A stretch of DNA of 41,366 bases. It comes from Acetobacteraceae bacterium. Lineage in GTDB: Bacteria; Pseudomonadota; Alphaproteobacteria; Acetobacterales; Acetobacteraceae. The stretch is taken from the NCBI GenBank assembly GCA_947474705.1, contig CANJJS010000042.1, positions 1 through 41,366 of the forward strand, in the 5' to 3' direction. Positions 1-41,366 of this stretch are shown piece after piece. The notes under the pieces are model-generated. The model worked only from the letters and a program-made list of their open reading frames with translations, was not told where the DNA came from and did not search any database. The position numbers and the translations under genes are program-made. Every line of letters starts with the position of its first letter. Positions within the stretch are counted from its first letter, which is position 1.

Positions 1-155
1 GTTGTCGAGGGAGGGCCTAACTGGGACCTTGAAACAGCCTCGCATGGCCCTCCCTCGACAACCCACCACCCCGGGGTTCCAAGGGCGAGCCCCTGGCGGG
101 TTCGAAGGGCGGAGCCCTCGCCGGGTTTGGGGCAGAGCCCCAACGTTTCCACAAG
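1..155. mobile_element. Dispersed hairpin element, copy A (left end outside window)
   Basis: Arms 1-17 and 46-62 are perfect reverse complements around a 28-nt loop (18-45). The right flank, about 63-155, is a run of short GC-rich palindromes closely matching the right flanks of the copies at 24284-24588 and 32419-32673. The left half lies outside the window, so no terminal repeat or target duplication can be tested. Frames open through it are by-products of the repeat. It ends about 65 bp before the MBL-fold gene and may affect that gene's expression. Treating it as a mobile element rests on comparison with the other copies. Confidence 0.7.
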
Positions 156-220
156 CACCCACGATTGCCGATGCCCGCCGTCCCGTGTCAGCGTATCGCG
201 GAACGATGGGGAGCACGGCC

Positions 221-1075
221 ATGAGTGTGTGGAAAATTGGGGATGTGACGATTACGAAGGTGATTGAGTTGGAGGCGACGGGAGGCAGCCGGTTTTTACT
301 GCCTCAGGCGACGCCGGAAGCGATTAAGCCGATTGCCTGGTTGCGGCCGCATTTCGCGGACGAGAACGGACGGTTGCGGATGAGCATTCACACGTTTCTG
401 ATTCAGACGCCGACTCATCGGGTGGTTGTCGACACGTGTTTGGGCAACGACAAGGAGCATCGAAAGATTCCGCATTGGAACAATATGCAAACGAGGTTTT
501 TGGACGATATCGCGGAGCAGGGATTCCCGCGGGAGTCGATTGACACGGTGCTGTGCACGCATCTTCACGTCGATCATGTCGGCTGGAACACGATGAAAGT
601 CGATGGGAAGTGGGTGCCGACTTTTCCCAACGCGGAATATTTGTTCGGGCGGGTGGAGCACGAACACTGGAGCACGACGGTGGGGCGCGAGGACATGCCG
701 TATATCATGGCGGATTCCGTGACGCCGGTGGTGGAGGCGGGCCTGGCGAAACTCGTGGACTACGATCATAAAATCGGCGCGGAAATCAGCCTTTTGCCAA
801 CGATTGGGCATACGCCGGGCCATGTCAGCGTGATGATCGAGTCGCGCGGGGAGAAGGCGATGATCACGGGCGATTTCATGCATCATCCCTGTCAGATCGC
901 GCACCCGGAGTGGGATACCAACGCCGACAGCGACCGGGAGCAGGGCATTCGCACGCGGCGCATCATGTTCGAACAGCTTGCGGGGTCGCCGGTTCTGGTC
1001 ATTGGCACGCATTTCGCGGGGGCGACGGCGGGCCGGATCGTGCGCGACGGCGAGACGTACCGGCTGGACGTGTGA
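221..1075 (+). CDS. MBL-fold metallo-hydrolase (lactonase-like)
   Basis: This is a 284-residue metallo-beta-lactamase-fold hydrolase. The zinc motif HxHxDH is seen as THLHVDH (H114, H116, D118, H119). Further ligands are H197 or H201 in IGHTPGH, D218 in ITGDF and H264 in GTHF. The family includes N-acyl homoserine lactonases and other esterases; the substrate cannot be read from sequence. The ATG at 221 is chosen because the frame upstream runs into repeat copy A, and homologous-looking sequence begins at MSVWKIGD. No signal peptide is evident, so it is probably cytoplasmic. A flavin monooxygenase gene follows after 34 bp on the same strand, suggesting co-transcription. Confidence 0.88.
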   Translation: MSVWKIGDVTITKVIELEATGGSRFLLPQATPEAIKPIAWLRPHFADENGRLRMSIHTFLIQTPTHRVVVDTCLGNDKEHRKIPHWNNMQTRFLDDIAEQGFPRESIDTVLCTHLHVDHVGWNTMKVDGKWVPTFPNAEYLFGRVEHEHWSTTVGREDMPYIMADSVTPVVEAGLAKLVDYDHKIGAEISLLPTIGHTPGHVSVMIESRGEKAMITGDFMHHPCQIAHPEWDTNADSDREQGIRTRRIMFEQLAGSPVLVIGTHFAGATAGRIVRDGETYRLDV

Positions 1076-1109
1076 TAGACAGGTCCCAACATTCGAAAGG
1101 AACGTTCCC

Positions 1110-2267
1110 ATGAGCTACCTGCGCAGCGGCATTTTTCTCGCGCCGTTTCACGCTCTTGGCGAAAACCCCACGCTCGCGCTGGAACGCGACATGGAGCTTT
1201 TGCAACACCTCGACCGGCTGAATTACAACGAGGCCTGGATTGGCGAACATCATTCCGGCGGCTTCGAGATCATTGGGTCGCCGGAAGTGTTCATCGCGGC
1301 GGCGGCGGAGCGGACGAAGCATATCAAACTCGGAACCGGGGTGGTGTCGTTGCCCTATCATAATCCGTTCATTCTGGCGGATCGGGCGGTGCAGCTCGAT
1401 CACATGACGCGGGGCCGGGCTATGCTGGGGGTTGGGCCGGGCGCGCTGGTGCACGACGCGAAGAAGATCGGCATCAAACCGGAAAACCAGCGGCGGATGA
1501 TGAACGAGTCGCTCGATGTCATCGTGAAACTGTTGAAAGGCGAGACGGTCACCGAGAAGACCGACTGGTACAATCTGGAAGACGCCCGCCTGCAACTTCC
1601 CAGCTACACGCAGCCGGTGATGGAAATGGCCGTGGCGGCGGCACGCTCGCCCGCGGGCGCGCTGGCGGCGGGCCGGCACGGGATCGGCATGCTGTCGATC
1701 GGCGGCACCAGCCACGAGGCGATGACGCATCACGTCGAAAACTGGAATTTCTACAGCGAGCAGGCGCGGTTGCATCACCATCAGCCGCACCGGAAAAACT
1801 GGCGTCTGGTGACGTTGTTCCACATCGCCGAAACCCGCGAAAAAGCGCGCGAGAACGTCCGGCACGGATTGGACCATTTCTGCGATTATTTCCGCGATGT
1901 CGCCACTTTCCCGATCGTGCCGGGCGATATCGAGGACCGGTTCAAATTCCTCACCGAAAGCGGCGCCGCCTGCATCGGCACGCCGGACGACGCCATCGCC
2001 CATATCGATCGCTTGTTGAAGGGGTCCGGCGGTTTCGGCGCCATCCTCGAACTCGCCCATAACTGGGCCGATTGGGCGCCGACACAGCGCCATTACGAGC
2101 TGATGGCCCGCTACGTCCACCCGCATTTCCAGGGGTCTCGGGAATGGCGCGAGGAAAGCTACGCCTATGCCCGCGACCATCACGACCAGTTCGTGGGGCA
2201 GTCGGCGGCGGCGGTGCAGGCGGAGATCGACCGGGTAGCGGCGTTGCGCAAAAAAGCCGGCGAATAA
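1110..2267 (+). CDS. LLM-class flavin-dependent oxidoreductase (limonene monooxygenase-like)
   Basis: A 385-residue bacterial luciferase-like (LLM) TIM-barrel monooxygenase, expected to use reduced FMN (or F420) and oxygen. Family features seen are the N-terminal GIFLAPFH strand, the EAWIGEHH segment, the KLGTGVVSLPYHNPF strand-loop, the DHMTRGRAMLGVGPG segment and a C-terminal GTPDDAIAHI stretch. Overall it resembles limonene 1,2-monooxygenase-type members, but the substrate is inferred. The ATG at 1110 has a GAAAGG ribosome-binding site at 1095-1100; upstream in-frame sequence overlaps the MBL gene in another frame and is not coding. It is probably co-transcribed with the MBL-fold gene, which could hydrolyse an ester or lactone product. 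Confidence 0.85.
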   Translation: MSYLRSGIFLAPFHALGENPTLALERDMELLQHLDRLNYNEAWIGEHHSGGFEIIGSPEVFIAAAAERTKHIKLGTGVVSLPYHNPFILADRAVQLDHMTRGRAMLGVGPGALVHDAKKIGIKPENQRRMMNESLDVIVKLLKGETVTEKTDWYNLEDARLQLPSYTQPVMEMAVAAARSPAGALAAGRHGIGMLSIGGTSHEAMTHHVENWNFYSEQARLHHHQPHRKNWRLVTLFHIAETREKARENVRHGLDHFCDYFRDVATFPIVPGDIEDRFKFLTESGAACIGTPDDAIAHIDRLLKGSGGFGAILELAHNWADWAPTQRHYELMARYVHPHFQGSREWREESYAYARDHHDQFVGQSAAAVQAEIDRVAALRKKAGE

Positions 2268-2280
2268 GCCGAACCTGACG

Positions 2281-2304
2281 GAGGGGCCGGCGAGCCGGTC
2301 CCTC
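2281..2304. terminator. Hairpin between convergent genes
   Basis: A 10-bp stem (one G-U pair) pairs 2281-2290 with 2295-2304 around a tetraloop. It lies between the convergent stops of the flavin monooxygenase (2267) and ridA-like (2314) genes. There is no U-tract, so Rho-independent function is uncertain. Confidence 0.5.
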
Positions 2305-2313
2305 CTGCTCAGA

Positions 2314-2703
2314 TTAACCGCCGATGACGGCGGTAAACGCACATTGGATTTGCGCCGGACTGTTCGCGGGCAGCGCCTGCGTATGCCGCGCGGGCCGGGC
2401 GTCCGGGTCCGGGAACATTTTTTCCCACTCGCCATTCAGCGCGGCGCGACCGGCGGCCTGATCCTTGGCCCAGAACTCGATTTTCAGGAAATCGTCCGGC
2501 GTCCCACCGGCCGCGGCGATCGCGGCGGCGAGGTGCTGAAACAGGCATTTCACCTGATCTTCCAGCGAGTCCGGCATTTTTCCGGTCGCCGGATCGCGCG
2601 GGCCGATGACGCTCGACATCACCATGTTCCCGATCCGGCTGGCGTTCGGGATCGGGTTGGAATGACTGAAGCCCGGCCAGTTGATGCTTTGACGCTTGGC
2701 CAT
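2314..2703 (-). CDS. RidA/YjgF/YER057c family protein
   Basis: A 129-residue single-domain protein of the Rid family, whose archetype RidA hydrolyses reactive enamine/imine intermediates. Seen are the N-terminal NPIPNASRIGNMVMSSVI strand region, the LEDQVKCLFQHLAAAIAAAGG helix and DDFLKIEFW. R106 in PARHTQAL appears to sit where the carboxylate-binding arginine of E. coli RidA lies. The C-terminus departs from the canonical RxxVEV form, so this is probably one of the Rid subgroups tied to a catabolic pathway rather than RidA itself. It starts 3 bp after the stop of the VOC gene, indicating a mmgE-VOC-rid operon. Confidence 0.82.
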   Translation of the reverse strand: MAKRQSINWPGFSHSNPIPNASRIGNMVMSSVIGPRDPATGKMPDSLEDQVKCLFQHLAAAIAAAGGTPDDFLKIEFWAKDQAAGRAALNGEWEKMFPDPDARPARHTQALPANSPAQIQCAFTAVIGG

Positions 2704-2706
2704 GGC

Positions 2707-3303
2707 TCAGACGGTCTCCTTGATTTGTCCCGCTGGGGCGCCGAACACGGGCGCGTTTTCAAGGTCGTCGACCAAAGCCTCCGGCCCCTCGGTCGGCAGG
2801 CTGGCGGCATAATTCAAGGCACCGTCGATATCGCCTTCCCAGACATCGCGCGGCAATTCGTACAGCAGTTCGACGCCGTAACCATTGGGGTCGTTGATGT
2901 ACAGGCTGTGAGTCATGCCGTGATCGACGCGGCGGTTGAACTTCACGCCGCGCTCTTGCAGGTAGGCGAGACGGGCCAGCCAGCCCTCGCGCGTCGGGAA
3001 GGTGATGGCGACGTGGTTGATCGCCACGGGCGTGCCGAACATGCTCCAGTCCTTCGGCGGCGCCGGCAAAGCGGGATTTTCGACCAGCGCGATGTCGTGG
3101 TGATTGTCCTTGCCCGCGTGATCGGCGCTGTAAAAGCGCATGTTCGGCGGGTTGGGCCGGTCCGGCCGGGCTTTCAACTGCCCCACCTGCTTCATGCCGA
3201 CGATCTCGGTCCAGAACACATGGGCTTCTTCCATGTTCCGGACGTTCAGCACGAGGTGATTGACGCCCGAGGGAACGCCGGGTTGGGTCGCGTGATCGGC
3301 CAT
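2707..3303 (-). CDS. VOC-family (glyoxalase/extradiol dioxygenase-like) protein
   Basis: A 198-residue vicinal-oxygen-chelate protein with two beta-alpha-beta-beta-beta modules. Module one begins VNHLVLNVRNMEEAHVFW and module two INHVAITFPTREGWL. Likely metal ligands are H16, H97 and E145 (in GYGVELLYE), with H68/H69 nearby. The C-terminal DPNGYGVELLYELP is typical of catechol 2,3-dioxygenase-like VOC proteins. Ring cleavage of an aromatic diol is possible, but isomerase or lyase activity cannot be excluded. It is the middle gene of a tight minus-strand operon, 42 bp after the MmgE/PrpD gene and 3 bp before the Rid gene. Confidence 0.85.
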   Translation of the reverse strand: MADHATQPGVPSGVNHLVLNVRNMEEAHVFWTEIVGMKQVGQLKARPDRPNPPNMRFYSADHAGKDNHHDIALVENPALPAPPKDWSMFGTPVAINHVAITFPTREGWLARLAYLQERGVKFNRRVDHGMTHSLYINDPNGYGVELLYELPRDVWEGDIDGALNYAASLPTEGPEALVDDLENAPVFGAPAGQIKETV

Positions 3304-3345
3304 TTCTTATCTCCTGTTTCGCGCTCTGGGCGCCAGTTTCCTTGG

Positions 3346-4743
3346 TTATTCGCCGGCCATGCGCGCGGCGTTCAGCGGCGTCGCGTGGTGAGTCAGACCG
3401 GATACGTCGGCGGAGGTGTGGATCGCCAGCACCGCCTCGGACAGCGCCGTGGCGCGTTCCGGACCGAGAATGGCGTTGGTCAGACCGAAGAACTTGGCTT
3501 TCAGTTCCCCTTCCGTGAGGAAGTTGCCGGGCTCGCCCTTGGGCACGATCACCGCTTGTTCGTACACGCGGTTCCCCGCTTTTATGGTCAGAATGCCAGA
3601 CATGTTGGTGGGGAATTCGTCTTCCATGGCCTGGTCGAACGCGCAGGTGACTTTGGGCAGCAGGCTCCGGATCGTGGGGTCGTTCAGCAATTGGTAGCTG
3701 TCCCAGCCCATGGCGCCGGTCGCCAACGCCGCCGAAATCACGAAGGGGCCGCTGAACTGGCCGTCGACCGTGTTGCGCGGGTCGGCCTTCTTCTCCGGCG
3801 GGTTGCCGATCAGGGTCATGCCGGATTTCGGCAGGCCGAGCCGGATCGAGTCGATATCGGCGGGTTTCAGATCGTTCGCCGCGCGCAACGCCAGCGCCGC
3901 GTCGATGCCCGCGTGGCCGTAACGGCAGGAGGGATACGGCTTCACGGCGGTGTTCATCAGTTCGAACACCGTCCCCAGATCCTGAACCGCGCGCTCCGGC
4001 GTCGGGTTCGGGGCATAGGCGCGCATGAAGCCGTGGCGGCCGTCGAGCGCATCGGTGGAACCCTTGAACCCTTCCCGCACCAGAACGGCGGACATCAGCC
4101 CGTTCACCGCGGCCCATCCAACCTGGGAGCGTTTGGTCCAGGCGCCATTGTGCAGGAATTGCAGAGTCCCGGACGTCTGCGACTGCACGGTGCCCATGGC
4201 GTTGGCGATGCCATCGGCGTCGAAGCCGAAGATCCGGCCCGCCGCGACCGCCGCGCCGAACGCGCCGCAGGTGGCCGTGGGGTGGAAGCCGCGGTCGTAA
4301 TGCGCGCCCGCGGGCAGGGCCAAGGCGATGCGGCAGGTGACCTCGTAACCCGCGATAATGCCGGCGAGGACATCGGCACCGGACGCGCCCACCATCTCGC
4401 CCGCCGCGATGGCGGCGGGAATGACCGGCGCGCCAGGATGCAGGGAGCCGGCGGCGTGGGTGTCGTCGAAGTCGAGCGAGTGCGCCAAAGCGCCATTCAG
4501 AAAGGCGGCGCCGGTGGGGGTGTAGCGGGCGGCATCGCCGAACACGCCGGCGTTGCCGTTGGCCATGCCCATGGCGCGGACGGCCGAGACGAAGGCGTTC
4601 GTGCTCTCCGCGTCGTGCCGGGCGCGAACGATGTTGCCGACGAGGTCGAGGACCAGGAAGCGCGCGCGGGTCACGATTTCCGGCGCGAGGTCTGAGATTT
4701 TCAGGTTGGCGCAGAATTCGGCGAGCTGGCTGGTCACGCCCAT
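3346..4743 (-). CDS. MmgE/PrpD family protein
   Basis: A 465-residue member of the MmgE/PrpD fold family (2-methylcitrate dehydratase, cis-aconitate decarboxylase, iminodisuccinate epimerase). Seen are the N-terminal all-helical domain with LVLDLVGNIVRARHD, the conserved ALAHSLDFDDTHAAGSLHPG segment near residues 80-100, the CGAFGAAVAAGRIFG helix, and KPYPSCRYGHAGIDAAL in the small domain. Secondary-catabolism paralogs of this family are common, so the substrate is open. The ATG at 4743 has GGAG about 11 nt upstream; a TTG at 4815 in frame is a less likely start. It is the first gene of the mmgE-VOC-rid operon, and hairpin element copy B sits 76 bp upstream in its promoter region. Confidence 0.87.
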   Translation of the reverse strand: MGVTSQLAEFCANLKISDLAPEIVTRARFLVLDLVGNIVRARHDAESTNAFVSAVRAMGMANGNAGVFGDAARYTPTGAAFLNGALAHSLDFDDTHAAGSLHPGAPVIPAAIAAGEMVGASGADVLAGIIAGYEVTCRIALALPAGAHYDRGFHPTATCGAFGAAVAAGRIFGFDADGIANAMGTVQSQTSGTLQFLHNGAWTKRSQVGWAAVNGLMSAVLVREGFKGSTDALDGRHGFMRAYAPNPTPERAVQDLGTVFELMNTAVKPYPSCRYGHAGIDAALALRAANDLKPADIDSIRLGLPKSGMTLIGNPPEKKADPRNTVDGQFSGPFVISAALATGAMGWDSYQLLNDPTIRSLLPKVTCAFDQAMEDEFPTNMSGILTIKAGNRVYEQAVIVPKGEPGNFLTEGELKAKFFGLTNAILGPERATALSEAVLAIHTSADVSGLTHHATPLNAARMAGE

Positions 4744-4809
4744 GACGGTCGATGCTCCGATGTTTGACGGCAGTGTGCCCGAAAAGTCCGGAACGTGGAA
4801 GCGCTCGGC

Positions 4810-5159
4810 GCGCAAATGGCAGGCAAATCGGGCGAAGCAAGAGAGTCCCAGGGCTCCGCCCCGGACCCCGTGGGGGGCGCTGCCCCCTCAACCCCCGCCA
4901 AGGCAGGGCCTTGGATGCCGTCTGTTTGGGGGAGATGAAGAAGGGGGCCTACACGGACATTGAAACCGTCTCGCATGGCCCCCTTCTTCATCTCCCCCAA
5001 TTAAATGGGTCCAGGCTTGCCCCTGCGAAGGCGGGGGGCCCCCGCCCTGGTGGGGTTCGAAGGGGCGACGCCCCTCGCGGGCGCGATCCGCTTCGCGGCT
5101 CTCGGGGGCGGAGCCCCAAGGCTTTCCTTCCTTCGCCCGATTGCCCTGGCGCAAATGGC
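4810..5159. repeat. 11-bp direct repeat flanking copy B (target-site duplication candidate)
   Basis: GCGCAAATGGC occurs at 4810-4820 and again at 5149-5159, immediately outside the element. The last base of the left copy is also the first base of the element's terminal repeat, so the strict duplication is 10 bp (4810-4819 and 5149-5158). An exact match abutting terminal inverted repeats on both sides is the expected footprint of transposition. Confidence 0.75.
4820..5148. mobile_element. MITE-like hairpin element, copy B (329 bp)
   Basis: The ends 4820-4837 and 5131-5148 form an 18-bp inverted repeat with 16 matches (CAGGCAAATCGGGCGAAG on the left). Inside lie short GC-rich palindromes, then a central hairpin with perfect 24-bp arms (4926-4949 and 4977-5000) and a 27-nt loop (4950-4976). 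No transposase or credible CDS is present, so it would be non-autonomous. It is nearly identical to copy C (18114-18421) outside the loop. It fills most of the 511-bp gap between the divergent mmgE/prpD and MetX-like genes. The rest of that gap, 5159-5254, shows no clear feature beyond a weak GGAG near 5240. Confidence 0.85.
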
Positions 5160-5254
5160 GGAGAGGGGGCCCGCCGCGCCTGGTATTCCCGGCGAAAGAC
5201 GAATACGCTGGTCCAGACGGGCGAGAACCCACGCAAGAACGGAGCAACCGGACG

Positions 5255-6322
5255 ATGAAATCGCTGTTATGGACGATGTGCGCGGCGATGCTCGCGACGA
5301 CCGCGGCCGGGACGGGGCCGGCGAAGGCGGAGACCGAAGCGGTGTTCGACGCGGGCAAATTCGCCTTCGAGAATGGCGGCGAAATTCCGAACATGAAGGT
5401 GGGTTACGTCACCTGGGGCACGCTGAACGCGGCGAAGAGCAACGCGATCCTGCTGGTGCCGGGAACGAGCGGGACGCGGCATTCGTACGATCGGCATATC
5501 GGTCCCGGCAAGACCTTCGATACGGACAAGTATTTCGTGATTGGGGCCGATCCGATCGGCGGCGGTACCTCGTCCTCGCCGAAGGATGGGCTGGGAGTGG
5601 CGTTTCCCCGCTATACCATTCGCGACATGGTGCGGGCGCAGCACCGGCTGGTGACACAGGGACTGGGGATTTCGAAGCTGTTCGCGGTCGGCGGCAGCTC
5701 CATGGGATCGTTTCAGACGGTGGAATGGGGGATCGCGTTTCCGGACGCGATGCGCGGGCTGATCATGCTGGTGCCGGCGGCGCGGAGCGACAATCATTTC
5801 GCCGCCGTGGTGGATGCGTTCGAGGCGACGATCACGCTCGATCCCGCGTATATGGGCGGGGCGTACAAGACGAACCCGGTGGAAGGGATCAAACGCGCCG
5901 CGCTGATTTATTTCCCTTGGCAGACCAGCGACGAGTTTCTGATCGGGTTGGACGCGGCGGCCTATGAAGCGGCGAAAAAGGCGACGGGGGAACGTTGGGT
6001 CAAGGAATGGGACGCGACGTCGATGCTGTGGCGGTATTACGCCAGCCGCGGGCACGATGCCTCGAAGCCGTTTGGCGGGGACATGATGAAGGCGTTGGCG
6101 CGGATCGTGGCGCCGGTGTTGTTGTTGCCGAGCATGACGGATCGGACAATCCCGGGATATTTGACGCGGGAGTTGTATCGGGGTCTTCGCGGACAGGTGG
6201 AATATGCCGAAATTCCGTCGATCAAGGGGCATTCCGCCGCCGGGGCCGGTCCGGGGACCGCGGAGTATGGGTTCGTCAGTGAGAAGATAAGGGCGTTTTT
6301 GGCGGGGTTGGGGGCGCCGTGA
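5255..6322 (+). CDS. Secreted alpha/beta-hydrolase, MetX-like
   Basis: A 355-residue alpha/beta-hydrolase resembling the homoserine O-acetyltransferase (MetX) branch. A signal peptide (MKSLLWTMCAAMLATTAAG) with a probable cut after AKA at residue 25 implies export, which is atypical of true MetX. The nucleophile elbow is GGSSMG with S149. VGYVTWGTLN, the oxyanion region LLVPGTSGTRH, and the GADPIGGGTSSSP loop are MetX-like. A late acid (MTDRTIP) and histidine (KGHSAAG) complete the triad. Export argues for an esterase or acyl hydrolase role rather than methionine synthesis. It is transcribed away from the mmgE operon across copy B. Confidence 0.85.
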   Translation: MKSLLWTMCAAMLATTAAGTGPAKAETEAVFDAGKFAFENGGEIPNMKVGYVTWGTLNAAKSNAILLVPGTSGTRHSYDRHIGPGKTFDTDKYFVIGADPIGGGTSSSPKDGLGVAFPRYTIRDMVRAQHRLVTQGLGISKLFAVGGSSMGSFQTVEWGIAFPDAMRGLIMLVPAARSDNHFAAVVDAFEATITLDPAYMGGAYKTNPVEGIKRAALIYFPWQTSDEFLIGLDAAAYEAAKKATGERWVKEWDATSMLWRYYASRGHDASKPFGGDMMKALARIVAPVLLLPSMTDRTIPGYLTRELYRGLRGQVEYAEIPSIKGHSAAGAGPGTAEYGFVSEKIRAFLAGLGAP

Positions 6323-6425
6323 GTTCCCGCCGATTGTTAGCGGACGAAGTACACGCCGGCCGGGCTGGTGGACAACACACCGCCGGCGCGTGAAGACTGG
6401 CGCGACCGAAGACGAGGAGGGCGGG

Positions 6426-6821
6426 GTGAAGGTTATCGAAGGCGGATGCCTCTGCGGGGCTTCGCGATACGTGGCGCGCGGAGAACCGATCAACGTACGC
6501 GTTTGCCATTGCAGGGTGTGTCAGCGGGCGCTTGGCGCGGCGTTCAATGCCCGGGTGCTGATGCCTCTGAGTGGGGTTACGATGACCGGCCCGCTGGGGC
6601 GGCGCAATTCCTCGCCCGTTCTGGTCCGCGGTTTTTGCGCGGTTTGCGGGACGTCGTTGTTCACGGAACGGGCGGGCGCGGGTGTCATCGGGCTGACGTG
6701 CGGAAGCCTGGATTTGCCGGAAGATTGCCAGCCCACCGAGCATATCTGGACGTCGAGCAAGCAGGCATGGCTGACGATTGACGATGGGTTGCCACAGTAT
6801 CCCGAGGGCGCGCCCGCCTGA
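6426..6821 (+). CDS. GFA-domain (CENP-V/GFA) zinc-binding protein
   Basis: A 131-residue protein of the GFA family (fold of glutathione-dependent formaldehyde-activating enzyme). The zinc-binding cysteines are clear: C8 and C10 in GGCLCG, C27/C29/C32 in CHCRVC, and C71/C74 in CAVCG. The LTCGSLDLPEDCQPTEHIW segment is typical. Most members have no proven formaldehyde activity, so the substrate is unassigned. GTG at 6426 is preferred over the in-frame ATG at 6390 because a strong GAGGAGG (6414-6420) sits 5 nt ahead of it. The 60 bp to the convergent tartrate dehydrogenase-like gene hold no clear terminator. Confidence 0.87.
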   Translation: MKVIEGGCLCGASRYVARGEPINVRVCHCRVCQRALGAAFNARVLMPLSGVTMTGPLGRRNSSPVLVRGFCAVCGTSLFTERAGAGVIGLTCGSLDLPEDCQPTEHIWTSSKQAWLTIDDGLPQYPEGAPA

Positions 6822-6881
6822 GGCATCGCGGCCGTTTCAGGGCCGTTCAGGATCGGCGCGCCTCGGTTCCAGGGGGCGCCG

Positions 6882-8045
6882 TTACCCCGGCTTCACCGCC
6901 GCGGGCGGAATCGACAGCGGTTGAAAACGCTTGATGCCCGGCGTCGCCGACGAACTTCCGGCCTCCGTGGGACGGTTCATGCCTCGGACGGCATCGACCA
7001 CGGCGGCGGTCACTTCCTTGGTTGTCGCTTTCCCGCCCAGATCCGGCGACAGGATGCCGGCGCCGCAGACCTGCTCGACGGCGGCCATCAGAAGGTCGGC
7101 GGCGGGTTTTTCGCCGAGATATTCCAGCATCATCGCGGCGGTCCAGAAGCTCGCGACGGGGTTGGCGATGCCTTTGCCGGCGATGTCGAAGGCGGAGCCG
7201 TGGATGGGTTCGAACATGGAGGGATTGCGGCCCTCCGGGTCGAGGTTTCCGGTGGGGGCGATGCCAAGGGAGCCGGCGAGGGCGGCGGCGAGGTCGGAGA
7301 GAATATCGGCGTGGAGGTTGGTGGCGACCACGGTGTCGATCGATTGCGGACGCAGGACCATTCGCATGGTCATGGCGTCCACGAGTTCTTTGTCCCAGGT
7401 CACGTCTTTGTAGTCGTGGGAGACCAGCGCCGCGATTTCGTCCCAAAACACCATACCATGCCGTTGCGCGTTCGATTTGGTCACGACGGTGAGATGTTTG
7501 CGCGGACGGGACCGGGCGATCTCGAACGCCACGCGCATGATGCGTTCCACGCCGCGGCGGGTGAAAATGGAGACTTCCGTGGCGACTTCCTCTGGCATGC
7601 CGCGATGGGTGCGCCCGCCCTGCCCCGCGTATTCGCCTTCGGAGTTTTCGCGCACGATCACCCAGTCCAGGTCGCCGGTGCTAACGTTGCGTAGGGGCGA
7701 GGTGACGCCGGGCAGGATTCGGGTAGGACGGACGTTGGCGAACTGGTCCATGCCCTGGCAAATCTGCAGCCGCAGGCCCCACAGCGACACGTGATCCGGG
7801 ATGTTCGGATCGCCCACGGCGCCGAAATAGATCGCGTCCGCCGTGCGCAGCCAGGCCATGCCGTCGGCGGGCATGAACTCGCCGTGTTTGCGGTACCAAT
7901 CGGAGCCCCAGTCGTAATGGTCGATCGCCAGTTCGAAGGTGCCGAGTTTGGCGGCGACGGCGTCGAGCACTTCGAGGCCGGCCGAGATGACCTCGGGGCC
8001 GATGCCGTCGGCGGGGATGGAGGCGATACGGTATTTTTTCGGCAT
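6882..8045 (-). CDS. ttuC: Tartrate dehydrogenase/decarboxylase-like (isocitrate/isopropylmalate dehydrogenase family)
   Basis: A 387-residue NAD-dependent beta-decarboxylating dehydrogenase. Seen are the N-terminal IPADGIGPEV motif, YDWGSDWYRKHGEFMP (typical of the tartrate dehydrogenase branch rather than LeuB), VRENSEGEYAGQGG, the catalytic-lysine region TKSNAQRHGMVFW, the metal-binding DILSDLAAAL and the NAD-binding EPIHGSAFDIAGKGIANP. Tartrate dehydrogenases oxidise or decarboxylate tartrate, malate and related hydroxy acids. The last about 30 residues are an extra Pro/Ser-rich tail. The start ATG at 8045 directly precedes the conserved KKYRIASIPADGIGPE. It stands alone on the minus strand, convergent with the GFA gene. 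Confidence 0.88.
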   Translation of the reverse strand: MPKKYRIASIPADGIGPEVISAGLEVLDAVAAKLGTFELAIDHYDWGSDWYRKHGEFMPADGMAWLRTADAIYFGAVGDPNIPDHVSLWGLRLQICQGMDQFANVRPTRILPGVTSPLRNVSTGDLDWVIVRENSEGEYAGQGGRTHRGMPEEVATEVSIFTRRGVERIMRVAFEIARSRPRKHLTVVTKSNAQRHGMVFWDEIAALVSHDYKDVTWDKELVDAMTMRMVLRPQSIDTVVATNLHADILSDLAAALAGSLGIAPTGNLDPEGRNPSMFEPIHGSAFDIAGKGIANPVASFWTAAMMLEYLGEKPAADLLMAAVEQVCGAGILSPDLGGKATTKEVTAAVVDAVRGMNRPTEAGSSSATPGIKRFQPLSIPPAAVKPG

Positions 8046-8112
8046 GGGGCGGATTCCTGGTCAGCGCGAGCCCAGGACATACACCATCGATGGGATGGGG
8101 GAAAACGGCGGC

Positions 8113-8376
8113 TTAGCCGGCGGCGAATTGTTCCGGCCGCACCTCGCCCACCGGGATGATCACGTCGGCCGGGATATCCAAACGTTTCGCCGCCGCGCGG
8201 ATCGCATCCGCGCTGGGTGCCTCATACAGACAATAGCTTTTGCGTTTGTCGGCACTCAGAAACGAATAGAGCCACTGTACGCCGATTTCGTCGTTGACGT
8301 GTTTGATGTCCGCCGCGAGGGCGTCGGTCACCAAGACCTCTTCCGCGAAATTACGTTCGATCAAATACAGTGGCAT
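8113..8376 (-). CDS. DUF4242 family small protein
   Basis: An 87-residue ferredoxin-like alpha/beta protein resembling DUF4242 (SCO4226-type). Seen are MPLYLIERNF at the start, a central VQWLYSFLSADKRKSYCLYEAPSADAIRAAAKRLDIPAD, and VIPVGEVRPEQF at the end. Some relatives bind nickel, but the role is not established. ATG 8376 has AAGGAG about 8 nt upstream; the in-frame start at 8409 would run into the promoter palindrome. It is divergent from the giant LuxR-type regulator, which may control it. Confidence 0.78.
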   Translation of the reverse strand: MPLYLIERNFAEEVLVTDALAADIKHVNDEIGVQWLYSFLSADKRKSYCLYEAPSADAIRAAAKRLDIPADVIIPVGEVRPEQFAAG

Positions 8377-8392
8377 GGCTCGATCTCCTTGG

Positions 8393-8433
8393 CTTGACAA
8401 GGAATCCAAAGCTCGTGGCGACTATTTGTCAAG
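8393..8433. promoter_or_regulatory. Divergent promoter/operator with TTGACAA palindrome
   Basis: CTTGACAA (8393-8400) and TTGTCAAG (8426-8433) are perfect inverted repeats 25 bp apart in the intergenic region between the DUF4242 and LuxR-type genes. Each half contains a consensus -35 hexamer TTGACA, one per strand. On the minus strand TTGGAT (8404-8409) lies 17 bp downstream as a plausible -10, giving a start near 8397 for the DUF4242 gene. No good plus-strand -10 was found, so the symmetry may instead be an operator. Confidence 0.4.
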
Positions 8434-8485
8434 GTAATTGGGGGGCTTGCCATGCGCGGCCAAAATCGCCCACGCTACGGGTCAC

Positions 8486-11452
8486 ATGAGCGGAACTTTT
8501 TCCTCACCGGCGGGACAGGCTGAAATTTTCGTGGGCAGGCGCCACGAAATCGGCCAGTTGCGCACAGCCCTGGATGCCGCGCGTGCCGGCCAGGGCAAGA
8601 TCGTGCTGTTGTCGGGCGAGCCCGGCATCGGCAAGACCCGCACCGCGGCCGAACTGGCCGCCCATGCCGCCGGACAAGGTGGCATGGTCACCTGGGGCCG
8701 GTGCCACGAGGAATCGGGCGCCCCGCCCTACTGGCCATGGACCCAAATCCTGCGCGGTCCGCTCGCCGAACCCGATACCGATGCCTTGCGCCAGGATCTT
8801 GGCATCGGCGCGGCCGACATCGCCGAAATCGTTCCGGGCATTCGCGATCGCCTGCCGGACCTGGAACGCGCCCCGCCCATGGGCGATCCGGCCGAGGCGC
8901 GGTTCCGCCTGTTCGACTCGCTGACGCAATACCTGATCGCCATTTCGCGCCGCCGTCCGCTGACGATTCTTCTCGACGATCTGCACTGGGCCGATGTCCC
9001 GTCGTTGCGCTTTCTCGAATTCCTGGCGCCGGAAATCGGTGGCAACGGCCTGTTGGTGGTCGGGACCTACCGCGAGAACGAACTCTCCCGCCAGCACAAG
9101 CTGTCCGACACTCTGGGCGCGCTGGCGCGGGTGGGACATGTGTCGCGCGTCCGGCTGCGGGGGCTCGACGGCGAGGAAGTCCGGCATTTTGTCGCGCTTT
9201 CCTCGGGCGTGGTGCCGCCGGCGTGGCTGACGCGATCGATCCACGACCAAACCGAAGGAAATCCGCTGTTTCTGCGGGAGGTCGTGCGGCTGTTGGCGGA
9301 GCAAGGCCATTTTTTGTCCTCGATGGACAATCTGCCGGCGATTCGCGTCCCCGAGGGCATTCGCGAGGTCATCGGCCGCCGCCTGAACCGCTTGTCGCCG
9401 GCCTGTAACGAAATCCTGGCGCTGGCCTCTGTCTTCGGCCGCGAATTTTCGTTCGATGTTCTGACCCGCGCCGGGGCCACCGCGGAAGACGCTTTGTCGC
9501 GGGCCCTGGACGAAGCGTCCGACGCGCACATCGTGGAGGAAATCGCGCCCACGCGTTACCAGTTCACCCATGCGCTGATCCGGACAACGTTGTACGATGA
9601 ATTACGTCCGGGTCGCCGGCGTCAATTGCATCTGGCCGCCGCCGAAGCGCTTGAAGCCGTGCATCGGCATGGTTTGGAATCAGTGCTGGCCGACCTCGCC
9701 CGCCACTTTCAACTCGCAGGGACTCCGGATGGCCTGGCCCGGTCGATCGATTACGCGATCCGGGCCGGGCAGCGGGCCGACGCGCTGCTGGCGTTCGAGG
9801 ATTCGATCGGTTTCTTCCAGGCGGCGCTGGATACAATCCGGCAACTGACGGAGCCCGATCCCCGGTTACATACGGCGCTGCTGCTGCATCTCGGCCACTC
9901 ATTGCGAAAAATTAACGATTATCCCGCCGCCAAGGCGCACCTGCTCGCTGCCGCGGCGATGGCCAAAACGAACGGTTTTCACGATCTTCTCGCCGAGGCC
10001 GCGACCCATTTCGAACTCGCCGAGTGGCGCGAAGGCAGCGTCGAGCGCGCGGCGGCGCCGGTGTTCCTGGCCGATGCGCTGGATGCCATGCCCCCCGCGA
10101 TGACGACCGCGCGAATCAAACTAATGGCATCCCTGGCCCGCGCCCGGCTTTACGCCGGGGCAACCGGAGAGGCGGAGGCGCTCGCCCGCGAGACCCTCCG
10201 CCACGCGCGCGATCTGGGCGATCCCAATGCGATCGCGGCCTCCCTCGACGTGCTCCATGAATTCATCCTCGACCCGGCGGAAACGCCAATATGGCTGGCC
10301 AACGCCATCGAAATGACGGCGATGGCGGCGCGGATCGACGACATGGAGCTGGTGTCGCGGTTCTGGTTTTTCCGCGCCGTCGATTCCCTGGAAATGGGCG
10401 ATGCCGCCGCGAGCCGCGCCGCGACCGACGAGTTCGCGCGCCTGAGCGTACTGCTCCGCCAGCCCGTCATCGCGATCTTCGCGCTCGGACTTAAGGCATC
10501 CGTGGCGTTGCTGGCGGGCGACCTGGCGGAGGCGGAGCGCCTCATTCTGCGCGCGATGCGGACCCGAAGCCCCGGTACGAGCCATGCCTCCGACACGGTT
10601 TCGATGCTGATTTTCGATCTGCGGCGGCTGCAAGGGCGGCTGAACGAAATGCTACCCTTGGCGAAGGCCTTCGCGGGCACCTCCCAGGCCGCGGTGTGGG
10701 CACCCGGTCTGGCGCTGATGCACATCGAGTGTGGCGAGCGGGAGGAGGCGCGGGCCATCTTCGAGAGCCTGGCGGCCGATTCATTTGGCGGACTGCCGCG
10801 CGATGGCCGCTGGACGACGAGTGTCGTGTATCTCGCCGACATCTGCGCGGCTCTGGGCGACGCGGCGCGCGCGGCCGTCCTCTACCGGTTCCTTCTGCCC
10901 TGGTCCGGGCGCAACATCCCCCTTGGCGGGGGCGTCAGTTTTCCGGGGTCGACGGACCGGTTTCTGGGTCAGCTCGCCGCCACGATGGGCCATTGGACCG
11001 ACGCCGAGCGTCATTTCAACGTGGCACTGGAGATGAACGAACGGATCGGTGGCCACGCACCGCTGGCACGGACTCGTTACGATTTCGCGGCGATGCTGGT
11101 GGCGCGCGGGTTTCCCGGCGATCGGGACCGCGCCGCCGTGCTGCTGCGAAAAGCCCAGGAGGGCGCGGAAACTTTGGGACTGACGGCATTGACGCGGAAG
11201 ATCGAAACGACGGTCGCGGCGGAAGGTCCGGCGATCGTTCCGGTGCCGCCCGATGCCCTGACCACGCGGGAACTGGAGGTGCTGCGCCTGATGTCCATCG
11301 GCCGCGGCAACGCGGATATCGCGCTGGTTCTGGCGATCAGTTTGAACACCGTGGCGACGCATGTCCGGAACATTCTCGCCAAAACCGGATGCGCCAACCG
11401 GACCGAGGCCGCGGCCTATGCCATGCGGCACGGGCTGCACGCGGCGGGGTAG
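8486..11452 (+). CDS. Large ATP-binding LuxR-family (LAL/MalT-like) transcriptional regulator
   Basis: A 988-residue STAND-type regulator. The N-terminus holds an AAA/NACHT-like ATPase: Walker A GEPGIGKT at 44-51 and Walker B TILLDDLHWAD near 158-168, with the FVGRRHEIGQL lead-in typical of AAA_16 modules. The middle third is alpha-helical, TPR-like and alanine-rich. The C-terminus (about 922-988) is a LuxR/GerE helix-turn-helix: LTTRELEVLRLMSIGRGNAD and TVATHVRNILAKTG. Such proteins switch on transcription after binding ATP and an inducer. ATG 8486 begins just before the domain; an in-frame start at 8438 is possible. It is divergent from the DUF4242 gene and upstream of the broken acyl-CoA dehydrogenase gene, its likely targets. 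It ends with TAG. Confidence 0.88.
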   Translation: MSGTFSSPAGQAEIFVGRRHEIGQLRTALDAARAGQGKIVLLSGEPGIGKTRTAAELAAHAAGQGGMVTWGRCHEESGAPPYWPWTQILRGPLAEPDTDALRQDLGIGAADIAEIVPGIRDRLPDLERAPPMGDPAEARFRLFDSLTQYLIAISRRRPLTILLDDLHWADVPSLRFLEFLAPEIGGNGLLVVGTYRENELSRQHKLSDTLGALARVGHVSRVRLRGLDGEEVRHFVALSSGVVPPAWLTRSIHDQTEGNPLFLREVVRLLAEQGHFLSSMDNLPAIRVPEGIREVIGRRLNRLSPACNEILALASVFGREFSFDVLTRAGATAEDALSRALDEASDAHIVEEIAPTRYQFTHALIRTTLYDELRPGRRRQLHLAAAEALEAVHRHGLESVLADLARHFQLAGTPDGLARSIDYAIRAGQRADALLAFEDSIGFFQAALDTIRQLTEPDPRLHTALLLHLGHSLRKINDYPAAKAHLLAAAAMAKTNGFHDLLAEAATHFELAEWREGSVERAAAPVFLADALDAMPPAMTTARIKLMASLARARLYAGATGEAEALARETLRHARDLGDPNAIAASLDVLHEFILDPAETPIWLANAIEMTAMAARIDDMELVSRFWFFRAVDSLEMGDAAASRAATDEFARLSVLLRQPVIAIFALGLKASVALLAGDLAEAERLILRAMRTRSPGTSHASDTVSMLIFDLRRLQGRLNEMLPLAKAFAGTSQAAVWAPGLALMHIECGEREEARAIFESLAADSFGGLPRDGRWTTSVVYLADICAALGDAARAAVLYRFLLPWSGRNIPLGGGVSFPGSTDRFLGQLAATMGHWTDAERHFNVALEMNERIGGHAPLARTRYDFAAMLVARGFPGDRDRAAVLLRKAQEGAETLGLTALTRKIETTVAAEGPAIVPVPPDALTTRELEVLRLMSIGRGNADIALVLAISLNTVATHVRNILAKTGCANRTEAAAYAMRHGLHAAG

Positions 11453-11465
11453 CGCGCCAGCCTTG

Positions 11466-11498
11466 GGCGCCGGGTCTCATCATTCCTGATGAGGCGCC
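11466..11498 (+). terminator. Possible hairpin after the LuxR-type gene
   Basis: A nested dyad: TCATCA and TGATGA pair around TTCC, with GGCGCC on each side (11466-11471 and 11493-11498). There is no T-run. It lies in the 176-bp gap before the acyl-CoA dehydrogenase gene, where I see nothing else. Confidence 0.3.
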
Positions 11499-11628
11499 GA
11501 TGGGACACGACCCGGCCGGGGGCGGCGCGGGTCTCATTCGATCGGGCGATGTCGCGGCACGCGCCCAAGGCGCAGGGTCCACATGCCGCCGGACAAGATC
11601 GGGTCCGGCTCAACAAACGGAGGCAACA

Positions 11629-12798
11629 ATGGCTGCTCAGGATTCCCTTTTGTCCGACGATCTGCTGAAAAGCTTCGCCGGACGGCGCGCCGGATACGAC
11701 CAAGACAACCGGTTCTTTCACGAGGATTTCGAGGATCTGAAGAAGGCCGGATATCTGACCATGGCGGTGCCGCGCGAGCTGGGCGGCCGCGGCATGACTC
11801 TGGCCCAGGTGTGCCGGGAACAATATCGGTTGGGGTATCATGCACCGGCGACGGCGCTCGGGATCAATATGCATGTCTAGTGGGCCGGCCTGATCGCGGA
11901 TCTGTGGCGCCAGGGCGATAAGTCACTGGAATGGGTGCTGAAAGACGTGATGGCGGGCGAGGTGCTGAACGCCGGCCATTCCGAACGCGGCAACGATCTG
12001 CCCGCGTTGCTGTCCACGTGCAAAGCGGAACGAGTCGAAGGCGGCTTCCGTTTCACCGGGCATAAAATGTTCGGCAGCCTGGCGCCCGTCTTCACCCGTT
12101 ACGGCCTGCACGGACTGTGGGCGGAGGCCGAGGGCGGGCCGAAAGTCGTGCACGCCTTCATGCCCCGGGAAACGCCCGGCCTGCGTGTCGTGGAAAGCTG
12201 GGATACCTTGGGTATGCGCGCGACCCGCAGCGACGATATCGTTCTCGACGGCGCCTTCGTGCCAGATCGTAACATCGCCCGCATCGTCCCCGCCGGCACC
12301 GCCGACGCCTTCGTTCTCGGCATCTTCGCCTGGGCTTTGTTGGGATTCGCGAACATTTACCACGCGATCGCCCAACGCGCGATGGCTGTGGCGGTTCCCT
12401 CGGTACACGGTAAGACCTCGCTGGCCGTGTCCAGAACGATGGCGTATCATCCGGAAATTCAGCACACGATCGCGGAAATGCAATTGTTGCTGGACCCGAT
12501 CGGACCGCACCTCGACCGCGTCGCCGAGGATTGGTCGAACGGAGTCGATCACGGCGGAACCTGGCCGTCGAAAATCGTGTCCGCGAAATACCACGCGGTC
12601 GAAGCCTGCTGGAAAATCGTGGATAAAGCGATGGAAGTGTCAGGCGGCGCGGGCATGTTCCGCGGCAACGAACTGGAACAATTGTTCCGCGACGCGCGCT
12701 GCGGCCGGTTCCATCCGGCCAATACCTTCCTGGTCCACGAAATCGTCGCCAAAACCGCACTTGGCATCGACCTGGGCGAACAACCCCGCTGGGGCTGA
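11629..12798 (+). pseudogene. Acyl-CoA dehydrogenase family gene interrupted by one in-frame TAG
   Basis: Translation from ATG 11629 (GGAGG at 11619-11623, ideal spacing) gives a full-length acyl-CoA dehydrogenase-like protein of 390 codons in one frame, broken only by TAG at 11878-11880 (codon 84, context INMHV-stop-WAGLIADLW). In relatives this place is usually an aromatic residue (NMH-x-YW type), so TAC/TAT to TAG is a likely origin. The rest looks functional: FTGHKMFGS, DTLGMRATRSDD, VSGGAGMFRGNELEQLFRDAR. No frameshift is seen, so the lesion is recent, is suppressed at some level, or is a sequence error. Acyl-CoA dehydrogenases are FAD enzymes oxidising acyl-CoA thioesters; this subgroup includes DszC-like monooxygenases. 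Confidence 0.82.
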
Positions 12799-12808
12799 CA
12801 CGGAACGG

Positions 12809-12833
12809 ACCGGAGGCGAATCGCGCCTCCGGT
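12809..12833 (+). terminator. Hairpin downstream of the acyl-CoA dehydrogenase gene
   Basis: A perfect 10-bp stem pairs ACCGGAGGCG (12809-12818) with 12824-12833 around a 5-nt loop, 11 bp after the stop codon. No U-tract follows, so efficiency is unclear. Confidence 0.5.
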
Positions 12834-12851
12834 TCCACTGTTGCCGGGATC

Positions 12852-12885
12852 GTGACGGTGCGTCAGAGTCATGCCTCACCGTCAC
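12852..12885 (+). promoter_or_regulatory. Stem-loop just upstream of the gamma-CA-like gene
   Basis: GTGACGGTG (12852-12860) and CACCGTCAC (12877-12885) form a perfect 9-bp inverted repeat with a 16-nt spacer, ending 14 nt before ATG 12900. It could be an operator, or a 5'-leader hairpin next to the ribosome-binding region. Confidence 0.4.
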
Positions 12886-12899
12886 AGAGATCGGACACC

Positions 12900-13490
12900 A
12901 TGACCTTCGTACTCGGCCCCGAGGTGAACCTCGAAAAACCCGCCTTCGTCGATCCCACCGCGCGTCTCTTCGGTCGCGTCATCGCGGGCGAGGGGTGCAG
13001 TTTCTGGCCAGGCAGCGTGATCCGGGCGGAGGGCGCGGCGGTGCGGATCGGCAAGTTCTGCAATATCCAGGACACGGTCGTGATCCATGTCGGCGGAAGC
13101 AATGGGACGTCGATCGGCAATTATGTTTCGATCGGGCATCGGGCGGTGGTGCATGGGGCGGAGATCGGGGACGATTGTTTGATCGGGATTGGCTCGGTCG
13201 TGATGGACCGGGCGAAGATCGGGCGGCGCTGCGTGATCGGCGCGATGGCGCTGGTGCCGGCGGGGATGGAGGTGCCGGAGGGTTCGGTCGTGATGGGCGT
13301 GCCCGGCAAGATCGTTTCGACACGCGACAATTTCGCGCAGACGCGGCGGAACGCGCTGGTGTATTACCGAAATGCGCTGTCTTACGCGCAAGGGCGGCAC
13401 GACGGCTGGCGGACGGAGGAATTTTTGAGATGGCGCGAGGAGGTCAATAAGCGTCTGGCGGCGGGGGAAGAGGTTCCGGCGGTCGAATGA
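12900..13490 (+). CDS. Gamma-carbonic-anhydrase-like hexapeptide-repeat protein
   Basis: A 196-residue left-handed beta-helix protein of the gamma-CA family (CaiE/PaaY/YrdA-like). Hexapeptide repeats run from about residue 20 to 130. The three zinc-binding histidines are present with the Cam-type spacing: H63 in VVIHV, then H80 and H85 in IGHRAVVHG. The C-terminal helix carries a Tyr/Arg-rich YYRNALSYAQGR segment. Members act as carbonic anhydrases, or as thioesterase/acyltransferase-like helpers in catabolic operons. ATG 12900 is chosen over an upstream in-frame ATG (12852), which lies inside a stem-loop. It is co-directional with the cupin gene 31 bp downstream. Confidence 0.86.
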   Translation: MTFVLGPEVNLEKPAFVDPTARLFGRVIAGEGCSFWPGSVIRAEGAAVRIGKFCNIQDTVVIHVGGSNGTSIGNYVSIGHRAVVHGAEIGDDCLIGIGSVVMDRAKIGRRCVIGAMALVPAGMEVPEGSVVMGVPGKIVSTRDNFAQTRRNALVYYRNALSYAQGRHDGWRTEEFLRWREEVNKRLAAGEEVPAVE

Positions 13491-13521
13491 TCTTTGGCGC
13501 GGTCGTAACGGAGGATTTTCG

Positions 13522-13839
13522 ATGGCGTTTGTTTGCACTGTTCCCGCGATTTCGACTGTGCAACAGGATGGGCCGGATATGCGGGTGACGCGCTGGGATT
13601 TTCCTCCGGGCGCGGTCACTGGCTGGCACACGCATGGGTGGCCTTATGTGATCGTGATGCTGACGGATGCCACGATGCGTGTGCATGACGGGACGACTGT
13701 CGTGGAAACCGTGCTGACGGCCGGTCAGGCGTATCATCGGCCCGCGGGTGTGGAGCACGATGTCATGAACGGCGGGACCGCGCCGATGGCCTTTGTCGAG
13801 GTGGAGATCAAGCGTCCCGAGGCGATGCGGTTCGGTTGA
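13522..13839 (+). CDS. Small cupin-domain protein
   Basis: A 105-residue single-domain cupin. The first cupin motif is visible as GAVTGWHTHGWPYVIVML (metal-binding H-x-H, with Y in place of the usual later Glu). The second lies around GQAYHRPAGVEHDVMNGG. Stand-alone small cupins act as isomerases, dioxygenases or sensors; nothing specifies a substrate. GGAGG lies about 7 nt upstream of ATG 13522. It is probably co-transcribed with the gamma-CA-like gene and converges on the Uma2 gene with only 9 bp between stops. Confidence 0.85.
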   Translation: MAFVCTVPAISTVQQDGPDMRVTRWDFPPGAVTGWHTHGWPYVIVMLTDATMRVHDGTTVVETVLTAGQAYHRPAGVEHDVMNGGTAPMAFVEVEIKRPEAMRFG

Positions 13840-13848
13840 CCGGGGCGT

Positions 13849-14439
13849 TCAACCGCGCGCGAGGGATGTCGTGCGGTAGAACGCGGCCAGCGGTGTTTCG
13901 AAACTCAGGCTTTCCAGGTGGAGCGCCGCGGCGGACGAGATTTGTTCCGGGTCTTCCGGCCAGGTGCCGTCGGCGTTCCGCCGCAGCAGCTCGGCCTCGA
14001 TTTTGGTGCTGGAGACGATGAGGATTTCGGCCACGCTGGGGATGGTGGTGTAGGCCCAGATGTTGGCCCAGGTCTCGACCTCGTTGGAGGGGGAGAGGAT
14101 TTCGACGATGAGGACGGGGTCGGAGACCATCGGGGCGTTCGACGGCGGGCTACATGTCACGACGAGGTCGGGGATACGGTAGTTGCGGTCGTGACGGACG
14201 CGGGGGATGACACCGCCTTCGGATACGACATGGCAGGGCCAGTGCGTGGCGACCAGATGATTGCCAAGCAGGCGCGCGATTTCGGCCTGGATCGCGCCGT
14301 GCGTGCTGGAGCCCGGCGCCATCGCCACGGGTTCGCCGTCGATCAATTGCCAATGGCGCACCGACGGATCGCCGGGATCCCAGGCGAAGAATTCCGCGAG
14401 GGTCATGCGCGACGGGGGCTGTTTTCGGAGGGCGACCAT
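13849..14439 (-). CDS. Uma2 family endonuclease (DUF820)
   Basis: A 196-residue PD-(D/E)XK-fold protein of the Uma2/DUF820 family. Seen are MTLAEFFAWD at the start, the HWQLIDGEPVAMAPGSSTHGAIQAEIARLL helix region, and the nuclease core YRIPDLVVTC followed by PVLIVEILSPSNEV with the acidic residues in place. A tail holds VVSSTKIEAELLRRN. Uma2 proteins are best known as large cyanobacterial families of unknown role; scattered single copies in proteobacteria are often mobile. No partner gene is adjacent. An alternative start is M12 (14406). Confidence 0.84.
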   Translation of the reverse strand: MVALRKQPPSRMTLAEFFAWDPGDPSVRHWQLIDGEPVAMAPGSSTHGAIQAEIARLLGNHLVATHWPCHVVSEGGVIPRVRHDRNYRIPDLVVTCSPPSNAPMVSDPVLIVEILSPSNEVETWANIWAYTTIPSVAEILIVSSTKIEAELLRRNADGTWPEDPEQISSAAALHLESLSFETPLAAFYRTTSLARG

Positions 14440-14485
14440 GGCGGCAGTCTACCAGAACGCGCAACCTCGCGACAGGGTTTAAAGC

Positions 14486-14515
14486 GGAAGGGGCCGGGCG
14501 AACCCGGCCCCTTCC
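14486..14515 (-). terminator. Rho-independent-like terminator of mmsA
   Basis: A perfect 13-bp GC-rich stem pairs 14486-14498 with 14503-14515 around a 4-nt loop, 2 bp beyond the mmsA stop. Read on the minus strand it is followed by GCTTTAAA, giving a short U-rich tail. Confidence 0.72.
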
Positions 14516-14517
14516 GG

Positions 14518-16014
14518 TCAACGTCCCAGAACGGGCATGATGAACTCAGGCCCTTTCTTCGCGCCGCCGGTCCAGCGCTGCGTCACCGCTTTGTATTTCG
14601 TGTAGAAGCGCACGCCTTCCATCCCGTAGACATGGTGGTCGCCGAACAGCGAGCCTTTCCAGCCGCCGAACGAATGGAACGACATCGGCACGGGAATGGG
14701 CACGTTGATCCCGACCATGCCGATCTGCACCTGGTTGGTGAAGTCGCGCGCGGTGCCGCCATCGTTTGTGAACAGGGCGACGCCGTTGCCATAGGGGTGT
14801 TCGTTGATCATCCGCGTCGCCGTGGCGATGTCGGGCGCGCGCACCACGGACAGGACGGGACCGAAGATTTCCTCTTTGTAGATGCGCATGTCCGTCGTCA
14901 CGTTATCGAACAGACATCCGCCGAGAAAGAATCCATTCTCGTAACCCTGCAACCGCAGCCCGCGCCCATCGACGATCAACGACGCGCCTTCCTTGACGCC
15001 CTGGTCGACATAACCCGAGACCTTCGCCAGATGCTCGCGGGTCACCAGCGGGCCCATCTCCGCTTCCGGATCGACGCCCGGCGCGATTTTCAGCGCGCGC
15101 ACTTTCGGCGCCAGTTTCGCCACCAGTTCGTCGCCGGCGGAGCCCACGGCGACGGCGACGGAGACGGCCATGCAGCGCTCGCCCGCCGCGCCGTAGGCGG
15201 AGCCCATCAGCGCGTCCACGGCGTCGTCGATATCGGCGTCCGGCATGACGACCAGGTGATTTTTCGCGCCACCAAGCGCCTGTACGCGTTTGCCGTGCGA
15301 GGTCCCGCCTTTGTAGATCGTTTCGGCGATCGCGGTGGAGCCGACGAAGCTGATCGCGGCGATGCCGGGATGGGCGATGATGGTTTCCACGGCTTCCCGG
15401 GCGCCCTGCACGACGTTGAACACACCGTCCGGGAGTCCGGCTTCTTTCAGCAGTTCAGCCAGTTTCAGCGCGGCGGAGGGGTCCTTTTCCGAAGGCTTCA
15501 AAATGAAACAGTTTCCGGTAGCCAGGGCGACCGGCACCATCCACAGTGGCACCATCAACGGGAAATTAAATGGCGTAATGCCCGCGACGACGCCCAAGGG
15601 CTGGCGGATCGACCAGGCGTCGATGCCGGTGCCGACCATGTCGGTGAACTCGCCTTTAAGCAGATGCGGAATACCGCAGGCGAATTCCACGACTTCCAGG
15701 CCGCGCTGCACTTCGCCGTCGGCGTCCGACAGCACCTTGCCGTGCTGCTCGGTAATGATCGCCGACATTTCCTTGCGGTCGCGGTTGAGAAGATCGACCA
15801 GTTTGAACATGACGCGGGCGCGGCGCAGCGGCGGGGTCGCGGCCCATGCCGGGAAGGCGGCGGAGGCGACGGCGACGGCGGCCTCGACCTCGGCGGGGCT
15901 GGCGAGCGAGACCTTGGCGATGACCTCGCCGGAGGCCGGGTTATGGACGGCGCCGAATTCGCCGCTGGTGCCGGCGACATGTTTGCCGCCGATGAAGTGT
16001 CCGATTTCGCGCAT
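14518..16014 (-). CDS. mmsA: CoA-acylating methylmalonate-semialdehyde dehydrogenase
   Basis: A 498-residue aldehyde dehydrogenase of the MmsA/IolA type, converting methylmalonate semialdehyde (or malonate semialdehyde) with NAD+ and CoA to propionyl-CoA (or acetyl-CoA) and CO2 in valine, thymine or inositol breakdown. Seen are the N-terminal [12 protein letters not shown], the [13 protein letters not shown] nucleotide-binding segment, [24 protein letters not shown] and the catalytic cysteine C281 in [11 protein letters not shown]. The GERCMA context and the lack of a general-base Glu motif typical of other ALDHs support the CoA-dependent class. The length matches the family. It may form a transcript with the hydrolase-like gene 80 bp upstream. 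Confidence 0.93.
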
Positions 16015-16094
16015 ATGCCGTTCCTCCCGGGGATCCTTTGTCGGAGCCAGGATTTAGGCCGAAACGCGTGTTGCTGCCAGGGGGCGCCGCGCGA

Positions 16095-16778
16095 TCAGGC
16101 CCGGAGGAAGGTTTCCATCGCGCGCGCGACCCAGTCCGGGCGCTCCTTCACCACATCCGCTCGCGTGCCCGGCACGAAGGCCAGTTCGCCCCGCCCCATC
16201 GACCGCGCGAGGAAATCCGCGCCGTCGCGCATCGCCAGTTCGGCGCCGTCCGCGCACAGGACCAGAGTGGGCGCGAAAATTTCCTCCGCCAGGTCCATCA
16301 GATCGGCGCGCCGCACCGCGCCGTGCGCCAGTCCCCGGCCCGGCAGCACCGCCAGCGCGTCGCGCGCGCCCTCGCTGAGACCGGGCGAAGTATCGCACAG
16401 CACCATCCGATCCACCTGGCCCGGCCAGGCGGCGGCGAAGGCCTGCGCCACCATCCCGCCCAAGGAACTGCCGGCGAGATGGGCGCGCGGCACTTCGAGG
16501 CGGATCAATAGCGCCGCGAGTTGCTCCGCGAGGTCCTCGATCTCGTAATCCCCCGCGGGCGCGGGCGTTTCGCCATGACCCGGCAGATCGTAGGCAATCA
16601 GTTCGAAATGCCGCGACAGGCCGGACAGCGCGTCCCACATCGCGCGGGTTTCATCGAGCCCGTGCAGAAGGACCAGCGGGGGGCCGCCGCCCATGCGGTG
16701 CGGAACGATGGTCGAAGCGTCGAGAACGGGCACCCGGTTGTCTCCCTGCGTGACGAGCGCGACCATCGCATGCCCCAT
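16095..16778 (-). CDS. Alpha/beta-hydrolase-like protein, shortened cap, apparent loss of catalytic His
   Basis: A 227-residue protein of the 3-oxoadipate enol-lactonase-like alpha/beta-hydrolase group. Seen are PPLVLLHGLDETRAMWDAL (oxyanion hole), YDLPGHGETPAP, the nucleophile elbow AGSSLGGMVAQAF with S105, and CDTSPG. The cap between the elbow strand and the late strand is only about 35 residues, and the late acid would be D177 (LVLCADGAE). Where homologs carry the catalytic His (GxGHxxxxE-like), this protein reads PGTRADVVKERPDW with no His. It may be inactive or repurposed. The start is uncertain: ATG 16778, or ATG 16766 with a GGGG just ahead. It is divergent from the GT2 gene. Confidence 0.75.
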   Translation of the reverse strand: MGHAMVALVTQGDNRVPVLDASTIVPHRMGGGPPLVLLHGLDETRAMWDALSGLSRHFELIAYDLPGHGETPAPAGDYEIEDLAEQLAALLIRLEVPRAHLAGSSLGGMVAQAFAAAWPGQVDRMVLCDTSPGLSEGARDALAVLPGRGLAHGAVRRADLMDLAEEIFAPTLVLCADGAELAMRDGADFLARSMGRGELAFVPGTRADVVKERPDWVARAMETFLRA

Positions 16779-16886
16779 CGCGCGGGGCCATGCGCCGGCG
16801 CGGTTTGCCGGTCCGCCGGAAACTGGTAACGCCGCTGTAAGCCGCCTTTCTTTATCCGCCTTGCCAAGGAAACCCATGGCGAACAC

Positions 16887-18086
16887 ATGCCCGACACGAT
16901 GACCCGTCCCATCGCGCCCACCGGCCCGTGCGAACTGACGATCCTGATGCCCTGCCTGAACGAGGCGGAAACGCTCGCGATCTGTATCGCCAAGGCGCGC
17001 GGTTACCTCGCCGCCTCCGGCGTGACCGGCGAGGTGCTGATCGCCGACAATGGCAGCACCGACGGCTCCCAGGCGATCGCTTTGGCGGCGGGCGCGCGGG
17101 TCGTGCCGATCGCCGAAAAGGGCTATGGCAGCGCGCTGCTGGGCGGGATCCGCGCGGCGGCGGGCCGGTTCGTGATCATGGGCGATTCCGACGACAGCTA
17201 CGATTTCAGCGACCTGGACGCCTTCGTGGCGAAATTGCGCCATGGGCACGCGCTGGTCATGGGCAACCGCTTCAAGGGCGGCATCAGGCCAGGCGCGATG
17301 CCGCCGCTGCACCGCTACCTTGGCAATCCCGTGCTGACGACGATCGGCCGGATTTTCTTCCGCAGCCCCTGCGGCGATTTCCATTGCGGCCTACGAGGCT
17401 TCGACCGCGAGGCCATTCTCGGCCTGGATCTCCAGGCGCCCGGCATGGAATTCGCCAGCGAAATGGTGGTGAAAGCGACCATCCACGGCCTGAATATCAC
17501 CGAAGTACCGACCACCCTCTCGCCGGACGGCCGTTCCCGTCCGCCGCATCTGCGGAGCTGGCGCGACGGGTGGCGGCATCTGCGCTTCCTGCTGCTGTTC
17601 AGTCCGCGCTGGTTATTTCTCTACCCCGGTCTGGGATTGCTGCTGTCCGGCCTGCTGGCGATGGCCTGGCTGCTGCCGGGGCCGCGCGCGGTGGCGGGGG
17701 TGACGTTCGACATTCACACGTTGTTTTACGCCTCGCTGGCGGTCGTGGTCGGTTTCCATTCGGTGTTGTTCTATATTTTCGCGCGGCTCTACGGCATCCG
17801 GGAAGGTCTGGCGCCGCCGGATGGCCGCTTCCTGGCCCTGACCCGCCGGCTGACCCTGGAGGCCGGGCTGCTGGCCGGGCTGTGTTTGCTGATCGCGGGC
17901 CTGCTGCTGGCCGTGCTGGCGGTGTCGGCCTGGACCCATACCGCGTTCGGCGCGCTGCCGCCGGGCCAGGCGATGCGGCTGGTCATTCCCTCCGGCACCT
18001 GCATCCTGCTGGCGTTTCAGACGGCCTACGGGGCGTTTTTTCTCAGCGTGCTGGAGATACGGTCGGGCAAACGGCCCACAGGGTAA
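16887..18086 (+). CDS. GT2 family glycosyltransferase with C-terminal membrane domain
   Basis: A 399-residue GT-A glycosyltransferase resembling polyprenyl-phosphate sugar synthases. Catalytic domain, residues about 15-230: LTILMPCLNEAETL, IADNGSTDGS, EKGYGSALLGGIRAA, and the metal-binding MGDSDDSYDF. CGDFHCGLRGFDREA and EFASEMVVKA are typical of DPM1/YfdH-like enzymes. Four hydrophobic segments follow (about 232-264, 275-302, 325-350, 363-392), so the C-terminus sits in the inner membrane. It probably loads a sugar onto a lipid carrier for cell-surface glycan modification; no other glycan genes are adjacent. ATG 16887 is supported by AAGGAAA upstream. It converges on topA across element copy C. 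Confidence 0.88.
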   Translation: MPDTMTRPIAPTGPCELTILMPCLNEAETLAICIAKARGYLAASGVTGEVLIADNGSTDGSQAIALAAGARVVPIAEKGYGSALLGGIRAAAGRFVIMGDSDDSYDFSDLDAFVAKLRHGHALVMGNRFKGGIRPGAMPPLHRYLGNPVLTTIGRIFFRSPCGDFHCGLRGFDREAILGLDLQAPGMEFASEMVVKATIHGLNITEVPTTLSPDGRSRPPHLRSWRDGWRHLRFLLLFSPRWLFLYPGLGLLLSGLLAMAWLLPGPRAVAGVTFDIHTLFYASLAVVVGFHSVLFYIFARLYGIREGLAPPDGRFLALTRRLTLEAGLLAGLCLLIAGLLLAVLAVSAWTHTAFGALPPGQAMRLVIPSGTCILLAFQTAYGAFFLSVLEIRSGKRPTG

Positions 18087-18103
18087 CCCATCCGGCGGGG
18101 ACC

Positions 18104-18431
18104 TGGCCGGTGGCAGGCCAATCGGGCGAAGGAAGAGAGTCCCAGGGCTCCGCCCCGGACCCCGTGGGGGGCGCTGCCCCCTCAACCCCCGCCAAGGCAG
18201 GGCCTTGGATGCCGTCTGTTTGGGGGAGATGAAGCAGGGGGGCCATCGAGGACGTATCGACGTCCGTGTAGGCCCACCTGTTTCATCTCCCCCAATTAAA
18301 TGGGTCCAGGGGCCCCGCCCTGGTGGGGTTCGAAGGGGCGACGCCCCTCGCGGGCGCGATCCGCTTCGCGGCTCTCGGGGGCGGAGCCCCAAGGCTTTCC
18401 TTCCTTCACCCGATTGCCCTGAGGCCGGTGG
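18104..18431. repeat. 9-10 bp direct repeat flanking copy C (target-site duplication candidate)
   Basis: GGCCGGTGG is found at 18105-18113 and 18423-18431. Extended by one base (18104-18113 and 18422-18431) it becomes a 10-bp repeat with one mismatch that abuts both ends of the element. Confidence 0.65.
18114..18421. mobile_element. MITE-like hairpin element, copy C (308 bp, inverted loop)
   Basis: Terminal inverted repeats 18114-18131 and 18404-18421 match at 16 of 18 positions and have the same end sequence as copy B. The central hairpin has 25-bp arms (18220-18244 and 18271-18295, two mismatches) and a 26-nt loop (18245-18270). The flanks are colinear with copy B apart from about 21 bp missing right of the hairpin, but the loop is reverse-complemented relative to B. 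It occupies most of the 406-bp gap between the convergent GT2 and topA genes; the remaining 18432-18492 shows nothing recognisable. Confidence 0.83.
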
Positions 18432-18492
18432 AGGACCAGGCCGGGGGGACCAAGACCGCGAACAGCGATCCTGGCGAGGGTCGAAGTCCGCG

Positions 18493-21177
18493 CTATTTCG
18501 CGGCCACCTTCTTCTTCTTTTTCACCGCGGCCTTTTTCGCCGGCGCGGCTGCGGGCGCTTTCGCCGCCGCCTGCTTGCGCGGCGCCGCGCGCAAAGCCAT
18601 GGGCGCGCCGTCCTCCGCCGGTGCCGCCTTGGACTTCGCCGCCGATTTTGGCGCGGCCTTCTTCTTCGCCACCCCGCCACGCGGCTTCAATTGCTTGCCC
18701 TTCTCGACCAGAAGAACCAGCGCCTCCTCCAGCGTGACGTCATCCATCTCCGTCCCGCGCGGCAGGTTGGCGACGGTCTGGCCGTGCTGGACATAGGGTC
18801 CGAAGCGGCCCTTGCGCACCGACACGAACTCCTTGTCCTTCGGGTGCGTGCCCAAGGTGCGGACCGACGCCATCTTCTTGGCGATCAGATCGACGGCGCG
18901 GTTGATCCCGATCGCCAGGACGTCGTCGTCCTTGTCCAGCGAGCCATAGAGCGCGCCCATGCGGACATAGGGTCCGAAACGGCCAATGCCGACCTGGATC
19001 GGTTCCTGTGTTTCCGGATGGATCCCCACGGTCTTCGGCAGCGACAGCAACCCGACCGCCTGTTCCAAAGTCAGAAGGTCGCCCTCGATCCCCCGTGGCA
19101 GCGTCGTCCGCCTTGGTTTGATCTTTTTGTCCTCGCCGGCTTCGCCCTGTTGGACATAAAGACCGAAGGGGCCGCGCCGGACGGTGATTTCCTCGCCGGT
19201 TTCCGGGTCCTGGCCCAAAGAGCGCTGGCCGTCCTTCAGCGTGTCGCCGCCATCCGCCCCGCCATCGACGGCGAGATTGCGGGTGTATTTGCACGCGGGA
19301 TAGTTGGAGCAGCCGATGAAGCTGCCCAGCCGCCCCAGTTTCAGGCCAAGCCGCCCATTGCCGCAGGCGCCACACTTGCGGGGGTCGCCGCCATCCGCCG
19401 GCACCGGGAAGAAATGCGCCCCCAGATCCTGATCCAGCGCGTTGATGACGTCGCTGATTTTCAGGTCCTTGGTCTGGTCCACGGCATGGGAGAACCCATC
19501 CCAGAACGACCGCATCACGGAACGCCAGTTCAAATTCCCGGCGGAGACCTCGTCCAGCTTTTCCTCCAGCGAGGCGGTGAATCCGGTGTCGACATATTGC
19601 TCGAAGAACGAGACCAGGAACGCCGTCACCAACCGGCCGCGGTCCTCTGGCACGAAGCGGCGTTTGTCCAGCCGGACATACTTGCGGTCCTGCAACACCG
19701 ACAGGATGGAGGCGTAAGTGGAGGGCCGCCCGATGCCCAGCTCCTCCATTTTCTTCACCAGGCTCGCCTCGGAATAGCGCGGCGGGGGCTGGGTGAAATG
19801 CTGGTTGGCGTCGACTTTCTGGCGCTTCAGCGGGTCCTTCGCCGACATCGGCGGCAGCATGCGGTTGTCGTCGTCCTCCGCCTGGTCGTCGGTGTCCTCC
19901 CGATACAGCTTCAGATAGCCATCGAAGGCGACAATCGAGCCGGTGGCGCGCAGCGTCTGGCCCTTGCCATCGACGACATCGACCGCGACCTGATCCAGTT
20001 CGGCGGACTGCATCTGGGACGCGACGGCGCGCTTCCAGATCAGTTCGTAGAGGCGCTTCTGGTCGTGGCTCAGACCCGTCAATTGCTCTGGGGTCCGCGA
20101 CACATCGGTGGGACGGATCGCCTCATGCGCTTCCTGCGCGTTCTTGGCGCGGCTGGTGTATTCGCGCGGGGCGCCGGGCAGATAGCGCGCGCCGAACGCG
20201 TCCTTGACGTGATCGCGGATGGAGGCGATCGCCTCTTGCGCCATCTGCACGCCATCCGTCCGCATATAGGTGATGAGGCCGGTGGTCTCGCCGTCGATCT
20301 CCACGCCTTCGTACAACCCTTGCGCCGTGCGCATCGTCTGCTGCGCGCCAAAGCCCAGTTTTCGCGAGGCTTCCTGTTGCAGGGTGGACGTGGTGAAGGG
20401 CGCGGGCGGGTTGCGGCGGACACGCTTGCGCTCGACCGAACCGACGGTGAAGGCGCCCTGCTCGACCAGCGCTTTCGCGGCTTCGGCCAGGTCTTTGTTG
20501 TTCAGGTCGAACTGGTCGAGCCGTTTGCCGTTCAGATGCGTCAGCTTCGCCGCGAAGGGCGCGCCGCCGGGGGTGACGAACACCGCCTCGATGGTCCAGT
20601 ATTCGCGGGCCTTGAAGATCTCGATCTCGGCTTCGCGCTCGCAGATCAGACGCAAAGAGACCGATTGAACACGGCCGGCGGACCGGCTGCCCGGCAGTTT
20701 GCGCCAGAGCACCGGGGACAAGGTGAACCCCACCAGATAATCCAGCGCGCGCCGGGCCATATAGGCCTCGATCAGCGGGGTATCGAGTTCGCGGGGATGC
20801 GCGATCGCCTCGCGGATGGCGCCGCGGGTGATCTCGTTGAAGGTGATGCGGAGAACCTGGACGCCTTTCAGCGCCTTCTTCTCCTCCAGCATGGCGCGCA
20901 CGTGCCAGGAAATCGCCTCGCCCTCGCGATCCGGATCGGTGGCGAGATACAGGGTCTTCGCGCCCTTCAGGGCTTTGACGATGGCGCCGACCTGCTTTTC
21001 GCCCCGGGCATCCGATTCCCAGTCCATGGCGAAGTCCTGCTCCGGCCGGACGCTGCCGTCCTTGGGCGGAAGATCGCGAACGTGACCAAAGCTCGCGAGC
21101 ACGGTGTACCCGCCGCCCAGATAGCGATTGATCGTTTTGGCCTTGGCGGGAGATTCGACGACGACAACGTCAGACAT
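18493..21177 (-). CDS. topA: DNA topoisomerase I
   Basis: An 894-residue type IA topoisomerase that relaxes negative supercoils. The Toprim domain is at the N-terminus (VVVESPAKAKTI with E8; D81, D83 and E85 in TDPDREGE). The catalytic tyrosine is Y304 in GLITYMRTDG. PGSRSAGRVQSV and RPSTYASI are standard family motifs. The C-terminus has one four-cysteine zinc finger (CGACGNG ... CSNYPACKY), then three topo C-repeat motifs (GRFGPYV-type), then a long Lys/Ala-rich tail (AAKAPAAAPAKKAAVKKKKK) common in alphaproteobacterial TopA. It stops with TAG. It lies 27 bp downstream of dprA in the conserved plsY-dprA-topA order. Confidence 0.97.
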   Translation of the reverse strand: MSDVVVVESPAKAKTINRYLGGGYTVLASFGHVRDLPPKDGSVRPEQDFAMDWESDARGEKQVGAIVKALKGAKTLYLATDPDREGEAISWHVRAMLEEKKALKGVQVLRITFNEITRGAIREAIAHPRELDTPLIEAYMARRALDYLVGFTLSPVLWRKLPGSRSAGRVQSVSLRLICEREAEIEIFKAREYWTIEAVFVTPGGAPFAAKLTHLNGKRLDQFDLNNKDLAEAAKALVEQGAFTVGSVERKRVRRNPPAPFTTSTLQQEASRKLGFGAQQTMRTAQGLYEGVEIDGETTGLITYMRTDGVQMAQEAIASIRDHVKDAFGARYLPGAPREYTSRAKNAQEAHEAIRPTDVSRTPEQLTGLSHDQKRLYELIWKRAVASQMQSAELDQVAVDVVDGKGQTLRATGSIVAFDGYLKLYREDTDDQAEDDDNRMLPPMSAKDPLKRQKVDANQHFTQPPPRYSEASLVKKMEELGIGRPSTYASILSVLQDRKYVRLDKRRFVPEDRGRLVTAFLVSFFEQYVDTGFTASLEEKLDEVSAGNLNWRSVMRSFWDGFSHAVDQTKDLKISDVINALDQDLGAHFFPVPADGGDPRKCGACGNGRLGLKLGRLGSFIGCSNYPACKYTRNLAVDGGADGGDTLKDGQRSLGQDPETGEEITVRRGPFGLYVQQGEAGEDKKIKPRRTTLPRGIEGDLLTLEQAVGLLSLPKTVGIHPETQEPIQVGIGRFGPYVRMGALYGSLDKDDDVLAIGINRAVDLIAKKMASVRTLGTHPKDKEFVSVRKGRFGPYVQHGQTVANLPRGTEMDDVTLEEALVLLVEKGKQLKPRGGVAKKKAAPKSAAKSKAAPAEDGAPMALRAAPRKQAAAKAPAAAPAKKAAVKKKKKVAAK

Positions 21178-21204
21178 GTGAATGTTGATGTCCCAGGGTG
21201 ATGG

Positions 21205-22329
21205 CTACGATCGTGGATCCGGCGACAAGGCGAACCGGTTCCCCGGCAGCGTTTCCACGCGCCCGGACAGTTCCAGTTCCAGGAGGACCGCCATGACGGC
21301 GGCCGCGGAGAGTTGGCAGCGCCGGGTCAGGTCGTCAACCTTTACCGGTGTGGGTCCCAGCAGTTCGGCCACCTTGGCGCGTGCCTGTTCCAGCTCGGAG
21401 GCGGCCGGCGGGCCGCCGGTCTCCTCCGCGAGTCCGGCGCTTTCGCCGTCCCGCCCATGCCGCGAAAACAGCGCGCCGAACCCCGCGAGGTTGTCCAGCA
21501 CGTCGCGCGCGGTTTCGGTCAGGATCGCGCCCTCGCGGATCAGGTCGTTGCCGCCGCGCGCCCTGGGGTCCAGCGGGGAGCCCGGTACCGCGAAAATCTC
21601 GCGGCCCAGATCGCGGGCGATATTGGCGGTGATCAGGCTGCCGGAACGGCGCGCGGCCTCCACGACCAGGACACCCAAAGAAAGGCCGGCGATGAGACGA
21701 TTGCGTTTCGGAAAATGGCGGGCCTGGGGTTCGGTGCCCGGCGGGGCCTCGGCGACGACCGCGCCGCGCTCGCCGATCAGGCGTTGCAGATTGGCGTTCT
21801 CGGCGGGGTAGGCGATGTCGAGGCCGCTGGCGATGGCGGCCACGGTGCGGCCCGAGCGCATGGCGGCGGTATGCGCGATGCCGTCGATGCCGCGGGCGAG
21901 GCCGGAGACGACCGTCACCGAGTCCGCGAGGTCCTAGGCCAGGGTTTCCGCCATTTTCAGCCCGGAGGCGGAGGCGTTGCGCCCGCCGACGATGGCGACG
22001 GCGGGGCGCGACAGCAATGCGGCGTCGCCCAGAACGGCGAACATGGGCGGGGCATCGTCCAGCTCCGCCAGCAAGGGCGGATAGTCCGGGCCGCCCAGAA
22101 AAATCAGCCGCGCTTTCAGCTTCTCGGCCGCGTCGAATTCCCGGCGGACCTGACCGGCCGAGGGGATCGCCGGCGGCGTCGAATTGCCGCCCGAGCGCAC
22201 CAAATGCGGCACCGCGTCCAGGGCGGCGGCGGGGGTGCGGTAGCGCGCGATCAGGCGGCGGTAGGTGATCGGGCCGACGCCCTCGGTCCGGATCAGGCGC
22301 AGGCGGTCGATATCGGCTTCGGTGGGCAT
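21205..22329 (-). pseudogene. dprA: dprA (DNA-processing protein A) interrupted by one in-frame TAG
   Basis: One frame of 375 codons encodes all of DprA, which loads RecA on incoming single-stranded DNA during transformation. It is split by a single TAG at 21934-21936 (codon 132, context KMAETLA-stop-DLADSVTVVSGLARGID). The N-terminal SAM-like helices (RLRLIRTEGVGPITYRRLI) and the Rossmann start (FLGGPDYPPLL, AIVGGRNAS) lie before the stop. After it come SGLARGIDGIAH, PAENANLQRLI, FPKRNRLIAGLS, EAARRSGSLITA, FAVPGSPLDPRARGGNDLI and the winged-helix end. Homologs often have Gln, Arg or Ala here; CAG to TAG would need one transition. A GTG at 21918 could restart translation of the Rossmann part. 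Confidence 0.87.
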
Positions 22330-22384
22330 GGCGGGGTTCCCGGCGATGGCCGGGTCAGAACAGCACGAAGCCGTGAAGATGCGG

Positions 22385-22987
22385 TTAACCCTCCGCGGAC
22401 GCCGCCTTTTGGCCGATCTTCGGTTCTGTCCCCGCCAGGAGGCGGCGAATGTTTTCGTGGTGGCGCGCGATCACCAGCACGGCGACCGCGACCGTCAGCA
22501 GCGCGATCTTCATGGGCGCGAGGATCAGGGCCGCGACCGGCATCGCCACGAAGGCGGCCAGCGCGGCGGCGGAGGACATGCGCAGCGCCGCCGCCGCGAT
22601 CAGCCACACGGCGCATCCGGTCACGCCCACCGGCCAGGCGGCGGCCAGCAGCACGCCAAGACCGGTGGCGACTCCCTTGCCGCCTTTGAACCCCAGCCAG
22701 ACCGGGAACAAATGCCCGGCAACCGCGCCGAACCCGGCCCAGAGACCGGCATCGTGCGGGGGCAGCCACCATTGGAACAGCCCGACCGCCACAACCCCCT
22801 TGGCGGCGTCCAGCACCAGCACCGCCGCCGCCAGGCCCTTGTTCCCGGTGCGCAGGACATTGGTCGCGCCAATATTGCCCGATCCGATCGCGCGGATATC
22901 GCCCAGCCCGGCGAGGCGCGTCAGCAAAACCCCCCAGGGCACGGAGCCGATGAGGTAGCCTGGGAAAATAAACGGCAGCAGCAACAT
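22385..22987 (-). CDS. plsY: Glycerol-3-phosphate acyltransferase (acyl-phosphate dependent)
   Basis: A 200-residue inner-membrane PlsY, transferring acyl groups from acyl-phosphate to glycerol-3-phosphate as the first step of phospholipid synthesis. The three PlsY motifs are visible: GYLIGSVPWGVLL followed by IRAIGSGNIGATNVLRTGNK, then GHLFPVWLGFKGGKGVATGLG, then ARHHENIRRLLAGTEPKIG near the C-terminus. About five hydrophobic spans are present. ATG 22987 gives the usual short N-terminus (MLLLPFIFPGYLIGS); the longer in-frame extension upstream is unlike the family. It sits 55 bp upstream of dprA, probably in one operon with topA. Confidence 0.95.
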   Translation of the reverse strand: MLLLPFIFPGYLIGSVPWGVLLTRLAGLGDIRAIGSGNIGATNVLRTGNKGLAAAVLVLDAAKGVVAVGLFQWWLPPHDAGLWAGFGAVAGHLFPVWLGFKGGKGVATGLGVLLAAAWPVGVTGCAVWLIAAAALRMSSAAALAAFVAMPVAALILAPMKIALLTVAVAVLVIARHHENIRRLLAGTEPKIGQKAASAEG

Positions 22988-23068
22988 GTTGGGTCCCCTG
23001 TCGCGGCCCGGTTCGCCGGGCGGGCGCGCCGCCAATGCGCGGGAAGCGGCGGCCGGGTCAAGCGTGCC

Positions 23069-24208
23069 CTATACGTTCGGGCCACGGATCCCCAGCCGTT
23101 CCAGGCGCGGCAACACCTCCTGGATGAAATACGGGATCTCTTTCAGATAATCCACGAAAGCGACGGTGCAGCCGGCGAGGCCGGAGGCGCTCATGCGCGC
23201 CATCTCCGCCGCGATGTCGTCGGGCGTGCCGACGAAGGGGTAAACGCCAGGATAGGCACCGGCGTAGTTCAGGCCGGTCGCGCGATGGAAGCGGTTGCGC
23301 ATGGGCCGGACGATCTGGCGGCCGCCGTCGTTCACCGTCGCGCCGCGGTTCTCCAAATAATAGGCCTGGCCGCCCGGATCCTCCATCTCCTCGGCGAAAT
23401 AGTGGAAATAGTCTTCCGCGTCTTTCCGCGTGGGACGGCATACGACATGGCCCATGGTGAAAACGGAAATTTTTCGTTTATGAATGGCCATCTGCGCGTC
23501 GACATCGGCGAGGATGGCGGGCACCTGGTCGAGTTCGGTCACATTGAGAAAAAGCACATCCGCCGCCCGCGCGGCGAATTCGCGGCCCTTGGGCGAGAAG
23601 CCCGCCGACATCACCGCCGGCCAGGGACGCTGGATTGACAAGGGATCGGTCTGAAGTTTTTTGAAATGGTAGTATTTCCCGTCCCAGTCGAACTCCGGCC
23701 CGCCCTGTAACAGGCGCGACCAGACCTCGAACCATTCCAGGCCCTGATCGTAGCGAGTTTCCGGATCGATCGTGACGCCGTGCAGATCGAACTCGTTCTG
23801 ATTCCAGCCGCAGACGATGTTCAGACCGGCGCGGCCGTGGCTGACATGGTCGATGGTCGCCATGGCCTTGGCGGTGAAGGCGGGTGTCACCAGCGCCACA
23901 TGCACCGTGCAAAAGATCGCGATGCGTTTGGTCAGCGCGGCCAGGGCGGCGCCATGCGTCAACGTCTCGAACGAGCGGCCATAGACGTTGGCCTTGCCCT
24001 GATAGCCCCGCCATTTCGCCACCGGCAGAATGAATTCCATGCCGGCCGCGTCGGCCAACTGGCTCATGGCCGCGATGTCGTCCCAGCGGCAAGGCCAGCG
24101 CTCCGGCGCCAAACTCATGGTCAACCCGCCATCGCAATTCGCGCTGAACACGCCAAGCTTAAACCGATTGGGGCCAAACAACGGATTACTGGCGCGAGAG
24201 ACGTCCAT
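23069..24208 (-). CDS. LLM-class flavin-dependent monooxygenase (RutA/SfnG-like)
   Basis: A 379-residue LLM monooxygenase. Seen are LGVFSANCDGG at the N-terminus, EFILPVAKWRGYQGKANVYGRSFETLT (similar to the RutA/SfnG/SsuD group), LTKRIAIFCTVHVALVTPAFTAKAMATIDHVSHGRAGLNIVCGWNQNEF (FMN-barrel core), and AGFSPKGREFAARAADVLFLN. These enzymes use FMNH2 and oxygen on pyrimidines, alkyl sulfones or sulfonates; the exact substrate is open. ATG 24208 is chosen because the frame upstream enters repeat copy D. It ends with TAG and is divergent from the NUDIX gene. Confidence 0.87.
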   Translation of the reverse strand: MDVSRASNPLFGPNRFKLGVFSANCDGGLTMSLAPERWPCRWDDIAAMSQLADAAGMEFILPVAKWRGYQGKANVYGRSFETLTHGAALAALTKRIAIFCTVHVALVTPAFTAKAMATIDHVSHGRAGLNIVCGWNQNEFDLHGVTIDPETRYDQGLEWFEVWSRLLQGGPEFDWDGKYYHFKKLQTDPLSIQRPWPAVMSAGFSPKGREFAARAADVLFLNVTELDQVPAILADVDAQMAIHKRKISVFTMGHVVCRPTRKDAEDYFHYFAEEMEDPGGQAYYLENRGATVNDGGRQIVRPMRNRFHRATGLNYAGAYPGVYPFVGTPDDIAAEMARMSASGLAGCTVAFVDYLKEIPYFIQEVLPRLERLGIRGPNV

Positions 24209-24283
24209 GCCCAAAAAACTCCAACCAAACCCAACAACCACGCCCTTATACCGCCATCCCGGCCGGCGGCGAACCGGCGCGTT

Positions 24284-24588
24284 GGGAGGAGAGGCCGGCG
24301 GAGGCGGAAACCCCAGGGCTTCGCCCCGGACCCCACGAGGGGCTTTGCCCCTTCGAACCCCACCAGGGGAACGTCCCCTGGACCGCGATCGATTTTTGGC
24401 CGGCGATCGAGGGAGGGCCTTCCACGGACGTCTCGACAGCCTCGCATGGCCCTCCCTCGATCGCCGGCCAAACCCCGGGGTTCCAAGGGCGAGCCCCAAA
24501 GGCCCATTGGGGCGGGGTCGAGGGGCCGAGCCCTCGTGGGGTCTGGGGCAACGCCCCAGGGCATCCGCCTCCGCCGGCCTTTCCTCCC
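24284..24588. mobile_element. MITE-like hairpin element, copy D (305 bp)
   Basis: The ends 24284-24308 and 24564-24588 are 25-bp inverted repeats with one mismatch, unlike the ends of copies B/C or E. The central hairpin has perfect 25-bp arms (24395-24419 and 24448-24472) and a 28-nt loop (24420-24447). Between arms and ends lie short palindromes shared almost verbatim with copy E. I found no convincing flanking direct repeat. It fills most of the 442-bp gap between the divergent LLM and NUDIX genes; 24589-24650 shows only a ribosome-binding site for the latter. Confidence 0.78.
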
Positions 24589-24650
24589 GAGGCACTGGCC
24601 CGGCCGCCGGTTGGGCGGTAAGAGGGCGCGAACGCGGAGAGGACAGGAAG

Positions 24651-25454
24651 ATGGCGGAAGTAGCGGTGGCGCGCCCGGCGGCGACGATCGTGTTAATGCG
24701 CGATGGCGCGGCGGGGTTGGAGGTGTTCATGGTGGTGCGCCATCATGCCATTGCTTTCGCCTCTGGCGCGGCGGTGTTTCCGGGCGGGCGGGTGGAAAAG
24801 AGCGATTTCGCGCTCGCCGCCGATCCGGTGTTGTGTCCGAATCCCGATGGCATTGGCGTCGAACCGATGGGATTCCGGCTCGCCGCGATTCGCGAGACAT
24901 TCGAGGAATGCGGTGTGTTTCTGGCGCGTCCCGCCGGGTCGGCCTCGTTGATTGGCGCGGAGGGTTTGCGCGCGGTGGAAGCGGCGCACCGGGTGCCTTT
25001 GGCGGAGGGCAAGGTGGATTTGGCGACGGTTCTGGGCGCGCACGATTTGCGGCCCGCGACCGATCTGATGACGCATTTCGCGCATTGGATCACGCCGGTG
25101 AACCAGCCGAAACGGTACGACACGCATTTCTTTCTGGCGGAAGCCCCGTCCGAGCATCTGGCGATTCACGATGGCGAGGAAGCCGTGGATTCCCTGTGGA
25201 TCCCGCCGGGCGAGGTGTTGGCGGGCACGGAGGCCGGCCGCTTCAAGCTGGTGTTCGCGACGCAGTTGAATTTGGCGCGGCTCGCGGAATATCGCACGGC
25301 GGCGGAGGCGATCGCGGCGGCGCGGGCGTCTCAGGTCGTTACGGTCTGTCCGGTGTTTCTGGGCATGGACGGGGAACGGCGGCGGATGCGGATTCCGGAA
25401 GAAGCGGGATATGGCGGGTCGGAGTTTCTGGTCGTCAATCCGCCGGCGTCGTAG
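24651..25454 (+). CDS. NUDIX hydrolase, NUDT19-like
   Basis: A 267-residue NUDIX protein of the eukaryotic-NUDT19/RP2-like type. The Nudix box is split by an insertion: FPGGRVEKSDF at about 43-53, then AAIRETFEECGVFLARP at about 78-94, carrying the catalytic RETFEECG (81-88). HWITPVNQPKRYDTHFFLAEAP is typical of this branch. Relatives hydrolyse CoA thioesters to phosphopantetheine and 3',5'-ADP, a plausible but inferred activity. ATG 24651 follows AGGA at good spacing, and the N-terminus (PAATIVLMRD) starts directly in the fold. It ends with TAG, 123 bp ahead of a third LLM gene. Confidence 0.87.
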   Translation: MAEVAVARPAATIVLMRDGAAGLEVFMVVRHHAIAFASGAAVFPGGRVEKSDFALAADPVLCPNPDGIGVEPMGFRLAAIRETFEECGVFLARPAGSASLIGAEGLRAVEAAHRVPLAEGKVDLATVLGAHDLRPATDLMTHFAHWITPVNQPKRYDTHFFLAEAPSEHLAIHDGEEAVDSLWIPPGEVLAGTEAGRFKLVFATQLNLARLAEYRTAAEAIAAARASQVVTVCPVFLGMDGERRRMRIPEEAGYGGSEFLVVNPPAS

Positions 25455-25577
25455 GCGTCCGCCGGCGGACGGGCCGCGATCGCGTGAGCGATGCCGCGCG
25501 CTTTTCGCGGGTTTCGCGGCCTTCGTGCCATATTGCCAGCCGAAACATCCACGAACCCCAGACATGAGGGCGCACCC

Positions 25578-26567
25578 ATGAAAGCCGGACTTTTCGTTAC
25601 ACTTGAAACCGAATCGCGTTTCGACGTTTCGGACCATTTGCGCGATATCTCGGCGCAGGTGATGGCGGCGCGCGACGCGGGGTTCGAGTCGTTATGGTTT
25701 CCGCAGCATTTCGTCACGGGTCCGAGCATGCGTCAGTTCGCGGCCTCGCCGATCATGGGGTATTTGGCGGGCATTTCCGGTGGCATGCGCATGGGCACGG
25801 CGGTGTTGTTGTTGCCGATGTTGAATCCGGTGTTGCTGGCGGAGGAAGCCGCGACTCTCGACCACCTCACGGACGGGCGTTTCGTGTTGGGGGTTGGGCT
25901 TGGTTACCGCGATCACGAATTCGCGGCGATGGGGATCGAGCGGAAGTCGCGTGTTCCGCGGTTCCGGGAATATGTCCAGGCGATGCGGCTGATGTTCACC
26001 CAGGAGCATGCGACGTTTCACGGGAAATACGTGAAGCTCGACGATGTCAGCATCAGTCTTCGCCCGAAGAACCCGGCGGGCGTGCCGATCTGGATCGGCG
26101 GCACGGTGCCCGACGCCGTCCGCCGCGCCGCCGAGCTTGGCGATTCCTGGCAGGGCGCCGGCGCGATGAGCATGGACGAGATGAAGCGCTGGTGGGGCGT
26201 GTTCCACGAGGCGCGGGTCGAATACGGCAAATCTCTGGATTATCCGCGGCAGGTGTCGCGCGAATGTTTTTGCGGTCCGGGCATGAACGCGGCGCTGGAG
26301 ATGGCGGCGGGTCCGATTGCCGCGAAATACACGCGTTACGCGGGTCATGGATTCGGTGGATTCGAAGGCGGGACCGACGGCTTCCGGCAATTCGCGCAAG
26401 ACCGGTTCGTGGTCGGGGACGAGGCGTATGTGCGGGACGAGTTGCAACGCTACCGCGACGAACTCGGCGCGACGGAATTCCGCTTCCGCATGAACTGGCC
26501 GGGACTGCCGGAAAAAGAAGTGCTCGCGAGCATCGCGCGGGTCGGAAAGATCGTGGCCACTTTGTAA
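25578..26567 (+). CDS. LLM-class flavin/F420-dependent oxidoreductase
   Basis: A 329-residue luciferase-like TIM-barrel enzyme. Seen are MKAGLFVTLETE at the N-terminus, ARDAGFESLWFPQHFVTGP, MRMGTAVLLLPMLNPVLLAEEAATLDHLTDGRFVLGVGLGYRDHEFAAMG, the LRPKNPAGVPIWIGGT strand and VGDEAYVRDELQRY at the end. This is the compact form shared by FMN- and F420-dependent members; the cofactor cannot be decided. It is the third LLM gene in this window and the second within 3.5 kb. It is probably expressed separately from the NUDIX gene or weakly coupled to it. A strong hairpin follows. Confidence 0.87.
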   Translation: MKAGLFVTLETESRFDVSDHLRDISAQVMAARDAGFESLWFPQHFVTGPSMRQFAASPIMGYLAGISGGMRMGTAVLLLPMLNPVLLAEEAATLDHLTDGRFVLGVGLGYRDHEFAAMGIERKSRVPRFREYVQAMRLMFTQEHATFHGKYVKLDDVSISLRPKNPAGVPIWIGGTVPDAVRRAAELGDSWQGAGAMSMDEMKRWWGVFHEARVEYGKSLDYPRQVSRECFCGPGMNAALEMAAGPIAAKYTRYAGHGFGGFEGGTDGFRQFAQDRFVVGDEAYVRDELQRYRDELGATEFRFRMNWPGLPEKEVLASIARVGKIVATL

Positions 26568-26573
26568 CGACGG

Positions 26574-26602
26574 ACGCGGCGGGCCCGGACGGCCCGCCGC
26601 GT
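26574..26602. terminator. Strong hairpin between convergent genes
   Basis: A perfect 12-bp GC-rich stem pairs 26574-26585 with 26591-26602 around a 5-nt loop. It sits 6 bp after the LLM stop and 11 bp before the stop of the opposing gene. There is no U-tract. Confidence 0.6.
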
Positions 26603-26613
26603 CATGCCGAAGG

Positions 26614-27327
26614 TCAGACCGAGACTCTCGCGCCACCAAAAATATTGCGCGCGATTTTCGCCATGGTACCGTACGACATCGATTGCCCGATTTGCCGGTG
26701 CATACTACTCCAGTGCACCTTCGAATCCATCTCCGTCCCAAACCGCCCCTTCTCCGTATCCGGCCCCTCCTGTGCCCGGACAAACACGATCCCGACACCC
26801 TTACTCACAAGCAGGCCGTCGCGGCTAAGCTGACGCATCGCGCTGGACAAGGACTGGTGGTGTTTACGCATCCACTTGAATTTTCCACTTCCTCCGCCTG
26901 AAGATGTCGGTACGAAACGGTACACCGGCAACTGAAACATATTGTTCAGAATGACACAAATACCGGCGATGAGTTTCGAGCGATGGCGGGCGTCGCCATA
27001 ATCCCAGGTCAGGCCATACGCGGATATCTGACCGCCTTCCGCCTGAATGCCGGCGTTGATCCCCGAATGCCTGGCGACATATTCCATGCCACGCACCAAG
27101 GTATCGGCGTCTTTCGCCCAAAGGCCCAAGGCGGCGTCGCCGTCGAGCGTGGTCAGGATCATCGGATTGGTTCGGGTGCGAATATGCTGATCGTCGACCA
27201 GAACATAATCCTGATCGCCGTTTTCAACTTCGGCTGTCCCCATCGCCATGAGAGAGTAAATCGACGTCGCCGGATGGCTCGACTTCGCATACCATGAAAT
27301 TGGAATTGAGATTTGTAACACACGCAT
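26614..27327 (-). CDS. Protein of unknown function (unrecognised)
   Basis: I do not recognise this 237-residue protein. ATG 27327 has GGAG 7 nt upstream and starts MRVLQISIPISWYAKSSHP. No signal peptide or membrane span is seen. The first half carries GDQDYVLVDDQHIRTRTNPMILTTLDGDAALGLWAKD; a Gly-rich hinge (TSSGGGSGKFKWM) precedes a second half with MRQLSRDGLLVSKGVGIVFVRAQEG. Its base composition is less GC-rich than its neighbours and its upstream region is AT-rich, both hinting at horizontal transfer. It is divergent from hrpB and convergent with an LLM gene, with no operon partner. Confidence that it is a real gene rests on the ribosome-binding site, the hairpin at its end and non-repetitive composition. 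Confidence 0.65.
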   Translation of the reverse strand: MRVLQISIPISWYAKSSHPATSIYSLMAMGTAEVENGDQDYVLVDDQHIRTRTNPMILTTLDGDAALGLWAKDADTLVRGMEYVARHSGINAGIQAEGGQISAYGLTWDYGDARHRSKLIAGICVILNNMFQLPVYRFVPTSSGGGSGKFKWMRKHHQSLSSAMRQLSRDGLLVSKGVGIVFVRAQEGPDTEKGRFGTEMDSKVHWSSMHRQIGQSMSYGTMAKIARNIFGGARVSV

Positions 27328-27505
27328 CGATATTCTCCGGTTCGATCGGACGCTCGGCGATTTCCAAATGCCTCGGCCTTTCCGAAACGGTTTACGCCCA
27401 GGCGAAGCGTGGCTCAATATAAATTTATTGGAATATTATTTTTTATACATGCGCGTTCCGGCGGCCCACTTGCATCCGCGCGCCGCACAGGCAAAGCCAG
27501 AACCC
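27328..27505. promoter_or_regulatory. AT-rich divergent intergenic region
   Basis: This 178-bp gap separates two divergent genes. Positions about 27414-27450 are a pronounced AT island (AATATAAATTTATTGGAATA and a T-run followed by TATACA) in otherwise GC-rich DNA, a likely place for a promoter or for binding of a nucleoid protein. No well-spaced -35/-10 pair could be fixed. Confidence 0.4.
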
Positions 27506-29950
27506 ATGACCGCCTCATTCCCCGATCTCCCCGTCGCCGACGCCTTCCCCGCGCTCTCCGCCGCCCTCGACGCGAGCCAGGCCGCCGTCCTTGTCGCACC
27601 GCCGGGCGCCGGGAAAACCACGCTCGTGCCGCTGCATCTGCTGTCCGCGCCCTGGCGCGGCGACGGCAAGATCCTCATGCTGGAACCCCGCCGCCTCGCC
27701 ACCCGCGCCGCCGCGACCCGCATGGCCCATCTTCTTGGCGAACCCTTGGGCCATACCGCCGGTTTCCGCACACGCCTCGAGTCCGCGATCTCCCCCGCCA
27801 CGCGGATCGAGGTCGTGACCGAAGGGTTGCTGGTCCGGCGCCTGCAATCCGACCCCGGCCTGGACAATGTCGCCGCGGTAATTCTGGACGAGGTCCACGA
27901 ACGCTCGCTTGAATCCGACCTCGCGCTGGCGTTGTGCCTGGATCTTCGTAAGATGCTGCGCCCGGAGTTGCGGTTGATCGCGATGTCCGCCACCGCCGAC
28001 GGCGCGCGCCTCGCCGGGCTGATGGACGCCACCGTCATCGAAAGCCAGGGGCGCATGTTCCCGGTCGAGGTTCACCACGCCAAAGCCGACATCGCCGTCC
28101 CGCGCGAACTGCCCGACGCCATGGCCCGCGCCGTTCGCGCCGCGCTGGCCTCGCACGAGGGCGATATTCTGGCCTTTCTGCCCGGGATGGCGGAGATACG
28201 CCGCACCGAAACCGCGCTCGCGGGCTGTAGCGCGCTGGTTTTGCCGTTGCATGGCGAGCTTCCCCCCGCCGAACAGGACCGCGCCCTCCGCCAGGCCGAG
28301 TCCCGGCGGGTGGTGCTGGCCACCTCGATCGCCGAGACCTCGCTGACCGTGCCGGGCGTGCGCATTGTCGTCGATGGCGGCTGGCGGCGGGTGCCCCGGC
28401 TCGATCCGTCCACCGGCCTGACGCGGCTGGCGACGGTTCGGGTGTCGCGCGCCGCGGCGGATCAGCGCGCGGGGCGCGCCGGGCGGGAAAGCCCAGGCGT
28501 GGCGATTCGGCTGTGGACGCCGGCGCAACATCGGGGGCTGGCGCCGTTCGACCGGCCGGAAATCCTGGAGGCCGAACTCTCTTCCCTTGTCCTGGACTGC
28601 GCCGCCTGGGGCACGCCGCCGGGCGAACTAAAATTCCAGGACCCACCCCCGTACGGCGCCCTTACCGCCGCGACCGCCTTGCTCACCGAACTCGGCGCGC
28701 TGGAGGCGGGCGGTATCACGCCGCTGGGACAGCGGATGGCCGGACTCGGTTCGCATCCGCGGCTGGCGGCGATGATGCTGGCGGCGGAGACGGCGGGGGA
28801 GAAGGCCATGGCCGCCGACCTCGCCGCGCTGCTGGAGGAACGCGATCCGATCCGGCCCCCCAGAGGCGCGCCCGACGCGCCCGCCGATATCGAGACCCGC
28901 CTGCTCGCCATCCGCCACGGCGATCCCGACGCGGACCGTGGCGCGCTGTCGAGGATACGGCGTGCCGCCGGACAGTATCGCCGCCGCCTGCGCATCCCCG
29001 GCGGCCTTGAAGGCGATGGCCATCCGGGCCGTCTGCTGGCCGCCGCTTTCCCCGACCGCATCGGCCAGCGCCGGGGCGAACCGGGCTCGTTCCGTTTTTC
29101 CGGCGGTGGCGGCGGGCGTATTTCGAAGACCGATACGCTGGCGGGCGCGAACCTGCTGGTCGCCGCCGCGTTGGACGTCAAATCCGCGGCCCGTATCCGC
29201 CTGGCGGCGCCGCTCGACCCGGACGACCTGCCCGCCGCTTTGGCCGCGCGGGTCACCGAACAGGTGGAGGCGGGATTCGACCCTGTCTCCGGCGCGGTGC
29301 TCGCGCGCCGGCGGCGACGGTTGGGCGTGCTGGTGCTGAGCGACCGGACCGTGCCGGTCGATCCCGCCGATGTCGCCGGCATTCTGGCGGACACGATCGC
29401 GGGTCAGGGTCTGAAACCGTTGAAATTCTCGGACACCGTCCACCAGTTCCGTGCCCGGGTCGCGTTGATGCGCGGGATTGAGCCTGACGCGGACTGGCCC
29501 GATTTGTCCGACACCGCCTTGATCGCGACTGTGCGCGACTGGCTGGCCCCACACCTGCACGGCATGGCGCGCCTGTCCGACCTCGAACGGCTCGATCCGT
29601 TGGCAATCCTGTCGGGCCTGCTGCCATGGGCGTTGCGCCAGCGCCTGGATCAGGCTTTGCCGACGCATCTGTCGTTGGCGAAGGGGCGCGCCCAGGTGGA
29701 TTATTCGCAGCCGGTTCCGATGGCGGAGGCGCGGGCGCAGTGGTTTTATGGGATGACCGCGACGCCGAAACTGGCGGAGGGCCGCGTGAAGCTGCGCCTC
29801 GCGCTGCTGTCTCCGGCGGGCCGGCCGATCGCGGTGACCGCCGATCTCGGCGGGTTTTGGAAGGGCGCATGGGCGGACGCGCGGCGGGACATGCGGGGGC
29901 GGTATCCGAAGCACGATTGGCCGGAGGATGGGGGACAGGTTCCCGCCTGA
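27506..29950 (+). CDS. hrpB: ATP-dependent helicase HrpB
   Basis: An 814-residue DExH-box helicase of the HrpB family, length as expected. Motif I is PPGAGKTT (32-39), motif II is DEVH in ILDEVHERSLESDLAL (near 128), motif III is SAT in AMSATADG (near 160), and motif VI is QRAGRAGR (near 320-327). TSIAETSLTVPGVRIVVDGG is typical of DEAH/RHA helicases. The HrpB-specific C-terminus follows with GRVKLRLALLSPAGRPI and the end motif WADARRDMRGRYPKHDWPEDG. Its cellular role is poorly defined. ATG 27506 is chosen because the frame upstream crosses the AT-rich intergenic region and lacks family similarity. Confidence 0.94.
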   Translation: MTASFPDLPVADAFPALSAALDASQAAVLVAPPGAGKTTLVPLHLLSAPWRGDGKILMLEPRRLATRAAATRMAHLLGEPLGHTAGFRTRLESAISPATRIEVVTEGLLVRRLQSDPGLDNVAAVILDEVHERSLESDLALALCLDLRKMLRPELRLIAMSATADGARLAGLMDATVIESQGRMFPVEVHHAKADIAVPRELPDAMARAVRAALASHEGDILAFLPGMAEIRRTETALAGCSALVLPLHGELPPAEQDRALRQAESRRVVLATSIAETSLTVPGVRIVVDGGWRRVPRLDPSTGLTRLATVRVSRAAADQRAGRAGRESPGVAIRLWTPAQHRGLAPFDRPEILEAELSSLVLDCAAWGTPPGELKFQDPPPYGALTAATALLTELGALEAGGITPLGQRMAGLGSHPRLAAMMLAAETAGEKAMAADLAALLEERDPIRPPRGAPDAPADIETRLLAIRHGDPDADRGALSRIRRAAGQYRRRLRIPGGLEGDGHPGRLLAAAFPDRIGQRRGEPGSFRFSGGGGGRISKTDTLAGANLLVAAALDVKSAARIRLAAPLDPDDLPAALAARVTEQVEAGFDPVSGAVLARRRRRLGVLVLSDRTVPVDPADVAGILADTIAGQGLKPLKFSDTVHQFRARVALMRGIEPDADWPDLSDTALIATVRDWLAPHLHGMARLSDLERLDPLAILSGLLPWALRQRLDQALPTHLSLAKGRAQVDYSQPVPMAEARAQWFYGMTATPKLAEGRVKLRLALLSPAGRPIAVTADLGGFWKGAWADARRDMRGRYPKHDWPEDGGQVPA

Positions 29951-29995
29951 GCCGCCCCCAGGCGACGGCGCGGAGATAAAGGGCCCGCGATCGCC

Positions 29996-30355
29996 CTATC
30001 GCGCGCAGATGGTGAAATCCGAGCCAACCCAGCAGGCCCGGTCCTTCGCGGATCGCCGCGCCTCGCCCCACCGGGAATTGATCCCGTCCTTTGTCAGGCC
30101 CCGCACATCCGCCACCCCCGGCGACATCACCGCGAGGTAAACCGAGATGATGCCCGGATAGAGGTTTCTGTTTTTGTCGCGATGGCTCAGGCCGAAGGAG
30201 CCATCGGCGCCATCGGCGAAGAACTCGCAGGGACCGGACAGCACGACCTTGCCACCGGATTCGATGCGGCAATCGGCGGTCTTCGCCGAGCCCGCCATCG
30301 GCCACGCAGCGACCGCCAGCCCCAGGACCACCCCCGCCCACACCGCGCGCGCCAT
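29996..30355 (-). CDS. Small secreted protein of unknown function
   Basis: A 119-residue protein with a clear signal peptide (MARAVWAGVVLGLAVAAWPM, cut near AGSA). The mature part has four cysteines (in ADCRIE, GPCEFF, RACWVG and FTICAR), suggesting two disulfides in the periplasm. ATG 30355 is preceded by GGAGGG at 5-nt spacing; an in-frame start farther upstream (30418) would bury the signal peptide. No family is recognised. It is divergent from the HtrA-like gene, with a 208-bp shared upstream region. Confidence 0.72.
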   Translation of the reverse strand: MARAVWAGVVLGLAVAAWPMAGSAKTADCRIESGGKVVLSGPCEFFADGADGSFGLSHRDKNRNLYPGIISVYLAVMSPGVADVRGLTKDGINSRWGEARRSAKDRACWVGSDFTICAR

Positions 30356-30459
30356 CGTCACCCTCCAACTGTAAGCCATCGCCCCTTTGGCCATCGCCCC
30401 TCCGGACGAACCGCCCACCCCTTACAACAAACCCCGGCTCATCCGCTATCCACCGCATG

Positions 30460-30497
30460 AACAAGGCTTCATCATTCCGGCTCAATGATTTCTTGTT
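30460..30497. promoter_or_regulatory. Nested dyad upstream of htrA-like gene
   Basis: AACAAG (30460-30465) pairs with CTTGTT (30492-30497), and inside it ATCATT (30471-30476) pairs with AATGAT (30484-30489). The dyad lies about 66 bp before the HtrA start, inside the divergent intergenic region 30356-30563, in an AT-richer patch. It could be an operator for the neighbouring response regulator. Confidence 0.35.
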
Positions 30498-30563
30498 GCG
30501 CGCCCCGGCCGGTGCCATGTCCATTTTTCGCCGCCGCCAGCCCGCCAGGAGTCCGCCCCGCCC

Positions 30564-31619
30564 ATGCCGCCCGCGTCCCGCTTTCTCCGCCTGTCGTTCC
30601 TGGCGGCGCTGTTGCTGCTGAACGGTTGCGCCGCGGTGGCCCGGGGCGCGCCCGACAGTTTCGCGCCCCTGGTCAAGAAAGTCCTCCCGGCCGTGGTCAA
30701 CATCGCGGTGACCGAGGCCTCTCCCGTCCGCGACCTGAACCGCGCCATCCCGCCGGAGTTGCGCGACACCCCGATGGGCCGCGAACCGCGGCGCCGCTTC
30801 GGCGACGGGCGCCAGCGCAGCATGGGCGCGGGCTCCGGCTTCATCGTCGATCCTTCCGGCGTCATCGTCACCAACAACCACGTGGTCGGCCGCGCCGAGC
30901 GGATCGTCGTGTCCCTGACCGACGGACGGCAATTTCCGGCGCGGCTGATCGGCCAGGATCAACTCACCGACATCGCGGTCATCAAGATCGAGGCCGGGGG
31001 CCCCCTCCCCTTCGTGACCTGGGGGGATTCCCGGCGGATGGAGGTCGGCGACTGGATCCTCTCCGCCGGCAACCCGTTCGGCCTGCGGGGATCCGTGACC
31101 GCCGGCATCGTTTCGGCCGAGGGCCGCGATCTCGGCAGCGGTCCGTTCGACAATTTCCTGCAGATCGACGCACCGGTGAACCCCGGCAATTCCGGCGGTC
31201 CGGTGTTTAATATGGACGGGCAGGTGATCGGAGTGAGCGCGGTGATCGTATCACCCACCGGCGCCTCGGTCGGGATCGGCTTCGCCATTCCCAGCGATTC
31301 CGCCGCCCCGGTGGTCCGCCAACTCATGGCCAAAGGCACCATCGCCCGTGGCTGGCTGGGCGTGTCGCTGGAAGACGGCGAGGCCGGCGCGGCCGTCGCC
31401 GGCCTGGAACCCACGGGCCCGGCGGCGAGCGCGGGGCTGCGGACCGGCGATCTGGTGGTCGCGGTCGATGGCGCCGCCGTCGCGAGCGCGCGCGATCTGA
31501 TCCGGGCGGTGGCGACGGTCGCCCCCGGCAAACGGACCCGCGTGACCGTGCACCGGGACGGCCAGACGTTGGACGTGCCCGTCGTGGTCGGCCAACGGCC
31601 GACCGCGCAGACAAGATAG
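30564..31619 (+). CDS. HtrA/Deg-type trypsin-like serine protease, predicted lipoprotein, one PDZ
   Basis: A 351-residue S1C protease. The N-terminus has a basic/hydrophobic signal ending in LLLLNGC, a probable lipobox with acylated C22 followed by Ala, predicting a lipid anchor, perhaps in the outer membrane. The triad is H106 (TNNHVVG), D136 (LTDIAVI) and S210 (GNSGGPVFN). A single PDZ domain spans about 255-345 (ARGWLGVSLED ... GLRTGDLVVAVDG). One PDZ is DegS-like, but DegS is anchored by a transmembrane helix. A perfect 8-bp hairpin (31586-31604) overlaps the 3' end. It precedes a response regulator by 108 bp, so it is likely part of an envelope-stress circuit. Confidence 0.9.
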   Translation: MPPASRFLRLSFLAALLLLNGCAAVARGAPDSFAPLVKKVLPAVVNIAVTEASPVRDLNRAIPPELRDTPMGREPRRRFGDGRQRSMGAGSGFIVDPSGVIVTNNHVVGRAERIVVSLTDGRQFPARLIGQDQLTDIAVIKIEAGGPLPFVTWGDSRRMEVGDWILSAGNPFGLRGSVTAGIVSAEGRDLGSGPFDNFLQIDAPVNPGNSGGPVFNMDGQVIGVSAVIVSPTGASVGIGFAIPSDSAAPVVRQLMAKGTIARGWLGVSLEDGEAGAAVAGLEPTGPAASAGLRTGDLVVAVDGAAVASARDLIRAVATVAPGKRTRVTVHRDGQTLDVPVVVGQRPTAQTR

Positions 31620-31727
31620 GGGGTCGGCCAACGTCTGGCCACGAACCAAACCACGGCTGGCCAGAACCCCGCCGCCAGAGCAAATGACAGCGCACCCGCC
31701 GCGCGGCGCGCGTGAAGGAGTCGAGCA

Positions 31728-32414
31728 ATGCGTATTCTCGTGGTTGAAGACGACAAGGATGTGGCCGGCTTCGTGGTCCGAGGCCTGAAAGAAACCGGCC
31801 ACATCGTCGAACACGCCGATAATGGCCGCGACGGGCTGTTCATGGCCGCCAGCGAAAACTTCGACGCCATCGTCCTCGACCGCATGCTGCCCGGCGGGAT
31901 CGACGGGCTGAAAATCCTGGAAACGCTGCGCGCGCAGAAAAACGCGGTGCCGGTGATGATCCTCTCAGCCCTCGCCGATGTCGATGAGCGCGTGAAGGGT
32001 CTGAAAGCGGGCGGCGACGACTATCTCACCAAACCCTTCGCCTTCGCCGAACTCCTGGCACGCGTCGAAGCCCTTGGCAGACGCGGCAAGGCCGAGGCCA
32101 CCCAGACCAAACTCGTCGTCGAAGACCTGGAACTCGACCTGCTGTCGCGCCAGGTCAAACGCGCCAACCAGAAAATCGACCTGCAACCGCGCGAATTCCG
32201 CCTGCTGGAATATTTGATGCGGCACGCCGGACAGGTCGTCACCCGCACCATGTTGCTGGAAGGAGTCTGGGATTACCACTTCGACCCGCAAACCAACGTC
32301 ATCGACGTCCACGTCTCCCGCCTGCGCCAGAAAGTGGACAAACCTTTCCCCATCCCACTGATCCATACCGTCCGCTACGCCGGCTACATGCTCCGCGCCG
32401 AAGCGGCGAGTTGA
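31728..32414 (+). CDS. OmpR/PhoB-family response regulator
   Basis: A 228-residue two-domain regulator. Receiver: acidic pocket E7/D8/D9 in VVEDDKD, phosphoacceptor D51 in IVLDRMLPG, S80 and K102 (YLTKPF). The winged-helix DNA-binding domain covers about 130-222: LDLLSRQVKRANQKIDLQPREFRLLEYLMRHAGQVVTRTMLLEGVW and VIDVHVSRLRQKVD, ending TVRYAGYML. The start has GAAGGAG upstream. Its kinase gene follows on the same strand, but 259 bp of repeat element E separate the two, where a short gap or overlap is usual. Confidence 0.95.
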   Translation: MRILVVEDDKDVAGFVVRGLKETGHIVEHADNGRDGLFMAASENFDAIVLDRMLPGGIDGLKILETLRAQKNAVPVMILSALADVDERVKGLKAGGDDYLTKPFAFAELLARVEALGRRGKAEATQTKLVVEDLELDLLSRQVKRANQKIDLQPREFRLLEYLMRHAGQVVTRTMLLEGVWDYHFDPQTNVIDVHVSRLRQKVDKPFPIPLIHTVRYAGYMLRAEAAS

Positions 32415-32418
32415 TCGT

Positions 32419-32673
32419 GGTTGGAGACCCCGGGGCTCTGCCCCGGACCCCGCGAGGGGCTTTGCCCCTTCGAACCCCACCAGGGGAACGTCCCCTGGAC
32501 CGCGATCGATTTTGGCCGGTTGTTAAGGGAGGGCCATGCGAGGCTGTTTCCACGTCCGTGGAAGGCCCTCCCTTAACAACCGGCCAACCCCGGGGTTCCA
32601 AGGGCGAGCCCTTGGTGGGGTCGAGGGGCGAAGCCCTCGTGGGGTCCGGGGCAAAGCCCCGGCGTTTCCACCC
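32419..32673. mobile_element. MITE-like hairpin element, copy E (about 255 bp, inverted loop) inside a two-component operon
   Basis: The ends 32419-32446 and 32646-32673 are imperfect inverted repeats (24 of 28). The central hairpin has perfect 24-bp arms (32512-32535 and 32564-32587) and a 28-nt loop (32536-32563). Flanking palindromes are nearly the same as in copy D and in the same orientation, but the loop is reverse-complemented relative to D. It starts 4 bp after the response-regulator stop and ends just before the kinase ATG. TGATC occurs just outside both ends (32412-32416 and 32675-32679), too short to call a target duplication. The hairpin could reduce kinase expression by acting as a terminator or by masking its start. 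Confidence 0.78.
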
Positions 32674-34059
32674 ATGATCCCCTCTGGCCTTTTCCGCTCG
32701 GCGGGGTTCCGGTTTGGGTTGGTGTATGCGGTGTTGTTGACCATCAGCGCCGCCGCGTTGGCGTCGTTTTTGTGGTGGTTCACCGCCGGGTTATTGGATC
32801 GGCAGACCGCCTCGGCGATTCGGGCGGATGCGCAGGGGTTGATCGAGCGGTTCGACGAGGGTGGGATCGCGGGTTTGGTGGGGACGATCGAGGATCGGCT
32901 GGCCGCGAATGTCGACGACGACGCGATTTATTTGCTGGTCGATCCAGGGATGAACCGAATCGCCGGAAATTTGGACACCTGGCCTTCGATCGTGGACAAG
33001 CCGGGCGAGTGGCGGCAGTTCCAGGTCCGCAAGACCGGCATGCGGTCTTTGGCGCTGGTCTATGGGTATGAGTTGCCGGACGATTTCCATTTGCTGGTGG
33101 GCCGCGACGTGCAGGTCCGCGTGCAACTGGGAAATTTACTGACGGATGCTTTGATCTGGGCCATCGCGATCGTGCTGGCGATGGCGACGGCGGGGGCGAT
33201 TTTGGTGCGCAGCCTGTTTCGCCGCACCGTCGCCAATGTCTCCGCGACGGCGGCGGCGATCGCCAGTGGCGACTTCGCGCAGCGCGTGAAGGTATCTGGC
33301 CGGGGCGACGAGTTCGACCAATTGGCCGAGGTCATCAACGACATGCTCGACCGCATCGGGCGGCTGATGGATGGCGTCCGCCAGGTCTCGAACGCCATCG
33401 CGCACGATTTGCGCACGCCGATCACGCGGGCGCGGGCGCGGCTGGAGGAAGCGGCGCGGACCGCGGAGTCCTCAGCCGAGCTGCACGCGGCGATCGACCG
33501 GGCGACGGTGGATCTGGACGGCATCGTGGCGGTGTTTCAGGCATTGCTGCGGATCGCGGAGATCGAGGCGGGCTCGCGCCGGTCGTCGTTTCGCCGGGTG
33601 GACGTCGTCACCGCGCTGGATGCCGTCGCCGATCTGTATGGCGCCGTGGCCGAGGAAAAGGGCGTGACCCTGGCGGTGTCGTTGCCCAGACGGCTGGAGA
33701 TCGACGGCGACGGGGCGTTGATCCAGCAGGCGGTCGCCAATTTGGTGGACAACGCCGTCAAGTTCTCGCCGGAGCACGCGACGGTGCGGCTGTTGGCGGG
33801 GCAGCAGGGACGGCGGACCTGGATTTCGGTCGAGGATCGCGGGCCCGGCATTCCGGCGCCCGACCGGGCCAAGGCCATCGAGCGGTTTTACCGCGGCGAC
33901 GCCGCCCGCGGCACGCCGGGGTCCGGCCTCGGCCTGGCCCTGGTGCAGGCGGTCGCGCAGTTACATGGGGGCACGTTGCGGCTGGAAGACGCCGCGCCCG
34001 GCCTGCGCGCGGTTCTGGACCTGCCGGGCGGCGAGGAGGCGGGCGACAGGCCCGAATGA
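32674..34059 (+). CDS. Sensor histidine kinase (EnvZ-like class)
   Basis: A 461-residue membrane kinase. Transmembrane segment 1 is about 12-37 and segment 2 about 158-180, enclosing a periplasmic sensor of about 120 residues. HAMP follows at 180-232 (RSLFRRTVANVSATAAAIASGDFAQRV). HisKA carries H244 in NAIAHDLRTP. HATPase motifs are N box NLVDNAVKFS, G1 DRGPGIP and G2 GSGLGLALV. ATG 32674 lies exactly at the edge of repeat copy E; upstream in-frame codons are repeat sequence. No good ribosome-binding site precedes it, so insertion may have altered the native 5' end. It should partner the OmpR-type regulator upstream. Confidence 0.92.
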   Translation: MIPSGLFRSAGFRFGLVYAVLLTISAAALASFLWWFTAGLLDRQTASAIRADAQGLIERFDEGGIAGLVGTIEDRLAANVDDDAIYLLVDPGMNRIAGNLDTWPSIVDKPGEWRQFQVRKTGMRSLALVYGYELPDDFHLLVGRDVQVRVQLGNLLTDALIWAIAIVLAMATAGAILVRSLFRRTVANVSATAAAIASGDFAQRVKVSGRGDEFDQLAEVINDMLDRIGRLMDGVRQVSNAIAHDLRTPITRARARLEEAARTAESSAELHAAIDRATVDLDGIVAVFQALLRIAEIEAGSRRSSFRRVDVVTALDAVADLYGAVAEEKGVTLAVSLPRRLEIDGDGALIQQAVANLVDNAVKFSPEHATVRLLAGQQGRRTWISVEDRGPGIPAPDRAKAIERFYRGDAARGTPGSGLGLALVQAVAQLHGGTLRLEDAAPGLRAVLDLPGGEEAGDRPE

Positions 34060-34118
34060 CACCGGTTTCATGCGCCCGTCACCACCGGTCGAGGCGCGAT
34101 GGCGTAATGGGACCGGCC

Positions 34119-34403
34119 ATGCGCATTCGCTTGCAGATCGCCGTCTGGGTATCGCTTTTCGTCCTGGCCACGGCGGCACGGGCGCAGACGCCGCCGCCCC
34201 GAATCACCAGCGATACGGCGGAATATTGCGCGGCGCTGAAGCAGCGCTTCGATGGCATCGCCCGCCGGGCCCAGACTCCCGTGACGGCGGAGGTCTCGGA
34301 ACTATACATCGCCGGTGGGCGAATGTGCGAGCACGGCCAAATCCGCGGCGGGTTGCTGCGTTTACGCCGCGCCATCGTGATTCTCTCGCATTCCCCAGAG
34401 TGA
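34119..34403 (+). CDS. Small secreted protein of unknown function
   Basis: A 94-residue protein with a signal peptide (MRIRLQIAVWVSLFVLATAA, cut after ARA). The mature part, about 70 residues, has two cysteines (AEYCAALK and GGRMCEHG) that could pair, and is helical with VSELYIAGGRMCEHGQIRGGLLRLRRAI. No family is recognised. It follows the kinase gene by 59 bp on the same strand and may belong to the envelope-stress operon. The start could also be ATG 34107, four codons earlier. The 104 bp to the formate dehydrogenase operon hold no regulator and no identifiable promoter. Confidence 0.68.
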   Translation: MRIRLQIAVWVSLFVLATAARAQTPPPRITSDTAEYCAALKQRFDGIARRAQTPVTAEVSELYIAGGRMCEHGQIRGGLLRLRRAIVILSHSPE

Positions 34404-34507
34404 CCGGCGGGCGCGGAAAATCGATGGGCGACGGATACCGCCCCCAGGCCAACCCGTGCTAATGTGACACTCCGAGGGATACAAGCGACGCGGTGGGGGA
34501 GGTTTTT

Positions 34508-34978
34508 TTGGCCGGTAACGAAGCATGGAACGAGGAACGGGCTGAGGCGATCGTCGCCGCGCGCGCGGGGCAACCGGGCGCGACGCTGCCGATCCTCCAC
34601 GACCTCCAGGCCGCTTTCGGCTGCGTTCCCGCCGAGGCGATGCCGCTGGTGGCCAAGGCGCTGAACCTCAGCCGCGCCGAAATCCATGGTGTCGTGACCT
34701 TTTACCACGAGTTCCGCCGCCACGCCCCCGGCCGCCACGTGCTGCGCCTGTGCCGCGCGGAAGCCTGCCAGGCCGTGGGCGCCGACGGGCTCGCCGCGCA
34801 CGCGAAATCGCGCCTGAACATCGAGTGGCACGAGACCACCGCCGATGGCGCGGTCACGCTCGAACCGGTTTTTTGTCTGGGCCTCTGCGCCGTTGGACCG
34901 GCGGCGTTGCTGGATGGCGAGCCGCTGGGCCGCCTCGACCCGGCGAGGCTGAACGCGGTGTTGGAGCCTTTGTCGTGA
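34508..34978 (+). CDS. fdsG: NAD-dependent formate dehydrogenase gamma subunit
   Basis: A NuoE-like thioredoxin-fold [2Fe-2S] subunit, 156 residues. The cluster ligands are C82 and C87 (LCRAEACQAVG) and C123 and C127 (FCLGLCAVGP). LPILHDLQAAFGCVPAEA and AEIHGVVTFYHEFR are typical of FdsG/NuoE. It passes electrons to the FMN subunit FdsB in the cytoplasm. TTG 34508 is preferred because GGGGGAGG (34495-34502) lies 5 nt before it; an in-frame GTG at 34493 would overlap that site. It is the first gene of fdsGBA, with its stop overlapping the FdsB start by 4 bp. Confidence 0.9.
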   Translation: MAGNEAWNEERAEAIVAARAGQPGATLPILHDLQAAFGCVPAEAMPLVAKALNLSRAEIHGVVTFYHEFRRHAPGRHVLRLCRAEACQAVGADGLAAHAKSRLNIEWHETTADGAVTLEPVFCLGLCAVGPAALLDGEPLGRLDPARLNAVLEPLS

Positions 34979-36474
34979 CCCGGATTTTCGTGCCGAAAGA
35001 CGCCGCCGCCCTCGCGCTTGGCGCCGATGCCGTGGCCAAGGCGCTGGCGCCGCACGCGACGATCGTCCGCACCGGTTCGCGTGGGATGTTCTGGCTGGAA
35101 CCAATGATCGAGGTCGAAACGGACGCCGGGCGCATCGCCTACGGCCCCGTCGCCGCCGCCGACGTGCCCGCCCTGCTCGCCGCCGGCCTGCTGACGGGCG
35201 GCGAGCACCCCACCCGACTGGGACGCCCCGAGGAAATCCCGTTCCTGGCGCGCCAGACCCGACTCACCTTCGCCCGCTGCGGCGTCATCGACCCCCTGTC
35301 GCTGGACGACTTTCGACGTCACGGCGGCCTGGAGGGGCTGGAAAAAGCCCGCGCCATGGGCCGCGCCGACACCATCGACACCGTGCTGAAATCCGGCCTG
35401 CGCGGCCGCGGCGGCGCGGGCTTCCCGGCGGGCATCAAGTGGAAAACCACCGCCGACGCGCCCGGCGAGCAAAAATACATCGTCTGTAACGCCGACGAGG
35501 GCGATTCCGGCACCTTCGCCGACCGCATGCTGATGGAAGGCGACCCCTTCTGTCTGATCGAGGGCATGGCCATCGCCGGGTTCGCCGTCGGCGCCACCAA
35601 GGGTTTTGTCTACACCCGCTCCGAATACCCGCACGCGATCGCGGCCTTCGACGCGGCTTTGTCGGTGGCGCGCGCCACCGGGATTCTGGGGCCCGAGTTC
35701 GACATCGAACAACGGGTAGGTGCTGGCGCTTACGTTTGCGGCGAGGAAACCTCGCTCCTGGAAAGTCTGGAGGGACGCCGCGGCCAGGTGCGCGCGAAAC
35801 CGCCGCTGCCCGCGCATAAAGGCCTGTTCGGCAAGCCGACGGTCATCAACAACGTCATCACCCTCGCCAGCGTGCCCGGCATTCTGCGCCATGGACACGA
35901 ACCGCATCAGGCGATCGGCTACGCGCGTTCCCGCGGCACCATGCCGATCCAGCTCGCCGGCAATATCCGCTACGGCGGGCTGTTCGAGGCCGGGTTCGGC
36001 CTCACCCTTGGCGAAATCGTCAACGACATCGGCGGCGGCACACGCTCCGGCCGGCCCGTCCGCGCCGTTCAGGTCGGCGGTCCGCTGGGCGCCTACTTCC
36101 CGCCCGCTCTGTTCGACACGCCCTTCGATTATGAGGCCTTCGCGGCCAAAGACGGGTTGATCGGCCATGGCGGCGTCGTGGTGTTCGACGACACCGTCGA
36201 CATGGCCCACCAGGCCCGCTTCGCCATGGAGTTCTGCGCCGCCGAATCCTGCGGCAAATGCACGCCCTGCCGCATCGGCTCCGTCCGCGGCATGGAAACC
36301 ATGGACAAAATCCTGGCGGGCGTGGCCGTGGACAAGAACATCGCGCTGATCCGCGATCTCTGCCACACCATGAAATTTGGCTCCCTCTGCGCGCTCGGCG
36401 GGTTCATCCCTTATCCCGTCATGAGCGCGCTCGAATACTTCTCCGAAGACTTTCGCCGCGCCGACGCGGCCTGA
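34975..36474 (+). CDS. fdsB: NAD-dependent formate dehydrogenase beta subunit (FMN, NAD-binding)
   Basis: A 499-residue NuoE/NuoF-type diaphorase subunit. An N-terminal thioredoxin-like extension (1-100) is followed by the NuoF core. FMN/NADH-binding glycines are in LRGRGGAGFPAGIKW (142-156) and NADEGDSGTFADR (172-184). VCGEETSLLESLEG is the NADH-contact segment. The [4Fe-4S] ligands are C426, C429 and C432 in SCGKCTPCRIG, with C472 in SLCALGG. It reduces NAD+ with electrons from the alpha subunit. It starts at GTG 34975, inside the fdsG stop (GTGA overlap), showing translational coupling. Confidence 0.95.
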   Translation: MTRIFVPKDAAALALGADAVAKALAPHATIVRTGSRGMFWLEPMIEVETDAGRIAYGPVAAADVPALLAAGLLTGGEHPTRLGRPEEIPFLARQTRLTFARCGVIDPLSLDDFRRHGGLEGLEKARAMGRADTIDTVLKSGLRGRGGAGFPAGIKWKTTADAPGEQKYIVCNADEGDSGTFADRMLMEGDPFCLIEGMAIAGFAVGATKGFVYTRSEYPHAIAAFDAALSVARATGILGPEFDIEQRVGAGAYVCGEETSLLESLEGRRGQVRAKPPLPAHKGLFGKPTVINNVITLASVPGILRHGHEPHQAIGYARSRGTMPIQLAGNIRYGGLFEAGFGLTLGEIVNDIGGGTRSGRPVRAVQVGGPLGAYFPPALFDTPFDYEAFAAKDGLIGHGGVVVFDDTVDMAHQARFAMEFCAAESCGKCTPCRIGSVRGMETMDKILAGVAVDKNIALIRDLCHTMKFGSLCALGGFIPYPVMSALEYFSEDFRRADAA

Positions 36475-36491
36475 CAGAAAAAGAGGCTCCG

Positions 36492-39329
36492 ATGTCCCTG
36501 GTCCTGGAAATCGATCGCGGCACGAAAGAAGTCCGGTCCGAAACGATGGTGACGCTGTTCATCGACGGCCACCCGGTCACGGTGCCGGAGGGCACGTCCA
36601 TCATGCGCGCCTCGATGGAAGCGGGCACCAAAATTCCGAAATTATGCGCGACGGACTCGCTGAAGAGTTTTGGCAGTTGCCGCATGTGCCTGGTGGAGAT
36701 CGAGGGCCGCAACGGCACGCCAGCGTCCTGCACCACGCCGGTCGCGCCGGGGATGCGGGTGAAGACCCACACCGACAAGCTGCGCCAACTCCGTCGCGGC
36801 GTGATGGAACTGTATATTTCCGATCACCCGCTGGATTGTTTGACCTGTTCGGCGAATGGCAATTGCGAATTGCAGGACACCGCCGGGGAAGTCGGCCTGC
36901 GGGAAGTCCGCTACGGCTACGAGGGCGGCAACCATCTCGACGCCGAGACCGATTTTTCCAACCCTTATTTCAACTTCGACGCGTCCAAATGCATCGTCTG
37001 CTCCCGCTGCGTCCGCGCCTGCGAGGAAGTGCAGGGCACCTTCGCGCTGACAGTTGAAGGCCGCGGCTTCGCGTCGAAGATCGCGGCGGGCATGGATGAG
37101 CCGTTCCTGGCCAGCGAATGCGTCTCCTGCGGCGCCTGCGTTCAGGCCTGCCCCACCGCGACCCTGATGGAGAAATCCGTCGTCGAACTCGGCCAGCCCG
37201 AGCACTCCGTCGTCACCACCTGCGCCTATTGCGGTGTCGGATGCAGCTTCAAGGCGGAAATGCGTGGCGACCAGGTCGTGCGCATGGTGCCCTGGAAGGA
37301 CGGCAAGGCGAACCATGGCCATTCCTGCGTCAAGGGCCGCTTCGCCTGGGGGTACGCCAACCACGAAGACCGCATTCTCAAACCAATGGTCCGCGCGAAA
37401 ACCTCCGACCCCTGGCGCGAAGTGTCCTGGGATGAGGCGATCGGCCATGTCGCCTCCGAGTTCAAACGCATCCAGGCGTCCTACGGCAAGGGCGCTGTCG
37501 GCGTGATCACCTCCTCTCGCTGCACCGACGAGGAAACCTACCTGGTCCAGAAACTGACCCGCGCCGCCTTTGGCAATAACAACACCGACACCTGCGCGCG
37601 GGTCTGCCACTCGCCGACGGGTTATGGGCTGAAAACGACCTTCGGCACATCGGCGGGCACCCAGGACTTCGACTCCGTCGAAGACGCCGACGTCATCGTC
37701 GTGATCGGCGCGAACCCGACCGACGGGCACCCCGTTTTCGCCTCCCGCATGAAGAAGCGGCTGCGCGAAGGCGCGAATCTGATCGTCATCGACCCCCGCC
37801 GCATCGACCTGGTGCGCACACCGCATGTGGAAGCGTCCTTCCATTTGCCGCTGCGGCCCGGCACCAATGTCGCGATCATGAACGCGCTGGCGCATGTCAT
37901 CGTCACCGAGGGCCTGGTCGACGAGACCTTCGTCCGCGAGCGCTGCGAGGCCGACGCTTACGCCGAATGGTCTGCTTTTGTGTCGGAACCGCGCAACAGC
38001 CCGGAAATGGCGGAAATCGTCAGCGGCGTGCCCGCCGCCTCGATCCGCGGCGCGGCGCGACTTTATGCTCAGGCGCGGAATGGGGCGATTTATTACGGCC
38101 TCGGCGTGACGGAGCACAGCCAGGGCAGTACGACGGTGATGGCGATCGCCAATCTCGCGATGGCGACGGGCAATCTCGGCCGCCGCGGCGTCGGGGTGAA
38201 CCCGCTGCGCGGCCAGAACAATGTCCAGGGCGCCTGCGACATGGGCAGCTTTCCGCACGAATTTCCGGGTTACCGCCATGTCTCCGAGGCGCCGGTGCGC
38301 GCGATCTTCGAGAAGGAATGGGGCGTTACCCTCGATCCCGAGCCCGGCCTGCGCATCCCCAACATGCTCGACGCCGCCGTCGAAGGGACGTTCAGGGGCA
38401 TCTATATTCAGGGCGAGGACATCGCGCAGTCCGATCCGGACACGAAACATGTGACGGCGGGGCTCGCCGCGATGGAATGCGTGGTCGTGCAGGACCTGTT
38501 CCTGAACGAAACCGCGAACTTCGCGCATGTGTTCCTGCCCGGCGCCACCTTCCTGGAAAAGGACGGCACCTTCATCAACGCGGAACGCCGCATCAATCGC
38601 GTGCGCAAAGTCATGGAGCCGCGCACGGGGATGGGGGACTGGGAGGTCACGCAGGCCATCGCCAACGCCATGGGCTATCCCATGCATTACGATCACCCCA
38701 GCCAGATCATGGACGAGATCGCGCGCACGACTCCCGGTTTCGCGGGCGTGAATTATTCGAGGTTGGAACAGGGGTCGGTGCAGTGGCCGTGTAACGACGC
38801 GGCGCCGGAAGGTACGCCGATCATGCATATCGGCGGGTTCGCGCGCGGCAAGGGCCTTATGGTCGTCACGGAATATGTGGCGACCGACGAGAAGGTTGGG
38901 CCGCGTTTCCCGCTGCTGCTGACCACGGGCCGTATCCTCAGCCAGTACAATGTCGGTGCGCAGACACGGCGCACCGCCAACACCGTTTGGCACGCGGAAG
39001 ACCGGTTGGAGATCCATCCGCAGGACGCCGAGGACCGGGGCATTCGCGATGGCGACTTCGTGCGGCTGGCGAGCCGCACCGGGGAAACCTCGTTGCGGGC
39101 TCTGGTCACCGATCGCGTCGCGCCCGGCGTGATCTACACGACCTTCCACCACCCGGACACGCAGGCCAACGTCGTCACCTCCGACTATTCGGATTGGGCG
39201 ACCAATTGCCCGGAATATAAGGTGACGGCGGTGCAGGTGACGCCGTCGAACGGGCCCAGCGAGTGGCAGGACAAGTACCGCGAGATGGCGGAAAAGAGCC
39301 GCCGGATCGAGGTCGCGACGGCGAAATAG
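36492..39329 (+). CDS. fdsA: NAD-dependent formate dehydrogenase alpha subunit (Mo/W-bisMGD, Cys type)
   Basis: The 945-residue catalytic subunit oxidising formate to CO2. The N-terminal NuoG-like part has a [2Fe-2S] site (C52, C63, C66, C80), an H112/C116/C119/C125 cluster site and two ferredoxin-type [4Fe-4S] sites (C167-C177 and C210-C220). The molybdopterin domain starts with a further [4Fe-4S] site (C244, C247, C251, C279). The metal-ligand residue is C372 in ARVCHSPTG, followed by the catalytic His, so no selenocysteine is used. Molybdopterin guanine dinucleotide-binding stretches (VIGANPTDGHPVFASR, LRGQNNVQGACDMG) are intact. The start ATG 36492 has GAGG upstream. It is oxygen-tolerant class by similarity to the Rhodobacter/Cupriavidus enzymes. 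Confidence 0.96.
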   Translation: MSLVLEIDRGTKEVRSETMVTLFIDGHPVTVPEGTSIMRASMEAGTKIPKLCATDSLKSFGSCRMCLVEIEGRNGTPASCTTPVAPGMRVKTHTDKLRQLRRGVMELYISDHPLDCLTCSANGNCELQDTAGEVGLREVRYGYEGGNHLDAETDFSNPYFNFDASKCIVCSRCVRACEEVQGTFALTVEGRGFASKIAAGMDEPFLASECVSCGACVQACPTATLMEKSVVELGQPEHSVVTTCAYCGVGCSFKAEMRGDQVVRMVPWKDGKANHGHSCVKGRFAWGYANHEDRILKPMVRAKTSDPWREVSWDEAIGHVASEFKRIQASYGKGAVGVITSSRCTDEETYLVQKLTRAAFGNNNTDTCARVCHSPTGYGLKTTFGTSAGTQDFDSVEDADVIVVIGANPTDGHPVFASRMKKRLREGANLIVIDPRRIDLVRTPHVEASFHLPLRPGTNVAIMNALAHVIVTEGLVDETFVRERCEADAYAEWSAFVSEPRNSPEMAEIVSGVPAASIRGAARLYAQARNGAIYYGLGVTEHSQGSTTVMAIANLAMATGNLGRRGVGVNPLRGQNNVQGACDMGSFPHEFPGYRHVSEAPVRAIFEKEWGVTLDPEPGLRIPNMLDAAVEGTFRGIYIQGEDIAQSDPDTKHVTAGLAAMECVVVQDLFLNETANFAHVFLPGATFLEKDGTFINAERRINRVRKVMEPRTGMGDWEVTQAIANAMGYPMHYDHPSQIMDEIARTTPGFAGVNYSRLEQGSVQWPCNDAAPEGTPIMHIGGFARGKGLMVVTEYVATDEKVGPRFPLLLTTGRILSQYNVGAQTRRTANTVWHAEDRLEIHPQDAEDRGIRDGDFVRLASRTGETSLRALVTDRVAPGVIYTTFHHPDTQANVVTSDYSDWATNCPEYKVTAVQVTPSNGPSEWQDKYREMAEKSRRIEVATAK

Positions 39330-39380
39330 GCCCTCGGCCTCTTTTCGGCGGGCCGCACGCCAAACCAAGGGGAGGCCGCC

Positions 39381-39737
39381 ATGCGCCGTGTTTGGATTGT
39401 TTTGCCACTGCTGCTGGCGGCCTGCGGCGGCCCGCGCGAGGAAGGGAGCGTGGAGGGCAAGAAGCGCTACCTCGCGGAGAAAGCCGGGTGCGAGGCGCGC
39501 TATCCCAACGCCATGGTCCAGATGAGCGATTGCCGGGCGGCGGCGGCCAATGCGTTTATCCGGCCCTGGTATCGCTACGGCGACCTCATGTCATGGGCGC
39601 AGACGAAGCGCCGCGAGCTGGCGCTGAAACTGGACCGCCGCCAAATTTCCCGGGCCGAGTTCGACCGCCAGGTCGCCCGCGCCGAGCGCGAGGTGGAGCG
39701 GGAGGAGAACCGGCGCAACGATGAGAGCCACCGATAA
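39381..39737 (+). CDS. Small predicted lipoprotein
   Basis: A 118-residue protein with a short signal and lipobox LLAAC (C15), so likely acylated and anchored in the envelope. The mature part contains two more cysteines (AGCEARY and SDCRAAA) and a highly charged, probably coiled-coil C-terminus (EFDRQVARAEREVEREENRR). GGGGAGG (39369-39375) is ideally placed for ATG 39381. It follows fdsA by 51 bp, in the place where fdsC or fdsD is usually found, but resembles neither. Function unknown. Confidence 0.75.
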   Translation: MRRVWIVLPLLLAACGGPREEGSVEGKKRYLAEKAGCEARYPNAMVQMSDCRAAAANAFIRPWYRYGDLMSWAQTKRRELALKLDRRQISRAEFDRQVARAEREVEREENRRNDESHR

Positions 39738-39837
39738 GCTCGGTACCGGAACGCCGATTGCCGCCCAAGACGAGGCGATCGGGATGGACCCTTCAGCCTG
39801 AGGCGCGTAGCATTCGCTGACGGAGAGATATCCCGCG

Positions 39838-40551
39838 ATGAGTTTTTTGGATGCCACCGGCCAGAGCCTGATCGGAGTCGGCGTATATACGCTGTCTCAG
39901 GCGGCTACGCTTGTGCGGCTTCCCAAGGCGACGGTCGATTCCATCGTCGGTCCAGTACCCGGCGACGACACCCCGCCTCGGACATATCCGGTTGCGATCG
40001 CCGAGCTGGATCTTGGGGAAGACGAGAAAATCGTTACATTCCAAGGACTTATGGACCTACGGGTCGCAGCCCGGCTACGGGAGCAAGGCATCTCCTGGCC
40101 GGCGATTCGCCTCGCCGCGTACCATGCCTCCAGGATTCTCAAGACACGACACCCGTTTACCACCGGAACATTCCGGACGGAAAGCAACAAGGTCTTCCTC
40201 AGCCTCCGGCAAGGGCGTCCCAAGCCGAAAACCGCTATCGATCTTCTCAACAGGCAGCAGGTCTTCGAGGATGTGATCGAACAATCGCTGACAGACGATA
40301 TCGTCCTTCGGGACAAGAGTGGACGCATCGCGCGCCACTATCCACTCGGACGCAAAGTCAAAGTCGTGCTGGACCCTGAGCGCCGTTTCGGCGAACCGAT
40401 TGATCCCGATAGCGGCGTTCCGGTCAAAGCACTCGCGGGCGCGTACCACGCGGAAAAAGGCAACGCGACGGCGGCGGCGCGTTGGTTCGACGTGACCAGA
40501 CAGGCCGTTTTGGACGCTGTTGCTTTCGAAACATGGCTGAACAGAAATTAG
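39838..40551 (+). CDS. VapB45-like antitoxin (HTH plus DUF433)
   Basis: A 237-residue protein. The N-terminus has a MerR/HTH-like helix-turn-helix (YTLSQAATLVRLPKATVDSIV, about 17-36), probably for operator binding. The C-terminus, about 180-235, matches the DUF433 layout (RFGEPIDPDSGVPVKALAGAYHAEKGNATAAARWFDVTRQAVLDA). Size and organisation resemble the antitoxin VapB45 of Mycobacterium tuberculosis (about 239 residues). The downstream gene overlaps its end by 19 bp, as usual for toxin-antitoxin pairs. It ends with TAG and is less GC-extreme than upstream genes. The 100-bp gap before it shows no clear promoter or operator. Confidence 0.72.
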   Translation: MSFLDATGQSLIGVGVYTLSQAATLVRLPKATVDSIVGPVPGDDTPPRTYPVAIAELDLGEDEKIVTFQGLMDLRVAARLREQGISWPAIRLAAYHASRILKTRHPFTTGTFRTESNKVFLSLRQGRPKPKTAIDLLNRQQVFEDVIEQSLTDDIVLRDKSGRIARHYPLGRKVKVVLDPERRFGEPIDPDSGVPVKALAGAYHAEKGNATAAARWFDVTRQAVLDAVAFETWLNRN

Positions 40552-41054
40552 TCATTGTTTTCGACGAAAATATTTCATACCGCATTGGCAATGCCTTCGC
40601 GGCCTTTTGCGTCGATCGCCCATGGCTGACCATCAAGCTCATGGAAAAGGGCACGAAGGATCGAGATTGGCTTGACGGAGCATTTCCTATCGACCCGCCA
40701 CACGTTGTCATCGCGCGGGACAACGTTCTCAGGCCGTCAGGCCAGCTTCGGGCATGGGTGCGAGGCGGCCTGACCGTTATCATCATTGACGATCGACTGG
40801 GAAATGTCGCCATCGAGCACCTCGCCGCGCATCTGTTTCGGTGGTGGCCCGCGATCCTGGCGACAGCGCGGGGCAGCTCAAGTCAGGCGGCTTTCACAGT
40901 TCCGGTCAGATTCACGAACAAGCTCCGGTTGCCGAAATGGCAATTGAAAACCAGGCGCCGGCGAACCGCTGGCAGGAAAAAGCCCGCGACCAGGAAACAG
41001 CAAGCGGCGCAGGCAAGGCGAAAGGACGGCAGGCAAGGCAATCTCGACATCTGA
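40533..41054 (+). CDS. VapC45-like PIN-domain toxin with basic C-terminal tail
   Basis: A 173-residue putative ribonuclease toxin. The PIN-like core begins VIVFDENISYRIGNAFAAF with D11/E12 and continues through KDRDWLD, VVIARDNVLRPS (D63) and IIIDDRLGN, a layout of acidic residues fitting a PIN/DUF5615-type nuclease. The final about 45 residues are strongly basic (KTRRRRTAGRKKPATRKQQA), an extension not expected of the compact VapC45 domain and perhaps for RNA binding. ATG 40533 lies inside the antitoxin frame, so translation is coupled. Activity is inferred. Confidence 0.7.
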   Translation: MAEQKLVIVFDENISYRIGNAFAAFCVDRPWLTIKLMEKGTKDRDWLDGAFPIDPPHVVIARDNVLRPSGQLRAWVRGGLTVIIIDDRLGNVAIEHLAAHLFRWWPAILATARGSSSQAAFTVPVRFTNKLRLPKWQLKTRRRRTAGRKKPATRKQQAAQARRKDGRQGNLDI

Positions 41055-41145
41055 TCGCCAGAATTGGCATTGGTCCGCCTCACGGATCGCAACGACACCT
41101 ACCACGACATAACATCCGCTCAGGTAGCCAAGGAGTTCCCCTCGC

Positions 41146-41366
41146 ATGCTCTTCCTCGTCGTCAGCGACCCCCGCCCCGAACGCCCGTCCTCTGTCTCCG
41201 ATCAACGAAAACTGTTTTGGGACTGGATCGATCCCCTGCTGAAATCCGGCGAGGCCCGGTCCGTTCACGCCAAGGTTGGCCGGGGCGCGGTGGTGTTGTT
41301 CGATGTGCCGTCCAACGAGCAACTGCACCGGCGGTTGAACGAGTGGGCGGACATGATCCCGGCGCA
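41146..41366 (+). CDS. Muconolactone-isomerase-like/DUF3303-type small protein (3' end outside window)
   Basis: Open from ATG 41146 to the window edge (73 codons). The start MLFLVVSDPRPERPSSVSDQ and the later segment KVGRGAVVLFDVPSNEQLHR resemble dimeric alpha/beta-barrel proteins of the muconolactone delta-isomerase/DUF3303 type. NEWADMIPA near the visible end fits the same fold. The C-terminus is missing, so the assignment is tentative. AAGGAG lies about 11 nt upstream. Confidence 0.6.
   Translation, partial: MLFLVVSDPRPERPSSVSDQRKLFWDWIDPLLKSGEARSVHAKVGRGAVVLFDVPSNEQLHRRLNEWADMIPA

What the first reader, a model, noticed from the sequence alone, without database searches (positions are those of the whole stretch)
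1..32673. Family of five intergenic hairpin elements with covarying arms
Copies at 1-155 (partial), 4820-5148, 18114-18421, 24284-24588 and 32419-32673 share a plan: flanking mini-palindromes and a central hairpin with 17-25-bp arms and a 26-28-nt loop. Four of the five hairpins have perfect arms, although arm sequences differ between copies. For example, the mid-arm reads CGATCG in copy D and GTTGTTAA in copy E, matched on both sides. Only the inner GGCCCTCCCT-type end and the loop are broadly shared. Independent drift would break pairing, so a process keeps both arms identical: gene conversion, hairpin-templated repair, or selection on a structure. Two subfamilies (A/D/E and B/C) are evident. 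Whether the family has been described cannot be judged here.
Basis: partly seen in the sequence, partly recalled or inferred. Interest (0 to 1): 0.85.

Follow-up and report, generated by a model that had tools for sequence, protein, structure and literature searches.

The report
Mobile hairpins with co-changing arms
These are about 300-letter mobile DNA elements whose hairpin arms change their sequence between copies and species yet stay matched, most likely because one arm is repeatedly copied onto the other during DNA replication.

Summary
Of 72 cores located in this genome by their flanks alone, 53 pair 22 of 22 bases and 67 pair at least 21; same-subfamily chimeras are perfect in 244 of 2616. 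Covariation is strong: 95.3% of cells pair, against 72.3% in shuffles and 43-66% in slid controls. A model of the hairpin matches 23 of 33 genomes of the genus, two of them doubtful.

What they are: MITE-like elements with ISAs1-type ends. Of 17 with both ends recognised, 11 have flanking direct repeats (six exact of 9-10 bp), against 1 of 272 cross-pairs. The genome holds a 1255-bp IS with similar ends and a 381-aa ISAs1 transposase.

How arms stay matched: arm-to-arm copying by replication template switching fits best. Two-sided variants are transversions as often as transitions, G-U pairs are rare, some changes come in blocks, and loops occur in both orientations. One site occupied in a relative too has 9 of 24 arm positions changed, all matched.

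Element kind and mechanism are each known. I did not find the combination described.

The parts
1..155 (.). Copy A, partial (contig begins inside the left arm); core hairpin 1-62, arms 17 bp visible, loop 28 nt; A/D/E subfamily
4810..4819 (.). Direct repeat GCGCAAATGG left of copy B (second copy 5149-5158), probable target duplication
4820..5148 (.). Copy B, complete 329-bp element; ISAs1-type terminal motif at 4820-4840 and 5128-5148; core hairpin 4926-5000 (arms 24/24, loop 27). No element in the corresponding G033 spacer
18114..18421 (.). Copy C, complete 308-bp element; terminal motif 18114-18134 and 18401-18421; 9-bp direct repeat GGCCGGTGG at 18105-18113 and 18423-18431; core 18220-18295 with two arm mismatches and the loop inverted relative to B
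24284..24588 (.). Copy D; core hairpin 24395-24472 (arms 25/25, loop 28); outer inverted repeat GGAGGAGAGGCCGGCGGAGGCGGA; between two divergent genes (heuristic)
32419..32673 (.). Copy E; core hairpin 32512-32587 (arms 24/24, loop 28, inverted relative to D); lies between two codirectional genes and ends next to the start codon of the downstream gene; an element sits at the same place in G033 with different, matched arms

Best explanation
The five copies are members of a high-copy family of non-autonomous mobile elements (MITEs) with ISAs1-type ends (shown: end motif, flanking direct repeats, sites without the element in relatives, a candidate parent IS in the genome; inferred: that its transposase moves them). 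Inside, each element is a nested palindrome around a 69-78 bp hairpin with, as a rule, a 26-28 nt loop. The arms stay identical because imperfect arms are rewritten from one another during replication: the nascent strand folds or switches to the other strand at the hairpin and copies one arm onto the other (template switching, quasipalindrome correction). The same event, resolved differently, turns the loop around or makes it symmetric. New arm sequences then arise from a mutation or an exchange between copies in one arm, followed by copying to the other. The copying step is inferred from its footprints; it was not observed.
For: (1) Pairing: 53/72 cores 22/22 paired, 28 mismatches in 1584 pairs; same-subfamily chimeras perfect in 244/2616. 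(2) Covariation: 18 of 24 pairs change on both sides; score 0.586 against 0.176 in shuffles and at most 0.183 when slid. (3) Not mainly through G-U: 41 distinct two-sided variants are 22 transversions and 19 transitions (61 copies); G-U cells 12 of 1635 on the strand aligned; mismatches by type G.T 4, A.C 6, other 13 of 23 in G000 and 3, 3, 6 of 12 in G043 (copies found by pairing). (4) Several copies have 4-11 changed columns matched on both sides, some adjacent, as in L025, L052, L053. (5) Loop orientation against the shoulders: B/C 19 one way, 10 the other, 7 unclear; A/D/E 13, 14, 4 unclear, 2 unclassifiable; L034 and L056 have the same core in opposite orientation to their shoulders. (6) Loop made symmetric of one half-type or the other: L041:1349, L074:3999, L140:4795. 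(7) Arms differ far more between copies than within them: B/C 15.1% against 2.7%, A/D/E 23.4% against 1.3% (13.6% between copies if four with wholly different arms are left out). (8) The E site is occupied in G033 too, with 9 of 24 arm positions different and both cores perfect. (9) Mobility: 11/17 flanking repeats vs 1/272; end motif 56 hits vs 1 for the reversed motif; ISAs1 transposase NF033564 E=2.3e-110 inside a 1255-bp IS with similar ends. (10) Arm homogenisation and spacer inversion are what template switching is reported to leave (PMC8604942 abstract; PMC8794818 abstract and discussion; PMC7202029 passages).
Against: Most loops stay about half mismatched, so something besides copying keeps the halves unlike or protects them; their half-motifs recur across species, which hints at selection. 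In G033 transition-type mismatches prevail (G.T 8, A.C 7, other 5 of 20). Some arms stay unrepaired (C, L029, the L032 chimera). Six of the nine E-site differences are transitions. No closely related strains were available to see a single copying event. Apart from E, the occupied sites shared with G033 have one syntenic flank or lie at a contig end. Exchange among copies could also have replaced whole cores.
Confidence: 0.58

Rival explanations
1. Selection on a folded RNA: the hairpin works in transcripts (stability, processing or regulation), and compensatory mutations are kept by selection.
For: Recurrent loop halves and apical GGCC with a variable, covarying stem is the classic pattern; 35 of 59 classifiable copies lie between codirectional genes; MITE transcripts in other bacteria form stable hairpins (PMC10969869, passages); 15 of 20 arm mismatches in G033 are of transition type.
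Against: G-U cells 12 of 1635 on the aligned strand; 22 of 41 distinct two-sided variants are transversions with no G-U intermediate; both loop orientations are common, so the loop is not read in one sense; no Rfam match at gathering threshold; about 90 dispersed copies would each need constraint.
Confidence: 0.12
2. Selection on a DNA hairpin or cruciform needed for mobility: only elements with perfect arms transpose, so those seen are perfect because they are recent.
For: Elements look mobile; the hairpin plan recurs in most species of the genus while arms differ; core length is nearly constant.
Against: Arms differ 6 to 18 times more between copies than within them (about 10 times in A/D/E if four copies with wholly different arms are left out), where a common ancestor with perfect arms and no correction would give similar values. 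The site shared with G033 is perfect in both species although 9 of 24 arm positions differ. Shorter elements with the same ends but no core hairpin (98, 144, 220 bp) look inserted in 2 of 3 cases.
Confidence: 0.22
3. Ectopic gene conversion among dispersed copies replaces whole cores, which carries matched arms from copy to copy within a species.
For: Most species shown have arm sequences of their own, though G043/G016 and G006/G007 share some; L029 and L032 share left arm and loop but have different right arms, and L032 has no flanking repeat, so exchange between copies does seem to happen.
Against: Exchange spreads arm variants but does not create matched ones; exchange within one arm breaks pairing, as in L032 (17/22). 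It cannot by itself explain single two-sided substitutions with an unchanged loop (L034 and L040:5072).
Confidence: 0.08
4. Bidirectional transcription terminators under selection for stem strength.
For: GC-rich intergenic hairpins.
Against: Only 5 of 59 classifiable copies lie between convergent genes (35 tandem, 19 divergent, 10 further ambiguous; heuristic); E lies between codirectional genes and ends next to a start codon; no T-run follows the core arm in the five window copies.
Confidence: 0.02

Closest known systems
Bacterial MITEs derived from insertion sequences (Correia, ERIC, QMITE and others; review PMC10969869, passages seen)
   Same: Short, many copies, mostly intergenic, terminal inverted repeats, target duplications, stable hairpin transcripts possible; inversion of Correia elements is mentioned in that review.
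   Different: Ends are ISAs1-type and the interior is a set of nested palindromes whose arms differ between copies yet match; the words ISAs1 and compensatory do not occur in the review's main text.
ISAs1 family insertion sequences (NCBIfam NF033564)
   Different: The elements are too short to carry a transposase.
Quasipalindrome correction and template-switch mutations (PMC7202029, PMC8794818, PMC8604942)
   Same: Imperfect inverted repeats become perfect; several bases change at once; the spacer is inverted.
   Different: Those reports concern reporters, RNA genes or yeast coding genes, as far as I read them; here the footprint is spread over a mobile family of about 90 copies in one genome and most species of a genus.
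REP / GTAG- and CGTC-tagged palindromes (PMC3733652, start of abstract in a listing)
   Same: High-copy extragenic palindromes.
   Different: No GTAG or CGTC tag at the ends of the core in most copies, about ten times longer, flanking direct repeats.

Membership tests
MITE | Terminal inverted repeats | tested here: met
   21-bp motif (up to 3 mismatches) at both ends of 17 elements; 56 genome hits vs 1 for the reversed motif. A/D/E copies were not among these; many keep only a copy-specific outer repeat.
MITE | Target-site duplication | tested here: met
   11 of 17 against 1 of 272 cross-pairs: six exact of 9-10 bp, four of 10 bp with one mismatch, one of 7 bp. Ends of A/D/E copies are not defined, so not tested there.
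MITE | No transposase of its own, small, many copies, sites without the element in relatives | tested here: met
   98-330 bp; 72 located cores plus 20 uninspected model matches.
ISAs1-derived | Full-length IS with matching ends in the same genome | tested here: met
   C193:1967-3221, 381-aa transposase, NF033564 E=2.3e-110. No direct repeat was seen around this IS.
ISAs1-derived | Transposase acts on these ends | not testable with these tools
   Needs a transposition assay.
Template-switch footprint | Inverted-repeat arms homogenised | tested here: met
Template-switch footprint | Spacer inversion | tested here: met
   29 of 36 B/C and 27 of 33 A/D/E cores classifiable by a score threshold of my own; orientations 19:10 and 13:14; inverted pair L034/L056.
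Template-switch footprint | Single event seen between parent and descendant | not testable with these tools
   The nearest relative found is 76-81% identical in DNA around copy E.
Structured RNA family | Match to a curated family; G-U tolerant stem | tested here: not met
   No Rfam match at gathering in the window; G-U 12/1635. Transcription was not tested.
REP / BIME with RAYT | GTAG or CGTC tagged 20-40 bp palindrome | tested here: not met
   Core arms begin TTGG and end GGCC in most of 69 aligned copies. RAYT gene not searched.

The most novel reading that the evidence does not exclude
A mobile element whose own life cycle includes rewriting one half from the other: each round of movement or replication passes through a hairpin intermediate from which both arms are regenerated, so the element keeps structure and loop while its arm sequence is free to run. 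That would be a heritable, structure-preserving self-correction built into a MITE, and would explain the co-changing outer arms, the flipped loops and the largely species-specific core arms.
Probability: 0.2. Interest if true: 0.85.

Novelty: new variant of a known kind. Interest (0 to 1): 0.6.

Why it matters
Compensatory change in paired arms is usually taken as evidence of selection on RNA structure. Here is a large natural set, about 90 copies in one genome and present in most species of a genus, in which pairing is kept with few G-U pairs and with transversions, blocks and loop flips. That points to a copying process in DNA. The set would allow rates of arm copying, inversion and repair to be estimated from sequence, and warns that covariation need not mean a functional RNA.

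Tried and rejected
Terminator and Rfam ideas were tested and dropped. That the element drops into the loop of a pre-existing terminator hairpin, or that the outer arms are an inverted duplication of the target, was suggested. At L062:4096 neither outer arm is present in the G033 site without the element, so there the outer arms came with the insert; other sites were not tested for this. The idea that elements cause the breaks of gene order arose; G033 showed a family hairpin beside only one of the L031 junctions among the 12 stretches fetched for them, so it was not pursued. Hairpin-model hits outside the genus (4 of the 141 other genomes drawn from the class, stricter filters) are, at their best match, GC-rich hairpins of another repeat type.

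Known weak points. In one search, 3 of 36 B/C cores and 3 of 31 A/D/E cores were dropped for length offsets, and 2 more A/D/E cores were unclassifiable; the two-sided variants are counted by column and are not independent events, and four A/D/E copies with wholly different arms supply many of them. The A1 alignment misplaces some A/D/E arms, so the arm figures are not used; re-anchored them. Searches used a best-match scan that skips weaker sites; one search repeats both with a plain scan. One search found 73 intervals, of which one (L048:7251, 9/22) is a chance match and was removed. Copy A is not in that set because its left shoulder is off the contig. One search counted hairpins found by pairing, so its mismatch rate is biased low. 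In one search the figure 31 of 69 uses one pooled threshold; by subfamily it is 5 of 36 for B/C, which share their ends, and 18 of 33 for A/D/E, and for regions farther out (90-170 and 100-170) 27 and 16 of 69. In one search only 5 of 29 loci gave both flanks. Gene orientation is a heuristic without gene models. Of the 23 genomes matched, the single match of G035 is the other repeat type and that of G011 pairs 13 of 24.
Full report
Check of the observation. Four of the five core hairpins are perfect (A 17 bp visible, B 24, D 25, E 24); C has two mismatches. Loops are 26-28 nt. Copy B used as a query gives 95 matches in the window's own genome and D gives 81, both strands and pieces counted. 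I took 60 stretches around these places.

Is pairing more than chance? To avoid picking copies because they pair, I located cores by the flanking shoulder sequences only. Of 73 intervals one was a chance match. Of the remaining 72, 53 pair 22/22, 67 pair at least 21, and the lowest is 17. Chimeras joining halves of two copies of the same subfamily are perfect in 244 of 2616. On an alignment of 69 such cores 95.3% of 1635 cells pair, against 72.3% with shuffled partners and 42.9-65.8% with partners slid by 1-3 columns; 18 of 24 pairs have two-sided changes.

What kind of element. Copies B and C begin with CAGGC(A/C)AATCGGGCGAAG and end with a near-identical inverted repeat. The motif, with up to 3 mismatches, occurs 56 times in the genome and once reversed. 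Of 17 elements with both ends recognised in the held stretches, 11 are flanked by direct repeats (six exact of 9-10 bp, four of 10 bp with one mismatch, one of 7 bp), against 1 of 272 cross-pairs. A similar motif bounds C193:1967-3221, a 1255-bp insertion sequence with an open 381-aa transposase frame that matches the ISAs1 equivalog model at E=2.3e-110. A second ISAs1 match, C200, has similar ends. The elements therefore look like MITEs with ISAs1-type ends. Sites without the element agree: B in G033, where the spacer is 297 bp and holds no hairpin; L062:4096 in G033, where neither outer arm is present; and between the genes that flank D, where G004 has about 110 bp. For A/D/E copies the ends are not defined and target duplications were not tested; their outermost layer is often a copy-specific inverted repeat. 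Own partners exceed the 95th percentile of cross-pairs in 18 of 33 A/D/E copies and 5 of 36 B/C copies (31 of 69 with one pooled threshold), against 4 of 69 outside the element.

How the arms change. Within B/C 40 cells are changed on both sides and 14 on one side or unpaired; within A/D/E 65 and 6 (33 and 28 copies). Of 41 distinct two-sided variants 22 are transversions. Some are blocks, such as GAGA to TGTT on both sides in L025, L052 and L053. G-U cells are 12 of 1635 on the aligned strand. Among arm mismatches, transition types are 10 of 23 in G000, 6 of 12 in G043 and 15 of 20 in G033, so G033 alone leans towards what a G-U tolerant stem would show. Over all, this is not the usual route of RNA stems that drift through G-U.

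Loop orientation. The loop consists of two unlike halves, one near TACxCGGACGTTG and one near ATGCGAGGCGGTTG when each is read from its arm. Relative to the shoulders the order is 19 to 10 in B/C (7 unclear) and 13 to 14 in A/D/E (4 unclear, 2 unclassifiable) (threshold of my own). L034 and L056 carry the same core, 23-bp arms and loop letter for letter, in opposite orientation to their shoulders. A few loops are nearly or fully symmetric: L041:1349 (both halves of the second type), L074:3999 and L140:4795 (both of the first type). Arm homogenisation and spacer inversion together are the reported footprint of template switching between inverted repeats (PMC8604942, abstract read; PMC8794818, abstract and discussion read; PMC7202029, passages read).

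Maintenance or recency. If arms had been perfect in a common ancestor and drifted freely, arms within a copy should differ about as much as arms between copies. They do not: B/C 2.7% within and 15.1% between, A/D/E 1.3% and 23.4%, or 13.6% between when four copies with wholly different arms are left out. At the site of E the closest relative found, G033, 76-81% identical in DNA around it, has an element at the same place, next to the start codon of the downstream gene. Its core arms differ at 9 of 24 positions (six transitions, three transversions) and both cores are perfect. G003, G004, G031 and G036 have 44-108 bp and no element there; the other 24 of 29 loci looked at did not give both flanks. 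A shared insertion with rewritten, matched arms argues for maintenance over long times. Independent insertion at the same place, or replacement of the core by exchange with other copies, is not excluded.

Distribution. A covariance model of the core matches 23 of 33 genomes of the genus at E<=0.001; strand-matches are 147 in the window's genome (a cap), 144 in G043, 80 in G033, and 0-68 in the others. The best locus of each matched genome was inspected: G035 is another repeat type and G011 is weak, so 21 are kept; in one of these, G014, the outer 24 bases pair only 14 of 24 without gaps. Twenty of the places listed for the window's genome are outside my stretches and were not inspected; with these it has about 90 copies. 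Arm sequences differ between most species shown, but G043 and G016, and G006 and G007, share some. Of 142 genomes drawn from the class, 4 besides the window's own match weakly, and their best matches are hairpins of another repeat type. An exact loop pattern in 84,980 species' genomes was found in two record sets only (own records may be left out).

Novelty. Seven text searches in the held library, of which I saw the listings shown, brought up no description of this family or of an ISAs1-type MITE with co-changing nested palindromes; subscription journals are mostly missing. Both ingredients are known. The combination and scale appear new, hence new variant of a known kind.

Noticed in passing
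L029:2068-2165, L055:3933-4076, L027:7011-7230: Short elements (98, 144, 220 bp) with the same terminal motif and, in my hairpin scan, no core hairpin; two of the three have 10-bp direct repeats with one mismatch.
   Followed up: partly
L029:4036-4110 and L032:1524-1598: Two copies share left arm and loop but have different right arms; L032 has no flanking repeat and pairs only 17/22, which looks like an exchange between copies left unrepaired.
   Followed up: partly
L031 (G000:C2:15500-35300): All three elements in this stretch lie at breaks of gene order relative to G033, but so do places without elements.
   Followed up: partly
L157:10456-10533, L138:7321-7402, L154:2696-2789 and others: A second palindrome family with CGTCATxGCC in G033 and G043, which resembles the CGTC-tagged REP class by its tag (PMC3733652 seen as the start of its abstract only).
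   Followed up: no
L264, L265, L266, L267; also L156:1515, L164:4007: GC-rich hairpins of the type CCCTCCC...GGGAGGGG in other families of the class and in G043; a somewhat similar plan on a wider taxonomic scale.
   Followed up: no
L183-L220: Record titles of matching contigs name Nitrosovibrio and Asaia bogorensis; two G043 contigs compared are letter-identical to Nitrosovibrio-titled records. Titles in this genus look unreliable.
   Followed up: partly
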